Below the pieces are notes generated by a model. It worked only from the letters and a program-made list of their open reading frames with translations, had not been told where the DNA came from and did not search any database. 64,000 nt of DNA from Tricholoma matsutake (Eukaryota; Basidiomycota; Agaricomycetes; Agaricales; Tricholomataceae). Positions 1 to 64,000 of the stretch are shown one piece after another. The stretch's first letter is position 1, and each line of letters begins with the position of its first letter. The stretch is taken from positions 1,054,001 through 1,118,000 of the forward strand of contig AP026545.1 in the NCBI GenBank assembly GCA_026075535.2. Reading direction: 5' to 3'. Position numbers and translations under genes: made by a program.

Positions 1-395
1 ACACGAGCAGGGGGTTCTGTTGTTCTTTTCTGGGTGACAATGGCCACTACCACCCCCCTCCCTCGCTGCAAACATGAGTGGAGGGTTTTTTTATTCTTTT
101 CTGGGCGACGACAGCCACCACCACCCCCTCCCTCACTGCAAATGTGAGTGGAGGGTTTTCTGATTCTTTTCTGGGTGACACGAGGACAGTGACAAGGAGG
201 ACCCAAGGACCACCACCATGAGCAACTGCTCGTGGGGTGGAAATGGGGTGCAATGAGGATGGGGACAATGAGAAGGCACCACCCCTCCTCTCGCTGCAAA
301 TGTGAGCAGGGGGGGAGGGTTATTGTTTTGTTCTCAGTAACAACAGGCCCCCCTCGCTCCAAATGTGAGAGGGGGGCATTCTTATGTATATATAT
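1..395. repeat. CCCTC-rich hairpin repeat, partly tandem
   Basis: Four related units with the pattern CTGCAAATGTGAGTGGAGGG or close to it lie near 64-92, 136-160, 291-315 and 353-376, each with C-rich and G-rich arms that could pair. A GAGCAACTGCTCG hairpin sits at about 219-233. Both motif types recur in the cores of the composite elements at 11.2-15.5 and 28.6-29.7 kb, so this may be the cut-off core of another copy whose ends lie outside the window. No reading frame here looks like a protein. Confidence 0.55.
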
Positions 396-429
396 TAATT
401 TAGTGTAATTATATTATTAAAATACTTAT

Positions 430-580
430 TTGTGTCGAAACCCGCAGATAACCACTGGTCACCATAGAAACCTGTGATAAACACTGTACCCCTACCTGTG
501 CAGGTATGGTGTTCATGGGTATGGGTAAGGGTATGAGAAAATATACCCGAGGGTTACTTGTGCCATGCCCTAGTTAACAT
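430..580. repeat. GGTATGGGTA-rich dispersed repeat, copy 1
   Basis: The block contains opposed TACCCCTACC and GGTATGGGTA runs around GTGCAGGTA and ends in GAGGGTTAC..TGCCATGCCCTAG. A second copy with the same order of motifs is at about 54455-54605. Shorter relatives lie at 11330-11455 and 14490-14550. The opposed runs could fold back on themselves. Its origin is unknown; it could be a non-autonomous DNA element. Confidence 0.5.
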
Positions 581-880
581 GATTCAAGTGGGACAGTGGT
601 ATGGTGTTCATGCAGTGAGTGAACTAGCACTTTGTTATTTCTTCAAGACCCACAATCATTATTGTTGGAGTGAGTGGTTGAACACCCAAGAATGTACTAG
701 ATAATTATGCTTACTCATCATATTCTATATTTGGAATTCTTACTTACAGACTTGAGAATAGTAGAACGCACTAGTAGAATAGTCAAGTAGTATAAAAGTT
801 GGACATTGGTAGAGTACAAGAATTAATTAATTCTGCTTACCCACTGTGCAAGACCTTGCTGCCATTACATAATCATCCAG

Positions 881-1135
881 CTGCCCAAGACTGGCAAAAA
901 GTCTCATGCCCCATCAGTCCAATTCTACGACATCGACGAGGACTTGAAAGCCAGCACCAAGTCACACTCCGAGTCTGACCCCAGAGAAACTCATAACAGC
1001 CCAAGTGATGGTTGGGATGATGATGATGACAACAGTGATGAGAGTGACTCAGATGATGCCAGTTCAACAGAGAATGCTGATGAACAATGCAATGTGTTGG
1101 ATTATATAATCTGTCACTGCTTAATCAGTACTTAA
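881..1135 (+). pseudogene. acidic serine/aspartate-rich coding fragment
   Basis: An open frame begins just after a CCAG that could be a splice acceptor and runs about 84 codons to a TAA. It has a basic start (KTGKKSH), then a long acidic tract with five consecutive Asp residues and many Ser-Asp pairs. Acidic tracts of this kind occur in chromatin and transposase-associated proteins, but there is no domain to name. No upstream exon is visible. It may be the last exon of a lost gene or chance coding in AT-poor sequence. Confidence 0.3.
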
Positions 1136-1232
1136 CAGACCATAGTTTGCACCCACACACTAAAATGTGATGTGATAGTTGTAGCAATCCATGTCTGGTT
1201 ATATGGTATCCTTGTTCTGTTGAACCATATAA

Positions 1233-1290
1233 GACCTGATAGCTCAGTTGGTCGGAGCATCTGGTATATGTCCAGACCAATGTCCTGGTC
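1233..1290 (+). other. tRNA-like fragment (5' half)
   Basis: GACCTGATAGCTCAGTTGG has a perfect A-box, followed by GGAGC closing a D-arm and TCTGG..CCAGA forming an anticodon stem. The T-arm and B-box are missing because the sequence runs on into unrelated DNA after TCCTGGTCACTT. It is therefore not a functional tRNA gene. It may be a SINE head or a priming remnant. Confidence 0.45.
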
Positions 1291-2182
1291 ACTTACAATG
1301 TTCACAATAAGGTTTGTTGGAGGATTTATGATCGGTGATGCACTCTTCTAAAGTTTTGGTAGTTCTGCTATTCTTCTGGGTATTAACCAGGTTTGTGCTA
1401 GAACCATTAGTATACTTGTTATGCAAGCGCATCATACAAATTTTATATTCCTCCCATAATAAACCAATAAAGGAATCTGAGGACATTCTTCTTTTGGGGT
1501 CCGGATCATTGGGATCATTGGCATTCCCATTATAGGGTTCGACCTAAGTCTGCCAAGATGAAGGTAAAGATGCTGAAATAATCGCTTTGAAGCGCGTGTC
1601 TGAAACATAAATTCCATGTTGGGGAGTTTATTGATGTGGTTGTGATATGATTTAAGCATGTCAAGGTGCTTTGGGAGATCATCTGTTTCTAGTATCTTGG
1701 TCTTGTATAACAGACACTGTATATGATTTACTGTTTGATGTGCCTTGTTCTTGTGAGTGACCATCAGCGCTGAATACATCGCTTCAGCTGATGTTCTCAA
1801 TCCGACGTGATTCATTTGACAGGAGGTGACATTATGCATGATTACTTGTTGCGCCCAAGAGTCATTTTTGTCCCAGTTATTTGCATTAACGGGATCTTTG
1901 GTTTCATCTGGTGCCAGTAGTATATCCAGTTATATCACAACTGATAAATACTCTTTCCATTCTCTCCTTCCATTCGTGCCAATTTTCGTCTGTTAAGTGA
2001 TCGTGTTCAGCGATTTTGTTCACATTTGAATATTCTTTTGTCTGAATCAATTCGATTGCTGGTTGAGCTGCAGCCTGTTGCTATTGTCGAGAAGTGTTAG
2101 AGGTGTAAACTCTACTAGCTCGAATAGGGGTTGAGGGTGCATCTTCCTCAGGCTCTTCCGGTTCAACAAGGTGATCTGACAT
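1289..2182 (-). pseudogene. gag: Copia-type gag pseudogene
   Basis: Read on the minus strand, the frame starts at the ATG at 2182, 46 bp inside a likely primer-binding site. The first third has the NWHEWKERME motif typical of Copia Gag (UBN2-like). The middle (from about 1839) continues with SWAQQVIMHNV and the ETDDLPKHLDMLKSYHNHINKLPN segment. The end has a partial zinc knuckle, YCEHC. At least one in-frame stop and several frame changes break it. No protease, integrase or RT follows on this strand, so the element is cut off after gag. Assignment to Copia is firm from these motifs; the exact 3' end is not. Confidence 0.7.
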
Positions 2183-2228
2183 AGTGTGTCCAAGTCCAGA
2201 ATGAGTTATTTAAATATGAAAAAGGCCA

Positions 2229-2240
2229 GGGCCCATAACC
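2229..2240 (-). other. primer-binding site of Copia LTR element
   Basis: Immediately inside the LTR at 2241-2444 the minus strand reads GGTTATGGGCCC. A short T/GGTTATGGGC stretch next to the 5' LTR is a usual Copia primer-binding site, complementary to an initiator-tRNA region. Its position between the LTR and the gag start supports both calls. Confidence 0.5.
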
Positions 2241-2444
2241 TATTGGGATTATGGTGTGAAGGAGAAGTGTGAATGGATTAAATGATGGGAGTTCAGGACA
2301 AGGTGGAACGTCTCGTATTCTCCTATACTATGATGTACATATGTTGTGATCTATAAATACATTGTGTTCTATTTTTATATGTGATGCGCTAGTGTTGCAC
2401 TTGTGATGTGATAACATATTGCACTAGGATTGACTATCCCAACA
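2241..2444 (-). mobile_element. Copia 5' LTR
   Basis: On the minus strand the 204-bp segment begins TGTTGGGATA and ends TAATCCCAATA, giving short inverted ends (TGTTGGGAT / ATCCCAA) expected of an LTR. It is followed by a primer-binding-like site and then gag. No matching 3' LTR for this orientation is found in the window. The plus-strand LTR at 4516-4600 starts with the same ten bases, so the two elements may be related. Confidence 0.55.
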
Positions 2445-2754
2445 TAGTGATTTCAATAGTATACCTTAAATTTGCTTCTCCTCCCTCGATTTACATAGTT
2501 CAAGTAAACCATTGGGGATTTTGTATCCTTATATTATATAGAACTTGTATAGAAAATACTTTGTAAAAAGGACCTGTTCAACTTTGTAGAGGCCCTTTTG
2601 AGGGTTTGCATTCCCAATTTGGAACCAGAGTCACACAAAAAGTAACACCATGTGACATTGGTGGGTACCTTACAGTACTAGATATATTTAAGCCCAACAT
2701 AAAGTAAGTCCCCTCCCAATTAGGGCAGTGTGGAATTCATACCAACTATCAATA
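2445..2754. other. no recognisable gene
   Basis: AT-rich sequence between the minus-strand Copia LTR and the plus-strand Copia pol. I see no protein motifs. The gag and integrase that should precede the pol fragment are absent, so a large internal deletion or an inversion lies here. Confidence 0.4.
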
Positions 2755-4386
2755 CCTTCAAAATCCCTTTACAGAAGAGGAAGATGAAGAAGAAACCTTC
2801 CTATCAATTGAAGAGATATACACAATAATTGCTGGAGATGAACTGACCAGCCCAAATCATGCTAGAAACTCCCCAGAGTGGTCAGAATGGCAAAAAGCCA
2901 TGCAGAAAGAGTTGGATTTGCTGAAGGAGATGGGCACTTGGGAACTTGTGCAGAAACCTCCAAATGCAGTCCCTATCTCCAATAAATGGGTCTTTATAAA
3001 GAAAAGAAGTAATCAGGGGGATGAAATAAAGAAACCAGTGAGACTGGTAGTAAAAGGATGTGCACAGCAGCCAGGTTACCATTACATGGAAACCTATTCA
3101 CCTGTTGTTAGGATGGATACATTATGCACAATTCTAGCCCTTGTACCAATGAAGAAACTACAACTACAACAGATGGATGTCAAGGGGGCTTACCTGAATG
3201 GCATTTTACAAGAAGAAATTTACATGTGACAACCTGAGGGATGCAAGGATGAAACAGACAAAGTCTGTCAGCTGGTCAAGACTCTCTACAGCCTAAAACA
3301 AGCTGGGAGAGAGTGGAATAAGCAGCTTGATGAAAAACTCAAGTCTCATGGCTACAAACACTTACTCACAGATTCTTGCATTTACATTTGATGGGATGGA
3401 GATGAAATTGGAATTGTGGCCATCTGGGTTGACAACTTGCTTCTCTTTGCATTGTCTGATGTGATAATGGAATGTATGAAGAATGTGTTATGCTCAGAAT
3501 AGCAAGTTACGGACCTTGGGGAACCAAGCAAGATTGTTGGTGTAGAAATAAATCATACCAGCAATTCCATCACTATTTCTTAACAGAAATATATTGATAA
3601 TATACTCCTCAAGGAGGAGATGACCAATGTGAACCCTGTTGGTATACCTATGGATCCAAATATTAAGCTAGGACCAAATTTGGATCACAATGAACCCAAC
3701 TGAAGTAATTCATATATGAAATTATTGGGAAGTCTACAATTTATTGCAAACTCCACAAGACTGGATATCTCATACGCCATAAATAAATTGGCCACCTACA
3801 CTGCTAACCCAGGTCTGCAACATTATGGTGCATTAAAGCAGATACTCAGGTACCTTGGGTACAAAAATTCTTGGGATAACTTACTGCATATCTCAGGATG
3901 CAACTGGAACAAATAACCTCTTCTATGGGTATGCAGATGCTGCCTTTTCAAACACAGATGACCACAAGTCCACAACAGGATACATTTTCCTCACAGCAGG
4001 GGGAGCAGTGACCTGGAAATCAAAGAAATAAACAATCATAGCCTTGTCATCCATGGGCAGAATATGTAGCTCTCATGGAGGCTGGATGTGAAGCAACATG
4101 GCTCAGAAATCTATATGGCGAACTTGGATTTATTCAAGAAGACCTGACAACTATTTATGGAGATGATGAGGGGTCTGTAATATTAGCACACAACCCACAA
4201 TTCCATCAATGGTCAAAACACATCACTCTACGCCATCACTGGGTCAGGGACCTCGTGAATGAAAAAGTTCTTGATATACAAAACTGTCATGATCCAGAGC
4301 AAACAGCAGATGTATTAACTAAAGCTCTACTGAAGCCAAAATTTACTCAACATAGAGAAGAGATGGGCATCCAGTCAACCCACTAG
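2755..4386 (+). pseudogene. pol: Copia pol pseudogene: reverse transcriptase and RNase H
   Basis: The frame opens with an acidic stretch and SPEWSEWQKAMQKELDLL, the usual start of a Copia RT. It continues with NKWVFIKKR, the ARGCxQ-like VVKGCAQQPG, YSPVVRMDT, QMDVKGAYLNG and LYSLKQAGREWN. The YVDD box reads IWVDNLLLF, so the second catalytic Asp is Asn. RNase H appears as YADAAF, STTGYIF, VTWKSKK and ALSS, then LRNLYGELGF, HITLRHHWVRDLV and TADVLTKAL. Stops interrupt it at about 3227, 3390, 3500, 3582 and 3703, with a frameshift near 3870. Two stops are TGA where CGA is expected. Dead element; integrase and gag are missing upstream. Confidence 0.85.
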
Positions 4387-4506
4387 AAACCCACTAACTT
4401 TCCTCACATGTGGATAGGTTTTTCCCACAGGGCTTTCCACCACACAGAGGTTTTGATGCACTTGGATGAAGTAACCATTCCCCTGTACTCAAACCATGGT
4501 AGGCTT

Positions 4507-4515
4507 GAGGGGGAG
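4507..4515 (+). other. polypurine tract of Copia element
   Basis: GAGGGGGAG directly abuts the TGTTGGGATA start of the LTR, as expected for a plus-strand priming site. Confidence 0.6.
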
Positions 4516-4600
4516 TGTTGGGATACAGGCAAGCCATGCCCAGTCCAAGTAAACAATGCTATTATTAGTCTATAATAGCCTTATGGAATAAATCCCAACA
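4516..4600 (+). mobile_element. Copia 3' LTR, very short
   Basis: The segment begins TGTTGGGATAC and ends AAATCCCAACA, so it has 9-bp perfect inverted ends and TG..CA termini. At 85 bp it is shorter than usual LTRs and may be internally deleted. It directly follows the polypurine tract of the pol fragment. Only one LTR is present, so no target duplication can be checked. Just outside, GTAGGCAGTAT is repeated in tandem at 4606-4632. Confidence 0.6.
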
Positions 4601-5047
4601 CCCTTTGTAGGCAGTATGTAGGCAGTATGTAGTGTCTCAGGCCACTGCTTCTACTCAAACTGTGCAACTGTCTATATACCATTTAACTACTCCATATATG
4701 GCTTTGGTGACAAGGGGATATACACAAATGCAAACATATTCCTGCTACTTTAGTAGTGGGTTCATGTAGGCCACTCCAGCACTGAAACACAATCACACTA
4801 CCTAGATAAATATAGCTTTTGTTTCCATATTAAGAAGCTGCATGTGTCGGGAAGGCTTAATGTGGTTTATTTTTCTCTTGCAATGAGACCACAAGTGAAA
4901 CCATCTGAGACTGGAGTTTTGCTCACACCTTCTTGCAGTAAAAACTCATCAACACAGATCTTTGTGGAAAAAAATCAACATAATGCTTTTGTATTATGAC
5001 ATGCATTATTCAATTCCAACATGTTCCCATCATTTTTCAATCTGATC
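4601..5047. other. no recognisable gene
   Basis: Low-GC sequence between the Copia LTR and the first Helitron coding traces. Apart from the small GTAGGCAGTAT direct repeat at 4606-4632 I see no structure. The Helitron 5' end (a TC dinucleotide in unknown sequence) cannot be fixed by eye. Confidence 0.4.
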
Positions 5048-5307
5048 TCATGCAATCTTTACTTCCTTGGCAATTTTTGGACGCTGGTGAACATTCTGTT
5101 GACTGTGTGTCTGCAGAGGTGATGGCATGTATTGATGGTTGTTCCTTTGGCTGTTTCCACACATTCTGGGTTTCGGAAGGTGACAAGGCTCACTTGGGGT
5201 TAGAATGGTTTTCCCTATACAAGCAATTTTGTGTGTGTTCCAAACGTTTGGAGCCTTGTGTAGAAAGTGTTTGGCTGGATGCATGTCCCGAAGGTGTGTG
5301 TCATTAA
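5048..5307 (+). pseudogene. possible Helitron 1 N-terminal exon
   Basis: An open frame of about 86 codons, rich in Cys and aromatic residues, ends at a TAA at 5305. It lies just upstream of the Helitron N-terminal traces and in the same orientation. I cannot match it to a domain. It could be unrelated sequence beyond the Helitron end. Confidence 0.25.
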
Positions 5308-5342
5308 ATTATTTGTTAGTGATTTTGTCTTATATGTGGCAT

Positions 5343-7304
5343 AGGTGTTGGGAATGCTGAGGACATGAACATGTCATCTATGGGTGTAGACAACAGTCAG
5401 TTTCTTGACCAGCTGGTGAAGATGATTTGTGATCCATCATTGTCTTCACTTGTATTGCGTGGTGTCAGTATTGATGGCCTATGGGTCATTCTTAATAAAC
5501 ATGGAATACAACCTAACTAGGGAACTGCATGGGTTTTACCCACGAGTTTTCCACACTTTCATTTCCTAATTTATTCAATGAGTTTTGCATGAAAAATCAT
5601 GAAAAAATGATTTTCTGGAAGCTTTTTGTTGGCCCTTTGTGATCTAACACATAAAGCAATATTTGGGTGACATCTGTCATGTGACAAGGTCGAAAATAAA
5701 TTATTTTGTCCATTATATCACAAGCATCCACTGAATAGCTATCAGAAAATCATTTTTTCATGAGTTTTTATGCAAAACTCATTGAATAAATTAGGAAATA
5801 AAAGCATGGGAAACCCGTGGGTAAAACCTGTGCAGCTCCCTAAACCTAACATGTCAGTTGATCTTTGTCACCAAGTGTTGTGCCATCACATTTTAAATGG
5901 GCTTTGTGGTAAGGCTGATGGAGAACAGTGTTGTCCCCTTGTAGGCCATTATCACTCCAGTGCTGTTGCCCAGCATTTGTCTTCTGCCTTGCTAGACATA
6001 ATATAAAATCCAAGCTTTCCTCTTGATGTGATTCGAACCATTTGTGCTGGCCTTGGTTATCATTACAGTGGTGTAGGCAAACATCAGTACCTAAAGCATG
6101 AAGTGCAGAAAAGGCATTCTCAGCTTCTCACATGCAGTGTGAATGCGCCTGTAGACTTCTTTAAGTGTTTTGAACATGCAACAAAGCAGGAGTTGTGGCT
6201 CATGCTGGTGCTCATGGGTTGTCGTGTTCAGGCTCAACGGATGAAATAAAAACTTTGTTAGCTGGCCATTTTACTCAGGGGGAATGTTCCAAAAATGCTC
6301 CAGTTATGGAAGTGTGTTCAGACATATGTGATGTAATACAAAGTGGAGGCAGTACCAGCGACGATATTCAAGCTTACTTATTGACAGCAGCCTCTTATAA
6401 TATCTCTCGCAAATGAGTGTTGGCCCTACTTCATACACAAGGTGTTGAATTTGATTCTTCTACTAGCCTTTCTAAATTGCGAAAGGTGCTTCATCATCAT
6501 GCTCATACATTGCAGAAAGGCAAACATGTTCCCATAAGATCTGCACACCAGGAAATATGTCATGGATCTAAAGATGTGGTGAGAGAGGCTCACCTTAATC
6601 GGACCTGGAATCAATGGCCACAACTCATTCCACAGAATTTGAAGGCTAAAATATCCAGAATGTTTCAGGAGGAGACTTCCAGTGATGCATTGCGAGAAAA
6701 GACTTGTGCATGCTGTGCAGAATCTGTACCTGTAAATGAATGTGAAGTGTTACCAGCAGCTAGTGTGAACTTGGAGTTGCTAAAAAGGCCAGACAGTGGT
6801 ACAAAGGAAGTGGAACCCAGGGATGTGGGTGCCTGCTACATTGATCCTGACTGCATCACTCCTGATTTTCCTTCTTTTGATGGAATTGATAGCGACATAA
6901 TGTTGGAACCTGCTGGAGTGTTAGGTGCAAATGATGATGAGGAGACTTGTTTTCAATTATGCAAGCATTGTTCACATTCTTTAGCTCAAAATAAATTGCC
7001 ACAATTTGCATTGGCAAATCGCATGTTTTTAGGAAATTGTCCACCCCCACTGGAAAACTTGACATTTATCGAGGAGAGTATCATATCATTGTGCTGTGCA
7101 AAGCTGTACTTGATTCAGATGAGAACAGATGAAGGTAATGACAACATCATGCCACCTAACATGCAGAGAGGCCTCCATGGTCATGTTATAATTTATCCTC
7201 AGTCTCCTCAAACAGTTGCTAAGAAACTGCCACCTGAAACTGAAGATATTGTTACTCCAGTGTGTGTATTGTTTATAGGATTGAAGCCTCCCACACGGGA
7301 ATGA
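5343..7304 (+). pseudogene. Helitron 1 N-terminal region with DUF6570-like part
   Basis: The coding trace begins near 5347 (MGVDNSQFLDQLVKMI), is split by the MITE, and resumes without a frame change at 5851 (MSVDLCHQVLCHH). Stops or shifts follow at about 6004, 6247 and 6414. The long open part 6417-7304 (295 codons) has a CACC zinc pair and then CKHCSHSLAQNKLPQFALANRMFLG, which matches the fungal Helitron DUF6570 pattern (C..C, KLP..ALAN.L.+G). It ends GLKPPTRE followed by TGA and continues in frame with LNKKARLL, so a single TGA (probably from TGG or CGA) divides it from the next part. Confidence 0.7.
5518..5842. mobile_element. hAT-like MITE with 8-bp target duplication
   Basis: This 325-bp element starts TAGGGAACTGC and ends GCAGCTCCCTA. 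Inverted repeats run about 100 bp inward from each end, including TTATTCAATGAGTTTTGCAT on both arms. It is flanked by the perfect 8-bp direct repeat AACCTAAC (5510-5517 and 5843-5850). An 8-bp duplication and a T/CAGGG start are hallmarks of the hAT superfamily. It has no coding capacity. Removing it and one repeat copy rejoins the Helitron frame (GIQPN then MSVDL). Confidence 0.85.
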
Positions 7305-9462
7305 TTGAACAAGAAGGCTAGGTTGTTAACGGCTCAAGCAGATTGGATTCGCAGTGCTTTGGTATGGCTCAAGGCTCATAATCCTTTGTACAAGGATATA
7401 GAGTCAAATGAAGCTGTCATTGAAGAAATACACCAAACTTCTGCATTGCCTTTTCATGTACAGCACATTTTGCTGAGTGATGTGCAGGATGTGTTGCAAT
7501 CTTGGTATGACAACTGTGATGAGACACCAATGGTTGCAGCGAATGTGGTGCTGGCTGAATCACAAGAGGGTGAGAAAGACTGTGAGTCTACACAGGAGAT
7601 TCCTTTCGAAAAGGTGGTGATAAGTGACATTCATGGGCATGCATCTTCAAACGAGCTTTTAGCAGCTGCCGTTCATCATGTGAAGAAGAAAGGTGGCAGT
7701 TACATCAAGATAGGGCATGAGTCACTTCCTGTTAATGAATTTGATAACACAATATTGTTTCCAATGATTTATCCTATGTTGTATCCATATGGTATTGGCA
7801 GTTTTGAAGATCGCTTGCGAACAGTTTTGGCATCTATGAAAGCTCATGTAAAGCATCTGTTTTTGTTAGCTGACCGATGTTTTCAGCAGCACCACTCCTT
7901 ATTTACAATGTTTAATATGCTTCAAAGAAGGGCAGTATTATTACATACCAGTTTCAAAGTGAAGAAAAACAGCTTCAAATTTGTGGTTGCCAGGTTTGGC
8001 ACTGTTTCTGCTGATGCAGTCCATTGGGTGTTGGAACATGTTGCCCATGGAGATTATGCAACTGCATATTATGATGATGAGAAATGTGTTCTGACCCTAA
8101 TGAAGGAAGTAAATGTGGTTACCTCTCATGTTCCTGGCTCTTCATCTGCTCAACTTATGATGAGAAATGAAATTTGAGGGCTGATGATCTGTTTGGGTCT
8201 GCTGAGTTTTTATCTCACACTGAATCCAGGCAACATATTAAATCCTGTGGTCAAGCTGCTTGCAGGTGCAAATATTGATGTGGACCATCTTTTACAAGAG
8301 GATGCCAAAATTTTGGGAGCAGTCATTGCTTGTTGCAAAGAATCCTTTTGTTGCCGCAAAGTTTTTCAATGTATACATGAAAGCCTTTATCAAAAGCTTA
8401 CTGGGGTATGATGAGTCACTGGAAGGAGGAGTTTCTGGCTTGGTTAAAGGTTACTATGGGTGTGTTGAAATGCAGGGCAGGGGTACCTTGCATTGTCACA
8501 TGTTGGTGTGGGTCGAAGGTGGCCTTGATCCTAATCAGATATGAGAAAGAGTGCTTGATCCTAATGAAGATGATTTTCGAGACTGGCTTTTGGCATTTCT
8601 TGATGACACCATCTCCTCTTGTGTCCCCTCTGATCCTGATCCCAAGATGGAAGTGCCATCTTCTAAATTTCATCCAGGTTCCATTCGAGGATTAAATAAA
8701 AGGGCAGAAGGCTCAGATAAGGAGTGGGCAAAGGATTTATACCATGTAGTCAGCTGTTCCCAAATCTGCAGTCACAAGAAAACATTTTAAATACTGGAAA
8801 GGGCCCCAAGGCTCAAAGCCTGAATGTCAATTTGGCCTGGATCCCAACCTCTATCAACCTGTTTCATCTATTGATGGTGAGACAGGAGATCTGTGCCTCA
8901 GATGTTTGGATGGAATGGTAAATAAATTTAATGCCACTATCATTCAAACAATGTGATGTAATATGAATATAAAATTTATAGGGTCCAGTTCAGCATCCAA
9001 GTCAATCATGTATTATATTACAAACTACATATCTAAGCCAGAGCTGAAGACAAATGTTGCATACACTGCTTTGGAACTTGCTGTACAAAAGCTTGGTGAA
9101 TATCATCCCAAAGAAGATGTATTGACAACAAGGGTGAAACAAATGCTACAAAAGTTTTGCCATGCAATGATTTCTCACCAGGAGATGCCTGCTCAGGCCG
9201 TTGATCTGCACTTAATGAATTACAGTGATTACTACACGAGTCACAAATTCTGTCGGCTATATTGGACATCATTTGAAAGCTATGTGAATTTGGAATTTCT
9301 GAGCCTGGAATGTTATAAGATGGTAAGGCAAAGTGGACCCTGAGAACACAGAGGGAGATACTGTAAATGAAGTGGAGAGCAGGGAAGAAAACAATGAGGC
9401 ATGCCATGATGAAGACATTGAAGCTCAAGTCGTGGATGAGCATGGCATGGATGGGCACAGAG
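7305..9462 (+). pseudogene. Helitron 1 Rep (HUH endonuclease) region
   Basis: This part continues the DUF6570-like region (QADWIRSALVWLKAHNPLYKDI) into Helitron_like_N (FPMIYPMLYPYGIGSFEDR). A TGA breaks it at 8175, a further stop lies near 8409 and there are frame changes. The HUH motif reads TLHCHMLVW, with the codons for His-Cys-His at 8491-8499. The catalytic tyrosine motif reads YYITNYISK at about 9010-9036, so both Tyr are kept. Downstream it shifts frame near 9330 and runs to VVDEHGMDGHR, where the solo LTR is inserted. The key nicking residues survive, but the many stops make it inactive. Confidence 0.85.
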
Positions 9463-10060
9463 TGTAAGGGGAACACCTTACGAGCCCCTACAATGGTTGG
9501 TGCACATTTGCAAATGTTTCCGCACACCCACAAACATTCGCGCAACAAAGCGCCTTTTGCGCCAACCATCTACAAACATTCCGATATGTCAATCCATCAG
9601 CCCCTATTGTACTCTCACCATTCTTGCAGTCAATACCCCTGCACAAACCGTTGTTGCAGTTTGCGCGTTTGTGCAAACCAGTTGCGCAATCGTTGCGCCT
9701 GTGGAAATGATCGAGGATGTCTTTGCATGCCCATTACCAATCATGGCCTGATGTGGACACCACTTACCAAGTATGGCCTGATGCGGACACTATCACTGAT
9801 TGATGGCCGTCTCCCCAAATGGGAACACAACCCTGGATCTGAATTAGTGCTAGGATGGAAGGGGCTCCAAGTATTTTAGAATGTCGCATGCCTTCCATAT
9901 ATATACTTCGGCCTTGCACTGGACTCCTTAGAGTTTTCTCTTTGGTTTTCCCTTGCAAGGTATGGGTCTTTACCTTGTTCAATAGTTATTGAATCTAAAC
10001 TTTGGTTTTCCCTTGCAAGTATCGAGTTCTTAGGACTCTGATCGTAAGGTTGCCCTTACA
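9463..10060. mobile_element. Solo LTR of a TGTAAGGGG-type Gypsy family
   Basis: The 598-bp segment starts TGTAAGGGGAACACC and ends GGTTGCCCTTACA. It is flanked by the perfect 5-bp direct repeat CAGAG (9458-9462 and 10061-10065). The first and last bases match the LTRs of the full Gypsy element at 40035-45895 (TGTAAGGGG .. GGTTGCCCTTATA on its coding strand), and both share paired TTTTCCCTTGCAAG / TTTCCCTTTGCTAG motifs near the end. A TATA-like ATATATATACTT is at about 9898. It is a recombination scar inside the Helitron Rep gene. Confidence 0.85.
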
Positions 10061-10079
10061 CAGAGTGGATGAGCAGTAC

Positions 10080-10290
10080 TTTACACTCCCCCCCCCCCCA
10101 GTCTGAGCAGACTCCGCTCAGACACACTCGGACACTCAGACTGTCCTCAGACTTCACTTGGACTCTGCTCAGACTCTGCTTGGACACTCGGACTTCACTC
10201 AGACTCTGCTCGGACACTCAGACTGTCCTAGGACTGTCCGAGTAAAGTCCGAGGACTGCACTCAGACTTTGCTTGGACTTTGCTTAGACA
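10080..10290. repeat. Left-arm minisatellite of element 1
   Basis: After a run of C, the sequence is built of 10-12-bp variants of AGACTCTGCTC, GGACACTC and CAGACTGTCC. The same blocks occur inverted at 16440-16612. They are the variable terminal part of the composite family, equivalent to the GTCCAACTGGA array of element 2. Confidence 0.7.
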
Positions 10291-10299
10291 ACACCAATT

Positions 10300-11035
10300 G
10301 TGCATTTACTTACATCTTTAAAGTACTGTCCATGTTAAGGGCAAAGCCTCAACTACTCAATCTAGTTGATGTCGTCCAACGAGGTGCTTCCTCGATGAGT
10401 TGTTTGGTACTAGTCTTACTCAGAGCATCTGACATAAGATGATAGTACACCTCTAGCAGGTCTTCTGTGTAGAGTCGTCTGGGTTCATGCACTAAGGGGC
10501 TCCTTAGTGGTTTTGAGTGAGTTCATGTACTAAGGAGATTCCTTAGTAGTTTCGAATGAGCTTGCAAGTTAAGGCTGTAGATTGCCTAGATCTAAACTAA
10601 GGACATCCCTACTATGAGTTGCAGTACTTATACTACAAGGGAGGTCCTTATCATCCAATCAGAAAGATAGATGCATATCAAGTAAGAATAGAAACAATAG
10701 GCCTCATGCCTTGCATGAGGCGTCTGATGTCATGGACCTCATGTTAAGGGGCTGTCGTATCACAGCATGTATGGGAGTGGGTTCGGGTGCATGGAGTCAC
10801 CATGCATCTAGGGTTCCTTCCACGGGAAGGGGATCGAATGCATGCAGTCAGCATGCGTCGTGCATGTGTCTGGTGTCAAGGACATGCCCTAGGCATGAAT
10901 CAGGTAGTGCCTCCTGTCTGGAGGTGATCATCGGGTCGGTCGGGTTGGTTGGGTTCCATGAGTTACAAGGAAAATTGTAACAGTCCAAGTTCCAGACTTA
11001 CAGAAATTCTTGTAAGTCTCACAAAATGATGTGTG
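10300..11035. other. Left-arm spacer of element 1
   Basis: I see no protein motif here. Two copies of a roughly 50-bp unit lie side by side at 10483-10565 (GTTCATG.ACTAAGG .. CCTTAGT.GTTT), each holding a CTAAGG/CCTTAG palindrome. Short ATGCATGCAGTCAGCATGCG-like palindromes occur near 10830-10860. Confidence 0.4.
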
Positions 11036-11123
11036 CACAGCAGGAATTGAACCAACAGACTTCTGGACAAGCAATCACATGACAACCAAACATGCACACT
11101 CTACCACTTAAACCAAGTAGTCA
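11036..11123 (-). other. tRNA-like sequence in element 1 left arm
   Basis: On the minus strand it reads GACTACTTGGTTTAAGTGG at the start, with an A-box-like GTGGTAGAG, and ends with the B-box GGTTCAATTCC. An insert of about 35 bp between the two boxes contains GTTTGGTTGTCATGTGATT, the same as in the element 2 copy at 28425-28511. It faces the element end. It is too long and mispaired for a working tRNA, but its internal promoter boxes could bind TFIIIC. Confidence 0.6.
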
Positions 11124-11199
11124 TTTAAAGTCACATACATCATATCTATTTATTACTGAAATCTAATTTGTATATATATCATGAATAGATTATTAAATT

Positions 11200-11282
11200 G
11201 ACCCCCTCGCATCTGTGCGAGGGGTAATTAATATGTGTAATACTAGGCCCTCCCCTCGCAAGCTCAAGGGGAGGGGGCCATA
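11200..11282. repeat. CCCCTCGC hairpins, element 1 core
   Basis: Two hairpins follow each other: CCCCTCGC .. GCGAGGGG at about 11203-11224, and CCCTCCCCTCGC .. GGGGAGGG at about 11249-11276. The stems are GC-only and short-looped. The same type is repeated four times at 28610-28845 in element 2 and, degenerate, at 11530-11572. Confidence 0.65.
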
Positions 11283-11527
11283 ACTATCAATAATAAAAAT
11301 AAATTAAAAACACCCACCTAGGCAATAGCATGTGTACTCCCATGGGTACCCAGAGCTCTACCCATACCTGTACCCACATGGGTAGAAACCCGTCGACCCA
11401 TGGGTTGATATGTGGTGGGTATGTACCGGCAGGTGTCGATTCCCACATGGGTTTCATAGCACCCCCAGGCCAAGTATATAAATTATATAAATTAATTGTA
11501 TCTAAACTAAGTATTCTAAGTGTACTA

Positions 11528-12410
11528 AAATCCACCCCACCTCGTGTTTGCGAGCGAGAGGGGGGTGGTGGTCATGACTTCATGCTAGTAACATTAGTTA
11601 GTAGGAATATAAAAAAAAAGACAAGAAAAATAATAAACTTATGGCCCAGTGGCAGGGGTGGGTGTTGGGTTGGTGCCATCATTCCCTCCACCTCCTCCTC
11701 ATCCCCTTGTCCCCCTCCTTGATGTCCTGCATCATCGTCATCTGGTCATGGTCCTGGTCCTGGTCGTCATGGTCCTGGTCATCATGGTCCTAATTGTTGT
11801 CGCCCTCCATCCCCCCTGGTTCATCATTAAGCACCCATGATCCATCCTACAAGCAGGGGCTTGCAGCAGTGTGGCAGGTGCTGGGTCAGCTTCATCATCC
11901 TATTGTTGCTGTTTTGTTGTTGTCGGTAATTCTGAACTAGTTGGTAGCTAAAAATGATCATTAGCAACAAATAAATGAAATGAGGATGAAAAGACTTACC
12001 AATGGCCCAGGAGATGTCGACGATGTCTCTTGGGCCTTTTTTGCTTTCGTTGTTGTTGTTGTGTCGTCCTGTCCTTATCCTCGTCGTCCATTGTTGATCT
12101 GGGTTACTTCATACCACTCAGCCTGGGCCAGCCACCCCATGAGCAGGGGCTCATGGCAGTGGCAGGGTGGGGTTCGTCGTCATCATCAGAATCCAGATCT
12201 TGTAACATTAGTTAGTAACAATAGAATGAAAAGAGAAAGAAAAAAGACTTACATACAGCCCAAGAGACGTCGTCTAGGTTTCTTAGGCCCTTGCTTTGGT
12301 CTGCTGGGTGGGGGCCCTGCTTGTTTGGTCATCCTGGTCATCCTTGTTGTGGCCTGGGACAGTCGAGTCATTGTCACAAATGATTACAAATAAATGTAAA
12401 TAACACATTG
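11528..12410 (-). other. Intron-bearing core modules of element 1, part 1
   Basis: Two intron-like segments lie on the minus strand: 11948-11999 (GTAAGTC .. TTTTTAG) and 12199-12252 (GTAAGTC .. CTAAC .. AAG). Each is preceded by an exon-like end that reads GPRDIVDISWAIG or a decayed version, from an inverted-repeat GGCCCAAGAGA .. TCTC.TGGGCC. CAAGCAG..GCTTG hairpins flanked by CCACCC and GGTGG lie at about 11845-11875 and 12130-12165. Frames are broken, so no protein is called. Confidence 0.45.
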
Positions 12411-12665
12411 ATAGGTTGTCTCCTCGGCTCAAAGGCCGATTCACCATTACAACCACATTCTAATCACATTGGCTAACTCCCATGAGGTCCCAGAAGCAGC
12501 ACAACCACTCCTGACCAAGTCTACCGAGTGTGATATCGTATCGACCGTGTTGATCATACTTAGAAATCACATCGCACAACCTTAGGACTACCTCGAAAGC
12601 CCCTAAGATCCCTCTAAATGACCATTGAACATCCCTGATCAACCTCAAACAACCGTGAACGCGAT

Positions 12666-12755
12666 CAAACATTGTTGAGCATTGTTGAGTATCGTTGAGC
12701 ATCATCGAACATCATCAACCATCGTCGACCATCGTCGAGTGTCATCGATCAATAT
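12666..12755. repeat. 10-bp tandem repeat CATCGTCGAC
   Basis: About eight consecutive units vary around CATCGTCGAC / CATTGTTGAG. The rest of 12421-13092 has no recognisable gene. It may belong to a decayed LTR element, since inverted, CpG-rich blocks of this kind are also seen at 13890-14110. Confidence 0.6.
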
Positions 12756-12825
12756 CGAGAGACTATGAGCGACATCGGGCACCACATTTGTTATCTATAT
12801 GGTGAAATACCATGCGCCAGGAAGG

Positions 12826-12903
12826 ATTCCAACTCGTGCCCAAACCTGCTGATAGTAGGTCAGCCTCGTTCCAAGTCCCTATCGCACACAGAACCCGCTG
12901 GAC
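12826..12903 (-). other. tRNA-like sequence, degenerate
   Basis: The minus strand ends with a T-arm-like GTTGGAATCCTTCC and an acceptor-like TGGCGCA, and has a GCTGA .. TCAGC stem where an anticodon arm would be. The B-box has one mismatch and position 33 is not T. The acceptor stem pairs only in part. Probably a tRNA-derived relic. Confidence 0.3.
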
Positions 12904-13092
12904 GAATTATTGCAAGACTTAGCACAATTTATACACAAAGGACAGTCCCCTTTTAGTTCTATACCCTTTATTACTCTTTCATCATATCATATATATATCT
13001 TTCTTGTTTGGATTCCAGTCTCCTTTTTGGCCTTGTGCCTTAACTCATATCTTTTGCCTCATGTTCTACACATGTTTCTCATTCCATTTTAG

Positions 13093-13752
13093 TGTCAAGA
13101 ACCATTCCTTGCCCGATTGGAACCCGCATCCATCCGACTCTTTCCCTTCCGATTTCATTCCCAGCCGCCTTGCACTGCCACACTGCTGTGCACCAGGCTG
13201 CCTTGTACAGCACCCACGGCTGCCTTCCCAATGCTGCTGTCTCTATTGCAAATTCGACTACAGATTCCTGTGTGGCTCCCACTAGATAATTTATCTATGC
13301 AGTCTTCATTCTTGTTCTGCATTTATTCCAGACTACAGTATTTAGGCTTAGTTAGTTTCACCTTGTATTCCTCAGTTTGTATATCGACATAGACTCGACT
13401 TTATCCTGCCAATCTAAACCTCCTTCTACTCCAACCTCAGTTCTCTAAGAGTCTGAACTCCATTTGACTCGACCTCTAGTCTCCCTCTAAAGTTCTAACC
13501 TCACGTGAACTTAACCTAAGTCCCTCCGTACTCCTCCCTGCATTTACCCGCACTTTCCTGCTCCTACCTCCAAACCTTTGACTTGAAATTAGGACACCAG
13601 ACAAGGTGAAGGGTGCAGCTTCTTACAAGCTGAAGCCAAGTCCTTTCCATTTCCCCTCCCGCAGAATCTGCATCGACCCAACAAACTCCTGCTATTATCA
13701 CCTGCAGTGTCTGATCGGATTCCGATGCACACTCTAGGATCAGTTCTTAACA
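13093..13752. mobile_element. Solo LTR A (TGTCAAGAACC family)
   Basis: The 660-bp segment starts TGTCAAGAACCATTCC and ends GATCAGTTCTTAACA. The ends form a short inverted repeat (TGTCAAGAAC / GTTCTTAACA). It is flanked by the perfect 5-bp repeat TTTAG (13088-13092 and 13753-13757). It matches solo LTR B at 15542-16247 along its whole length. No internal retroelement genes of this family are in the window. Confidence 0.9.
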
Positions 13753-13757
13753 TTTAG

Positions 13758-14469
13758 GAAGTTTCTTCAAAACATATAAAACTCTGTAGTATCTACTTGG
13801 AAATAGAAGAAATCGTCTTCACCTATTGTCTCATATTAAGTTCTAAGAATCAGATCTATCCTCTAAAACAATTTAAACTTCTATGAGTGTTCTCGATCGA
13901 CGAGAAACCTCTGCGATCATCACGTCCTCGATCTTCCTACAATCCTCTTGTTGTTAGCACTAGCAACCATTCCAATATGTCCTAGCCATTGGCTATAGCC
14001 TTCATATACTATCGACCTATCAAAAGGTCCTCGGAACTCACACTTTGACCATCGGCGATAGAACTTGTTTGCCGTCAATCTCATCGATCGTCCTCGATAT
14101 CGATCGATGCCCCATCAGACCTTGTCAAATACCTTTGTCCCCTATAGCACTACCTTCACGACTAGTACCCACTAGTTATCTTCCTATTGGTTGGACCACG
14201 AACATTTGGAACGACTTGCACCCTTCCTCTGACTTGTCGCAAATATCATCGGTTGCCTCATTGGCTGTTTTGGTGGTTTTCCTGGGTTGAGTATCATCAG
14301 TGTCAAGAATCAACAAAGACGCGATTACCGTGTGCACACAAGACCAAATTGTCTGTGCACATCCCAGGGGTATATAAACCCTCCCATTTCTACTGGTGGA
14401 GCTGGGCTTGCCCCACTTTCATTTTTAATATGTAGTTAATAATTTTAAATAGACTTATATGTTATATTT
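13758..14469. other. no recognisable gene; possible promoter
   Basis: CpG-containing sequence with TCGATCG blocks at 13895-14110 and a good TATA box (GGGTATATAAACCC) at about 14369-14382, preceded by a GTGTGCACA .. TGTGCACA direct repeat. This looks like an LTR promoter of an unidentified element. I could not find its ends. Confidence 0.3.
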
Positions 14470-15541
14470 CAAGCCATTACCTCCTTTTTGGTGATGGGTA
14501 GGCCACGGGTTGCGGGTTGGTATTCCACAACCCGTACCCGTACCCATGCTATTGCCTACACCCACCATGAGCAACTGTTGCTCGTGGCGGCATTCGTCTC
14601 TCCCCAGGTCATCCCCCGGCCGTCTCGCTCTCCTGTCCCCATTCTTCTCCCCCCAAACCACCCCACAAGCAGATGCTTGTAGGCGTGGGGTGGGTGTCAT
14701 CATGGGTGTCCCCACTTGTCATCGTCTCCCTTCCCTCTTGTCTCCCTTCCCTCTTGTCTCCCTTCCCCCTCATCTCTTCACCCTCACCTTCCACCCTGTG
14801 AGCAGGGGCTTGCAGCAGTGGTGGTGGTGGTGTCCCCCCGTTGTCATCGTCACCAGTAGTAGTTTGTACCTAAAAAAAGTTGGTTAGCATCGAAAAATGA
14901 AATGAGAAAAGGAAAAAAAAAACTTACCTAGGACCCAAGAGACATTGACATCTCTTGGGCCTTTTTTGTCTCCCTGTCAGTACCTGCACTCTCGCACCCC
15001 CCATCCACCCCGCAAGCAGTTGCCTGCAGCAGTTATGGGGGGTGCTGGCTGTCATTGGGGTCTCCTAATTGTCGTCGTTCCACCCATTGTCCACCCTACA
15101 AGCAGTGGCTCATAGGGCTGGGGCAGGTGGTGTCGTCATTCCCTGTCATTGTCATTGTCATTAGCAGCCGCTCTCCCCCATGCGAGCAGTTGCTCGCACT
15201 GGTGGGGGTGGGTGCTGGGTCATGGTCTTGTCGTTGTTCCTCATTTGGTGGTTTTGGGGTCATTGTGCTGCTACAGTATAGATATAACCTATAATTAATG
15301 AAAAAATGTGTTAGCTTAAAGAAAACATGAGAAAAGAAAAAAGAAAAAACTCACCTGGGGCCCAAACAATGATAGAGTCGTTTGGGCCCATTTCATCGTG
15401 TGCTGGCATGGGGCCCATGGCTGTGGGGTGTTCAGGGGGCAGTGGCGGCAGTGGGACGTGGGAGGGAGGCGTCGTCGTTGAGTGGTGGTGGTGGTGGTGG
15501 TTGGTGATGATCGATGATGAGCTGGCATCATCATTGGTGAC
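14470..15541 (-). other. Intron-bearing core modules of element 1, part 2
   Basis: On the minus strand a possible start codon (about 15547, slightly overlapping the later solo LTR) opens a frame with a His-run and Pro-rich stretch ending GPNDSIIVWAPG. It is followed by an intron-like segment 15289-15354 (GTGAGT .. GCTAAC .. TATAG). The next exon-like part (15288-14928) carries four CAAGCAG-type hairpins and ends at a second intron-like segment, 14870-14927 (GTAAGT .. GCTAACC .. TTTTTTTAG). Exon frames contain stops, so this is a gene-like relic, not a called protein. Confidence 0.5.
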
Positions 15542-16247
15542 TGTCAAGAACCGTTCCTTGCCCGATCAGAACCCGCATCCGTCCGACTCTTTCCCACATG
15601 TTGAACCTCACATTTGTCTACTCCTTCCGATTTCGTTCCCGGCCGCCTTGCACTGCCCACACTGCTTTGCACCAGGCCACCTTGTACAGCATCCACGGCT
15701 GCCTTCCCAAGGCTGCTGTCTCTATTGCAAATTCAACTATGGATTCCTGTGTGGCTCCTGCTAGATAATTTATCTATGCAGTCGAGACACTGCTGCAATC
15801 TTCGTTCGTGTTCCGCATTATTCTGGACTACAGTATTTAAGCTTAATTAGTTTCGCCTTGTATTCCTCAGTTTGTATATCGACATAGACTCGACTTTATC
15901 CTGCCAATCTAAACCTCCTTCTACTCCTACCTCAGTTCTCTAAGAGTGTGAACTCCATTCGACTCAACCTCTAGTCTCCCTCTGAAGTTCTAACCTCACC
16001 TGAACTTAACCTAAGTCCCTCCGTACTCCTCCCCATGTTTACCCACACTTTCCCACTCCTACCTCCAAACCTTCAACTTGAAATTAGGACACCAGACAAG
16101 GTGAAGGGTGCAGCTTCTTACAAGCTGAAGCCAAGTCCTTTCCATTTCCCCTCCTGCAGAATCTGCATTGACCCGACAAACTCCTGCTATTATCACCCGT
16201 AGTGTCTGATCAGATTCCGACGTGCACTCTAGGATCAGTTCTTAACA
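15542..16247. mobile_element. Solo LTR B (TGTCAAGAACC family)
   Basis: The 706-bp segment starts TGTCAAGAACCGTTCC and ends GATCAGTTCTTAACA. It is flanked by the perfect 5-bp repeat GTGAC (15537-15541 and 16248-16252). Compared with solo LTR A it has a short extra block near 15595 and 15785 and scattered C/T and G/A changes. The different target duplications show two separate insertions followed by LTR-LTR recombination. Confidence 0.9.
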
Positions 16248-16319
16248 GTGACACAGCTGTGTTGATTTGTCATCACAGCTGGGGCAGTACATAGAGAGAT
16301 AAAACTATCTACCTATAAT

Positions 16320-16402
16320 GATACTTTAGTCTAACGGTTATATTGTTGCCTTAAATGTACTTTATCATGTGACTATGAGGGTTCAATCCCTGTGGTAGCC
16401 AC
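16320..16402 (+). other. tRNA-like sequence in element 1 right arm
   Basis: It starts GATACTTTAGTCTAACGG, with an A-box resembling that of tRNA-Asp/Glu (TAGT.TAA.GGTTA), and has the B-box GGGTTCAATCCC at about 16379-16390. The segment between is longer than in a real tRNA and the acceptor stem does not pair. It points to the right end of the element. The same type is in element 2 at 29893 and, inverted, in element 3 at 19953-20034. Confidence 0.6.
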
Positions 16403-16429
16403 TGATTTTTCAGTCAATTATATAAGCAA

Positions 16430-16626
16430 CTTGGACAGTCCTAGGACTGTATGAGTGCTGGTCCACTCGGACTCCGCTCAGACACTCAGACTGTACTCAG
16501 ACTGGACCTCTAGTTTGGCAGGACTGTCAGCCAAAGAAGTCTGAGCAAAGTCCAAGCAAAGTCCTTGGACAGTCTGAGTGTCTGAGCAGAGTCTGCTCGG
16601 ATTGGGGGGGGGAGTGTAAAGACCTC
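16430..16626. repeat. Right-arm minisatellite and end of element 1
   Basis: Units such as GGACAGTCC, GTCTGAGCAAAG and GTCTGAGCAGAGTC lead to GGGGGGGGAGTGTAAAGACCTC. Read in reverse complement this matches the left end of the element, giving terminal inverted repeats of about 60 bp. Confidence 0.7.
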
Positions 16627-19280
16627 TGGATGAGCATGGTGTGGATCATCTCAATGAAGACAGGTTAGATATGGATTTGGATGGGGTGTTGTTGAAGTGA
16701 TCATCTTACATTATGGACTATACATATAGAGGCTCATTTCTGAGTGACCTGAATCTTTGGGACTTCATGTCTGACATAGAAAAGGTGAAGAAGAGTGGTA
16801 AAAAAACAGTGGCAATGACAGCAGATGCTGCAGCTGACAAAGATGTCAATGATGAAGAAGGCAACCCTTCAGCAGGAGTCAGTAGCATTTATACACAGAC
16901 CCTACAACAGGCATTGGATTCTGAGACAAGAGCATGGCCTGTTATCAATCTGGAGTCAGCTCATCATGATTCAGAAATGCATGCGTTGTCAATTTGACAC
17001 CCTTCCATCTGTCCAGTCATTGTTCCCAATGGACCAGGAATCCCTCAATGAGATAACAAAGAATGTTATGATTGGTATTGTAGGTTGATGTTGATATTCT
17101 TCAAACCATGGTGCAATGTATCTGACTTATGAGGAAGTTTTGAGAACTGGCCAGAAGCTTTTGCACACTTTATGTCTCATGACAGTTCAGAATTGGCTCG
17201 GATCACCATGGACCATATGCAAATCCTTCACGAGTGTAAGGATTTCCAAGCAGACCATCTTCATCAGCAAAAATTATGGTATAGAAACTTGAACATATCT
17301 CCAGAGATGCAGGCAAGTCGAGTAAGTGAAAAGGATGGTTTAGCAGAGTTTGTGGATGAGCAAGAGGTTTTGACCCATATTGAAGCTGTTGATGCATGTC
17401 ACCCTCGAATGCAAGACAATGGATCCAAGAATGTCTTACCTTGCCTGTTTTATGCACAACAGAGTGGGATATATACTGATCAATGTGAAGGTAGCATTGT
17501 CAACAGTGAGCTGGTGGAGGATATAGATTGTATCTTAATGGAATGTTGTAGCCTAGAAGATGAGTGGGATGAATTGTATGCAGACCATCAAATTCAGAAC
17601 AAGAAACATCATTGCTTACAGCCTCAGGATGTCACCACTGTACCTCAATCGAGTGTGAGTACTTCCATACAAGATGGCAACATGTACCAAAATGCACAGG
17701 GATCCGTTGAACCAGCGATGGTACAAATCACTGAAGATATTGATGTTACCAATCAGGAGCAAGTTGTTGATGTGAACAATGTAATCAGGCATTGGTGTCT
17801 AAACAGGGAACTGGAACATGCCTTTCGAATTGTTGTTACACAGAGTTTTGATGTTCATGAAGATCTGTTATGCATGTTTTTAGGGGGCACCACTGGTACT
17901 GGAAAATCTCGAGTAATTAATGCCATTAGAGATTCCTTTGAGCAACATGGTCAAACATGGAGATTTTGTGTGTGTTCATATATGGGAATAGCAGCACGTA
18001 ACATATGCAGAATGACACTTCATGCTGCATTGGGAATCAATCATGCAAATAGTAGCCAAGGACCTTCACAATTTGACAGAGACCTTACTGCAATGTGGTG
18101 TGGGGTTGACTTCTTATTTGTTGATGAAGTTTCTATGATCAGCTGTCAATTTTTGTGTCAGATCAGTGAGCGATTGAGCATCATAAAAGGCAACTCATCA
18201 GCATTTGGAGGTATCAACATCATTTTCACCGGGGATTTTGCTCAACTGCCACTGGTAAGAGAGACAAAATTATTTGCTTGTATCAAGCATACTTTTAATG
18301 CTTCCTCGAAACTGGGTCAGAGCATTGTTCTGGAAAAATTGCTGTGGCTATCAGTGAAAACAGTCGTTACTTTAAACAAACAACATTGGCAGATGGGTTC
18401 AGAAAACAGTACCTTCGTTGCATTACTGAGTTGATTATATGAAGGTCAGTGTACTGCTGCAGATTATCGATTACTACAATTCAGGATTCTTACCCCAGAA
18501 AAATATTGTGCAGACACTAAATCAATGCAAACACTAATAATAGTAAGCAATAATGCCACAAAAGATGCTTTAAATGAAAAATGCGGTGTTCACTGGGCAA
18601 AATAGATGAATAAAACTGTCCATTGGTATTACCCAGCTGATAAACACCTGGATTTAGTTCAGGTATTATGATTGATCCATTCAGGCACCACTAGAGGTTG
18701 ACTTGGCCATCTTCCTTTGTTCATTGGCATGCCTGTGCTTGTCTCTCATAATTTTGATGTTGAAGGGGGGATTGTAAATGGCAGCTATGGAATAGTAAGA
18801 TATATATGATATCATCTGAATGAGGCTGGGGAAAGGCACTTACATTCTTGTGTGGTGGAGATAGATGATGCATGCCCAGACCCTATGTCCCATTTGTTAG
18901 CTGGAAATTGTCCAATTATGGCTGATACTACCAAGATAAGTTATACACACCCATTCTCCAAGTGTTCATGTTCTTTTGCTCATACCCAAGTACCTATTGT
19001 GCCTGTGTATGCTGTAACTGCCCATCGAGCACAAGGCCAATCTATGGAAAAGGTTATTGTGGATCTTGAGTCATGCCAAGGCATGGAGGCTCCATATGTC
19101 ATGGTATCAAGAGCTACTTCTCTGGAGGCCATACATATCCTTTGGCTCTTTCAGCAAAAAAGGATTACCTGTGCGTTATCTCAAGATGCTTGCACTGAAA
19201 AGACTAGACTTCATCGATTATCATTGCAAACATTGATGAAGTTTGGTGATGCCGACAAATCCAAACAAGCACAACTCTAG
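16627..19280 (+). pseudogene. Helitron 1 PIF1-type helicase region
   Basis: The part after element 1 reads DEHGVDHL and continues over a stop at about 16700. The main open frame, 17172-18434 (420 codons), has Walker A GGTTGTGKS at about 17885, Walker B FLFVDEVSM at about 18115 and motif III GDFAQLP at about 18230. A TGA ends it at 18432. Three or more stops and shifts follow. The last open part, 18852-19280, has the C-terminal helicase motifs TAHRAQGQS and YVMVSRATS. All core helicase motifs are kept, but the chain is broken. The domain order fits a Helitron RepHel protein. Confidence 0.85.
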
Positions 19281-19762
19281 CTCTCAACAATGAGACTTGA
19301 CTGTCCCATCCAGACAAGTTTTACACCATACAGCAATCGGCCAGAGGAGCCATTTGCTCTTCTCCAGCATCTCCAAAAACAAGATTTAGGTATCCATGAA
19401 GCACATCCTAATTATGCCTCCTCTCTGTCCTCAATCAGGTAGCTCATCAGCTGTGCTTCAGTAGAGTCACCAGAAGATTTGTTAATACCATCAGGTAATT
19501 TTATTACATGCGAAGAAATTTACAATTTGTGTTACTTACAAATCATATCCATAAATGAAGAAGTTTGGGAAAGCAGACCAACAAACTGCATACATAAGAA
19601 GGCTTACTTCCAAATGGTACCTTTATGAGGCAACAATGCCACCGCCACCTGCAATGACCACCCTACGAACATCCAACATAGTATCAAATGTATGACTGAA
19701 CTCTCTGTGTTTCATTCAAATCCATAACCTTGCATTAATAGGTACTTCTCATATACATAAAT
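19281..19762. other. Helitron 1 3' flank, no gene
   Basis: The sequence should contain the Helitron 3' end, a GC hairpin followed by CTRR, but I cannot identify it with confidence. It ends in ACATAAAT, the left target duplication of composite element 3. Confidence 0.4.
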
Positions 19763-19952
19763 GAGGTCTTTACACTCCCCCCCAATCCACTCAGACTCGA
19801 CTAGAAATTTGTTGGCTGAGACACCTGCCAAATTAGTAGGTCCAGTCTGAGCAGACTCCTAGTATAGTCCTAGCATCTGATCGGACAGTCCTAGGACAAT
19901 CCTAGCACTCAATGTGTTTGCAGTTACTTATTTATTTATAGATAGAAAATGT

Positions 19953-20034
19953 AATTAACAGTAGGATTCGAACCCTCCCTTTGACATAGCTTACGTAATG
20001 AAGTGAATGAGCCTAACCATTACACTATGAGAGC
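19953..20034 (-). other. tRNA-like sequence in element 3 left arm
   Basis: The minus strand reads GCTCTCATAGTGTAATGG, with a full A-box, and GGGTTCGAATCC, a perfect B-box. The region between contains an extra 15-20 bp and the acceptor and T-stems pair poorly. It is the best preserved pair of RNA polymerase III promoter boxes in the window and points to the nearby element end. Confidence 0.65.
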
Positions 20035-20399
20035 TTTTCTCTCATGGAAAAGCAATGCTGTACATACAACACCTGGTGGCTGTGTATTACAAAGCACACA
20101 GATGCATCATCAACACATCACTACTCACTGGCTGCACAGCAAGATATTTCTGAGAAGGTATGATGTCAGTATTCTGGAAGTACTCCTAATACTGCCACCA
20201 TACTCACCAAGGGATATTTTGCCAGTATGCATACCAATCTAGAATACTACTTCAGTACCTTCAGTACTATCAAAATATAGTACAATACTGTCAAAATACC
20301 TCTAGTGAAGTATGTTGACAATATTAAGAATACTGTCAGGATACTTTCACAGTACTTCTCAGGCAGTATTGTGCCTTGCACCCAGTGACTGTCAAGTTT

Positions 20400-21235
20400 C
20401 AACGACACCGCCTCCTACCTCGCAAACCAAAGACAGAAGCAGGGCCCAAACAATGTTATCATTGTTTGGGCCACTAGTAAGTATTTCTAAAATGTTCTTT
20501 GTTGTTTTGTTTAACTAACTCATTTTTCATTAGTAATAGGTTTGATTATAATGACGACATGATGGGACGAGATGACTGGACAACAGGATGATGAGACGAT
20601 GACTGGATGAGATGATGACGGGACAAGATGATGACAGGACAAGACGACTGGACAACAAGACAATGAGATGAGACGACAACAATGAACAAGGAGCAGCAGC
20701 AAACGATGAGAAAAGGCCCAAGTAGGTTTTTTTTTTCTTTTCTCATTCCTTTCCTTCTTTACTAACAAACTTTTTTAGGTACTAATTTAACCTATTGATA
20801 GCAATGACAACAAGATGGCAGAGGCCAACAAAACAGACAGCAGGAGGAATGAGAAGGCCAATGACCAGCACCAGCCATCACTGTTGCAAGCCCCTGCTCG
20901 CAAGGTGGATTGCTGGTGCTCAACAATGAACCAGCAACGATGGGAGGGGAGGGACAACAACAACAACAGTGGACAATGATGACAACAGGGGACAGCGACG
21001 GCAGCAGGGACAACAACAGGGGACAACAACAATGAGGGGGGAGGAGACGAGAGGGGGAATGACAACAGGAGGGTGAACAACAACAGGAGGGGGAACAACA
21101 ACAGGAGGGTGAACAACAACAGGAGGTGGAACAACAACGAAAAGGGGAGGGGGGAACAACAAAGGGAAATGACAAAGGGGAGAGGGGAATGACAACAGAG
21201 GAATGACAACAAGGGGGGGACTTTTTGTATTTTTT
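20400..21235 (+). other. Intron-bearing core modules of element 3
   Basis: A near-perfect palindrome GGGCCCAAACAATG .. CATTGTTTGGGCC (about 20441-20472) marks the exon-like end. Intron-like segments follow at 20477-20533 (GTAAGT .. AACTAAC .. CATTAG) and 20722-20778 (GTAGGT, pyrimidine tract, TTACTAAC branch site, TTTTTTAG). The second exon-like part, 20779-21215, holds a CAAGC..GCTCGCAAGG hairpin and then a purine-rich GAACAACAACAGGAGG array at 20940-21210. On the plus strand the array could code for Gln-Gln-Glu-Gly repeats, but no frame is open throughout. Confidence 0.5.
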
Positions 21236-21320
21236 GTCCTTTGATATCTATAGTTATATTTTTAATTAAACTATTCATAAAAGATACCCCAAAGAAATTA
21301 GTAGTTTGGATATCTGTGAA

Positions 21321-21849
21321 GGTCTGTAATGAGGTCAGTAAGGTTTTGTAATGAGGTCAGTAAGGTTTTGTAATGAGGTCAGTAAAGTTTTGTAATGAGG
21401 TCAGTAAGGTTTTGTAATGAGGTCAGTAAAGTTTTGTAATGAGGTCAGTAAAGTTTTGTAATGAGGTCAATAAAGTTTTGTAATGAGGTCAATAAAGTTT
21501 TGTAATGAGGTCAATAAAGTTTTGTAATGAGGTCAGTAAAGTTTTGTAATGAGGTCAGTAATGAGGTCAACAACATTTTGTAGTGAGGTCAGCAAAAGTT
21601 TGTAATGAGCTCAGTGAAATTTTGTAATGAGGTCAGTAAAAGTTGGTAATGAAGTCAACAAATTTTTGTAATGACAGCAAAAGTTTGTAATGAGATCAGT
21701 GAAATTCTGTAATGAGGTCAGTAAAAGTTTGTAATGGTATGATGTTAGTAACAGTTTGTAATCAAGTCAGTAAAAGTATGTAGATAAGGTCAGTCAATGT
21801 GTGAAACGAGGTCAGTAAAATTTTATAATCAAGTTGGCAAAGCTTGTAA
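21321..21849 (+). repeat. 22-bp tandem array (GTAATGAGGTCAGTAAAG core)
   Basis: About 24 units of 22 bp follow each other, with the core GTAATGAGGTCAGTAAAG and a TTTT link. The first ten or so are nearly identical; later ones diverge and vary in length. The reverse-complement unit makes up the array at 30595-31380, on the other side of nested element 2. No unique spacers are present, so it is not a CRISPR array. Confidence 0.9.
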
Positions 21850-22178
21850 ACCAGTCACAGTACTTTACAGTCCCCCACCTGTCCTAGTGGACTCCAACTG
21901 GACTGACTGGTTTTGCAATTGGTAGAATTGTCTGGTACATCGATGTATGCGAGAGTGTTACAAATCTAATCTAAGTTCACATACTAAGCAATCTGGGGGC
22001 GGATGCAATAGGCTGGGATCCGAGAAATGGAATCTGTGATTCCACCTAGTAACTAGAAAAACTGGATTCCATCCTACCAAGCCGGGGGTGAGCTGAGGAA
22101 TGACTATGGGAACCTGAATTGAGAAGCAAGCCTAAAGGTGCATTGTAGTTGTGATGAAGACTCACCTGAAGTTGTGAA

Positions 22179-23363
22179 TCAAGCCTTGGGAAGGCTTCTC
22201 TGCTGCCACCAAGCATGGGGGTTTAGTGGTAGCCCTTTGATGTGAATGGCTCCCAGGTAGTCCAGGCAGCACCAGTATTCCAGAAAAGCCTGAGATCGCC
22301 AGCAACTGAATTTCTTCACCACATCGGGTGGCACTCCCAAGACCAAGTAAAATGTGGTGCCTCCAATATGGAAGCAATGACCCATGACACGAGGATAACG
22401 CTTGTTCATCGCTCGAAGAATTTGATTGATGCGACGGATGAATGTGGATCTTGTAAGCATGACCAGCATGCTGTGTGAATCTCGATATGCAGCGATGGGG
22501 TGATTCATCTCTAGTTTGTTCTTGATGTAGTGTTTGTGAATGGCATGGATGGGGTCCAGTGGGGCCTCCTGACATGGGATCCATACATCGTCTCTGCAAG
22601 CTTTTTGGGTTTTTGACCATGGGAGATGAAGGTTGCATGCGCCATTCTGCACATCAGATTCTGCAATGTGGGAGAAAGTAGCATGTCGATGGGGGTCGAA
22701 CTTCTCTAGCTTTTGCATTGGGGGTAGTAATTTGCCACTGCGTACCTGGGCGAAGAATGATAGAAGGCAAACTGCATGAACACAGATGTCGAGACCAGAC
22801 ATCCTGCTGAGCGCCTCATTGAGATCTAAGAGCATTGAGATAGTGACTGGAGCCCTCTTGGGACGGAAAGATGAGGCTGGCCTGAGTTCCTCTACACCTT
22901 TGATGGTCTGATGCAACCGAGCTCCTCCCTGCCAAAGTAGTCCTCGCCTCTCGTGCTCCTTCTTGATAGCTGAGATCTTGGCACCCACTGTCTTCCCCAC
23001 AAATCGCCCTGCGTAAGATGTGGCCCAAGCTATTAGAAGGTCCTCCTGGGCAGGTAGTGCATTCTTGTGGTTGATTCCCAAGCCACCGCAGAAAGCCAGA
23101 TACTCGTGCAGCCTGCCAGCATCCTTTCTGTGCATTGAACTGCTTACTGCGGCATTCTCTACTTCCTTTGCCAGTCGTTGCACTGCCGGTGGTAATGTCA
23201 GGGGAAAGTGTGGTAGATTTGTGTGTGGCACCAGGATCCATGATGTGTATGGTTGCAGTCGACTGTAGTGGCATGCTAACTGCCCACCGTGCTGCTGGGC
23301 CACCTGAGAAAGGCTGCTCCTAGTCTGCGACATGAAGTGGGAAGTCCTGATGGGAGGCATCAC
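22179..23363 (-). CDS. Tyrosine recombinase of the DIRS-like element
   Basis: This 394-codon open frame is the last gene of the retroelement and would cut and join DNA through a covalent phosphotyrosine. The N-terminal SAM-like region (residues about 65-160) has AAQRLAKEV-type helices and AWATSYAGRFVGKTVGAKISAIKKEH. The catalytic part has SFFAQVRSGKLLP (first Arg near residue 200). Near the C-terminus HCFHIGGTTFYLVLGVPPDVVKK stands where families usually have HSFRIGGTT, so the second Arg is His. CWRS follows, and Tyr in FLEYW is the likely nucleophile. The Arg-to-His change fits one C-to-T on the other strand and may inactivate it. Length is normal. Confidence 0.8.
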   Translation of the reverse strand: MMPPIRTSHFMSQTRSSLSQVAQQHGGQLACHYSRLQPYTSWILVPHTNLPHFPLTLPPAVQRLAKEVENAAVSSSMHRKDAGRLHEYLAFCGGLGINHKNALPAQEDLLIAWATSYAGRFVGKTVGAKISAIKKEHERRGLLWQGGARLHQTIKGVEELRPASSFRPKRAPVTISMLLDLNEALSRMSGLDICVHAVCLLSFFAQVRSGKLLPPMQKLEKFDPHRHATFSHIAESDVQNGACNLHLPWSKTQKACRDDVWIPCQEAPLDPIHAIHKHYIKNKLEMNHPIAAYRDSHSMLVMLTRSTFIRRINQILRAMNKRYPRVMGHCFHIGGTTFYLVLGVPPDVVKKFSCWRSQAFLEYWCCLDYLGAIHIKGLPLNPHAWWQQRSLPKA

Positions 23364-23429
23364 GATGGTGTTTGGTGATTGTCTTGTTTGAAATGGAAAT
23401 GGTCTGCGTCTGCCCTATGTCAATATATC

Positions 23430-24165
23430 AAACCATTCATTGATCATGGTAATCTACTGCATTATGTGCAAATCTTGCTAAATGGAAAGGCAACTTAGGG
23501 GGAAACACATATAGAGCCTTCTTATCAGCCAGCACTCCTCTCGATGGGTTATCCGCAGGGTTCTCCGATGTGGGTATCGAGATTGCTGAAATCCAGAGGT
23601 TGTGCTCCTGAATGAGCTTGATGATCTCGCGTAAAATGGCATTCTGCTGGGTACCTCATGATCTGCCTGCTTTCAATGCACCCACCACCCCTTGGTTATC
23701 AGAACGTATAATGATATGCTCGCCGGAGAATTTCGTGGTAACCAGTGTCCGAACTGCCAGTTCCACTGCTACCATCTCACCCCAACCAATCTCCCACCCC
23801 TCTGAGTTCCATCCCTCCTTGAATTGCCATGCCAACCATCTGCCATCAATAACCAGTCCAATGCCCCACCCAGTCGATGCGTCCACAAAGAGCTTCATCT
23901 CCAATGGTTCTGGGGGGCAGATTATCTTCATCCCTACGAAGTCACCCTGCAAGCGTCGCCTCCACCAGTCTATATCCTCCACTGCTAATGCTGCGAGCTT
24001 ATGCTTCACCTCCCGAGATTGCCCTGCTCTGAAGCTGCCCCGAAACTTGTAGAGCGAAACCATCCTTGAACGCCCCTCTGGAACAACCAAGCAGACATGG
24101 TTCAGCATGCCTATCACCTTCTCCGCTGCTTTTGCACTATGAACTGAGCCTCACGTCCAGTCGGC
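23430..24165 (-). pseudogene. RNase H domain of the DIRS-like element
   Basis: The frame reads AKAAEKVIGMLNHVCLVVPEGR, then LFVDASTGWGIGLVIDGRWLAWQF, EMVAVELAVRTL and IIRSDNQGVVGALKAG, which supply the Asp, Glu and Asp of RNase H. Two TGA stops lie in the link to RT near 24120-24165. A TGA at about 23655 separates RSDNQGVVGALKAGRS from the tail NPADNPSRG. That tail (last catalytic Asp region) is kept. It would degrade the RNA strand of the hybrid during copying. Confidence 0.8.
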
Positions 24166-24168
24166 TAT

Positions 24169-25147
24169 TCACCCCAGGTACTTTGCCTTCTTCTTCCCAG
24201 GTAGCTCCACCTTCTTCGCCTCCAGGTCCCACCAAAAGCCGATATACATGAAAGCCGGTGCAAAGTCGACGAATTTTTCAGGCGCCCATGGCCACCCCAG
24301 CTCTTCAGCAATCCCCCAGACAAGGTCAGACATGTATGAATATTGAAAAGATCCATCAGATAGGCGCCGAGATGGGTAGCGTAGGAAGATGAAGTCGTCC
24401 ACCCATTTAAGGACTGCTTCAATGCCCCGACTGATGAGTATTTGGACCATGGCATCCACAACTCGGCCGAAAATTCCAGGTGATGGTGATGCTCCAAAAT
24501 TCAATACATGGTCGAGATGGATCAACCCTTTCATCATTATGGCCAGGAAACAGCGTGCTGAAGGGTGAGTGGAGATGTTTCGGAATGCAGCATCAACATC
24601 AAACACAGCTGCCTGGGTTCCTTCAGGCGCGTCAGCCACCAAAAGATAACACTCAGAGAATGATCCCCAAGCACACTGGAACTTCGTAGAGTCGATAATC
24701 GTGTTAATAGAGGTTGTCGTGGGGTCAATAATAGTTTTGTTAGCCGAGTTGGGCAAGGGAGCCTCAAGATCAATGCAGTGTGTATTCTTTGGAAAAGAGT
24801 GGTTTACAATGACACGTCATTTACCATTGCCCTGGTCGATAACTGCGAGAGGTGCTGTGCAAAAATGTCCAATTAATGAGAAAAGTGTATCTGGCTCATA
24901 ACCCCACGATAATCTACCAAGCTTAATTTCTTCCGCATACTTCGCTATCACGAATTCTTTGTCTTCTTCTGAAATGTAATGATTTGGTGGAATGGATGTG
25001 CATGACAATGAAAAATTTTCTAAGCCACAGTAGAAACCTTCCCAGAGGCCCACTGGAATATCCTGAAACTCCCCCATGATGCCCGCATCCTCGAGAGCAC
25101 GATCCCATGCATCTGGTTTAAGTTTTGTGATAATTGGGAAGATGTCG
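24169..25147 (-). pseudogene. Reverse transcriptase of the DIRS-like element
   Basis: The RT core is divided by one TGA at 24817, after DQGNGK, where the family has a Trp or Arg codon. Before it lies GYEPDTLFSLIGHFCTAPLAVI. After it come RVIVNHSFP, the AAVFDVDAAFRNI motif A, GASPSPGIFGRVVDAM and the catalytic KWVDDFIFLRYP. FMYIGFWWDLEAKKVELP marks the RT-to-RNase H link. The VDD catalytic pair is intact. Its neighbours confirm the DIRS-like order. Confidence 0.85.
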
Positions 25148-26652
25148 TCAGACACTGCATTTGTCAGACCCATGTGAGAGGCCACCACACAATGAACATG
25201 AGTGGCTGAAGTTGCAGGTGGGTTGCCTGCAGCTGGATGGACTGATGTTGAAAGCGATACAGACGATCTGATTGCCCAAGGCCTTGTCGACCCATTTTCC
25301 ATGCTTGCCAAGGACCAAATGCTTTGCACTATTTTGGTGTTCTCTATAGGCATGGGGTCTGGCACAGAGAAAACACTTGATCGTGGAAGAAGCTTGGTGG
25401 GTGCAAAAGGAAGGTGGCAAAAACTGCTGGTGGCCTCCTCCCTGAAAGGAGTTGACCTGGGATCCGTTGTAAGCCCCACACCCCCTACCTCTCCCACTGG
25501 AATAACTACCGCCACCCATTAAGCTAGCACCCCCTGCCAAACTGTTGGTCCCTATAAAGCTGCTGCCTCCCACCTGGCCACCGCCCACCTTCAGACCAAG
25601 TGAGCCGCCCACCTGTTGCTTCAAGTGCTCGAGCATAGACAGTATCAGATTCTTCATTTTGTACTGGTGGAAAACGCTCTCATTGAAAATTAGCCTGTAA
25701 GAATTGTTCCTCCAACCAACCCAAGAAGTGTAGTTCTCGATGATGTAGCCCCTGTATGAAGACCAGTCGATTGTGAAGTCAGGCCGTGCTGCTATCATGC
25801 TGAAGAAATCAGAGAACATGGCTGCACATCGTGCCGCCTTCCAACTGTTGGCCTCACTTTCATCACCCAACACCAGATGTCTATGCATCCCCCAAACAAA
25901 GTTCTCCCAGATCTCCGTGAAATCATCTGTCATTAGATAGTAATCCCTCGCAGGCATCATCGCCTTCTGTGTCACCTTGAGTTCCCCTCTTTCATTCCAT
26001 CCCATCTCCGCAACAAAGGGATCTGTAGTTTGAGTAGTGTTTGAGCAGGCCTTGTGTGCGTGCACAGTGACGGCGGGATGTAGTTCTTGAACCCACCCCT
26101 CAACTCTTTGATCACGGAGATAGGGAGGTCACTTGTAGCATTCATAATCGTCATAGAGAAATAGTCATCCAGCTGAAGCAGATCGTTACTGTCCATCGCC
26201 TGTTCTGCCCCACCCATGCCCAGCTGAAGTGGGATGTTAGTGCCCGCCCCAGGTACTACCCCACCCCTGCCCAATGTAGCCACTATCGCAGCAACAAGCT
26301 CCACGTTTACCACTGGATGAGCCACCGCAGGACCAGCTGCTGATGCCTGGTCCGGGAAGGCATTGTGCATGTATTGATTCAGCTGGGTATGTTCGTTTGA
26401 CTGGGTCGCAACAGCGAATGTTGGTTCGGACATCTGGGGTGCATATATGGGAGCCTGTGTAAATTTGCCTGCTGCTTCATGCTCGTGCATGCAAGACACT
26501 GTATTTGTACGCAAATCAGCAGAGACACCTGTCATTGCAGTAGAGTGAGGGCACGCTGCTGTACAATAACCAAGTTCGCTAACCTGGTTTTTCATGCATA
26601 CAAGCTGCTGTAGCAGTATGAGGACCCTGCAGTCCTGGCACTGTGTGCGCAT
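25148..26652 (-). pseudogene. gag: Gag of the DIRS-like element (C-terminal two thirds)
   Basis: Two overlapping frames (26652-25972 and 26065-25148) join through one frameshift near 26050. The first ends ISVIKELRGGFKNYIPPSL. The second continues WNERGELKVTQKAMMPARDYYLM and IWENFVWGMHRHLVLGDE, typical of basidiomycete DIRS-like Gag. A Gly-rich linker follows, then two cysteine clusters: CFLCARPHAYREH and the zinc knuckle CSLCGGLSHGSDKC. It should package the RNA. Confidence 0.75.
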
Positions 26653-27517
26653 GCGCTGCCACCATGGGAAGAGGAGTATGCTCTCCTAGCTGTATGCGTG
26701 CCACTGCAGCATCCTGGGCACTATGTGGCCCTGCCTGCAGTAGATTCAGCAGTGTATGGGATTCACCTTGCGTGTCCCCCCAGTACTCCGTAAACAGCCT
26801 CCTCCCAGCACTCGATCCCTTAGCTTTGGGGGAGACAACCTTGTATGCAACTCCGCCTACTGGGGTATAACCTGTTGGGCGGTGTTCATCTTCTGGTGGC
26901 ACCTGGCCCTGCACTGCCAACCAAGCTGCATCTGCATCGCGTGTGCGGAAGACATCCTGTGTTAGCCCATGACGAAAAGGGTTCTTGACCACCGAACTTG
27001 ATGCTGGGGTCACAATTGCCTTTCCTTTCCCTTTCTCTGCCCACATCAACACCTCTGGTTCAACTGCCATTGGCGAGGGAAGCTTCCTCCCAACACCTGT
27101 CACCCACTGCCCCGCCGCCTGCTTGTTCGTTACCATCTCATCCTGCCACGCATCGAGCAAGCCCCCGCTCTGCGGTTTGTCAAAGTGTGTGGGTGAGAAA
27201 TCTGCTGCTGAAGCCAGAGGGGGAGGGATCTGAGAGCGTTCCGAGGCCCCTGGCGCTTCGCTGGTTGCCATCTGCTTTCGACTGACCTCTACTACTGGGA
27301 GGGCCTTTGAACTTGCCCGGATTGCGGTGAAGTCCCGAGAGTCAACAACCTTTCCAGATGCATCCTTTGGCTCACCCAGCAACTCTGGTGCCTTCTCACC
27401 CTGTTCTCCTACAGGCAGTAAAACTTCATATAGGTATCCCACAGCTGGCTTCACCCCTGGAGGTGCCTTGATAAGCATCAGCCCTGCTTGCACAGAGTTT
27501 GCCCTTCTTGATGCCAC
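26579..27517 (-). CDS. N-terminal Gag-like ORF of the DIRS-like element
   Basis: A 312-codon open frame rich in Ala, Pro, Ser and Gly begins MASRRANSVQAG. It overlaps the next Gag frame by 74 bp in another frame. It has no domain I recognise. Mid-length motifs include WQDEMVTNKQAAGQW and KNPFRHGLTQDVFRTRDADAAW. Its place upstream of Gag suggests the N-terminal part of a Gag polyprotein, separated by a frameshift or ribosomal slip. Confidence 0.55.
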   Translation of the reverse strand: MASRRANSVQAGLMLIKAPPGVKPAVGYLYEVLLPVGEQGEKAPELLGEPKDASGKVVDSRDFTAIRASSKALPVVEVSRKQMATSEAPGASERSQIPPPLASAADFSPTHFDKPQSGGLLDAWQDEMVTNKQAAGQWVTGVGRKLPSPMAVEPEVLMWAEKGKGKAIVTPASSSVVKNPFRHGLTQDVFRTRDADAAWLAVQGQVPPEDEHRPTGYTPVGGVAYKVVSPKAKGSSAGRRLFTEYWGDTQGESHTLLNLLQAGPHSAQDAAVARIQLGEHTPLPMVAAHAHTVPGLQGPHTATAACMHEKPG

Positions 27518-27910
27518 CCGAGTCGACCTTCATATGCCCAGAGAAGCCGAACCTTCTGGAGCCTTCACTTGTTGTCCCTTGGTCTCCCTCAAACCTTCTT
27601 CCACTCCTACGGCCACATAAGCATCAGACAAGGATCCAGAACCTTGCCCACTATCCAGACTGGCCACCGTGGTCCATGATCGTGACTGTCTGCCAAAACT
27701 GCATGTTCCCTGCTGAGCTGAACTGCTCACCATGCGAAAAACTAGATGACGAAACCAGACTCAGCAGCGGCGAGTAAGAGAATATGCAACTGGCTATGTA
27801 GAGCAGATGGAAGTTGAGTGAAAAGACTGAGGTGCCATCACATGACCCAAACACGTCAGAATTCTACTATGCAAAACATCTGTACACTACACTTGTGCCT
27901 TGTTCATCTA

Positions 27911-28335
27911 CCTCCACAGTCCAACTGGAGTCCAAGCAGAGTCCAACTGGAGTCTGAGTGAAGTCCAATTGAACTACATTAAGTCATGTAGAGTTCAATC
28001 CCCCACTGGAGTCCAACTGGAGTCCAACTGGAGTCCGAGTGGAGTCCGAGTGGAGTCCAACTGGAGTCCAACTGGAGTCCGAGTGGAGTCCGAGTGGAGT
28101 CCAACTGGAGTCCAACTGGAGTCCAACTGGAGTCCAACTGGAGTCCGAGTGGAGTCCGAGTGGAGTCCAACTGGAGTCCAACTGGAGTCCGAGTGGAGTC
28201 CGAGTGGAGTCCAACTGGAGTCCAACTGGAGTCCAACTGGAGTCCAACTGGAGTCCAACTGGAGTCCAACTGGAGTCCAACTGGAGTCCGAGTGGAGTCC
28301 AACTGGAGTCCAACTGGAGTCCAAGTGGAATGCAT
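27911..28335. repeat. 11-bp minisatellite GTCCAACTGGA / GTCCGAGTGGA
   Basis: About 35 units of 11 bp alternate between the two forms. Each unit is nearly palindromic (TCCA..TGGA). As 11 is not a multiple of 3 and no unit creates a stop, long open frames appear in several frames on both strands with an 11-residue period. This is the left-arm terminal repeat of element 2, separated from its end (21858-21910) by the retroelement. Confidence 0.9.
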
Positions 28336-28424
28336 TTCAACCAAATGATAAGTCAATTAGATATGAGCTCAAAGGACTTCAGACTTGGTGAATTTCATAA
28401 AGTACCCATAAAATAAATTTGTGT

Positions 28425-28511
28425 ACTGCAGGAATTGAACTCAAGACCTCACCATAAGGAATCACATGACAAACCAAACAAGTGTGCTCAACCACTTGAG
28501 CCACAGGAGAC
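28425..28511 (-). other. tRNA-like sequence in element 2 left arm
   Basis: The minus strand reads GTCTCCTGTGGCTCAAGTGG, with A-box TGGCTCAAGTGGTTGAG, and ends with the B-box GAGTTCAATTCC. Between them lies TTTGGTTTGTCATGTGATTCC, which matches the element 1 left-arm copy at 11036-11123. It points toward the element end. Confidence 0.65.
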
Positions 28512-28604
28512 TTATTAGAGATCAATATAAGGTTTATTTATGACTCAACTTTTCATATTCTTTGAGGAGGCATTTTTCAAACAATTAAGATCAAAAAATT
28601 TTAA

Positions 28605-28850
28605 TTAACCACATCCCTCGTGTAGGACACAAGGGAGTGGGTATAATATAATAATAAAGAAAAAAAATGGGGGATTACTACTATGTACATAAAAAACTAA
28701 ACCCCTCATGTTCAGCGCAAGGGGGGGATTCATAAGTACTACAATATATATACCCCTCGCATTCAGTGCGAGGGGGGGGGGCAGAGATAAATTAAAAATA
28801 ATAAAGACCCCTCCTCATGCAAAATGCAGGGGAGGGGGGGTTGGGGGATG
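28605..28850. repeat. Four successive CCCCTC hairpins, element 2 core
   Basis: Hairpins with C-rich and G-rich arms and short loops are centred at about 28625, 28715, 28768 and 28828, spaced 50-90 bp by AT-rich linkers (TAATATAATAATAAAG and alike). The third, CCCCTCGCATTC .. GTGCGAGGGG, is nearly perfect. This is the same type as at 11200-11282. Confidence 0.65.
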
Positions 28851-28854
28851 CAGT

Positions 28855-29720
28855 CTGGGGTGGGTGTCGTCACCCACCCCTCCTCGCATGTGTTTGTCGC
28901 CATAGCAAGCCACACCCATCATCCACCTGACAAGCAGGTGCTCGTTGGCGTGGGGTGGGTGTGTTGTCAGTTTTGCGGGTCTCCTAGTTCAGAGGGGTTG
29001 GGGGGAGGGGTCAGTGATGTGGCATGCAAGGGAGGGGGTGGGTGGGTGCTTACCAGGTGGGTATCCTGCTCTGCAGGTCTCCCGGTACCCCTCTGCCATC
29101 TCCTACCCTTTATCAACACCCTCACATCCTGTTTGGATGGGGAGGAGGGGGCTGGCATGGGTGTCGTCAGGTCTGGGTTGATCCCCGTCATTCCATGTTG
29201 GTGTCGGCATTGCCCTGTCGTTGTTTGCCATCGTCACCTCCATTCCACCCGTGATCCACCCCCCGAGCAGTTGCTCAAGAGGCTGGAGGCATGTGGTGTG
29301 TTGTTGGCCCCATTGCTTCACGTTCTGGGGGTCCTGGTGACACTCACAATCCACCCTACAAGCAGGGGCTTGCAGGCATGGGGTGGGTGTGTGGGGTTGT
29401 CTCACGTCCGGCCATCATTACCAGTAGAATAGAACCTACAAAACAAAAGAAACAAGTTAGTTAGTTTATAAAAACACAAAGCAAACAAAAAAAAACTTAC
29501 CTAGGGCCCAAAGATGCAGATTGCATCATTTGGGTCCACATTCCATCCAGTTGGCTCATTTGTGGGTGGTGGCGTCATTACCAGTAGAATATAACCTAGA
29601 AAACTAAAGAAACTGGTTAGTTAGTTTATAAAAACAAAAAGCAAACAAAAAAAACCTACCTAGGGCCCATCCATTCGGCTCATTTGCAGGTGGTGGTGAT
29701 GGCAGATTGGGTGTGGGAGC
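28855..29720 (-). other. Intron-bearing core modules of element 2
   Basis: On the minus strand a Pro/Thr-rich frame ends NEPNGWALG and meets an intron-like segment at 29596-29659. A 95-bp exon-like part ends PNDAICIFGP and meets a second at 29436-29500 (GTAAGT .. CTAACTAAC .. TTTTGTAG). Beyond it lie CAAGCAG-type hairpins at about 28930-28960, 29255-29285 and 29350-29385 flanked by CCACCC / GGGTGG. Stops break the frames. Confidence 0.5.
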
Positions 29721-29892
29721 AGTGGCAGTGGGTGTCCATGCAGTGGTGGTGGTGGTAGAGAGAGGAGGGAGGGAGGCAGCGTCGATGGTGGTGGTGAGTG
29801 ATGAGCTGGCACATTTGATGATGTGGCAATATGCTTTGTCATACACAGCTGCACCATGGTACCTAATGCATGTAGATGATACCTTACACAAG

Positions 29893-29965
29893 GTACTGTG
29901 GTGTAATGGTTATATTGCGCATTATGATTACATAAGCAACCTACAGGGATCTGGTCAATTCCTTT
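29893..29965 (+). other. tRNA-like sequence in element 2 right arm, decayed
   Basis: GTACTGTGGTGTAATGGTTATATTG has the same A-box type as the element 1 right-arm copy (16320) and the element 3 copy (19953). A weak B-box (GGTCAATTCC) is at about 29952. It is shorter and more decayed than the others. Confidence 0.5.
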
Positions 29966-29979
29966 TCTTACAAACTTTT

Positions 29980-30225
29980 TCAGCGGAATCCGACTGGACT
30001 CCAACCGGACTCCACTGGACCAGCTCCAACTGGACTCCAACTAGACTCCACTGGACTCCACTGGACCAGTCTGAGTGGAATCCAGTGTTTGAGTGGATTC
30101 CACTCGGAGTCCAGTTGGACTGGACTGGGACTGGACTGGCAACTTTGCAGGCAGTTGGCTGGTGAACAGTCCTGGTGGACTCCAGTCAGAGTCTGACAGG
30201 AAAGGTGGGGGAGTGTAAAGACCTC
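29980..30225. repeat. Right-arm minisatellite and end of element 2
   Basis: Units of the type GGACTCCAACT and GGACTCCACT are repeated, then GGTGGGGGAGTGTAAAGACCTC. The orientation is inverted relative to 27911-28335, as required for terminal inverted repeats. Confidence 0.7.
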
Positions 30226-30594
30226 ACCAGTCAGTACAACTTTCCAGTGACTTTGTGCACAAAAATTAGGGACACAATATAGTGGACACCTACTTTCACA
30301 CCTCGCGGTATCTGCACACAACACAACCAAACAACTCACACTGCCAACTGTATGAGACATGCTAACAGCTCATTCATTCACACATGTCATTTTTGTAAGT
30401 CTTGCATCATTAAATGGGTAAATGACAAATTAATGTTTATATTCACAGGTTAATACTGTGGCATTTGGTAAGCTTAAATGTGAAATCAACCTGACGACCT
30501 ATTGCAAGTTAAGTAATGACTTTTGTAAGTCATTTTTTAGTCAACATATTTATAGTACTAAGTCAATCATTAGAAGCACATTACTGACTTCAAT

Positions 30595-31380
30595 ATGAAC
30601 CACTACAAACTTGTTCACTGCTTTGTTACAAACCTTTATTGACCTTGGCATAAACTATTACAAAAATGTTATTGACTTTAATACAAGCCATTACAAATTT
30701 GTTTACTGACTTTGTTATGCTTGGTGTAAACTATTACAAACATGTTGTTGACTTCAATACAAACAAACTATTACAGACTTGTTTACTGACTTTGTTGCAA
30801 ACCTTTACTGACCTTGGTATAAACTATTACAAACATAGTATTGACTTCAATACCAACCGTTACATGCTTGTTTACTGACTTTGTTACAAACCTTTACTGA
30901 CCTTGGTATAAACTATTACAAAAATGTTGTTGACTTCAATACAAACCATTACAAATATGTTTACTGACTTTGTTACAAACCTTTACTGAACTTGGTATAA
31001 ACTATTACAAACATGTTATTGACTTCAATACAAACCATTACAAACTTGTTTACTGACTTTGTTACAAACCTTTACTGACCTTATAAACTATTACAAAAAT
31101 GTTGTTGACTTAATACAAACCATTACAAATATGTTATTAACAACCATTACAGACTTGTTTACTGACTTTGGTATAAACTATTACAAAATGTTGTTGACTT
31201 CAATACAAACCATTACTGATCTTGGTATAAACCATTACAAATATGTTATTGACTTCAATACAAACAAACCATTACAAACTTGTTTACTGACTTTGTTACA
31301 AACCTTTACTGATCTTGGTATAAACTATTACAAACATGTTTACTGACTTTGTTGCAAAGCTTTACTGACCTTGCTTTAGT
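30595..31380 (-). repeat. Diverged inverse 22-bp array of element 3
   Basis: Units such as CTTTACTGACCTTGGTATAA and TTGTTTACTGACTTTGTTAC repeat, with a higher-order period of roughly 85-90 bp. They match the reverse complement of the units at 21321-21849. The two arrays therefore form a very large inverted repeat in element 3, now separated by element 2. Translations with periodic LLQTFTDLGINYYKH-like strings are by-products. Confidence 0.8.
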
Positions 31381-31499
31381 GTTTATTATGGTGTTAGTCT
31401 AGTTTGTATGAGTAATAATCAGCCTTCCAACTTGGACTACATCTGGACAATCATTCAGAAGTGTAAATTTTCATTATGAAGTTGATTTGAATGTAGTTT

Positions 31500-31623
31500 G
31501 CTTGAAGTCTTAGCAGAGTCTGAGTGGAGTCCGAGCAGAGTCCTAGGACTGTCTGAGCAGTCCTAGTCCAAGTGGAGTCCGAGTGGAGTCTGCTCGGACT
31601 AGGGGGGGGAGTGTAAAGTACCA
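31500..31623. repeat. Right arm and end of element 3
   Basis: GTCTGAGTGGAGTCCGAGCAG and similar units end in TAGGGGGGGGAGTGTAAAGTACCA. No tRNA-like sequence of the expected left-arm type is visible next to it. Confidence 0.6.
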
Positions 31624-31631
31624 ACATAAAT

Positions 31632-33160
31632 GACCACTTCCAGATACTTTCAGAACCTTTTGGCCATGTACACACTGACAGTAGAGGATGGGCTTCTCTC
31701 TCATGAAAGCTTGACTCTCTACCTGCGTCTGACCAACCCTTCTCTCAATTTACATGTCAGCCTCCACACTTTGCCAAAGTCCTTCTATACAAGATAAACC
31801 TATGCATATTGTACACCAGTTTTGCAAATGTGTTAAAGAGTTCTGGATGGCACGGAAATGAGACGTGGAGGAACACAACATAAATCTCAAACTTAGCCAT
31901 GGTCGGGACTGAATGGTTGGATGTGACAATAGATAAAACCTTCCAAAACCTAAATTGGGTGGACGACTGTGGACAAAGAGGACATTGTGTTTCATGAGTT
32001 CGATTCCATTCTCAGCCTTCATTGATCATGATAAACACATACCTTTGCTGTCTCAAGCTCAATTTGCAAGCAATGATGGGCAACTATTAGTCAACTTTAG
32101 TGAAGCTCGAGAAGACACCACAGCTCTCTCCAAAGATCCATCCCTTTGCAAAGAAACATACTCTTCTATTATCCACACCCACATTCCATAAACAGCCTCT
32201 CAACTGCCCAATGAACCTTACTCCTGTAATTATGACCATACTCTTAGCTGTAGCCTTGAGTGCTGATGACCACCACCCAGCATTCATATGAGCAGACTCA
32301 CTGAACCTATGCCACCTGCCTAATACTTTCCCAACTGAATATGTTAACAGAACAGACAACAACAGGTTCACTGGCATGGAGCACCTTTCTTGCAAAGAAT
32401 GAGCAGTGGATGTACCTGACAACCCTGTATGGTACAATTTCCTGTCCAGCATCTAGATTTGGCTCAGCGACAGAATGAAGGTCCTGGGCTGCCAGAGATA
32501 TGTTCAACAAGCAACAAAGAGCCAGAGAAATGATGGCTGGATTTTAGTGCTTGCTTCGTATGACTTTGCCAGCAACCTCTCCAGCTGCCAGTGCACTGAG
32601 CTGCTGTGTACATTTGGAAATGGCACATTGCCCCTTTTTATTTTATTTTTAGGATGCAAGCCCCCTACTGCTACACACAAACACGTTGGGGAAAACTCTT
32701 TCAATTATGGTACAATGGACAGAAATACAATATCTGAAGTTCAAGTGCACATTAAAGCATGAGTGTTTAACTCTTACTCTCACAGTGAAGAATTTGACTT
32801 ATATGCTAAGTTGTCAGAAGGTCTTGTTTGTATTTATTACACAGATGCCATGTACACTATGCCTGCATATGAATCTGTAATCCAACCTTGAACATGCCCT
32901 ACCAAATCACCCACATCAAGCTATACAACTCATAGCTTGTCAAATTCTTTCAGATGTCACTCATCTGCTAATTATAGCATTGCATTGTTGACATGTGTTG
33001 CTCACAATGCCTTCGCGAGCACCACCACAACCTGTGAGACACTTGTAACACTCCGAATCTCAGCTGGTTTTCAATCATGTCAACACATTCACATCCTGAA
33101 TCTGATATGATGATGATGTATTTCCTTCTCCCCCAGGAAATCTCTACCTTCATAATCAGG
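31632..33160 (-). pseudogene. uncharacterised coding-like fragments
   Basis: Minus-strand open pieces at 32704-32504, 32452-32087 and 32022-31750 have a protein-like composition and lie in sequence. Examples are AGWWSSALKATAKSMVIITG and HSRPPNLGFGRFYLLSHP. I do not recognise the family. No start, splice frame or domain could be set. The sequence just right of element 3 continues the Helitron 1 3' flank once the composite elements are removed. Confidence 0.25.
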
Positions 33161-33284
33161 GGTGCATTTTATGTCTCACCATTTTCATGCATTGTGCTTC
33201 TAAAATGATTTGGAGTAGTGGTTCCCAGCCATCTACATGGGATATCTCTTTCAAGTGCTTCAGCCATGAGCATTATTAGTAAAT

Positions 33285-33754
33285 GTGCCTGTTGGAACTG
33301 GTATGAACAGTTTAATGTCGATTGATGATTTGGAGATCGGGCTTTGGCTGTGTTCCGACTCATCTGCCACAAACATAATCGACCTGTCACGTCAAAGATG
33401 CTATTTCAACATGATGCCTGGCAGTAGTGAATCCATCACAGGCAGTTACATCATTTTCTTCCACGACCAAGGTGTTGTGACACTCCTTAATCAAACCTTG
33501 CATACATTCCTGTATGGAATGGAGATGTGTTGGTCCTGAAAAATATCAATGAAGATGTGGTCACTCACATCACACAACAAGATTATGATGTTGTGAAGGA
33601 ATTGCTATCAAAGTTTGTGATTGTTTCAATTCCGTATGCTTGCCTTCTCACTAATTATTGCCATACAGAGCCCTCAAATTTGCTCAACTTCCAACCACAT
33701 TCTGATCCATTTTTGTCTTCTGATTTGCATTTGATTTGCTTCATCATCAAATAA
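33285..33754 (+). pseudogene. unnamed domain, copy 1 (MPGS / DQ / LVLKN)
   Basis: The frame reads MSIDDLEIGLW, then CYFNMMPGSSESITGSYIIFFHDQ and LLNQTLHTFLYG. After a small frameshift near 33525 it continues VLVLKNINEDVVTHITQQDYDVVKELLSKF. The same sequence of motifs is on the minus strand at 38512-38873, so this is a duplicated domain. I cannot name it. No start or upstream exon is certain, and the frameshift suggests it is dead. Confidence 0.45.
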
Positions 33755-34289
33755 ATATGAATATTTACAGAACTAATACTATGAGACAATGCTATGAATA
33801 CAATATTGGCCAGAACAGTAAGGATTACTAATAATACAGTAGGTTACAATGTATAAAAGAGAATACAAGGATGGCATTATGGATTTGTGAACTGAATGAA
33901 AATGAATTTAAGATGCCATCTATAGAGTTAGAATACACATATGGAACATTAACAATTTTGTTTTTTCAATCTTGCTGTATATCATTCGCCTTGTGGAACC
34001 GATACACCAAGCCACAGCTTGCACAGACTTCATTTACAGACAAACAAAGTTGACTAAAGAAGATTGACAGGATGATAAGGTTGGGGAAAAACCTGATGGA
34101 TGTTGCTTTGTGAGTTTGATGTGTTATACTGTGAGTTATAACTTGAAATTGTTTGAAGGTTGTAATTTAAAGATGGAAGGTAATACTTGTATTTGTAATC
34201 CAGGCAGGTATACATATCGTACATTCTACTATCACATATAATTTCCATAAAGAATAAGTAGGCCGAATGAGTCTTAGACTGTCTTACTA

Positions 34290-34770
34290 GTCACTTGATC
34301 AGTCATCAAGCTGTGTCCAGCTCTGAGCCAGTGGATGCTTGGGTTGTTTTCAATCATCATGGCATGGCTCTCCGACTCTAAATCGTTGACTTTGATATTG
34401 ATAATGACTGGGTTTTGCTTTGGCATATCTCTGAAATGGGTGAAGATGTTTTTTTATATGATGGTCATGACCATTACACATCATGTTTGCCATAATGAAG
34501 GCACATCAGGTTATGAATACCTTGCAGTCTTGGTTTTGACACTACAAACATAGTGGCCATTGCTCGTTTGCCACTGAACAGCTTTGTCTGAGGGATCTTC
34601 AAGCACTCACAGATTCTTGTCATGATTTACATGACATCATCCCTGATCATATTCTGCGAACTGTTAAACAAATTTTCAACATGTTTGAATTGGAGCCCAT
34701 TCAAATGTTCACATTCTTAGAAGAAACTCAAGGCCTGGTCTTGGGCTCATCAGGTGAAGTGTAAATAGGC
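34290..34770 (+). pseudogene. uncharacterised coding-like fragment
   Basis: With frame changes, the plus strand reads NHHGMALRL, IVDFDIDNDWVLLWHISEMGEDVFLYDGHDHY and then EQLCLRDLQALTDSCHDLHD .. IPDHILRTVKQIFNMFELEP, ending at a TAA near 34764. It resembles the end of a spliced protein. The family is not recognised. Confidence 0.3.
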
Positions 34771-37700
34771 ACATCTCCAGGAGAAGTGAGCAGCCACTTT
34801 TTAGCAGTCAAAAACTGAGTAAAAGTGTCCATGGCAGCTGACTGTGTGGACACCTGGCTAGATGAAGTGCCAGTGGCTACCACAGGGTTACTGTTGCCAA
34901 CCATAGGTAGAGACACACTGGGGGGAATGGGTGTGGCTATTTTGCAGTTGGAGTGATCGATGACCTTCATGCTATGAATATTGATCTGAAAGAGCTGAGC
35001 ATAACCAAGCTGATCATCATTAAGTTATAGCATACGACAGCTTGATTTCACCAACCTTGTGTTGTACTTTCAAAATGGTCATAAGGAAGCAATGAAGTGA
35101 ACAATTGGCAAGTATAAGTGTGCCGGTCCGAAGAGTGTCATACATCTTCCAAGGAGGGACCGACCGGTCTTCCTCATCCACAATATGCAGCTGTGTCAAT
35201 TTATTACTGGTATGATTAAAGAATGGCCCTCTGTAATCTGGCATGAGGTGGGGATTGTAGAACATGCCTAACTTTATATCAAGACCTGTGGCATCCACAA
35301 GTTAATAATGTTATTCATCGATAACCAGAATATACACACCAACACCAGCATTGGGCTTCCCATCCTCCACAGATGCTTCTTTAGGTGTTCCTCCCTGACC
35401 AGCTGCCAACGAGACATCTGCCAATGAACACTTTTCAATCCTTATTTGAGTTGAAGCAGAGGAATTCTTGTTTGGATTCTAAACATGCCCACTGCAATTC
35501 AAAAAAAGATAATACAGCATGCAAAGTGGGGTAACATACCACATAGATGGGGGACATATGTAAAACAATGAGATCATGAGTCATATTAGGATCAGCAAAG
35601 GCCCCTTTGATCCATTCTCTAACATTATAATTCTATTACAAATCGAGTCAACAAATTATCATACCACAAAGCAAGCCACATACCAATGCCATGTTCCATT
35701 CTTCCTCCTCGTCCACCTCCTGAATAGAATTCAGAGTGCCTATTTGATTTTGATAGACAACTGACAGAAAGGGGGTGCAATATGTAGGCACCTTAAGAAC
35801 TAGGATGTTCTTAACCTTTGACTCATCATTAATGGGTCAAAACTTCCATATTGTCAGTGCTATCCCTGCATTGTGACATTCCAGATTGGTCTTACCTGTT
35901 GGCCAGTTTTACCTGCGTAATGATTCCCTTTGGCACTGATAAGGGTTCCTAACTCTTCAGCACAGATCTCACCTACAATGTTGGTTCAAAATTCTGTTCC
36001 ATCGTTATTGTGATACAGGTAGTTATTTGACCACTGTTTGATAACCCAATAGAAAGTATGTTTATATTCAGCTCCTGCAAGAGAAGCAGCTCCCATTTCC
36101 ACAATATTGTTTGCAACATCATTGTAGAAACTGGTTTTGAATCGTTTAATGAATAGGGGAGAGATTACTTCAGTCATGATGGATGTTCTGAACTGGACGT
36201 CGAGCACTCACCATGGCATTCATGATAACAAAGCAAGCATCATACTTCTCATCATCGATTTGCACCACGCATGCCATCCCAGACACAATTCCTGAAGCTA
36301 GACATCATGTTAGACACATCAGTCATAGTATCATCATCCATCCATCAGTACTGATGCCATTTAATCATGTGAAGCCTGCAATGCGCCCATCAAAGCATTG
36401 CACCTCCACATCCCACTTAACTCAGTTTCACATTATTGCAGACAAAAATACTAATACAACATAGACAGTAGTATACAGGATAATTAGTTACTTCTACTCT
36501 ATCATGGAGCGCACAAGATGGATTTGAACAAATACTATTTCGCATTGCACATGCCTACCAAAGGCAGCAATCTGTGCTTTCTCCTTCAGAACCACATCCT
36601 CAAAAAAATGACAAGAGGAAACAAACTCAACCCCATCACCAAATAAAATAGAAAATTTTGCCACACCATTTTTCATGTCATTTTGGCAGTCAAGCAAAAG
36701 CTTGAACTCCCATAAGATAGAGTGCCAAGATTCCCATCGAGCGCTGACAACTTTGAAGCTGGGGCCTTCAGTGACATCAGGGCCTACAAATTTGACCACA
36801 AAATGGATGCCGGTTGTTCCAATTATGGCAGAGCCCTCATTCCAAGTGAACTGCTTTTGTCGCCCAAGTGATGACCATGCTGAACTACTTGGCCACTAAG
36901 CAAATATACCATCCTTTATGAAATGTTGCTAACTGTAAAATTGAAGTCATGCACAAAGATTTGAAACAACCTCCACACCATTTTTGCATGCTCAACAAAC
37001 ACAGCATGTGTGTCGAACAGCTTCCTTCCAATATGGTCACACTCAGGCCAATGATGCTTCCAATCACACATGTGGCATCCTTCACTCTAAAAATCCCATT
37101 AGTAACTTGAAGATTTTCATGCTCCCATAAACTCTTATGCAAACTTGATGAGACAGACAACGATGACAGATTAGAGTAGGCAGATGTCCATGCCTGCAAC
37201 AGATGGAAGCAGTAGAGAACATGTTATTGATTACATCACCAAAAACAAAAACAAAAACCAGAAACAGCTTTATATGTAGTACACTTTCTGTCTGAAACCA
37301 AACATGATAACTCAGAAAAGGAATAATATGCTTTTAAAAGACAAAATACCTCATATATCATCACCTTGCAATGCCTGGAGCCATTCCAATACCTCACATG
37401 CCCTTGAAAAAACACCTTTTCTTTCCGTCTCCATTTTTTCCTTCAATGTGACACATTGTAGGGGGAAGTCCAAGGAAGTCCATCATCAACCTAAATCTAT
37501 TATTAATGTTGTCCATGATGACACCCAACCAAGTAATGCCCAGCACTTGTTCTTGTTCGCAGTAGGTGCAACAGTGAATAATGGCCTCCTGTTCATTGTT
37601 GAGTGCCATTGTATATGCAACACCTTCAATGTGCGCACTGTGAGCAATAGAATCAGTCAATAGCTGACATGTCACCTTCACACATTTGATGCTTTGGAGC

Positions 37701-38873
37701 ATGAAGTGTGGTGTCCCATCACTCTGCTCAAGCCATTCCCAATGAACAAATGGCCTTTCATCTGCTGATTGGATGCCACCTTCGTACTCCCTTAATGCCC
37801 ATACACTTATAATTTCTAGCTAATATGTCCCCTTTAACATTTTTCATGCTGAAATCACCAAATCAATGACTACTCACCATTGACTGCTGAACAGAAAGAT
37901 ACTCCTGTGTCTCACACTATACTTTATGAACTTGAGGATCCCATGCAGACAAACCCACTGTCCATCAGCACAAGGCTTTATGACTAGGCCAGTTTCATTC
38001 TTGACAAGTGTGACCCTATACAAGAAAACAAAAGAAAAAAGTGCATCAACATACAGAAATCGACTCCAGGAGACACTTACACAATATTGTTGCAGATTGC
38101 ACTGTCCACAGCAATAACTAGGACCAATGGGAATGTTGCATGTCATACAAGTGTATTGAAACATATAACAGAGCACAAAGTGAGAGTGTTGTAGAACATA
38201 CCATCATGTGAAACAAACCACAACTCTCTCTCACAGCCACCTTCACTCCATTCTGAGTGCACCAAAAGGAAATAAAATACAATGAAAATTCACAATCAAA
38301 GTACCCAACCACCACTGATACAGAATGGGGCATTATGATGCAGATTTGCTCCCGTCCATCCCGCCTTTCATTTTGTCAGAGTAACCCACCCATCACACAA
38401 TATTACTTCTATTCCACAAAATGGCAGTGCTAACCACACCCCAATGCATGACTTCGTACAGCACTAATGGCTCATGAGCACACAGAAAACTCCACATCAG
38501 TAACACTCACCTCACAACAAGCTCATGGATTAAACAACAAGCTCATGGATTAATTTTTTGTCACCATCCTTGCAATTGACCACATTTTCCTTGCTGACAT
38601 TTTTAATAACCAGAATCTTGCTCCTCCAGACAACCAATAAATATGAACTAAAGGCTGATTGAGAGGCCAAAAGAAAACCTGATCCAAGAAATAGATGGTA
38701 AATCCACCCTTTAAATCAACGTTGGAACCAGGCATAATGTCAAAATAGGTGCAATGGTTTTCCAACTCAGTAATCACTTCATGGGGATCCACATCTTCCA
38801 TCCATTTCTCCATATCCAAATCATCAATCGACTCCAACCCCCCCAAACCTGTTGTTACCATCACCAAAACCAT
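34728..38873 (-). CDS. uncharacterised multi-exon gene or pseudogene
   Basis: Minus-strand coding-like pieces follow one another over 4.1 kb. They are the copy-2 domain (38873-38512: SIDDLDMEKW, YFDIMPGSNVDLKGGFTIYF, LDQ, then ILVIKNVSKENVV after a shift), 38333-38118, 38110-37900 (LVKNETGLVIKPCADGQWVCLHG), 37760-37394 (HWEWLEQSDGTPHF .. SIAHSAHIEGVAYT), 37199-36885, 36830-36494 (VVKFVGPDVTEGPSFK .. FEDVVLKEKAQIAAFG), 36207-35986 and 35298-34728 (DYRGPFFNH .. VPPWKMYDTLRTGTLILANCSLHCF). Exon joins were not solved. The composition and order suggest one large spliced protein of a lineage-specific family, probably transposon-borne. No catalytic motif was identified. Confidence 0.4.
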
Positions 38874-39084
38874 ACACAGTTCCCTTTCCTTTGCATCAAA
38901 CCAATAGGCTCAATAACACTCATGCATATCCTACACTGACATCAACTACAAGAATACAACAATAATCCTTAGACATTTACCTTGTTATTATACCACACCA
39001 TAAGGCCAGCAGGAATTGAAAGTGGCAACATGGAAGAAGTAGGTGACCTATGGTGAGACTTTTCAAATAATTCCTTTCCATCAC

Positions 39085-39170
39085 CAATGACATTTACTTT
39101 CCCCCCCCCCCCTTTACCCTCTTTTTTCTGCCCCCCCCTGCCCCCCCCCCCAAAAAAAACCCCCCTTACC
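39085..39170. repeat. poly-C / poly-A low-complexity tract
   Basis: Runs of 8 to 14 C are separated by short T- and A-rich stretches. This could also be a sequencing-difficult region where the base count is unreliable. Confidence 0.8.
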
Positions 39171-39350
39171 TCACTTCATTTATTAACATGAGTGTTCTTG
39201 AGATACTGGACATTTCAATAGAGATTTTCCAATCTCTCAACATGCAAGAGCTTGTCAGTGTATCGCATCTTACTCAACAAATTTGAGGCAATGTTCAGTG
39301 CTTTGTACAGCGCTGCTTGAGAATGATGCTCATCATATTAGCACCTGACA

Positions 39351-40034
39351 TTGGTACAAAACCTATTCGGATCGTTCAACAGCATCTTGATTTCATGCAT
39401 AGGCAATCCATGCAACCTCCTCAATGCTATGGTAGCTGATCATGGCACTTTTTTTGGTTCCTTTGCTTTACGCTTGCTTCAAAGCCAAGAGCGACAGACA
39501 TGGCTTCTGAATGATATCAACATTGTTGTACCAAAACACAAAGGTGGCATGACTCACAACTTTCTGGATAAACAAGGATATATTCCAAAACCACTCCTCA
39601 CCGACTTCTTCAGGGAAAACAGTGACCATTTCATTGTTTTTCTCAAACCTGGATTAGAAAACCATGCACTCACAATCTCTGAAAGCAAATGACCCAGCAT
39701 TCTTGGTGTTATTTTTAGCTGCCCCACCACTGCCACAATGATCACAATTACACCTCAAAACTTCTATTGTTTCTATCCCAAGATGACCATTGCATTCCAA
39801 GCTGTCTCAGGACTACAAATAGCATCTGAAGACCACACCTTGAAGATCAAAGAAGGTTCTTTTTGGTTGCACCACAACACCATAAATTGGCAAAAACTGT
39901 GTGGTGAATTCTGCCCAGGAATTGGACACCGCGTCAAGAACCTCAGAGGCATCGGTGTTTGGTATTGGAACCCACAGGAGCAGGAAGACAAAGATGTTGA
40001 AAATGATTGGATTATCTGGCATATTGGAACTAGG
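39351..40034 (+). pseudogene. uncharacterised coding fragments split by the Gypsy element
   Basis: The first open piece (39351-39692) contains LLQSQERQTWLLNDINIVVP and QGYIPKPLLTDFFRENSDH. The second (39738-40034) contains KIKEGSFWLHHNTINW, CPGIGHRVKNLRGIGVWYW and ends WHIGTR at the Gypsy insertion. After the insertion (45901) the frame continues CHNIFCWWYRH to a stop. The product is unknown. The composition is protein-like and it lies head-to-head with the minus-strand unknown gene. Confidence 0.4.
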
Positions 40035-40460
40035 TATAAGGGCAACCTAAGCCTCTAGCAAAGAGAAATCCGAAGTTAAAATTATACTACATAATACAGG
40101 CATTGGGGACACACCTAGCAAAGGGAAATCTGAAGAGAAAACTCTAAGGATCCCCTTGCTGATGCCCAGTATATGTGAAGATGACAAAAATCAAATATAA
40201 CCTAAAAATAGAAAAAGGCAGAGATAGGCAGATCAAGGCCGCCGAATGACATCATACCAAGGGGTATGTGTCGGAAGGGGTACTCTGCCTCTAAATATAA
40301 AAGTGTCAACATGTACAAACATGATAGCAAGGGAAAATTAGTAATAAAATCCGGAAAAATCATAGAAAATGAAGAATAGAAGGAAATGAGGTGGGGAAAA
40401 ATATAGTACGAACATAAAAAATAGGAAAAACACACAGGGCACCCCCCTAGTCCCCTTACA
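40035..40460 (-). mobile_element. 3' LTR of the Gypsy element
   Basis: On the coding strand it begins TGTAAGGGGACTAGG and ends GGTTGCCCTTATA. It contains the full 426 bp, including the twin TTTCTCTTCAGATTTCCC / GGATTTCTCTTTGCTAG block missing from the other LTR. The start and end match the solo LTR at 9463-10060. Confidence 0.85.
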
Positions 40461-40471
40461 TCACCCCCTCT

Positions 40472-41890
40472 CTAAGATGCATCGCCCCGATGCCTTCGAA
40501 ATCGCATACGACCAAAGTCCATGACTTGAATGCGACACGGTGCAGCAGTGTGCCGTCGGTGGAATTCCTTGATTAACTGAGGGGCATTTATGTCAGACTC
40601 TTCGACCCATGAGTTCTCCTCATACCCATAACCCTTCCAATGTACCAAATACTGGAGTTTTCCTCGATGCAAACAGCTGTCCAAGATTGACTCGACTTCG
40701 TATTGGGGTTCTCCCTCGATCACTGTAGGTGGTGGTGGTGGGTGTGAATGGTGTCCCGGGAACGGATCTGGGGGAGCTGGAAGCAATTTGACGACATGGA
40801 AGATGGGATGGAGTCTGGACATGGAGGCTGGGAGGCGTAGACGATAGGCATGCATTCCAATGCACTTGACAATGGGGAAAGGTCCCAAGAAGCGATGAGT
40901 GAGTTTCTTGGATGGATGTGTAGTGGAGACATCACTGGAGTCAAGATAAACTCGATCACCAACCTTGTACTGAGGGGTTGGGGAGTGGCGTTGGTTGTAA
41001 AATTGTGCCATGTCGTCCTTCGCCTTTGCTAAGGCTGCCCTTGCCTCCTCCAAGCTATCCCTCATGCATTCTGTGAACTCATTCACCATCTCAATGTGTG
41101 AGGGAGTTTGGCAAGGTTCAAATCCCATGCATGGATGTCGTCCAGTGTCTAAGAGGAAAGGGGTCTGTTGAGTGGAAGCATGGACATGGTTGTTGTATCC
41201 GAACTCGGCCAAAGGAAGGAGATCATCCCAATCGTCCTGGCGTTCATTGACAAAGAGGCAGATGTACTGCTCCAGTTCCTGGTTGACTCGCTCTGTCTGG
41301 CCATCAGTTTGTGGGTGATAAGTGGTTGAAGCGAGGAGTTTGATCCCCAGGAGTCGGTACAGCTCACGAGTGAACTCTGCCATGAACTGAGGGCCACAAT
41401 CCGAGAGGAAGGCACCAGGAAGTCCATGTAATTTCCACACGTGGTGGAGGTAGAGTCGAGTGGCACCTAGGGCACTGACAGTGGTGTGAGTGGGAATGAA
41501 GTGAGCACATTTTCCCACTGAGTCAACTGTGCACATCACTGCATCAAACCCGTTTGACTCTGGCAATTCCACCACAAAGTCGACGCTGACGACATCCCAA
41601 CAACTCTCTGGAACAGGAAGAGGGTGTAGCTCACCAATAGGCTTGCGACGAGGAACCTTGGTGTGTAAGCAAAGGTCACAAGTGTGACAATACTGACCAA
41701 TGAGCCGTGACATTTGTGGCCACCAATAGTTCTGTGAGGTGAGCTCCAAGGTCTTCCAGCATCTGGGGTGGCCAGCAATCTGTGAGTCATGGTGTTGGGA
41801 TATGATGCGCCGGCAAAGGTCTGGGTCATTGGGAACATAGATGTGATCCCTGAAATACAACAAGTCCTCCTTTTCAGCCCACTCTGCCAC
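40472..41890 (-). CDS. pol: Gypsy integrase with C-terminal chromodomain
   Basis: A 472-codon open frame covers the end of Pol. The zinc-binding HHCC region reads HHDSQIAGH .. CHTCDLC (residues about 32-75). The DDE core has VDFVVEL (Asp), FLSDCGPQF (Asp) and YHPQTDGQTERVNQELE (Glu). A GPF-like HRFLGPFPI segment and a chromodomain (YEVESILDSCLHRGKLQYLV, HWKGYGYEENSWVEES) follow. It inserts the DNA copy; the chromodomain is known in this group to guide it to heterochromatin. The N-terminus is fused upstream to RNase H through a TGA at about 41930, so the Met used here is internal. All catalytic residues are present. Confidence 0.9.
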   Translation of the reverse strand: MAEWAEKEDLLYFRDHIYVPNDPDLCRRIISQHHDSQIAGHPRCWKTLELTSQNYWWPQMSRLIGQYCHTCDLCLHTKVPRRKPIGELHPLPVPESCWDVVSVDFVVELPESNGFDAVMCTVDSVGKCAHFIPTHTTVSALGATRLYLHHVWKLHGLPGAFLSDCGPQFMAEFTRELYRLLGIKLLASTTYHPQTDGQTERVNQELEQYICLFVNERQDDWDDLLPLAEFGYNNHVHASTQQTPFLLDTGRHPCMGFEPCQTPSHIEMVNEFTECMRDSLEEARAALAKAKDDMAQFYNQRHSPTPQYKVGDRVYLDSSDVSTTHPSKKLTHRFLGPFPIVKCIGMHAYRLRLPASMSRLHPIFHVVKLLPAPPDPFPGHHSHPPPPPTVIEGEPQYEVESILDSCLHRGKLQYLVHWKGYGYEENSWVEESDINAPQLIKEFHRRHTAAPCRIQVMDFGRMRFRRHRGDAS

Positions 41891-42601
41891 ACGTAAGGAA
41901 AGGGTCGATCCCTTCCTCAGTTCTTTAACAGCTCAGGCGACAACATCCTGATGTAAACCGCTACGGTTTGCGCAACGAATGTCACGTAGGATGTCCCACT
42001 CCTCACCCTGGGGTGTGATGGATTCCAGTGCCCGAATGGTGAACAGGTCTGGCTGCAACAGCACAATGTTTTGGTTGTCACCGCTGCCATCCCCATGGTC
42101 TGCACGTCGGGATAGGGCATTGGTCTTCCCCATGCTGCGACCCGGATGGTGGTGCAAGGAGAAGTCGAATCTAGATAGATACAGGGACCAACAAGCTTGA
42201 CGACAGTCCAATTTCTTGGCCATCATGAAGTACTCGAGATTCTTGTGATCCATCCAAATTTCCACCTTGTGTTGGGCACCCTCGAGGAAGTGTCACCACT
42301 CCTCAAGCACATGCATTATCGCCAACATCTCCTTGTCATGGATCTCGTAGTTTCGCTCTACAGCACTAAGGCTTTTGGAGTAGAATGCAACAGGATGCCA
42401 CTTCTGGTCCTCTGGAGACTGCTGAGACAACACGGCGCCCATCGCAAAGTCAGAACTGTCAGCTTCTACACGAAAAGGATGTGAATCATCAGCAAAGGTA
42501 AGGATCGGAGCAGAAGTGACCATCTCCTTAAGCCTTTCGAACACCTCCTGTTGTGCATTATCCCACCTCCATGCCTCCTTTCCTGTCAAGTCAAACAGTG
42601 G
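41891..42601 (-). pseudogene. pol: Gypsy RNase H region
   Basis: The frame runs AWRWDNAQQEVFERLKEMV, ADSSDFAMGAVLSQ, YEIHDKEMLAIMHVLEEW, TGA (about 42291), HFLEGA, VEIWMDHKNLEYF and RFDFSLHHHPGRSMGKTNALSRR. The catalytic Asp, Glu and Asp are kept. TGA codons lie before (42602) and inside (42291) the domain and at about 41930 after it; their neighbours fit an original CGA. Confidence 0.85.
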
Positions 42602-44374
42602 TCATGCATGATGTGAGAAATCCTTGATAAAACACCAATAGAAATTGATGAAGCCCAGGAAAGACTGCACCTCTTTCTTGTTTGTGGGTGTCGGCCAAGC
42701 TGTGACCCTGTTCACCTTGATAGGATCCATCTCCACTTGACCCTCCGAGATAATCAGGCCAAGGTACTCGATCTTGGTCTTCTCAAACTTGCACTTGTCC
42801 TGACGAAGGTAGAGTTTGTACCATCGAAGCCGTTCTAGGACAAGGTGTGTGATGCGACGGTGCTCTTCAACCGTGCGAGTGAAGATGAGGATGTCGTCAA
42901 GATAGATGCAGACAATGCCTTCAAGGATGAGGTCATGGAAAATGTCATTCATCATGGTCTGAAAGGTGGCAGGACTATTAGTAAGGCCAAAGAACATGAC
43001 AAGTGGTTCAAAAAGACCATGGTTGGTACAAAAGGCTGCCTTCCACTCATCTCCCTCCTTTATCCTCACATTATTATAGCCCCAACGGACATCGAGCTTG
43101 GTGAAGTATCGGGCTCCATGGAGCTGGTTTACAAGTTCAGAGATGAGGGGTAGTGGGTAGTGATTTTTGACCGTGATGTTGTTGAGCCTTCTGTAGTCTT
43201 GAACTGGTCGAAGTGAGCCATCCTTCTTCTTGACAAAGAAAAAGGGAGAGGCCATGGGTGACTTCGATGGTCGAATATGTCCAGAGGCCAGGTGCTCATT
43301 GATGAACTGGTCAAGCTGCCGTTGTTCTTCTGGAGAGAGAGGATAGACCTTGCAGGATGAAGGGGTTGTGCCGGGGGTGAGTTCGATCGCATGATCCCAT
43401 GGCTTGTGCGCAGGAAGAGAGTCGAATGACTCCTTGGAGAACACGTCTTCAAACTCATGGAGATGAGGGAGTAAGGAGTTAGTAGAGGATTTAGCAGCAT
43501 TGTTTTTGTGGAAGGCCTCGGTGAGGCGTTGGGATATGTTCGATGTGGCACACACCTCATGTGATGAGTGAATCACAGTGTAGAAGATCCGATCACCCTC
43601 CTCCACTTCCTCTGGGTCCTCATCATCATCATCCAAGTCCAGCATTAGATCAGGAACCCCTTCCAATTCCACTTCAGGTATAGGCAGGGGTCCAGCACGA
43701 CACTTCTGAGTACGTCGTATTGCCGCCTTCTGTCCACGACATTCTTGCCTGGCTTCTGTGAAACACGTCTGACAGCGGGATGGACATCGGCTCATGGTAA
43801 CCTCCCCGGTACGCCAGTTGACCTCTGGGTTATGGTCTCGAAGCCATGGATATCCCAAAATCACCTTTTGCTTTCCTAATTGAGTGACAGCAAAAAGGGC
43901 ACACTCACTATGATCCTTGTAACAGAGAACCAGGTCTGCAACCTCTCGGATGGCACCAGCTTCATTTGGGGATCCATCCATGTTATATACAGGTATCGGA
44001 CGTGAGAGTGAGCAAGTATTTAGGCGATGTTGTTGTACCAGATGGGAATCAATGAAGAGACCAGTTGCACCAGAGTCCAGGAGCGCAGAGACACCAAGTA
44101 TCTGTCCAGTGTTGGTCGTCTGCAGTTCAATGGCTAGGTTCAAGGAATGTGCAGAGGGAGTGGATGCCACAATATACTTGCATGGTAGTTTATGCTCCCA
44201 TGATTTAATTTTGGGATGTGGAGTAGAAGGAGAGATGGGGAGAGCAGGTACGTCTTTAGCCAACTTCAAAGGGTCAGAGAGGGGAGCAGTCACAGAAATG
44301 GATTCATTCTCTGGGGATTCAACTGACAAGACTTCAAAGTGGTTATGGACAGGCAGTGAGGGCGTACAATTCAC
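42602..44374 (-). CDS. pol: Gypsy protease and reverse transcriptase
   Basis: A 590-codon open frame. The aspartic protease has LLDSGATGLFID (residues about 100-112). An acidic linker with DDDDEDPEEVEEGD separates it from RT. RT has SPMASPFFFVKKKDGSLR, LDVRWGYNNVRI (motif A), FEPLVMFFGLTNSPATFQ (motif B) and CIYLDDILIF (catalytic YLDD). It ends FINFYWCFIKDFSHHA at a TGA that leads in frame into RNase H. Catalytic residues are kept. It is translated after gag, from which it is separated by stops. Confidence 0.9.
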   Translation of the reverse strand: MNCTPSLPVHNHFEVLSVESPENESISVTAPLSDPLKLAKDVPALPISPSTPHPKIKSWEHKLPCKYIVASTPSAHSLNLAIELQTTNTGQILGVSALLDSGATGLFIDSHLVQQHRLNTCSLSRPIPVYNMDGSPNEAGAIREVADLVLCYKDHSECALFAVTQLGKQKVILGYPWLRDHNPEVNWRTGEVTMSRCPSRCQTCFTEARQECRGQKAAIRRTQKCRAGPLPIPEVELEGVPDLMLDLDDDDEDPEEVEEGDRIFYTVIHSSHEVCATSNISQRLTEAFHKNNAAKSSTNSLLPHLHEFEDVFSKESFDSLPAHKPWDHAIELTPGTTPSSCKVYPLSPEEQRQLDQFINEHLASGHIRPSKSPMASPFFFVKKKDGSLRPVQDYRRLNNITVKNHYPLPLISELVNQLHGARYFTKLDVRWGYNNVRIKEGDEWKAAFCTNHGLFEPLVMFFGLTNSPATFQTMMNDIFHDLILEGIVCIYLDDILIFTRTVEEHRRITHLVLERLRWYKLYLRQDKCKFEKTKIEYLGLIISEGQVEMDPIKVNRVTAWPTPTNKKEVQSFLGFINFYWCFIKDFSHHA

Positions 44375-45486
44375 TCGCTGCGAATAGGAAAATCCTGCTC
44401 CTCTACAACTTCCAACTTAATCTCCTCTGCAACTTGATCCTTCGCTTCCTCAACATCTACAAGCACCAACAAATCTTGCAGGAGTTCGTCTCATCCCTCG
44501 GGGGTGAGCATGCGGATATCCTGACAATGGGGACATGCTCCAGCCCTGTGTCCAGGTTCCCCACAATGGTAGCAGAGATCCAACTTATGTGCATGGCTGT
44601 GGGCTGCATCAACATCCATTGGTACTGGGACATTGACGGCTGGTGTGGGAGTTTGACGAACAGGAATGGGGTTAGGGTGGGGGAGGCTTCGATCGAAGGT
44701 GTAGGGTGTATGAGTGGTAGTTGGAGCATGGAATGCAGCATTAAATGCTGCATTTGTGAGTCGGTTCTCGTCACAGAGTGAAGCAGCTTCATACCAAGCA
44801 AGGATATCATTGTCTGCTGGGCGCCCTTCCAACATCTGTGCAATCTGGTCCTGAATTTCTCAGTTGAGCCCCCATCGGAACTTCACCACCACTGGTAACC
44901 CACTCCCATATCCTGCCATGTCCACCAAATCCTTGAACTCATCAATATAGTCGTCCATGGATTGATGTCCCTGGTGGTAAGTGGATGACTCAAGTCGTGT
45001 CACTGCTCAGTGGCGTTCATTGAGGGGGCAGAAGTGGCGTATGAACTCAGCTCAAAAGTCACCCCAAGTGGAGAAAGGTAGAGAACCGAGTTCTTTAGTT
45101 TGATGTAGGATATGGTCCACATAGAGATAGGCACGTTCAGATTTCATGTATGTGAAGGCCCAATAAATTTTTGCAGCCTCATCGACGAATTGATGCGACT
45201 GGAGACTAATGTATAACTCACAGGAATTAAGGAATGCACATCCCTGCGCACATACACCATTAAATTCGGTGGGGGGGGACGGTTTGATCTGGGCACATTC
45301 CTTAGTGGATGCATTTGGCAAAACATCATTGTTGGGTGCACTTGGAGTCGTAAAGGGGGAACTATTGGTCGTAGGGTTAGCCTGGAGGGTCCTAACGAAG
45401 TTTTCAATTGTAGATTTAAGTGAGTCGATTTGTGCGCTCATTCCGGAAACATTGCTTTCAAGCACGTTTGGCGAAAATGGTGGCAT
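44375..45486 (-). pseudogene. gag: Gypsy gag pseudogene
   Basis: The frame begins MPPFSPNVLESNVSGMSAQI (ATG at 45486). It has a Gag core with PTEFNGVCAQGCAFLNSCEL and WAFTYMKSERAYLYVDHIL. TGA codons follow at about 45053, 45006 and 44864. The last part has the CCHC zinc knuckle CYHCGEPGHRAGAC at about 44560. The region then runs toward the protease frame. Gag forms the particle. The three TGA codons replace probable CGA or TGG. Confidence 0.85.
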
Positions 45487-45616
45487 AATAAAGGCGAGAT
45501 TATCTGGAACGGTGTGTAGGGACTCTGTGGAGCTTTGGGAAGTGTCGTCCAGTCCATACCTGCCTATCTTGGGCAGCGCGTTCGCGATTTTCAGGCCTTA
45601 GGGGAGAGTTTTCTAC

Positions 45617-45895
45617 TATAAGGGCACAAATATAACCCAAAAATAGAAAAAGGCGGAGATAGGCAGATCAAGGCCACCAAATGACATCATACCAAGGAGT
45701 ATGTGTCGGAAGGGGTACTCCGCCTCTAAATATAAAAGTGTCAACATGTACAAACATGATAGCAAGGGAAAATTAGTAATAAAATCCGGAAAAATCATAG
45801 AAAATGAAGAATAGAAGGAAATGAGGTGGGGAAAAATATAGGACGAACATAAAAAATAGGAAAAACACACAGGGCACCCCCCTAGTCCCCTTACA
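45617..45895 (-). mobile_element. 5' LTR of the Gypsy element, deleted
   Basis: It begins TGTAAGGGGACTAGG like the other LTR and ends TTGTGCCCTTATA after 279 bp. About 147 bp present in the 3' LTR are missing just before the end. The other bases match closely; most differences are C/T or G/A and lie at or next to CpG. Confidence 0.85.
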
Positions 45896-45900
45896 CTAGG

Positions 45901-46666
45901 TGCCACAACATCTTTTGTTGGTGGTACAGACACCAATCCTTCCACTAAGCCCAAAGCCCTTCAAGAACAACATTGAAAGAAATTAGAACAATTGCCACAC
46001 TACCATTACCTGTTACAATATACTTTGACCCATTCCACCAAATGCTGCCCACCAATGAATCAAACTGTTCACAAACATTGATATACTTCACATATAGCAT
46101 TGACAAACTTAATATGTATCATTAGCATCATCCTCCCATATCTCTATAGCTAGCCCTCCCTTCCCTTCCTCTTGCCATAATACAACCTAATTTCTGTGGA
46201 CATGCCAACATGTCCATAACATTACCAATTTTAAGTACAACTAACTTAAACCATATTTTTATTGTTTAAAAACAAAAAAATCAACATCAACATCACAGTA
46301 GCGGGTCATGCGGCGCCAGCGCGCTTCGGTTGTTATACAGTATAAGACATGCAAAACAGTTATATATGTAACATAATCCTTAGGTTCAACACCAGAGTCC
46401 TTGGGCACAAACTAGGACTACAACTTCAAGCGAGCCACATGACTCATGAATATCATCTGATATAGGGCAAAGTGTAAACAGACTGAAGTTGCAAAAGTAT
46501 GAAAAAAAGAATAACTACTTCATTCAAAATGTTGCAGAAGACCCGCGTAAAGTTTGAATGTTACATTAATTTAATGCAAGTCATAAAGTGTCTGAACGCT
46601 AAAATAGTTGATGAGAAGTATCCAATGTGATGAAGTTGACCAGCAGAGTAGTGCGAGGAGTACATC
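45901..46666. other. no recognisable gene
   Basis: The first 80 bp continue the interrupted plus-strand ORF. The rest is AT-rich and noncoding, with GTAGCGGGTCATGCGGCGCC at about 46298 as a GC island. It is the 3' flank of the P450 gene. Confidence 0.4.
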
Positions 46667-48599
46667 TCACTCCACAACACGTTTGAACTTGAGGAAGCAG
46701 GGTTCGCCCACTGGTCGTGGCTAGAAGTGATGTAACTTAGGCAGACGGTGTCGAAAATACAGTAATCCCCATACCTGATGAATGTCATTGTGATTGGGGC
46801 GCGGAAGAGATTTTGGAAACTGGCCCGAGGAATCGACGATATCGAACTCGTAGCCCGCAACGAAGAGGGCCACGATAACTTTTATCTCCAACTTCGCCGT
46901 CTTCATTCCCGTACAAGGATGTCGGCCTGAACAGTTAGTTATATCGATTAAATTGATACATAACGGTTCAATATACAGTGACTCACCTGCACCCCACCCC
47001 AAGAATGCATGGGTCTGGTTCTTGTCCTCCAACCTATCTGGAGAGAATCGTTCCGGATCGAATGCGGTCGGGTTGGAGTAGATTTCAGAATTCATATGAG
47101 CATCTGCCTGAGAATAGGCCAGGAAGTGACCTCTCGATATGACCTCCCCTTGGATATCGAGATCCTGAACAACATTGCGACGCAAGGTGGTGCCATTAAT
47201 GGCCATGCGAAGTGTCTCACGGAGGACAGCTTCCAAAACGGGCGTCTCATCCTCCCAGACCGAGACCGGGATGGCGGCCAGTCGTTTGTGTAGAGGTTCG
47301 GCAGATGTGGAGTTAGTATGTTTGTGGACGAGAGACATAACTTCTTCGTAAATTTTCTGCTTCCATTCTTTGTTGTATGCCATGTAGAGAAGAATCCAAC
47401 ATGCTAAAAAAAGAAAATCAGTAATCGGACGCGCCATTTTACAGATAACATACCGGACACTCCTGTGTTGACTACGCCTGCAAAGATAACGCCAATCACG
47501 ACCTGCACACAAGATAAGCGGCGGAGAGAATGGGTAAAATTAGCTACGTACGCCAATGATTTCCTGGTCGGTCTTTCCTTGAGTCAACATGAGATCGATG
47601 GCATCCGAGCTTGGAACAGGGGCCGCCCTCCTCATCTTCACATATTTGAGCAGTGAGAAATAGAGATTTTTCAAGGCGACGATTCTTCGAATCTGGGAAT
47701 ACCCGGGCAACCAGGGGAACAGAACAGCTGCTGGAGTCGCACTCTTCTCCAGACGGAAATAATCAGATTGAAGACGCTTCAGATCTCCCAAATTCTCCAG
47801 TAGTTCTCGACAAGTCGTCATGCCTACTGTAAGCTGGAAGACAACCTTTCTCAAAGATATCGGGGACGTCGTGAGTGGGAAATTAACTTGTAACTCTGAT
47901 ACCAAGCCTTACCTCGTAGACGTTGTTGAAGGGATCAATCTGCCCCTCCTTTCCCCAAGAATCCATCCGAGATTGTACGTGATCAAATAGAAAAGGAATA
48001 ACTGGAGGCGAAGGTCAGAATACAACAAATTATACAACCGCACAACGAACAGTCCGACATCCTCTGCTTGTTGAGCAGAAAGGCTAGCACTTTGTTAAAC
48101 GAAGCAACACTCTCTTGGGTCTCGAGGGACATGTTGAGGTCTTTGAGTAACGGCAGCTGAAGAGAAGGTCAGAGGTAGTAGAACTTCACAACAATGAATT
48201 ACTTGCCCCTCCCGTTAGCAGCGCATATCCGTCCAGGATACTGAAACCCTTGTCGTTGTAGAAAGCTTTACGTGCTTCCTCACCCCTGACCGCCGTGACG
48301 GTGTGCTGAAACACCGAATATTAGTTCTTCTCGTGAAGGACATATGACATCCGTCAGACAAGACGTACCTGCATGACCTTGAAGGAGAAAAAATTTCTTC
48401 CAGTTTTCGCAAAGTTCGACACCAAGAAATCGTAACGTCTGGTGAAAAAGGGCCATACGAAAACAATAGACACGATACGTTCTCGAATGCCCTTGTGAAA
48501 GGCAGCAGATAGGATGATGAACCAGAAGATAGCCGTCAGAGTGGGGAGCGCAACGGGGAGCGTAAGCGGCGGCAGCCAAGTGTGTGATGATAACGACAT
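46667..48599 (-). CDS. Cytochrome P450, intact, nine exons
   Basis: Minus-strand exons: 48599-48369, 48305-48207, 48156-48051, 48001-47913, 47845-47552, 47502-47454, 47403-46987, 46926-46775, 46720-46667. They join in frame to 496 residues, the normal P450 length, with introns of 49-67 bp. Residues about 12-35 form a membrane anchor, as in ER-bound P450s. Helix I reads AGVVNTG (about 281-287), with Asn where most have Asp/Glu. ETLR (352-355), FDPERF (404-409) and FLGWGAGRHPCTG with heme Cys433 follow. It should be a haem-thiolate monooxygenase; the substrate is unknown. The intron after exon 2 uses GC-AG (GCAAGT). An in-frame ATG lies 119 codons upstream, but the chosen start gives the proper anchor. 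No clustered biosynthetic partner is visible. Confidence 0.9.
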
Positions 48600-50990
48600 G
48601 GCAGCGCGAGAACCAGACGACGGATGAAAGACATTTAAAGACAGCATTTTATAAGTAATGTCAGCATTCTCAAATCTCCGATGCAGATGGTCAAGGACTC
48701 TGTAGTTCCAAGAACGGCATGCACATGTTGGACCGAAGAAGCGTCCGTTATCTTTATTTGCCAGTAAAGCCAGAAGGAGAGGAAGATATTTTGGGAAAAT
48801 ATCAAAAGATAATCCACGCGGAGGCTGTCTCGATCTGGACTGAGGCTCAGTGATGTCAGTTGTCCATAAAAAGAGAAATATAGACAAGAAGTGTAAGATG
48901 ACAGCTGTTACTGGAACGAGACACACCAAAATTTCAATGTTTGATCCGTCGAACAAACTCCGATCGCCGATCGGCGAGTCGTTGTACCCACAATAGAGGA
49001 CTTTTTGCCTCGGCTTGATGTATCATATATGGGCCTTTCCAACGAGAGCTTCCACTACCTAACCAGTGCATAGTTTGTTCATATCAGAGCGAACATCAAG
49101 TCTTCTGAGTGTCTGTCATCAGTAACAGGTGGAATTCAGATGAGGTTTACCATGTCAGAACTGAATGGAGTTTGGACATGACAAGTAGACGTCAAAGGTT
49201 GAGATGCCCAAATGATACACACTGCAAACGTACAATCACGTGATTCATCAGTGGCGCTTCGAACAAGCTTCGAATCCCGCACATACTATATTGATAGGCG
49301 CATTAACCAACGCTCGACTCAGTGCCCCTGATCATATCATATTGCGAAGATTTTTTCGTAGGCTGTTTCAATTTTATAATTCTAGGATGTCCTACCAAAC
49401 GTCAATCGCCTCCATAGCTGAACCGAACAAGGAGGAGCCTCCGTGGTTCCTCGGTCCGTTATCGTGTAAGTCAGGGCAAGCTCACTGGGGTATCTCCTCC
49501 AAATTTAGTGTGAACGTAAGTTGTCACATTTCACTTCTCTAAGTGACGGCTGATGGAAGTCGTGGGCTAACTTTTTTTGCAGCAGGACGATCTGTTTTGA
49601 CCCTGCATGTGAAGAGTAAAAATGACAAATATTTTCAAAATTTACGAATTTGTCTTGCACATTTCGAGCTTGGGACAGATCACCACCCAACCCCCACCGG
49701 AGATCCATGACCTATGTCCATTCATTGACACTGATTGGCGACCTTCTCGGACCAGTCACTCGGCCGATCACTTATGGCTTTCACAAAAATATCGAAAAGA
49801 AGCGCCATCGATAAGAGATGCCGGCTTATCTCTTGACATGCGAGGTCGTCAGAGCTTATGCAATAGGTGGAGACAGAAACGAGGATAATTTACTGGCTCA
49901 GCTCCCTTCCTAGAACAATTTTAAAATGATATTAACATGATAGAAGGGCGTAGAAGCGCAGATATTAACAGGAGAACTCCGGCATCCGACGGAATGGAAT
50001 TAGAGTCAGAACCAGCATTCGTCGCTTGTACGTTTGATCTTGCCGAAAGTCGCGCCCCAGGGGGCGTTCGCAATAGTCTTTTTCTGGGGCGGGTCACCGG
50101 TCACCAGCCAAGCCGAATCCATAAGCTGTGAGATGTGACGAACAGAGCATCTGAAGCAACAATTGAATTCTTGTTATGTTAGTATCTTCCCTGAGAATTG
50201 GTGATATGGAGATATGTAAAGCAGACCATCTCGCACGCGAGCCAGTTCCCTGAATTTTGTTCCATAAAATCTCAGACAGAGGTCGCAGGAGGTCAGGGCA
50301 TCGTCCTGTAGCTGGGTCTGCACGTGGCTTAAGCCATGGCAGAAGCTTCCGACGAGGTGCAGTTCCATCTGTCCACAGACAGCAAAAACGGCTGAACGTA
50401 GATCGGGAGGCCGGCGTGATCTCAAGCACGCAAAGGTGTTCTGTTCAAAAGGTCAACAGGAATCGCCAACCAAAGATAAGTGAGTTTGAGAACCTAATCA
50501 CTGGCTTCCTGCAGCCGCACTGGCAGCTTCGACGTCGTGTCCCAGAATACTGACTCTGGAAGTTTGCCTGCCGTAGAGTAAACATAAATAACTTTGGAGC
50601 GGAGACCTCACATACTGAAAACCCATATAACAGTCGCGAATCCTTTCCTGCTACCACTTCTTGTGGTTGTTGTTCCCTATCCTGTTGGCGGTATCTAATG
50701 CATGCGAAAAGCGCGTCATCCAGTGCGCATCTTTTACAACATCTTACGCACATCGAGCGAGGAGGATGATCTTTCTAAGAATGGTCCAATGCGGTATTCG
50801 TGGGGTGAAGTAGCGGGGAAGTAGAAGGAGCGGGGGAAATGGTTGATCCAGATTGCGGCTGCGGTTGATGATACTTTAGTAGACAGCGGTGTTAGGTGAG
50901 TAGGACACTGGTGTTTACACCCGATGACCCGCTAGCAGTTGTACAGGCATGGTAGCGGGATCTTAGTCGCAGGGAGGAGAGGTTAAGGAT
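48600..50990. other. P450 upstream region and intergenic sequence
   Basis: Several short open frames exist on both strands (longest about 110 codons at 50429-50094, minus), but none has a domain or a convincing splice pattern. Base composition is more balanced than in the transposons. GATCGCCGATCGGCGA at about 48961-48976 is a perfect-looking palindrome near the P450 upstream ATG and could be a regulator site. Confidence 0.35.
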
Positions 50991-51001
50991 GCGTAGACAG
51001 A

Positions 51002-51382
51002 TCATCGTGGCATGAAAGGGTCATTGTTGTTCAGGAAAGTCTGCAAAGACTCAGCTGCGAGCCTCATAGTAACAGTGTCTGTGGAAACTGTCCTGTATGA
51101 TATATCCATTGGTATGAAGACGTCATCCGACACTGGCCAAACCGCTGGAGAAGTCCAGTCAGGACTCAGGACAACATTTGATGAAGTTGGATAAGACGCA
51201 CGAGTATTTGTACTAGATCTTGGACGAGGTTCGTACACCATTCGCTCCAAGGACAAAGTGAACGCTACATTCAAGTTGTCTGAAGACCCATCCGTGAATT
51301 CCACTAAAATTTCATCATGCATTCCCGTACCTCTGGAATGGTATTCTGTAGAAGCACCAGTTGCAACCACCCTACGCATCAT
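51002..51382 (-). CDS. hypothetical protein
   Basis: A 126-codon open frame with an even amino-acid mix and motifs such as HDEILVEFTDGSSDNLNVAFTL and SDDVFIPMDISY. It may be an exon of a larger gene. A CAG|GTAGAATG-like site sits just upstream of the Met. No domain is recognised and there is no neighbour that helps. Confidence 0.3.
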   Translation of the reverse strand: MMRRVVATGASTEYHSRGTGMHDEILVEFTDGSSDNLNVAFTLSLERMVYEPRPRSSTNTRASYPTSSNVVLSPDWTSPAVWPVSDDVFIPMDISYRTVSTDTVTMRLAAESLQTFLNNNDPFMPR

Positions 51383-53560
51383 GAGCAGATTATAACCGTA
51401 CCATTCATTCTACCTCTGAAAAAACTTGAATTCCTAACGTTGTGATCGGAAACCACACTGTTGCATGTAGTTGATTGATTCAATTGTTCAACTTAATTGT
51501 CCCTGGCGACACAATGGTTATAGATCGAAGGCCGTTTGAACCCAAGCCACCACCGACCTTAGACATGGTAGCCGATAGTCGAAGAACTACATGCCGGCAA
51601 GTTCATTCAGTGGCTGTGCCAAGGCGACAATAATACATAGAACAACCAACATTTCAATCACAATTCTTTCAGCGTTAATTCTAGTTCTCGTCAGTTTTCA
51701 TCTGGCCGCCCCATACACCAGACAATGAATAACAACTGCGCCCCTGAGCAGTTGAGCTACATATTGGCGGATCAAACAGGGTCGCAGAACCAATCTCCCC
51801 GGTCCCGAATACAAATTGAGACGTGTAGTAAGACATTATCATTTAAAAATTAAATCATCCCTGCCGTTCGAATTCCTCCCTTCTGACACTTCCGAACGAA
51901 AGAATGTCATTCATGAATAAGTTGGAGGCTGTTGAGACCAAGTTGAGACTTACATTGTCAGTATCCGATTTCCCGGGAAAGCACCCCTGATAGTGAGAAC
52001 TTCTAATCCATTTTCTCTTCTCCCTGTTAGATTTCATTTAGATTGGCAGAAGCACTCCACATGTTTACGATCCCCCTGAACTTCCACGCTATCACGCCGC
52101 CATTTTATTCGTGTCCCCGATGTGGTCGAGCGGCTTCTAGCACCGCGTTATCCACTTATCATGATCGTTGACTTACACAATGATGTCGGAAATTTCCGGA
52201 TGGCATTATAACCTCACCTAGATTATATGTGGATTATCACTCCCTCTCAGCTAGTATACTGGGCCTAATGTGGAAAATCTATTACCTACATATGTAAACT
52301 ACATTATTGAACTGAACCCGAGACTTGGTAGCTAGCTTAACATCAGTTCTGAGTGTCGATTTTAATGGGTTATGGCGGTTACGTGGGTCACGTGGGTCAT
52401 ATTAGGTTATACTGCATTACATAATTTTGTGACAGATGTACTGGGCTTCAAAATCGTGGACATGCCGGGCTTTGCCGCTTGCGTGCTAGACTGACAGCGC
52501 ACTGCCTTGTCTGTAAGTATATCGGTGGGTCGCGTCTCGCTATCCTGCTAAAGTCCTATAATTTCTCTTGGCAGACTTCGCGTTTATCCATCTTCAATTG
52601 TTTCACTCACGAAGTCGTACGCGTAATCATTGACAGCTACACGTTGTCATTTGTGACACTTCGCATGTTCCCACAAGGGACCTCGAACATTATCCACTGA
52701 CGCTTGTGGGTGTTGTTTCCGTCACATCGAGAGTTTTGAAAACTTCTGAACGATAATAGTTATCTAACCTTGTTCTTCGCGCCTATTGGCTCTTCACTCC
52801 GTCTCTGCCTCGTTATCTTCGGAATCTTTTAGGCTTTCCAAGGCTTCCTCATTTCTGCGTTTAATGATCGATGATAGAGTCTGTCCCGGCACTTCGGATT
52901 GGAGCATTTAATATTTTTCGCTCGGAAAATTAGGGGACCCACTCTATGTTAGTTGCATCGTGGCGAAATCTGTTACGCCGCCGGCACCAATCTATTTAAT
53001 TATATTTTGGTACTCTTGATCTGGCTGGTCTTCTATTGCGTTTTCACAGAAGGGGTCGCTTCAGTACACATGGTCCGACTTAACTGCGTCAGAACTAGTG
53101 ATGTGCCCGGTCCGTTTGGCCCGGCTCAGAATAGCTGAAAGCCAAAGCCGCCGGCTCAGGCTGCGGCTTTTGACTAAATTTCCATTGAACCTTCTTGTAA
53201 ATTATGACTTTGTAGAGCTTGTATTAGCTCGACGTTCCTCTGTTCATTACCGTGACATATAGCTTGTGGCATGCCGACATGTTCCGAATCCGAACTTGAT
53301 GCGGGTGGCAAGTTCCAGAAATAGTCGAGCATCGATCAATGTGTAATAGGGTTGCCGAAGTTCAGTTCAGTCCAGTTCTTGGCACTTTTTGCTGAACTGC
53401 GAACTGAACTTTCACTAATTTTCCAGAACAGAACTGAGCAACAGTCAGTGCTTTTGCAACATACCCCACATAATCCAGGAAAGCACATAACAATGTACCT
53501 ACCATGATTCCAAGGAGCTTGTAGGCCCATGCAAGTTATAATTGTCCCTCTCCCTCTCTC
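51383..53560. other. no recognisable gene
   Basis: Mostly unique-looking sequence. Two imperfect inverted blocks stand out: GGCCCGGCTCAG .. GCCGGCTCAGGC at 53110-53160, and GAAGTTCAGTTC .. GAACTGAACTTTC at 53358-53415. They resemble ends of small DNA transposons, but no target duplication was found. Confidence 0.35.
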
Positions 53561-53569
53561 GTTGCTCTC

Positions 53570-54400
53570 ATAATAATGTGCTTCAGCTGTACCTGTCCAC
53601 TCTCCCTCTATGTTTTAACCCCAGTGCCAGCCAGTTTGTCATCGCCCTCTTAGTGTTATAATGTGCGTGGTTCTATTGTCCTCGCCCTCTGTTATCACAT
53701 ACTGCAATTTTCCCTGGTTGGCGTTGTAATTTCCCTTGCCTGCTAGACATTATAACATGTCCTTTCGACAATGATCCCTCTGCTCACCCTAGACATTATA
53801 ACCCATCATTTTCGGCAATGATCCCTCCTCACTTGCCCTAGACATTATGATGCACCCTTTCGACAATGATCCGTCGCCCCAGACATTATAACATATCATT
53901 TCAGCAGCAATTCCTTGCCTGCTCACCCTAGACATTATAACATGACCTTTTCGACAACAATCCCTTCAGAGTTATAATGCTGTTCAATCCCTGTTGCCCA
54001 CTTGCTCCATTATAATGCATCCCACTCCCCTCACACACCCCCCTCAAGCATTATATTGTGCCCCTTTCGACAATAATCTCAATAGGTTATAATGCCACTC
54101 TCATTTTGATGGTGTTTCCTTGCCTGCTCACCCTAGACAATATAACACAACCTTTTCGACAACAATCCTTTCAGAGTTATAATGCTGTTCAATCCCTATT
54201 GCCCACTTGCTCCATTATAATGCATCCCACTCCCCTTGCACACCCGCCTCAAGTGTTATATCGTGTCCCTTTTGTCAGTGATCTTGATAGGTTATAACGC
54301 TGGAACTTGCTCTCATGCCTCCCATTACAATGTCAAAGTGTTTCACTCTCACCCATGTTCTCTGCATTATAAAGCAGTGATTTTTGAGTCGTACAGCAGG
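53570..54400. repeat. TTATAATG-rich tandem array
   Basis: Units of about 45-50 bp contain CTAGACATTATAAC and CTTTCGACAATGATCCCT. A higher-order unit of roughly 210 bp (TTCAGAGTTATAATGCTG, TGCTCCATTATAATGCAT, GTTATAATGCCACTC) occurs at 53960-54165 and 54168-54340. The palindromic TTATAA core is repeated more than 15 times. No coding frame. Confidence 0.8.
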
Positions 54401-54454
54401 TTTACCCCCTGCAAGAAGATGCAAACATCTTTTTCAGCAATTTCCTATCAAATA

Positions 54455-54605
54455 TAATGAAAAATATCAATACCCATGAATAACCACGGGTAACCCACAA
54501 AAACCCATGGTAACACTGTACCCCTACCCGTGCAGGTACAGTGTTCACAGGTATGGGTATGGGTATAAGAAAATATACCTGAGGGTTACCCATGCCATGC
54601 CCTAG
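54455..54605. repeat. GGTATGGGTA-rich dispersed repeat, copy 2
   Basis: The order of motifs is the same as at 430-580: ACCCATGGTAAC, CTGTACCCCTACCCGTGCAG, GTTCACAGGTATGGGTATGG, GAAAATATACC.GAGGGTTAC and GCCATGCCCTAG. It abuts the last coding traces of the KDZ transposase. Confidence 0.6.
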
Positions 54606-54609
54606 CTGG

Positions 54610-57130
54610 CATTGGAGCTTATTCAAAGCCTCAGAGGCTTGAGCAAAGTGAAGATGGCCCTTGATTTTGTGGACACCAGCGACACAAACCAGAGAGCACC
54701 TATTTGGCAGAAGGGACGATGGAAGGTAGAGTGGGATGACCTCAGGCATCGACGACAACACTTCTTCTGGTGGTGGTGACAGCTCTGCGACGTATTTGTC
54801 AAGTCCTGGCATATATCTCTTCTGAACGACACTAAATTTCATAATCCTTTTCAGCAAATTTGTCTGCCATCATTGAATCGAAGTCTGTTGGCCCACAGTT
54901 TTAGCTGAGCCCTTGATATCTATGAGAATAGCCTGCCTGTGCTTGTAAATCAGTTCATGTAAAGTCGGCAACATTGGTCACAATACAATGCACTGAGTTT
55001 CTTTGAGTTCCAGCCCCTCAACAACAAAAGCACTGGGGCTACTGTCATCTAGGCTCAGCATTGCCTTACCCTTTTCCACCTGCTCATGCTCTTCCTGCAA
55101 CAGCTGGCATTTCACCTCAGCAAATGTGACCTCTATTTTTGGAATGTGATTTGCAAACCAAGTATGTGACATCCCAGTAACAAAACAGCTTACTTTGTTC
55201 TGGGAGGTCATAAGGACATGGCAACATGTGGTTGAGCTCCCGTTTCCAGACTTGTATTTCCCATTCAGCAACATGTGCTGCATGTTCTGCTTGCAGACTT
55301 TTTGTAAAAGCTGAAAGTGCTCAGTGATGAATGATGGCTTGTGGCAGAGCACACAACATCTTTCGGAGGAGAGTAGAAGCTTATTTCATCAGCTGGGTCA
55401 ATCTACATGATTGCAAGATTACTCACGCAGTGCGATCATCTTTTGCCAGTTGGCATGGTTACAAAAATCATCAAGAGTGTCCCATCATCCACCAGGCCCC
55501 ATCATAGAAACAGATCTGGCTATACCATTAAGCATGGACCAGTTTTGTTCGACTCCTTTGCCATCCGTTTGCCCTACCCCTGGAGCAAAGTTGAACAAGA
55601 ATGGAGCCTGACATTTTCCAGTATGGCCAGGGAGATGGAATTTCAGAACAATGAATTTCACTACAGTTGACAGAGCTAAACAGAGCCACTTGGGCATGGT
55701 GGGAGCATTCATCTGAGAAAAGAAATTAGTCGCCCACTGGCAGGCTATGTTGTACAAAGAAAAGATCAATGCTAGCATCATTCCCATGGTGCTAGCGAGG
55801 AATATATAATCCATGTTTGCATATCTAAAGAGTCATGGCCATTAGAGAAGAGAATATATCGGGCAACAGAATTGCATATCATTCCCCTTTCTGAAGGTCT
55901 CCCATGCTGTTTGGCCGGTACATCTCCTGATGAGCACAGCTTACTGAGCCTACACCAGTGGCACGCAAGCCTTTTGATTGTTTATTATTGGCTCCTGACA
56001 ACACCTGAAAGCCTGCACAATGTGAAATCTTAGGAAATTATTATTAGTACCAAAACAACACCATTGTGATAAACGCACCTCATCTTGATCAGCAAATTGT
56101 GAAACATATCTAAGATAGGGCTCATTCTCGAAAACTGTTCCCCATCCAGGTTCTAGAGGAGGATCCTTCTGATTATCCAAATGCAATTGTGCCTTTTGTT
56201 TGAAATTTGCATCCTCCGCTAAGAATAGTGCATATAGCCATCTAAAATTGCCAATCACAAAGATTATCAACTGATCACACAGATTCAAGACGCACTGATC
56301 TTCAGGTGAGGCATTTTTCCAACCTTCCGGAAGATTGATATCAGGATGTGGGCATGCACAGCAAGGAATTGAGAGGCCACCTCGACATGTTCCATCTATC
56401 CTGCTTGGATCATGACTGCAGCTGGCACATTTTGTCATTTTGATATGGTGCCATTGGCAAACCATCAGCATCCATTGAGCGAGGCAATCCTTGGAAATCA
56501 TCAACAGATCAGTCATGCAAACTGCAAATAAATTGGTCATGCTTACTGGCACATGTGATAATCCATCACTGCAGGTCATTTGTTCTAGGCCTCGGTAGAA
56601 ATCAGTTGGGGCAATCTGGCCTTGGAGATTCAAGGTGTGAAATAATCAAAGAACAGCCATAGATGCCGCCAATTGTGGTTCTAAAGGTGTTGATGGCCAC
56701 CAACTGACCTCTAAAGCTGTCCATAAGCCATCAAAGCACCATCGCAACCACAGAAGTCGACATTGAGCACATGGATGCCATTGACATGAAGAACAACAAA
56801 ATCCTTGTGACCCAGAGTTTGGAAGGGACATGAGATCCCATGCTCATGACCTAGTTGAACATGCAGCCCCAAACATTGGAATGTAGTCTTTTGAAAGAAT
56901 CTGTTCTTCCACTCCTATGTTATTAGTTATTACATAGTTAAGCTCATGAGTGTATCACTGTAGTAATGTCAGAGTACCTCAAGAAAATGCAATGGTTCAT
57001 TGCGATGGTGATTGATGATGCAGGCCTTGCAATACAGAGCAAGCCCAAAACAATCCCAGCACCGGAAAGTCGGATTGGACTGCTGACATCCAGAGCTTGT
57101 ACAGCATTGGTTGTGTCATCCTCAGCCAGA
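54610..57130 (-). pseudogene. KDZ transposase with CxC cysteine cluster
   Basis: Minus-strand pieces in family order: CxC cluster (FRCWDCFGLALYCKAC, HHRNEPLHFLEV near 57060-56975), WKNRFFQKTTFQCLGLHVQL and NVDFCGCDGA (56900-56720). Then come LQGQIAPTDFYRGLEQ, KCASCSHDPSRI, CACPHPDINLPEGW and RWLYALFLAEDANFK (56633-56100). MDYIFLAST, YNIACQWATNFF, KFHLPGHTGKCQ and GVGQTDGKGVEQNW (55814-55485) follow. The tail (55352-54978, 54857-54610) ends with YMPGLDKYVA and IPLYLPSSLLPN. These match the Kyakuja-Dileera-Zisupton transposases known from fungi. Stops and shifts show it is dead. Its ends and target repeat were not found. Confidence 0.85.
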
Positions 57131-57850
57131 AATCAACTAGAGCTTTCAGTACCTCTGTCTTCCCTGTACCCACCATTCCTGCAATGTTCATCTTCAACTG
57201 ATCTGAATCAGGACTACAAGCATAGTTGGCAATGATTCAAAATGCGCAATCTTGTTCTTTGCTTAATGCAAAATTTATTGAAACCAAATTGATGGTATTC
57301 TACCAGTCCTTGGAGTAGAACAAGTGGCTCATGTAAGACTTATCGATGACTCACACATCATCAGGGACATAACCCAAAACAATGTTTGGACTGGAGGTGG
57401 CAGTGTGGGGAGGCATGTGACATGCTTGCTCTTCTAGAATTTCTGCATGCACAGTAGCTACTGCAGTTTTCCATTGGCTTGGAGTTTGCTCCATTTGTAT
57501 CAGCTCTGGTGATAAATTGAGGTTGTCAGGAAGTAAGTTTGCTCTTCGATCCATCCATCCAAGCATTGATAGCATCTACCTCATATCCATCATTAGTTGG
57601 GTGCATGCTTTATTCCATTTTCTGATGTGCAACGATATAGAGAACTCATCAAGTACAGCATTCATGGCATCATGCCCATTTATTACATCCTCAACAGGTA
57701 TCTGATCCAGATCTTGGAGTATTCCAGTGCCTTGCTCAGCCCAACTAGGCATAGCAATGGTGCCTTTCTACATCTGAGCATGAAAATCATCTTGGGCATC
57801 TAAGCACTCATATTGTAGGTTCATGTTTTTTATCAGAACACGCTGATGAG
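57131..57850 (-). pseudogene. Helitron 2 helicase start, cut off after the P-loop
   Basis: Traces at 57575-57350 (MLGWMDRRANLLPDN .. PNIVLGYVPDD) are followed by INFALSKEQDCAF and DQLKMNIAGMVGTGKTEVLK with Walker A at about 57150-57180, then ALVDFWLRMTQ. No Walker B or later motif follows. The same frame runs straight into sequence whose other frame encodes the KDZ cysteine cluster. Confidence 0.75.
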
Positions 57851-58123
57851 CTGTAGATAGGAAGGTCTCATCCCAGGAACTTCCTTCAGACTTTAAATCC
57901 AAACTGTTTCTCCATGGCCTGAATAATGTGAGCATAGTAGAACAGTAGTACTCACAGTCTCCTTGGTCGCAATGTGGCAGGGTTTGCCCAGTCAAGTTTG
58001 GGATTTGTACTTTTTTCAAGCAATGCCAACCATGGGTGTCAGCAAGTGGACAGTTACTAATGAAAGTATGAAGTTTTGACTTTGACTTTACCAACAGGCA
58101 GCTGCATGTTAGAGCAGTCATTA

Positions 58124-59091
58124 TCACTGTATCCAAATGATGAACCATGGTACAGGTGCCATGTTGACGTGTTGTGGATGCTTTCTGATTTTAGGTGCAC
58201 TTTTCTTTTCACGTTGGTGTCTAGAGATCCAGTCATACAAACACATGGAGTGAAACTCAGCTGGTCGAAAGATGTAATCATGAACAGGTGACAGGCTAAG
58301 AACATGTCCATTGTGCTTGAATATAGCCACTTTCTCATGCTGTTCAATGTTTGGATCTTTGATTGGTTTTGTGTGCTCAGGGCTTGGGTTGTTGTTGGCC
58401 CCATCAGTGAGTGAAAGGTACATGCAAGCCATTGGGGATCCCATTTCCATCTTCGCACTGAGTGAATTAACAATCTTTGTCATACATTTTTGAGCCTTAT
58501 CTTTGCATATATCATCACCTCCAATCACCTCTGAATGCTTCTGAAACATAGATTGAACCATGTCAAAAATAATGTGGGTCTTCAGTGCTGGCTTTGTGAC
58601 ATAGTTCAAAATGTACAGAAGAACATCTTTGATTGCAGTGCCTGAGTGGAGGCTGGTGACATTAGTGTTACATCTGAAAATGTAGGTCACCACATATGTG
58701 AACATGTTTAGCCATGATTCACCCTTTTTGATGTTGATACTCCCAGATTCATTGTCGATCTCAGTTTTCCCAAATATCAATCTTGGAAATCATGCCTTGC
58801 ACTGGCCCCATATGTTATTGAGGCACCCTTTGTAAGGTCGGGCTTTATTTTGTGAACCATCCTTATTTCAGTTGCTGGAACATTTATGTTGGACTTCAAT
58901 AATAAGTCATCAACAGTGATCTGAAACCTTGACCACCAAGATGATAGCTCATTGCATGCAGTGCAACCATCACATGGCACATCATAGCAGGAGGGCAGTG
59001 GAGGTTCTGGTAATGTTTCTGTCAGATTTTTGTAATCTGGTCTCTTGGAAGCTTCCTTGACAGCAGTTTCCACATTCATAGGCCCAGACAC
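58124..59091 (-). pseudogene. Helitron 2 Rep tyrosine region
   Basis: After PSCYDVPCDGCTACNELSSW (59091-58777) the frame reads WLNMFTYVVTYIFRCNTNVT and AIKDVLLYILNYVTKPALKTH. The catalytic Tyr pair lies in YILNYVTK at about 58590-58615. It continues MVQSMFQKHSE, SLSAKMEMGSPMACMYLSL and SPVHDYIFRP, as in other Helitron Rep proteins. The main piece is a 218-codon open frame. Confidence 0.85.
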
Positions 59092-59196
59092 AAAATCTCC
59101 TGCATGGCATCCCTCCAGATGCTCTACTGGCTTACACTGAAACTGAGAATCAGGCTTCAGTATCTTTGAGTGGACATCTTCAGGTGAAAAGGTGCC

Positions 59197-60336
59197 TTAA
59201 ATCCAAAGCAGCATATGAAGATGGAGTGTCAGGTGACCCTGCTGTTCCACTGTACCATAGTATCTGGCAGTTTCACCATACATACCCTGATGATCAGTGC
59301 CAACCCCCAGGATGTGTTCTATGAACATTTCAAACATGAAGTGGAAAAAGTGGGCTCTGGCAACAGGGTTGTTCACAATGAGGCAATAACACTCATCTTC
59401 TGACTGAAGCAGCTCAATGTCAAGTCCTTTCTTTGCTGTTAGCAAAATACAGGCATATTGGGTGCTTGTTGTCAGCTGGAGACAAGGTAATATACTATAT
59501 CAGGGCATCCATATATGCCATCATGGACCATATCTTGCTGCACATGCATTTCTTGCTAGTGATCAATCTGTTGACCTTTCCATCTATGTGATCAAGGTCA
59601 CAGATTAACTGAAAACATGCACTCTCATCATCTGTAGATGGTTTTACAACCTTGCCAATTGACATCCTCTTTGCTAGATCCTCCAACACATCTTGGTTTA
59701 TGCTTAACAACCTATCTGCGATATTTTTGAAGTTACATGTTTCTGCAAGTAACATACCTCCCGTTGTTGATGCTCTGACTTGCTGGTGGCTGAATGCAAC
59801 AAAGGGGAAACAAATATCTCATTGGAAACACTTGTTGTGGTACATAAGTAAATCTCATTGTGCACTTGGTCAGATAAAGGTGTTGCTCTGATTATTGTAT
59901 ATTGACAACGGAGATGAGTCATGGGAGACAGCAAGTGCTGCACCACAATTGTTCCAATGCCACAGTGCTATTCCTTTTAGAGCATTCAGAGACTTAGTAT
60001 CATACTGGTCTCCCATCAACCCATGAACTATGAATGGGCAATCACCTTCCTGAGCACCATCAAGAGCATTGTCGAATACACTGATCTCTCCTCAATCTTT
60101 GTGGTCTGTGAGTGGCAATATTCAATGGAGACAGGAGGGTATTGTTCTGGATAATGGTTCAGCTCATTGTATGATATCTCCAGACCAGCATAGTCAGTGT
60201 GATTTAACTTCCACCATTCAAGTGCACATGCTACCTGCTTCCACCTGACTAGAAGGGGAGTGTGTTTGAATTCTTTATTGGTGGGTTTGCATGGTCCTGT
60301 AAACAGGATGGCAAGAACTTTGTGTAGATCTTCCAT
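59197..60336 (-). pseudogene. Helitron 2 DUF6570-like and Helitron_like_N / HUH region
   Basis: DLHKVLAILFTGPCKPTN and WKLNHTDYAGLEISYNEL (60336-60028) match the end of DUF6570. Then DVLEDLAKRMSIGKVVKP, FQLICDLDHIDGKV and MCSKIWSMMAYMDA (59755-59495) and GLDIELLQSEDECYCLIV (59445) follow. The HUH motif is LTLHLHMLLW, with the His-Leu-His codons at 59215-59223. A stop follows at once. The nuclease histidines are present. Confidence 0.85.
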
Positions 60337-60558
60337 CAGTGGAGGTAGTCAATAGTATACTTTCAGGACAGGTGACTCAAAGGTTATGACATGCAAAGCC
60401 ATCTTCCTTAAGCCAGATGATGCAACACAAATGAAACAACTATTGATTTGTACCTGAGCAACTAGCAGTTTTTCCACAAATCTGAGACAGGATAGTTCCT
60501 CAGGAACTGTGCTTAACCATAGACTGTTTCCTAAAACATGCAGAGGAACTTTGCCATT

Positions 60559-62160
60559 TCATAGATGCTGGTGACATCCATCACATATGCAATTACAGGT
60601 GAAGTGACCTTTGTATTCACGAATGGGCTGTGAAATTTTTGATCTCTCAATCCTGGTGATGTTTGGTACCTGAAGTATAGGAAGTAAATTCTTCACAGCT
60701 TTCAATAGGGTAGTACACAGTAGACAAAATTGGCCAAATTTGATGCCAAAATCCAAACTGAAATCCATCATAATGGCCATATCCATTTTCTCAACCGAGC
60801 CATCAAATTCTGGAATTCAGCTTTGATTGCAAGCACATTTGGTGTCGAGATCTGTAACACTGTGACATGACCAATGCTTACAAATCTTTCATGTGTTCTT
60901 CATGCTGAGGCAGAACCTTCAATTTCATCTTACTGGGAAACTGTAAATACAGAAACTATTCTGAAGAGACAGTACTGCCATAGCACAACTGTTGCCACCA
61001 TGTTGGTTTGGGGCAGGAGCACCATGCCAGACCACAGACAAATCAGGGGAAGGGTAGGTGCTTTTTACTTTTCATGGGTTGTAGTAGGCTCCTTGCCTGA
61101 GATAAATACAAAGGACTAGTTGGTAGTTTATCAAGAGGCTAAAATAGCTTACTTTGCATGACACAAATGTGCCATGATGTGGAAGTGGTTGAGAGTGTGG
61201 TGAGACAACAGAAAATGAATGTTTGTCAGCATTTCTGTATTTGGAAGGTGTCACAGTGTAATGGATTTTGATGCCGAATGTGCTTGCAACCTGAATTCCT
61301 GAATTCGATGGCTCAGTTGAGAAATGGATACGGCTGAAATGATGGATTTCAGTTTAGATTTTGGCATCAAATTCAGCCAATTTTGTCTACTATGTACTAC
61401 CCTAATCTTGTAAGCTGCAATATAAAAACCAGCTATCCGCAAGCTGCACACCCTGCTTCTTCTATCAATGATCTACTTGATTTTTCACAGAAGTTACTGA
61501 TAACTTTGTGGCCAGTCTATCATCTGGTGGGTGAGGTGCAAACTCTGTAGGCTCAAACACAGGGCTTTCTGAGAACATTTGGGGTGCTCTATTTTCAGAT
61601 AAAAAGTCAGCAGGCTGAGGCAGGGATGGTTTTGCATCTGAAACTTTATCAATGAAGTTCAAGGCACAGCTCTCCTGAGTTTAACTTCAGAAAGTGGTTT
61701 GTTCATATCAGCCTCACTGCTCACATGCGGTTCCTGGCTTTTACAGACTTTGAATCAATGACTGAGAAAATGCTGAAATACAAATTGCAAGACACAGAGT
61801 TATGGCCCTCAAAGTAGCAACCAAATTCTGACTTCCTAGCTATCTTCAGCAACATTTTGACAGGGAAGTAAGAAACCATGTCTCGCAGGGGTACATTGGC
61901 ATGCACAAAAAGCTTATCAGCAGAACATGAAATCAGACCTGCACTAGCAACATGATCAACAAATATGAATGCATTTTTATTGCTGACATTGCAGCCTGCA
62001 ACAACATATGGTTCAATTGCATCAAAAGGAATCTTGTGGTGGGTTGCACTGCTGTGGACAAAGGTATGCATGGGAGAATAAGGAAGGAACCCTGTTTGAA
62101 AACAAGGAAGGAACCCTGGTTGGATGCACAAGGTATGTATATTGTGAGAGGATGAAGCAA
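60559..62160 (-). pseudogene. Helitron 2 N-terminal region
   Basis: Pieces include 60786-60559 (MDFSLDFGIKFGQFCLLC .. EYKGHFTCNCICDGCHQHL, with paired cysteines) and 61662-61465. The 62160-61721 piece reads FDAIEPYVVAGCNVSNKN .. DHVASAGLISCSADKLFVHA and DMVSYFPVKMLLKIAR. An inverted duplication (60695-60863 / 61250-61410) disturbs the order. Assignment of the 61.4-62.2 kb part to the Helitron rests on position and orientation only. Confidence 0.45.
60695..61410. repeat. Inverted repeat pair with 390-bp spacer
   Basis: The arms, about 60695-60863 and 61250-61410, are inverted copies with roughly 80-85 percent identity by eye. Examples are GTAGTACACAGTAGACAAAA against its complement at 61380, and TTTGATGCCAAAATC. 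The left arm overlaps Helitron 2 coding, so the right arm is probably an inverted partial duplication rather than a MITE. Confidence 0.65.
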
Positions 62161-62199
62161 AGTTTGGAATCCAGCTGTTACATAAAGAAATAAGATCAA

Positions 62200-63140
62200 G
62201 TGCAAGGAAAAGCCACAAAAGCAAACATTGTTGGGGTAAGCAATACCAAAGGCAGTGCATTAGCGCCAGCTTTGAGGACTGGCTGTTCATGTTGCAGAGA
62301 TGTTGTCACCAATCAGAATGTGATATGCAATTGTGGATAGTGAAAAAAGACAAAATCTTTGCAAGAAAATCATGTCTAAACATCATGTTGCACATTGCAT
62401 GCATGGACACAAGGTAAGCAATGACATCTGGATTGTGTTGAGATATAGAGCACATCAACATAGCCAGATGAAACAGTTTGCAATGGTGCAGGCAGACTAA
62501 CATGGAGTACTGAGGGTGGAACATGAGGAGGAATAGATGAGCCAGAGGATCAAGAACAGTATGACATAATAAACCAATGAACATATACAGAAATTCATAA
62601 AAATAAGAGGGAAATGCACCTTTTACAGATGGAACATTCAGATTTGGAGGATGAACAATCACACATTCAACATGGAATGAGCTTATAGAAACACCATAAA
62701 GGCCATTCAAATACAGCTGGGCTGCAGACACCTCTTGCAAGCAAGAAGCAGGGACAGGGTGAACTACAACCCCAGGAGTGATGGGAAGATCCAGAGTAAA
62801 ACCATACAGAAGGTTTACATTTGGAGAGCAAATAAATGCACCCCCACCATGGAATGCACCCATAGAACAATGGCAGAGGTTACACGAGCACATCTGGACT
62901 GCAGACACAACTTGCATGCAAGAGGTAGAAAAAACAAGAAGTGAACCTGGGGGAGCAATGCCAAGATAAGGCACAGCAGCTGGTACATGTGACACCAACT
63001 ATGTACAATTGGATATAATGATTGGGTGCAAAATGCTGCAATGCTGATGGTTGTAGTATCATGAACAACAACACCAAACACAGGAGCCAAATGAGCATGT
63101 TGATAATAGGTGATACAGGTAGGTGGGTGAAACCTGAAGG
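62200..63140. other. unassigned sequence with internal direct repeat
   Basis: A direct repeat of about 160 bp is suggested by GGCTGCAGACACCTCTTGCAAGC (62718) and GACTGCAGACACAACTTGCATGC (62897), and by GAAACACC.TA.A.GGCCATT against GCACCCATAGAACAATGGC. A 230-codon minus-strand frame (62998-62306) runs across it but has low-complexity hydrophobic content and may be by chance. Confidence 0.3.
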
Positions 63141-63149
63141 TGAGAAAAT

Positions 63150-63841
63150 GTGGGGATGTCAATGTTCATCAATGTCCATGTGACAGCTATTGACTACTAT
63201 TTGCAGGCAATATCCTTGCAGCCATGGAAACACATTTATCTCACTATCTCTGCTCACTGGTCAAAACAAGGACAAGATTGTAAATGGAAACTGTATACCA
63301 GCAAGGACAGTGATCAATCTTCCTGCAGGGTCCACAGGAAACCAATGACAGCACACTCATTCCAAGGTGGTCAGGAGAACTTGTAGCTAAACATGACATA
63401 CCAGATGGAGTCAATAAGTTATCATGCTGCAGGCTAGATTTTCAAAGCAGCAGATGCCTCCAGATAGAGAAAGCCCATGCTTCATGCTGATGGCAACTCA
63501 CCATAAAAGAACCAGGTATGAGAATGTTCCACGTCCAGAGATGAACCACTTCGCTATTTACTCCAGTGCTAGCAGATGTGATTTCTCAGTATTGCATTAT
63601 CGAACTCTTTGCCACAGAATCAGGGCTCAACCACACCTCAGATCCAGACACCACTGATGACAAGCACAAAGACTTCCACCTCCCAAATACTAGGGACTTG
63701 ATACTAGAATGTTACAAGGAGGAAAAAAGAAAGCTAGGCACAAGGTTTGTAGGTGTGGTTCAAAAAGGCATTGGACATTTATGGCCTGACAAAGATGGCT
63801 TGGATTCTATCCTTACTTACCCAACAGCCTTTCCATGTTAA
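63150..63841 (+). pseudogene. uncharacterised coding-like fragments
   Basis: The last piece (63566-63841) reads ADVISQYCIIELFATESGLNH and DLILECYKEEKRKLGTRFVG, and ends GIGHLWPDKDGLDSILTYP. It looks like true protein sequence but has no upstream start in frame. The earlier pieces (63150-63386 and 63424-63560) are in other frames. The family is unknown. Confidence 0.3.
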
Positions 63842-63924
63842 CATTCACCATCACCAAGGTAAACTTTTCTAATTAGCATTTTGTTTCTTGGTGATGTCAG
63901 TGTGATTAAATCCCAGAAAACTCT

Positions 63925-64000
63925 GTAATTTACACTCCCCCACCTAGTCTGTTTGGAGTCTGAGCTGTCTGAGCAGAATGCTAGGAATCCACATGGAATC
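63925..64000. mobile_element. Left arm of a fourth composite element, cut by the window edge
   Basis: TGTAATTTACACTCCCCCACCTAG has the family end, followed by minisatellite-like GGAGTCTGAGCTGTCTGAGC. The other end, the target repeat and the core are outside the window. Confidence 0.55.

Follow-up and report, generated by a model that had tools for sequence, protein, structure and literature searches.

A high-copy, probably non-autonomous DNA transposon family with outward Pol III-type units in the genome of Tricholoma matsutake

Introduction

Retroelements, which replicate through their RNA, are well known to carry Pol III promoters. Cut-and-paste elements need no such intermediate, and recurring promoter and terminator motifs in one of them therefore raise the question of a role of Pol III for a DNA transposon. 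hAT elements have short inverted ends with subterminal repeats, characteristic terminal bases and a preference in their target duplications, and we know of none with outward Pol III-like units. According to the available part of PMC12730594, 8-bp duplications are made by the fungal Zisupton/Dileera (KDZ) transposons and are usual for hAT, non-autonomous elements included, whereas Plavaka makes duplications of 2-3 bp and Kyakuja, described there as without inverted ends, of 7 bp. Pol III promoters within both terminal regions are described for the non-autonomous elements Helenus, Cassandra and Ajax (TRIMp3), which kept the boxes while losing the RNA fold; Helenus, known in Agaricomycetes, conserves A and B boxes without a tRNA fold (PMC10886601, in the part available). 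These elements have direct LTRs, promoters in the same orientation, duplications of 4-5 bp and a length of at most 1.3 kb. Another short mobile element of Agaricomycetes, found also in Tricholoma (section Caligata), is megB1, which is set apart by its description as a dimeric Alu-like retroelement (part of PMC10627285). In fission yeast, B boxes or tRNA genes flank a domain and block silencing (parts of PMC4502379 and PMC2040200), which offers an analogy in working, not in membership, as those are fixed chromosomal elements.

Here we describe a transposon family found in a window of 64,000 nucleotides on chromosome 8 of Tricholoma matsutake, a mushroom of commercial value. Paired Pol III units in a DNA transposon did not come up in the open-licence literature searched, and the whole words SINE, hAT, MITE, DIRS, megB and TIR are absent from PMC6980582. 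A layout with an outward tRNA-gene-like unit just inside each end may be new relative to the literature searched; if true, paired Pol III units in a cut-and-paste element would be a design absent from it.

Results and Discussion

The original prediction placed three elements in the window, the third inverted relative to the others, each between perfect 8-bp repeats, and all of this was found. Element 1 (10074-16626, plus strand, 6553 bp, type A, a relative of L050) runs from CAGTACTTTACACTCC to GGAGTGTAAAGACCTC, as read from its ends and by comparison with L050, and is flanked by TGGATGAG at 10066-10073 and 16627-16634. Element 2 (21858-30225, plus strand, 8368 bp including an insert, type B, a relative of L043), delimited by its ends and by an empty site in L042, is flanked by ACCAGTCA at 21850-21857 and 30226-30233, and is nested in element 3 (19763-31623, minus strand, type C, a relative of L042). 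The latter, recognised by its ends, has 3.5 kb of its own sequence in addition to element 2, with ACATAAAT on either side (19755-19762 and 31624-31631). The ends are shared in general, as predicted, but element 2 starts with CAGTACTTTACAGTCC (one base off) and element 3 has TGGTAC at its CAGTAC-type end.

The elements had also been described as composite. Their large sizes with inserts bear this out, but the base unit is only about 2 kb and the inserts came later. Element 2 is enlarged by a retroelement at 21911-27917 (minus strand, left boundary at 21911) which we take to be DIRS-like, with a weak RT domain match and, by eye, a recombinase-like ORF; it belongs to an independent family of about 6 kb. 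Element 1 contains foreign sequence at approximately 11318-14558, unmatched by L050, and further inserts at about 10339-10977 and 15540-16256 (by the same comparison). Copies of 8.2 kb had prompted the idea that the DIRS-like family prefers these transposons as targets; the DIRS-like copies listed do not coincide with them.

The family ends comprise 16 bp, an inverted 11-bp core and an asymmetric outer 5 bp. With at most one mismatch, the core CTTTACACTCC gave 7 matches in the window vs. 0.96 expected, a number reached in 0 of 100 shuffles. Genome-wide, the two end motifs had 2069 and 2258 matches (211 and 140 for reversed control patterns), i.e., about 1,860 and 2,120 above control, which include fragments and are an upper guide to the copy number of the family. 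The CAGTAC-type end varied among the copies read (CAGTAC, CAATAC, TGGTAC, GTAAAC and (C)ATAAAC), whereas the opposite ACCTC end, GAGGTCTTTACACTCC, was the search key by which they were collected. For 50 of 100 exact ACCTC ends, an exact CAGTAC end with the correct orientation lay within 20 kb (controls 16/100 and 10/100), and 45 of 67 such CAGTAC ends were used in these pairs; 39 of the 50 pairs were at most 3 kb apart, with a median of 2121 bp. The base unit of the family is about 2.1 kb, and the window copies are larger through their inserts. The motif AGTCC/GGACT is dense near the ends: in 13 of 14 elements, the outer 200 bp contained 1-7 occurrences per 100 bp, vs. 0-0.55 in element middles.

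Among 21 further ends, 15 could be paired with another end and showed an 8-bp repeat; for the other six, no partner lay in reach. Ten of these repeats were perfect, two had one mismatch, two were perfect but shifted by a base, and one was weak (L040, two mismatches, with an equal score for an unrelated candidate); L037 and L048, which duplicate their neighbours, were not counted again. A strict partner search for 11 ends gave none, and the pairs reported were obtained with looser criteria. An empty site for element 2 exists in L042 (a single alignment, 92.8% over 403 bp spanning the junction), and the copy nested in L047 has its empty site in window element 1. A genome-wide search with the flanks of elements 1 and 3 joined gave no spanning match among the 40 of 351 candidates scored; a repeat in the flank to the left of element 1 had filled this list. 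With a repeat at most of the further ends (15/21, one weak) and at the three window elements, and empty sites for two nested copies, the predicted DNA-transposon-like family with 8-bp duplications holds. The duplication length agrees with that of KDZ and of non-autonomous hAT elements; it does not fit Plavaka, nor, together with the 11-bp inverted core, Kyakuja.

Elements 1 and 2 each carry an outward unit with A and B boxes in either arm, and element 3 carries one in a single arm, again as anticipated. In element 1, the CAGTAC-side unit (11023-11115, minus strand) has its A box at 11115-11104, B box at 11053-11043 and T-run at 11026-11023, and the ACCTC-side unit (16327-16410, plus strand) at 16327-16338, 16380-16390 and 16406-16410, respectively. 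The corresponding positions in element 2 are 28503-28492, 28441-28431 and 28413-28410 on the CAGTAC side (28410-28503, minus strand) and 29899-29910, 29952-29962 and 29976-29980 on the ACCTC side (29899-29980, plus strand), where the B box is decayed by a 2-nt deletion. Element 3 has a unit on its ACCTC side (19946-20027, minus strand; A box 20027-20016, B box 19974-19964, T-run 19949-19946), and none was detected in its CAGTAC-side arm. This looks like a subfamily trait, because L042, of the same type, is also without the unit, and likewise L032 of another type. The CAGTAC-arm unit, of a different tRNA type from that of the ACCTC arm, is present in types A, B and D and absent in C and E; the ACCTC arm has an outward tRNA-gene-like unit (A box, B box and T-run) in most copies read.

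The tRNA-like arms belong to the element rather than being SINEs on their own. Of 83 left-type units, 74 sit within the matching end and point outward, as do 20 of 22 right-type ones; no left unit (0/83) pointed the other way, and type-A right units are outward at an end in 13 of 20 cases and opposite in none. Judged from these 74 and 20 units, the tRNA heads were not encountered as free repeats with duplications of their own, and the prediction was not refuted. An exact type-A or type-B right motif is present in only 33 of 100 exact ACCTC ends. It is very improbable that the arms are two independent SINEs which were inserted by chance in one copy and spread with it without selection. The A and B boxes with a decayed fold are typical of SINE heads, the two tRNA-like types differ, and 9/83 left and 2/22 right units have no exact end among those listed beside them; yet one of these misses (C1:2116162) is accounted for by an 8.9-kb insert, a T-run follows soon past the B box in place of a SINE body, and the motifs recur across six divergent representatives.

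Box scores in the arms exceed those of reversed and shuffled arms. The A box, B box and T-run occur in the order and spacing of a type-2 Pol III unit in 27 of the 33 right arms and in nine of the 14 left ones, and TTTT within 35 nt past the B box was found in all arms passing the box score (27/27 right, 9/9 left; background 0.10 and 0.13), a test that omitted the arms failing this score (6/33 and 5/14). In nine right arms an early TTTT stands immediately 3' of the B box. Pairwise identity among six divergent right-arm representatives, chosen by eye, was 0.62 for the A-box stretch, 0.81 for the B box and 1.0 for three T's, vs. about 0.25-0.35 (ungapped, chance level) for their surroundings; the comparison of arms omitted 8/33 right and 5/14 left arms, and the conservation of the boxes is partly circular, with the arms anchored on the best box match, whereas the T-run played no part in anchoring.

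Searches for the cloverleaf of a functional tRNA gene were negative. The Rfam tRNA model gave no match up to an E value of 5 in the seven stretches searched (a single interior place gave two weak matches to tmRNA, far under the cut-off, and microRNA-family matches were below theirs), ARAGORN in the bacterial setting and without a positive control reported no tRNAs in the window and in 20 loci, and alignment folds gave only a D-arm-like hairpin for the left unit (5 sequences) and three pairs for the right (6 sequences).

Boxes conserved without a tRNA fold, together with the occurrence of Helenus in Agaricomycetes (PMC10886601, in the part available), might suggest elements of the Helenus/TRIMp3 type, which are non-autonomous and have LTRs that contain a Pol III promoter. 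The chance of this is close to nil: the family has inverted instead of direct ends, duplications of 8 bp instead of 5, a base unit of about 2 kb, and two unlike, outward units that diverge from each other.

The units might instead be ancient passengers, real parts of the element without a present function and conserved by descent alone. The absence of the left unit from types C and E, the 2-nt deletion in the B box of element 2 and the partial circularity of the box conservation are in keeping with this; against it, mainly the promoter and terminator are kept among the six representatives, for which shared descent alone would therefore be insufficient, and we regard passengers as rather unlikely.

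Taken together, duplications, empty sites and unit placement support the predicted family, moved in trans, with two outward tRNA-derived units. We consider these elements likely to form a high-copy, non-autonomous DNA transposon family with outward Pol III-type units under selection and, as most likely driver in trans, a KDZ-type transposase. The T. matsutake genome consists of 71.6% repeats, and the family is now named where a quarter of the sequence (25.4%) stands as unclassified repeat. A transposase supplied in trans, most likely KDZ (Zisupton-like), would bind the ends and subterminal repeats and move the element by cut and paste, and TFIIIC and Pol III would bind the units. Selection might keep the units if the Pol III complexes assembled on them maintain open ends or prevent silencing in the repeat-rich genome, a benefit to the element which we infer. 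Only tentatively do we suggest self-insulating KDZ-related transposons, in which two outward Pol III/TFIIIC sites, one per tRNA type, would be a selected working part that keeps the transposase-binding ends accessible in a heavily silenced genome. Such units would be an anti-silencing strategy alongside transposon-borne demethylases. The barrier activity of fission yeast tRNA genes is independent of orientation (part of PMC2040200), and a barrier alone therefore leaves the outward orientation unexplained.

A KDZ-type driver, the predicted alternative to hAT, is favoured because of one KDZ-associated insert with an 8-bp repeat and a short likeness of its ends to those of the family. The copy C1:2106919-2117844, between perfect ATTCCCAT repeats, contains an insert of 8887 bp with its own perfect 8-bp repeat GAGCTCAA and inverted ends identical at 27 of 35 positions (GAGGAC.. 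and CAGAAA..). One of its ORFs, read from the GAG end, encodes the KDZ-associated CxC6 domain (E 2.6e-23); the intron-like strand of the family elements likewise reads from that end. The family ends GAGGTC.. and CAGTAC.. share 5/6 and 4/6 terminal bases with it, the same GAGG/CAG asymmetry, at a chance of about 3.5e-4 with either polarity allowed, and differ beyond six bases. Unlike Zisupton/Dileera, the family has outward Pol III-like units, and no transposase gene was seen in its elements. The KDZ-associated transposon is not the autonomous copy of the family, as its own 8-bp repeat inside an arm marks it as an insert. In a further KDZ copy, the inverted ends are long and quite unlike these, and no matching repeat is present. 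The KDZ gene at C1:6009323 had looked like an autonomous copy and was rejected as one, its KDZ part having its own inverted ends elsewhere and the junction being spanned by the query alone among the 40 of 988 candidates scored.

A hAT transposase as driver instead of KDZ is possible but doubtful. hAT genes are plentiful in the genome (at least 151 matches), 8-bp duplications are usual for hAT (PMC12730594, in the part available), and the family shares the short ends and subterminal repeats. However, no listed exact end has any of the 15 listed C1 hAT matches within 10 kb (150 of 449 hAT candidates scored), and it is the KDZ-associated insert that resembles the family in GAGG/CAG ends and 8-bp repeat. 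The 18 duplications inspected by eye show no obvious hAT-like sequence preference, and the family ends, starting CAG and GAG, appear to depart from the terminal bases usual for hAT.

The autonomous copy with a transposase gene that had been anticipated was absent from the KDZ, hAT and Plavaka matches listed (150 of 831 KDZ and 123 of 786 Plavaka candidates scored). Within 10 kb, the 29 listed C1 KDZ matches formed one match-end pair on the inner and four on the outer side of ACCTC ends, and one on either side of CAGTAC ends; the 22 listed C1 Plavaka matches formed one inner and four outer pairs at ACCTC ends and three inner and one outer at CAGTAC ends, and none of the three groups listed on C1 was clearly enriched inside elements. 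Apart from CxC6, the domain scan of ten longer ORFs from the regions read gave weak matches to RNase H, protease, gag and DUF4100; five neighbouring ORFs had no match. Three Plavaka copies have a family element about 1 kb downstream, and these appear to be nested insertions (the third by inference).

Structure, target duplications and empty sites

The family is a non-autonomous DNA transposon with 8-bp target duplications that carries, in several of its subfamilies (A, B and D among types A to E), two Pol III-type units in divergent orientation. Its three representatives in the window (contig 8, 1,054,001-1,118,000), element 1 (10074..16626, + strand, type A), element 2 (21858..30225, + strand, type B) and element 3 (19763..31623, - strand, type C, with element 2 inside it), have the ends and 8-bp flanking repeats of the original prediction, bar two spelling differences at the ends of elements 2 and 3. 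An 11-bp core of the ends is matched seven times in the window at up to one mismatch (0.96 expected); genome-wide, GGAGTGTAAAGACCTC has 2069 matches at up to two mismatches (211 for the reversed pattern), CAGTACTTTACACTCC has 2258 (140 for the reversed pattern), and CAGTACTTTACAGTCC has 354 exact matches, against 0 in the control. In the repeat table published for the T. matsutake genome, DNA transposons account for 4.9% and unclassified repeats for 25.4%, with 13 copies of SINEs (PMC10211490).

The two termini, named ACCTC (right) and CAGTAC (left), occur as pairs. In a listing of 100 exact ACCTC ends from contig 1 (C1), half had an exact partner of the CAGTAC type in the expected position and orientation no more than 20 kb away, 39 of these 50 within 3 kb (median 2121 bp). 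As controls, the same 100 ends gave 16 partners on the wrong strand and 10 on the wrong side. Twenty 10-kb regions with 21 ACCTC ends in total were surveyed for duplications: eleven ends have a partner in reach with an 8-bp repeat (nine perfect, two with one mismatch), and in two more the repeat is perfect but an extra base precedes the CAGTAC-type end (501-2631 in L036 and 501-4527 in L047, both stretches from elsewhere in the genome). At the end in L040 the repeat has two mismatches and is weak, an unrelated candidate scoring equally; the fifteenth paired end (C1:2117829) has its partner 10.9 kb off (C1:2106919), and the two are flanked by perfect copies of ATTCCCAT; and for six ends no partner was found in the roughly 9 kb read per end. 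The joined flanks of element 2 align to L042, a relative of element 3, in a single alignment (92.8% over 403 bp), which represents an empty site, and element 1 of the window retains, uninterrupted, the site at which a copy is nested in L047; for elements 1 and 3 no empty site was found among the best 40 of 351 candidates of a genome-wide search. The insertion signature is of the cut-and-paste type.

Outward-facing units in the arms

The units, each consisting of a tRNA-gene-like A box and B box followed by a T-run, face outwards and are integral to the element, not SINEs. The exact A-box region of the left-type unit was used as a query, and of the 83 places listed on contigs 1 and 2, 74 face outwards with an exact CAGTACTTTACAGTCC end 200-783 bp ahead of them, and none has such an end in the opposite sense; such a unit is present at 74 of 97 exact CAGTACTTTACAGTCC ends. 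On contig 1 below 11.84 Mb, 20 of 22 right units of type B face outwards and have an exact ACCTC end 123-514 bp ahead. Right units of type A have an exact ACCTC end ahead in 13/20 cases (opposite sense, 0), and in 27/40 an exact CAGTAC end lies up to 6 kb behind them (opposite sense, 1/40). A divergent left unit lies 1.24-1.86 kb from 33 of 48 right units, and none has a same-strand left unit within 3 kb. Exact type-A or type-B motifs were found at 33 of 100 exact ACCTC ends, a count to which other types and mutated motifs do not contribute. Units that lack an exact end beside them can have an end with a mismatch or one moved off by an insert, as has the left unit at C1:2116162, whose end an insert has displaced. 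No left unit was found within 1.1-1.5 kb in type C (element 3, L042) or type E (L032); the pair is therefore frequent without occurring in every type.

Combined A- and B-box scores are highest in the outward direction, with means of 20.6 outward, 18.6 inward and 16.7 for shuffled sequence in 33 ACCTC arms, and of 21.1, 18.9 and 16.7 in 14 CAGTAC arms; most A and B boxes are 53-59 nt apart in the former and 58-62 nt apart in the latter. All arms passing the box score (27 of the 33 and 9 of the 14) have a TTTT within 35 nt past the B box, against backgrounds of 0.10 and 0.13. In 18 right arms the first TTTT starts 13-15 nt downstream of the B box, and in the nine left arms the distance is 15-17 nt; in the other nine right arms it follows immediately and could end a transcript early. 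Among six representatives of the ACCTC arm, pairwise identity is 0.62 in the A-box stretch and 0.81 in the B box, three T's are invariant, and the sequence flanking the boxes has an ungapped identity of about 0.25-0.35; the conservation of the boxes is partly circular, since the arms were anchored on their best boxes, a step in which the T-run played no part. The tRNA fold is not kept: seven stretches searched gave no Rfam match to tRNA up to E 5, ARAGORN (bacterial setting) found no tRNA genes in the window and 20 loci, and alignment folds retained a D-arm-like hairpin alone on the left and three pairs on the right.

The nearest published design that we met is that of TRIMp3 (Cassandra, Helenus, Ajax), in which non-autonomous elements carry Pol III promoters and the promoter motifs are likewise conserved while the fold is not (PMC10886601). 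TRIMp3 are LTR elements with duplications of 4-5 bp, in contrast to the 8 bp found here, and the term 'DNA transposon' is absent from the main text of that paper.

We propose that the element is mobilised in trans and that TFIIIC and Pol III might assemble on the units, which would benefit it by keeping its ends open or by acting as a barrier. In fission yeast, B boxes and tRNA genes serve as heterochromatin barriers (PMC4502379, PMC2040200), and because this activity is independent of orientation (PMC2040200), the outward orientation may have another role, that of shielding the interior, which encodes a spliced-looking transcript, from transcription.

Candidate transposases

Duplications of 8 bp are described for Zisupton and Dileera, and usually for hAT, with 7 bp for Kyakuja and 2-3 bp for Plavaka (PMC12730594). 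The genome contains at least 165 KDZ and at least 151 hAT matches, and the transposase matches listed on contig 1 show no clear enrichment inside element ends. A KDZ-type transposase would be the likelier driver because the ends of a KDZ-associated insert resemble those of the family, a likeness that is short and comes from one insert. This insert of 8887 bp (C1:2107156-2116042, covered by L053, L054 and L048) lies in the left arm of the copy C1:2106919-2117844, is flanked on both sides by a perfect 8-bp repeat, GAGCTCAA, and itself hosts a type-A element plus another nested copy. Its inverted ends, GAGGACATCTTG.. and CAGAAAATCTCA.. (27/35 bases identical), begin GAGG../CAG.., comparable to the GAGGTC.. 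and CAGTAC.. of the family, and it has an ORF with a CxC6 domain (E 2.6e-23), which is named after KDZ transposases. Like the intron-like strand of the family, this ORF is read from the GAG end.

One ACCTC arm has a KDZ gene next to it; this gene was considered as the family's own transposase and rejected, since it belongs to an element with different, long inverted ends (about 225 bp, from ACTCACCTAACC; C1:6006974-6015789, L051 ~674-6000 plus L052 1-289). One side of that element joins the ACCTC arm, the other is unmatched to the family, and no matching 8-bp repeat was found around it. Three Plavaka copies (C1:4916387, C1:5316257 and C1:5089593) seem to have a family element about 1 kb downstream, a placement deduced for the third, and are perhaps an amplified nest.

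Base unit, inserts and interior

Ordinary copies measure about 2 kb, and the larger window elements contain inserts. Element 2 comprises a unit of 2.4 kb and a DIRS-like retroelement of 6 kb (21911 to ~27917, with a weak RT match), after which element homology resumes at 27918; the retroelement is an independent family, with many copies elsewhere that begin at the identical point. Element 1 shows foreign stretches when compared with its relative L050, and element 3 consists of 3.5 kb of its own sequence plus element 2. Of 14 elements, all but L032 have AGTCC/GGACT in the outer 200 bp at a density of 1-7 per 100 bp, against 0-0.55 in mid-element, where the value of 0.55 is that of element 2 counted with its insert and the others are 0-0.16. 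By eye, no transposase ORF was seen in the 2-kb units among ORFs of at least 150 aa from the window and 11 loci; a Pfam scan took in ten window ORFs and ten others, the latter giving weak RNase H, protease, gag and DUF4100 matches besides the CxC6 domain.

Element interiors (e.g., window 20442-20533; also L032, L033, L042, L043 and L047) show stretches that resemble introns, running from GTAAGT to TAG and in many cases containing CTAAC, on the strand that starts at the ACCTC end; no coding function was recognised. They are often preceded by a GGCCCAA-n-TTGGGCC hairpin, the arms of which vary between types with pairing retained. A loose pattern is found in 12 of 14 elements (not in L039 and L050), some matches looking spurious. 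Element 3 also contains long degenerate tandem repeats of the GTAATGAGGTCAGTAAAG type at 21300-21850 and 30430-31380, in inverted order on either side of element 2.

Neighbouring sequences

Around elements 1 and 3, genes with matches to DUF6570 and PIF1 helicase, which we take to be Helitron-like, lie on the + strand at 6417-8177 and 17133-19280. A high-copy repeat, LTR-like by eye, occupies ~9874-10060, with 36 further places at 95-99%, and stops about 5 bp short of the flanking repeat of element 1.
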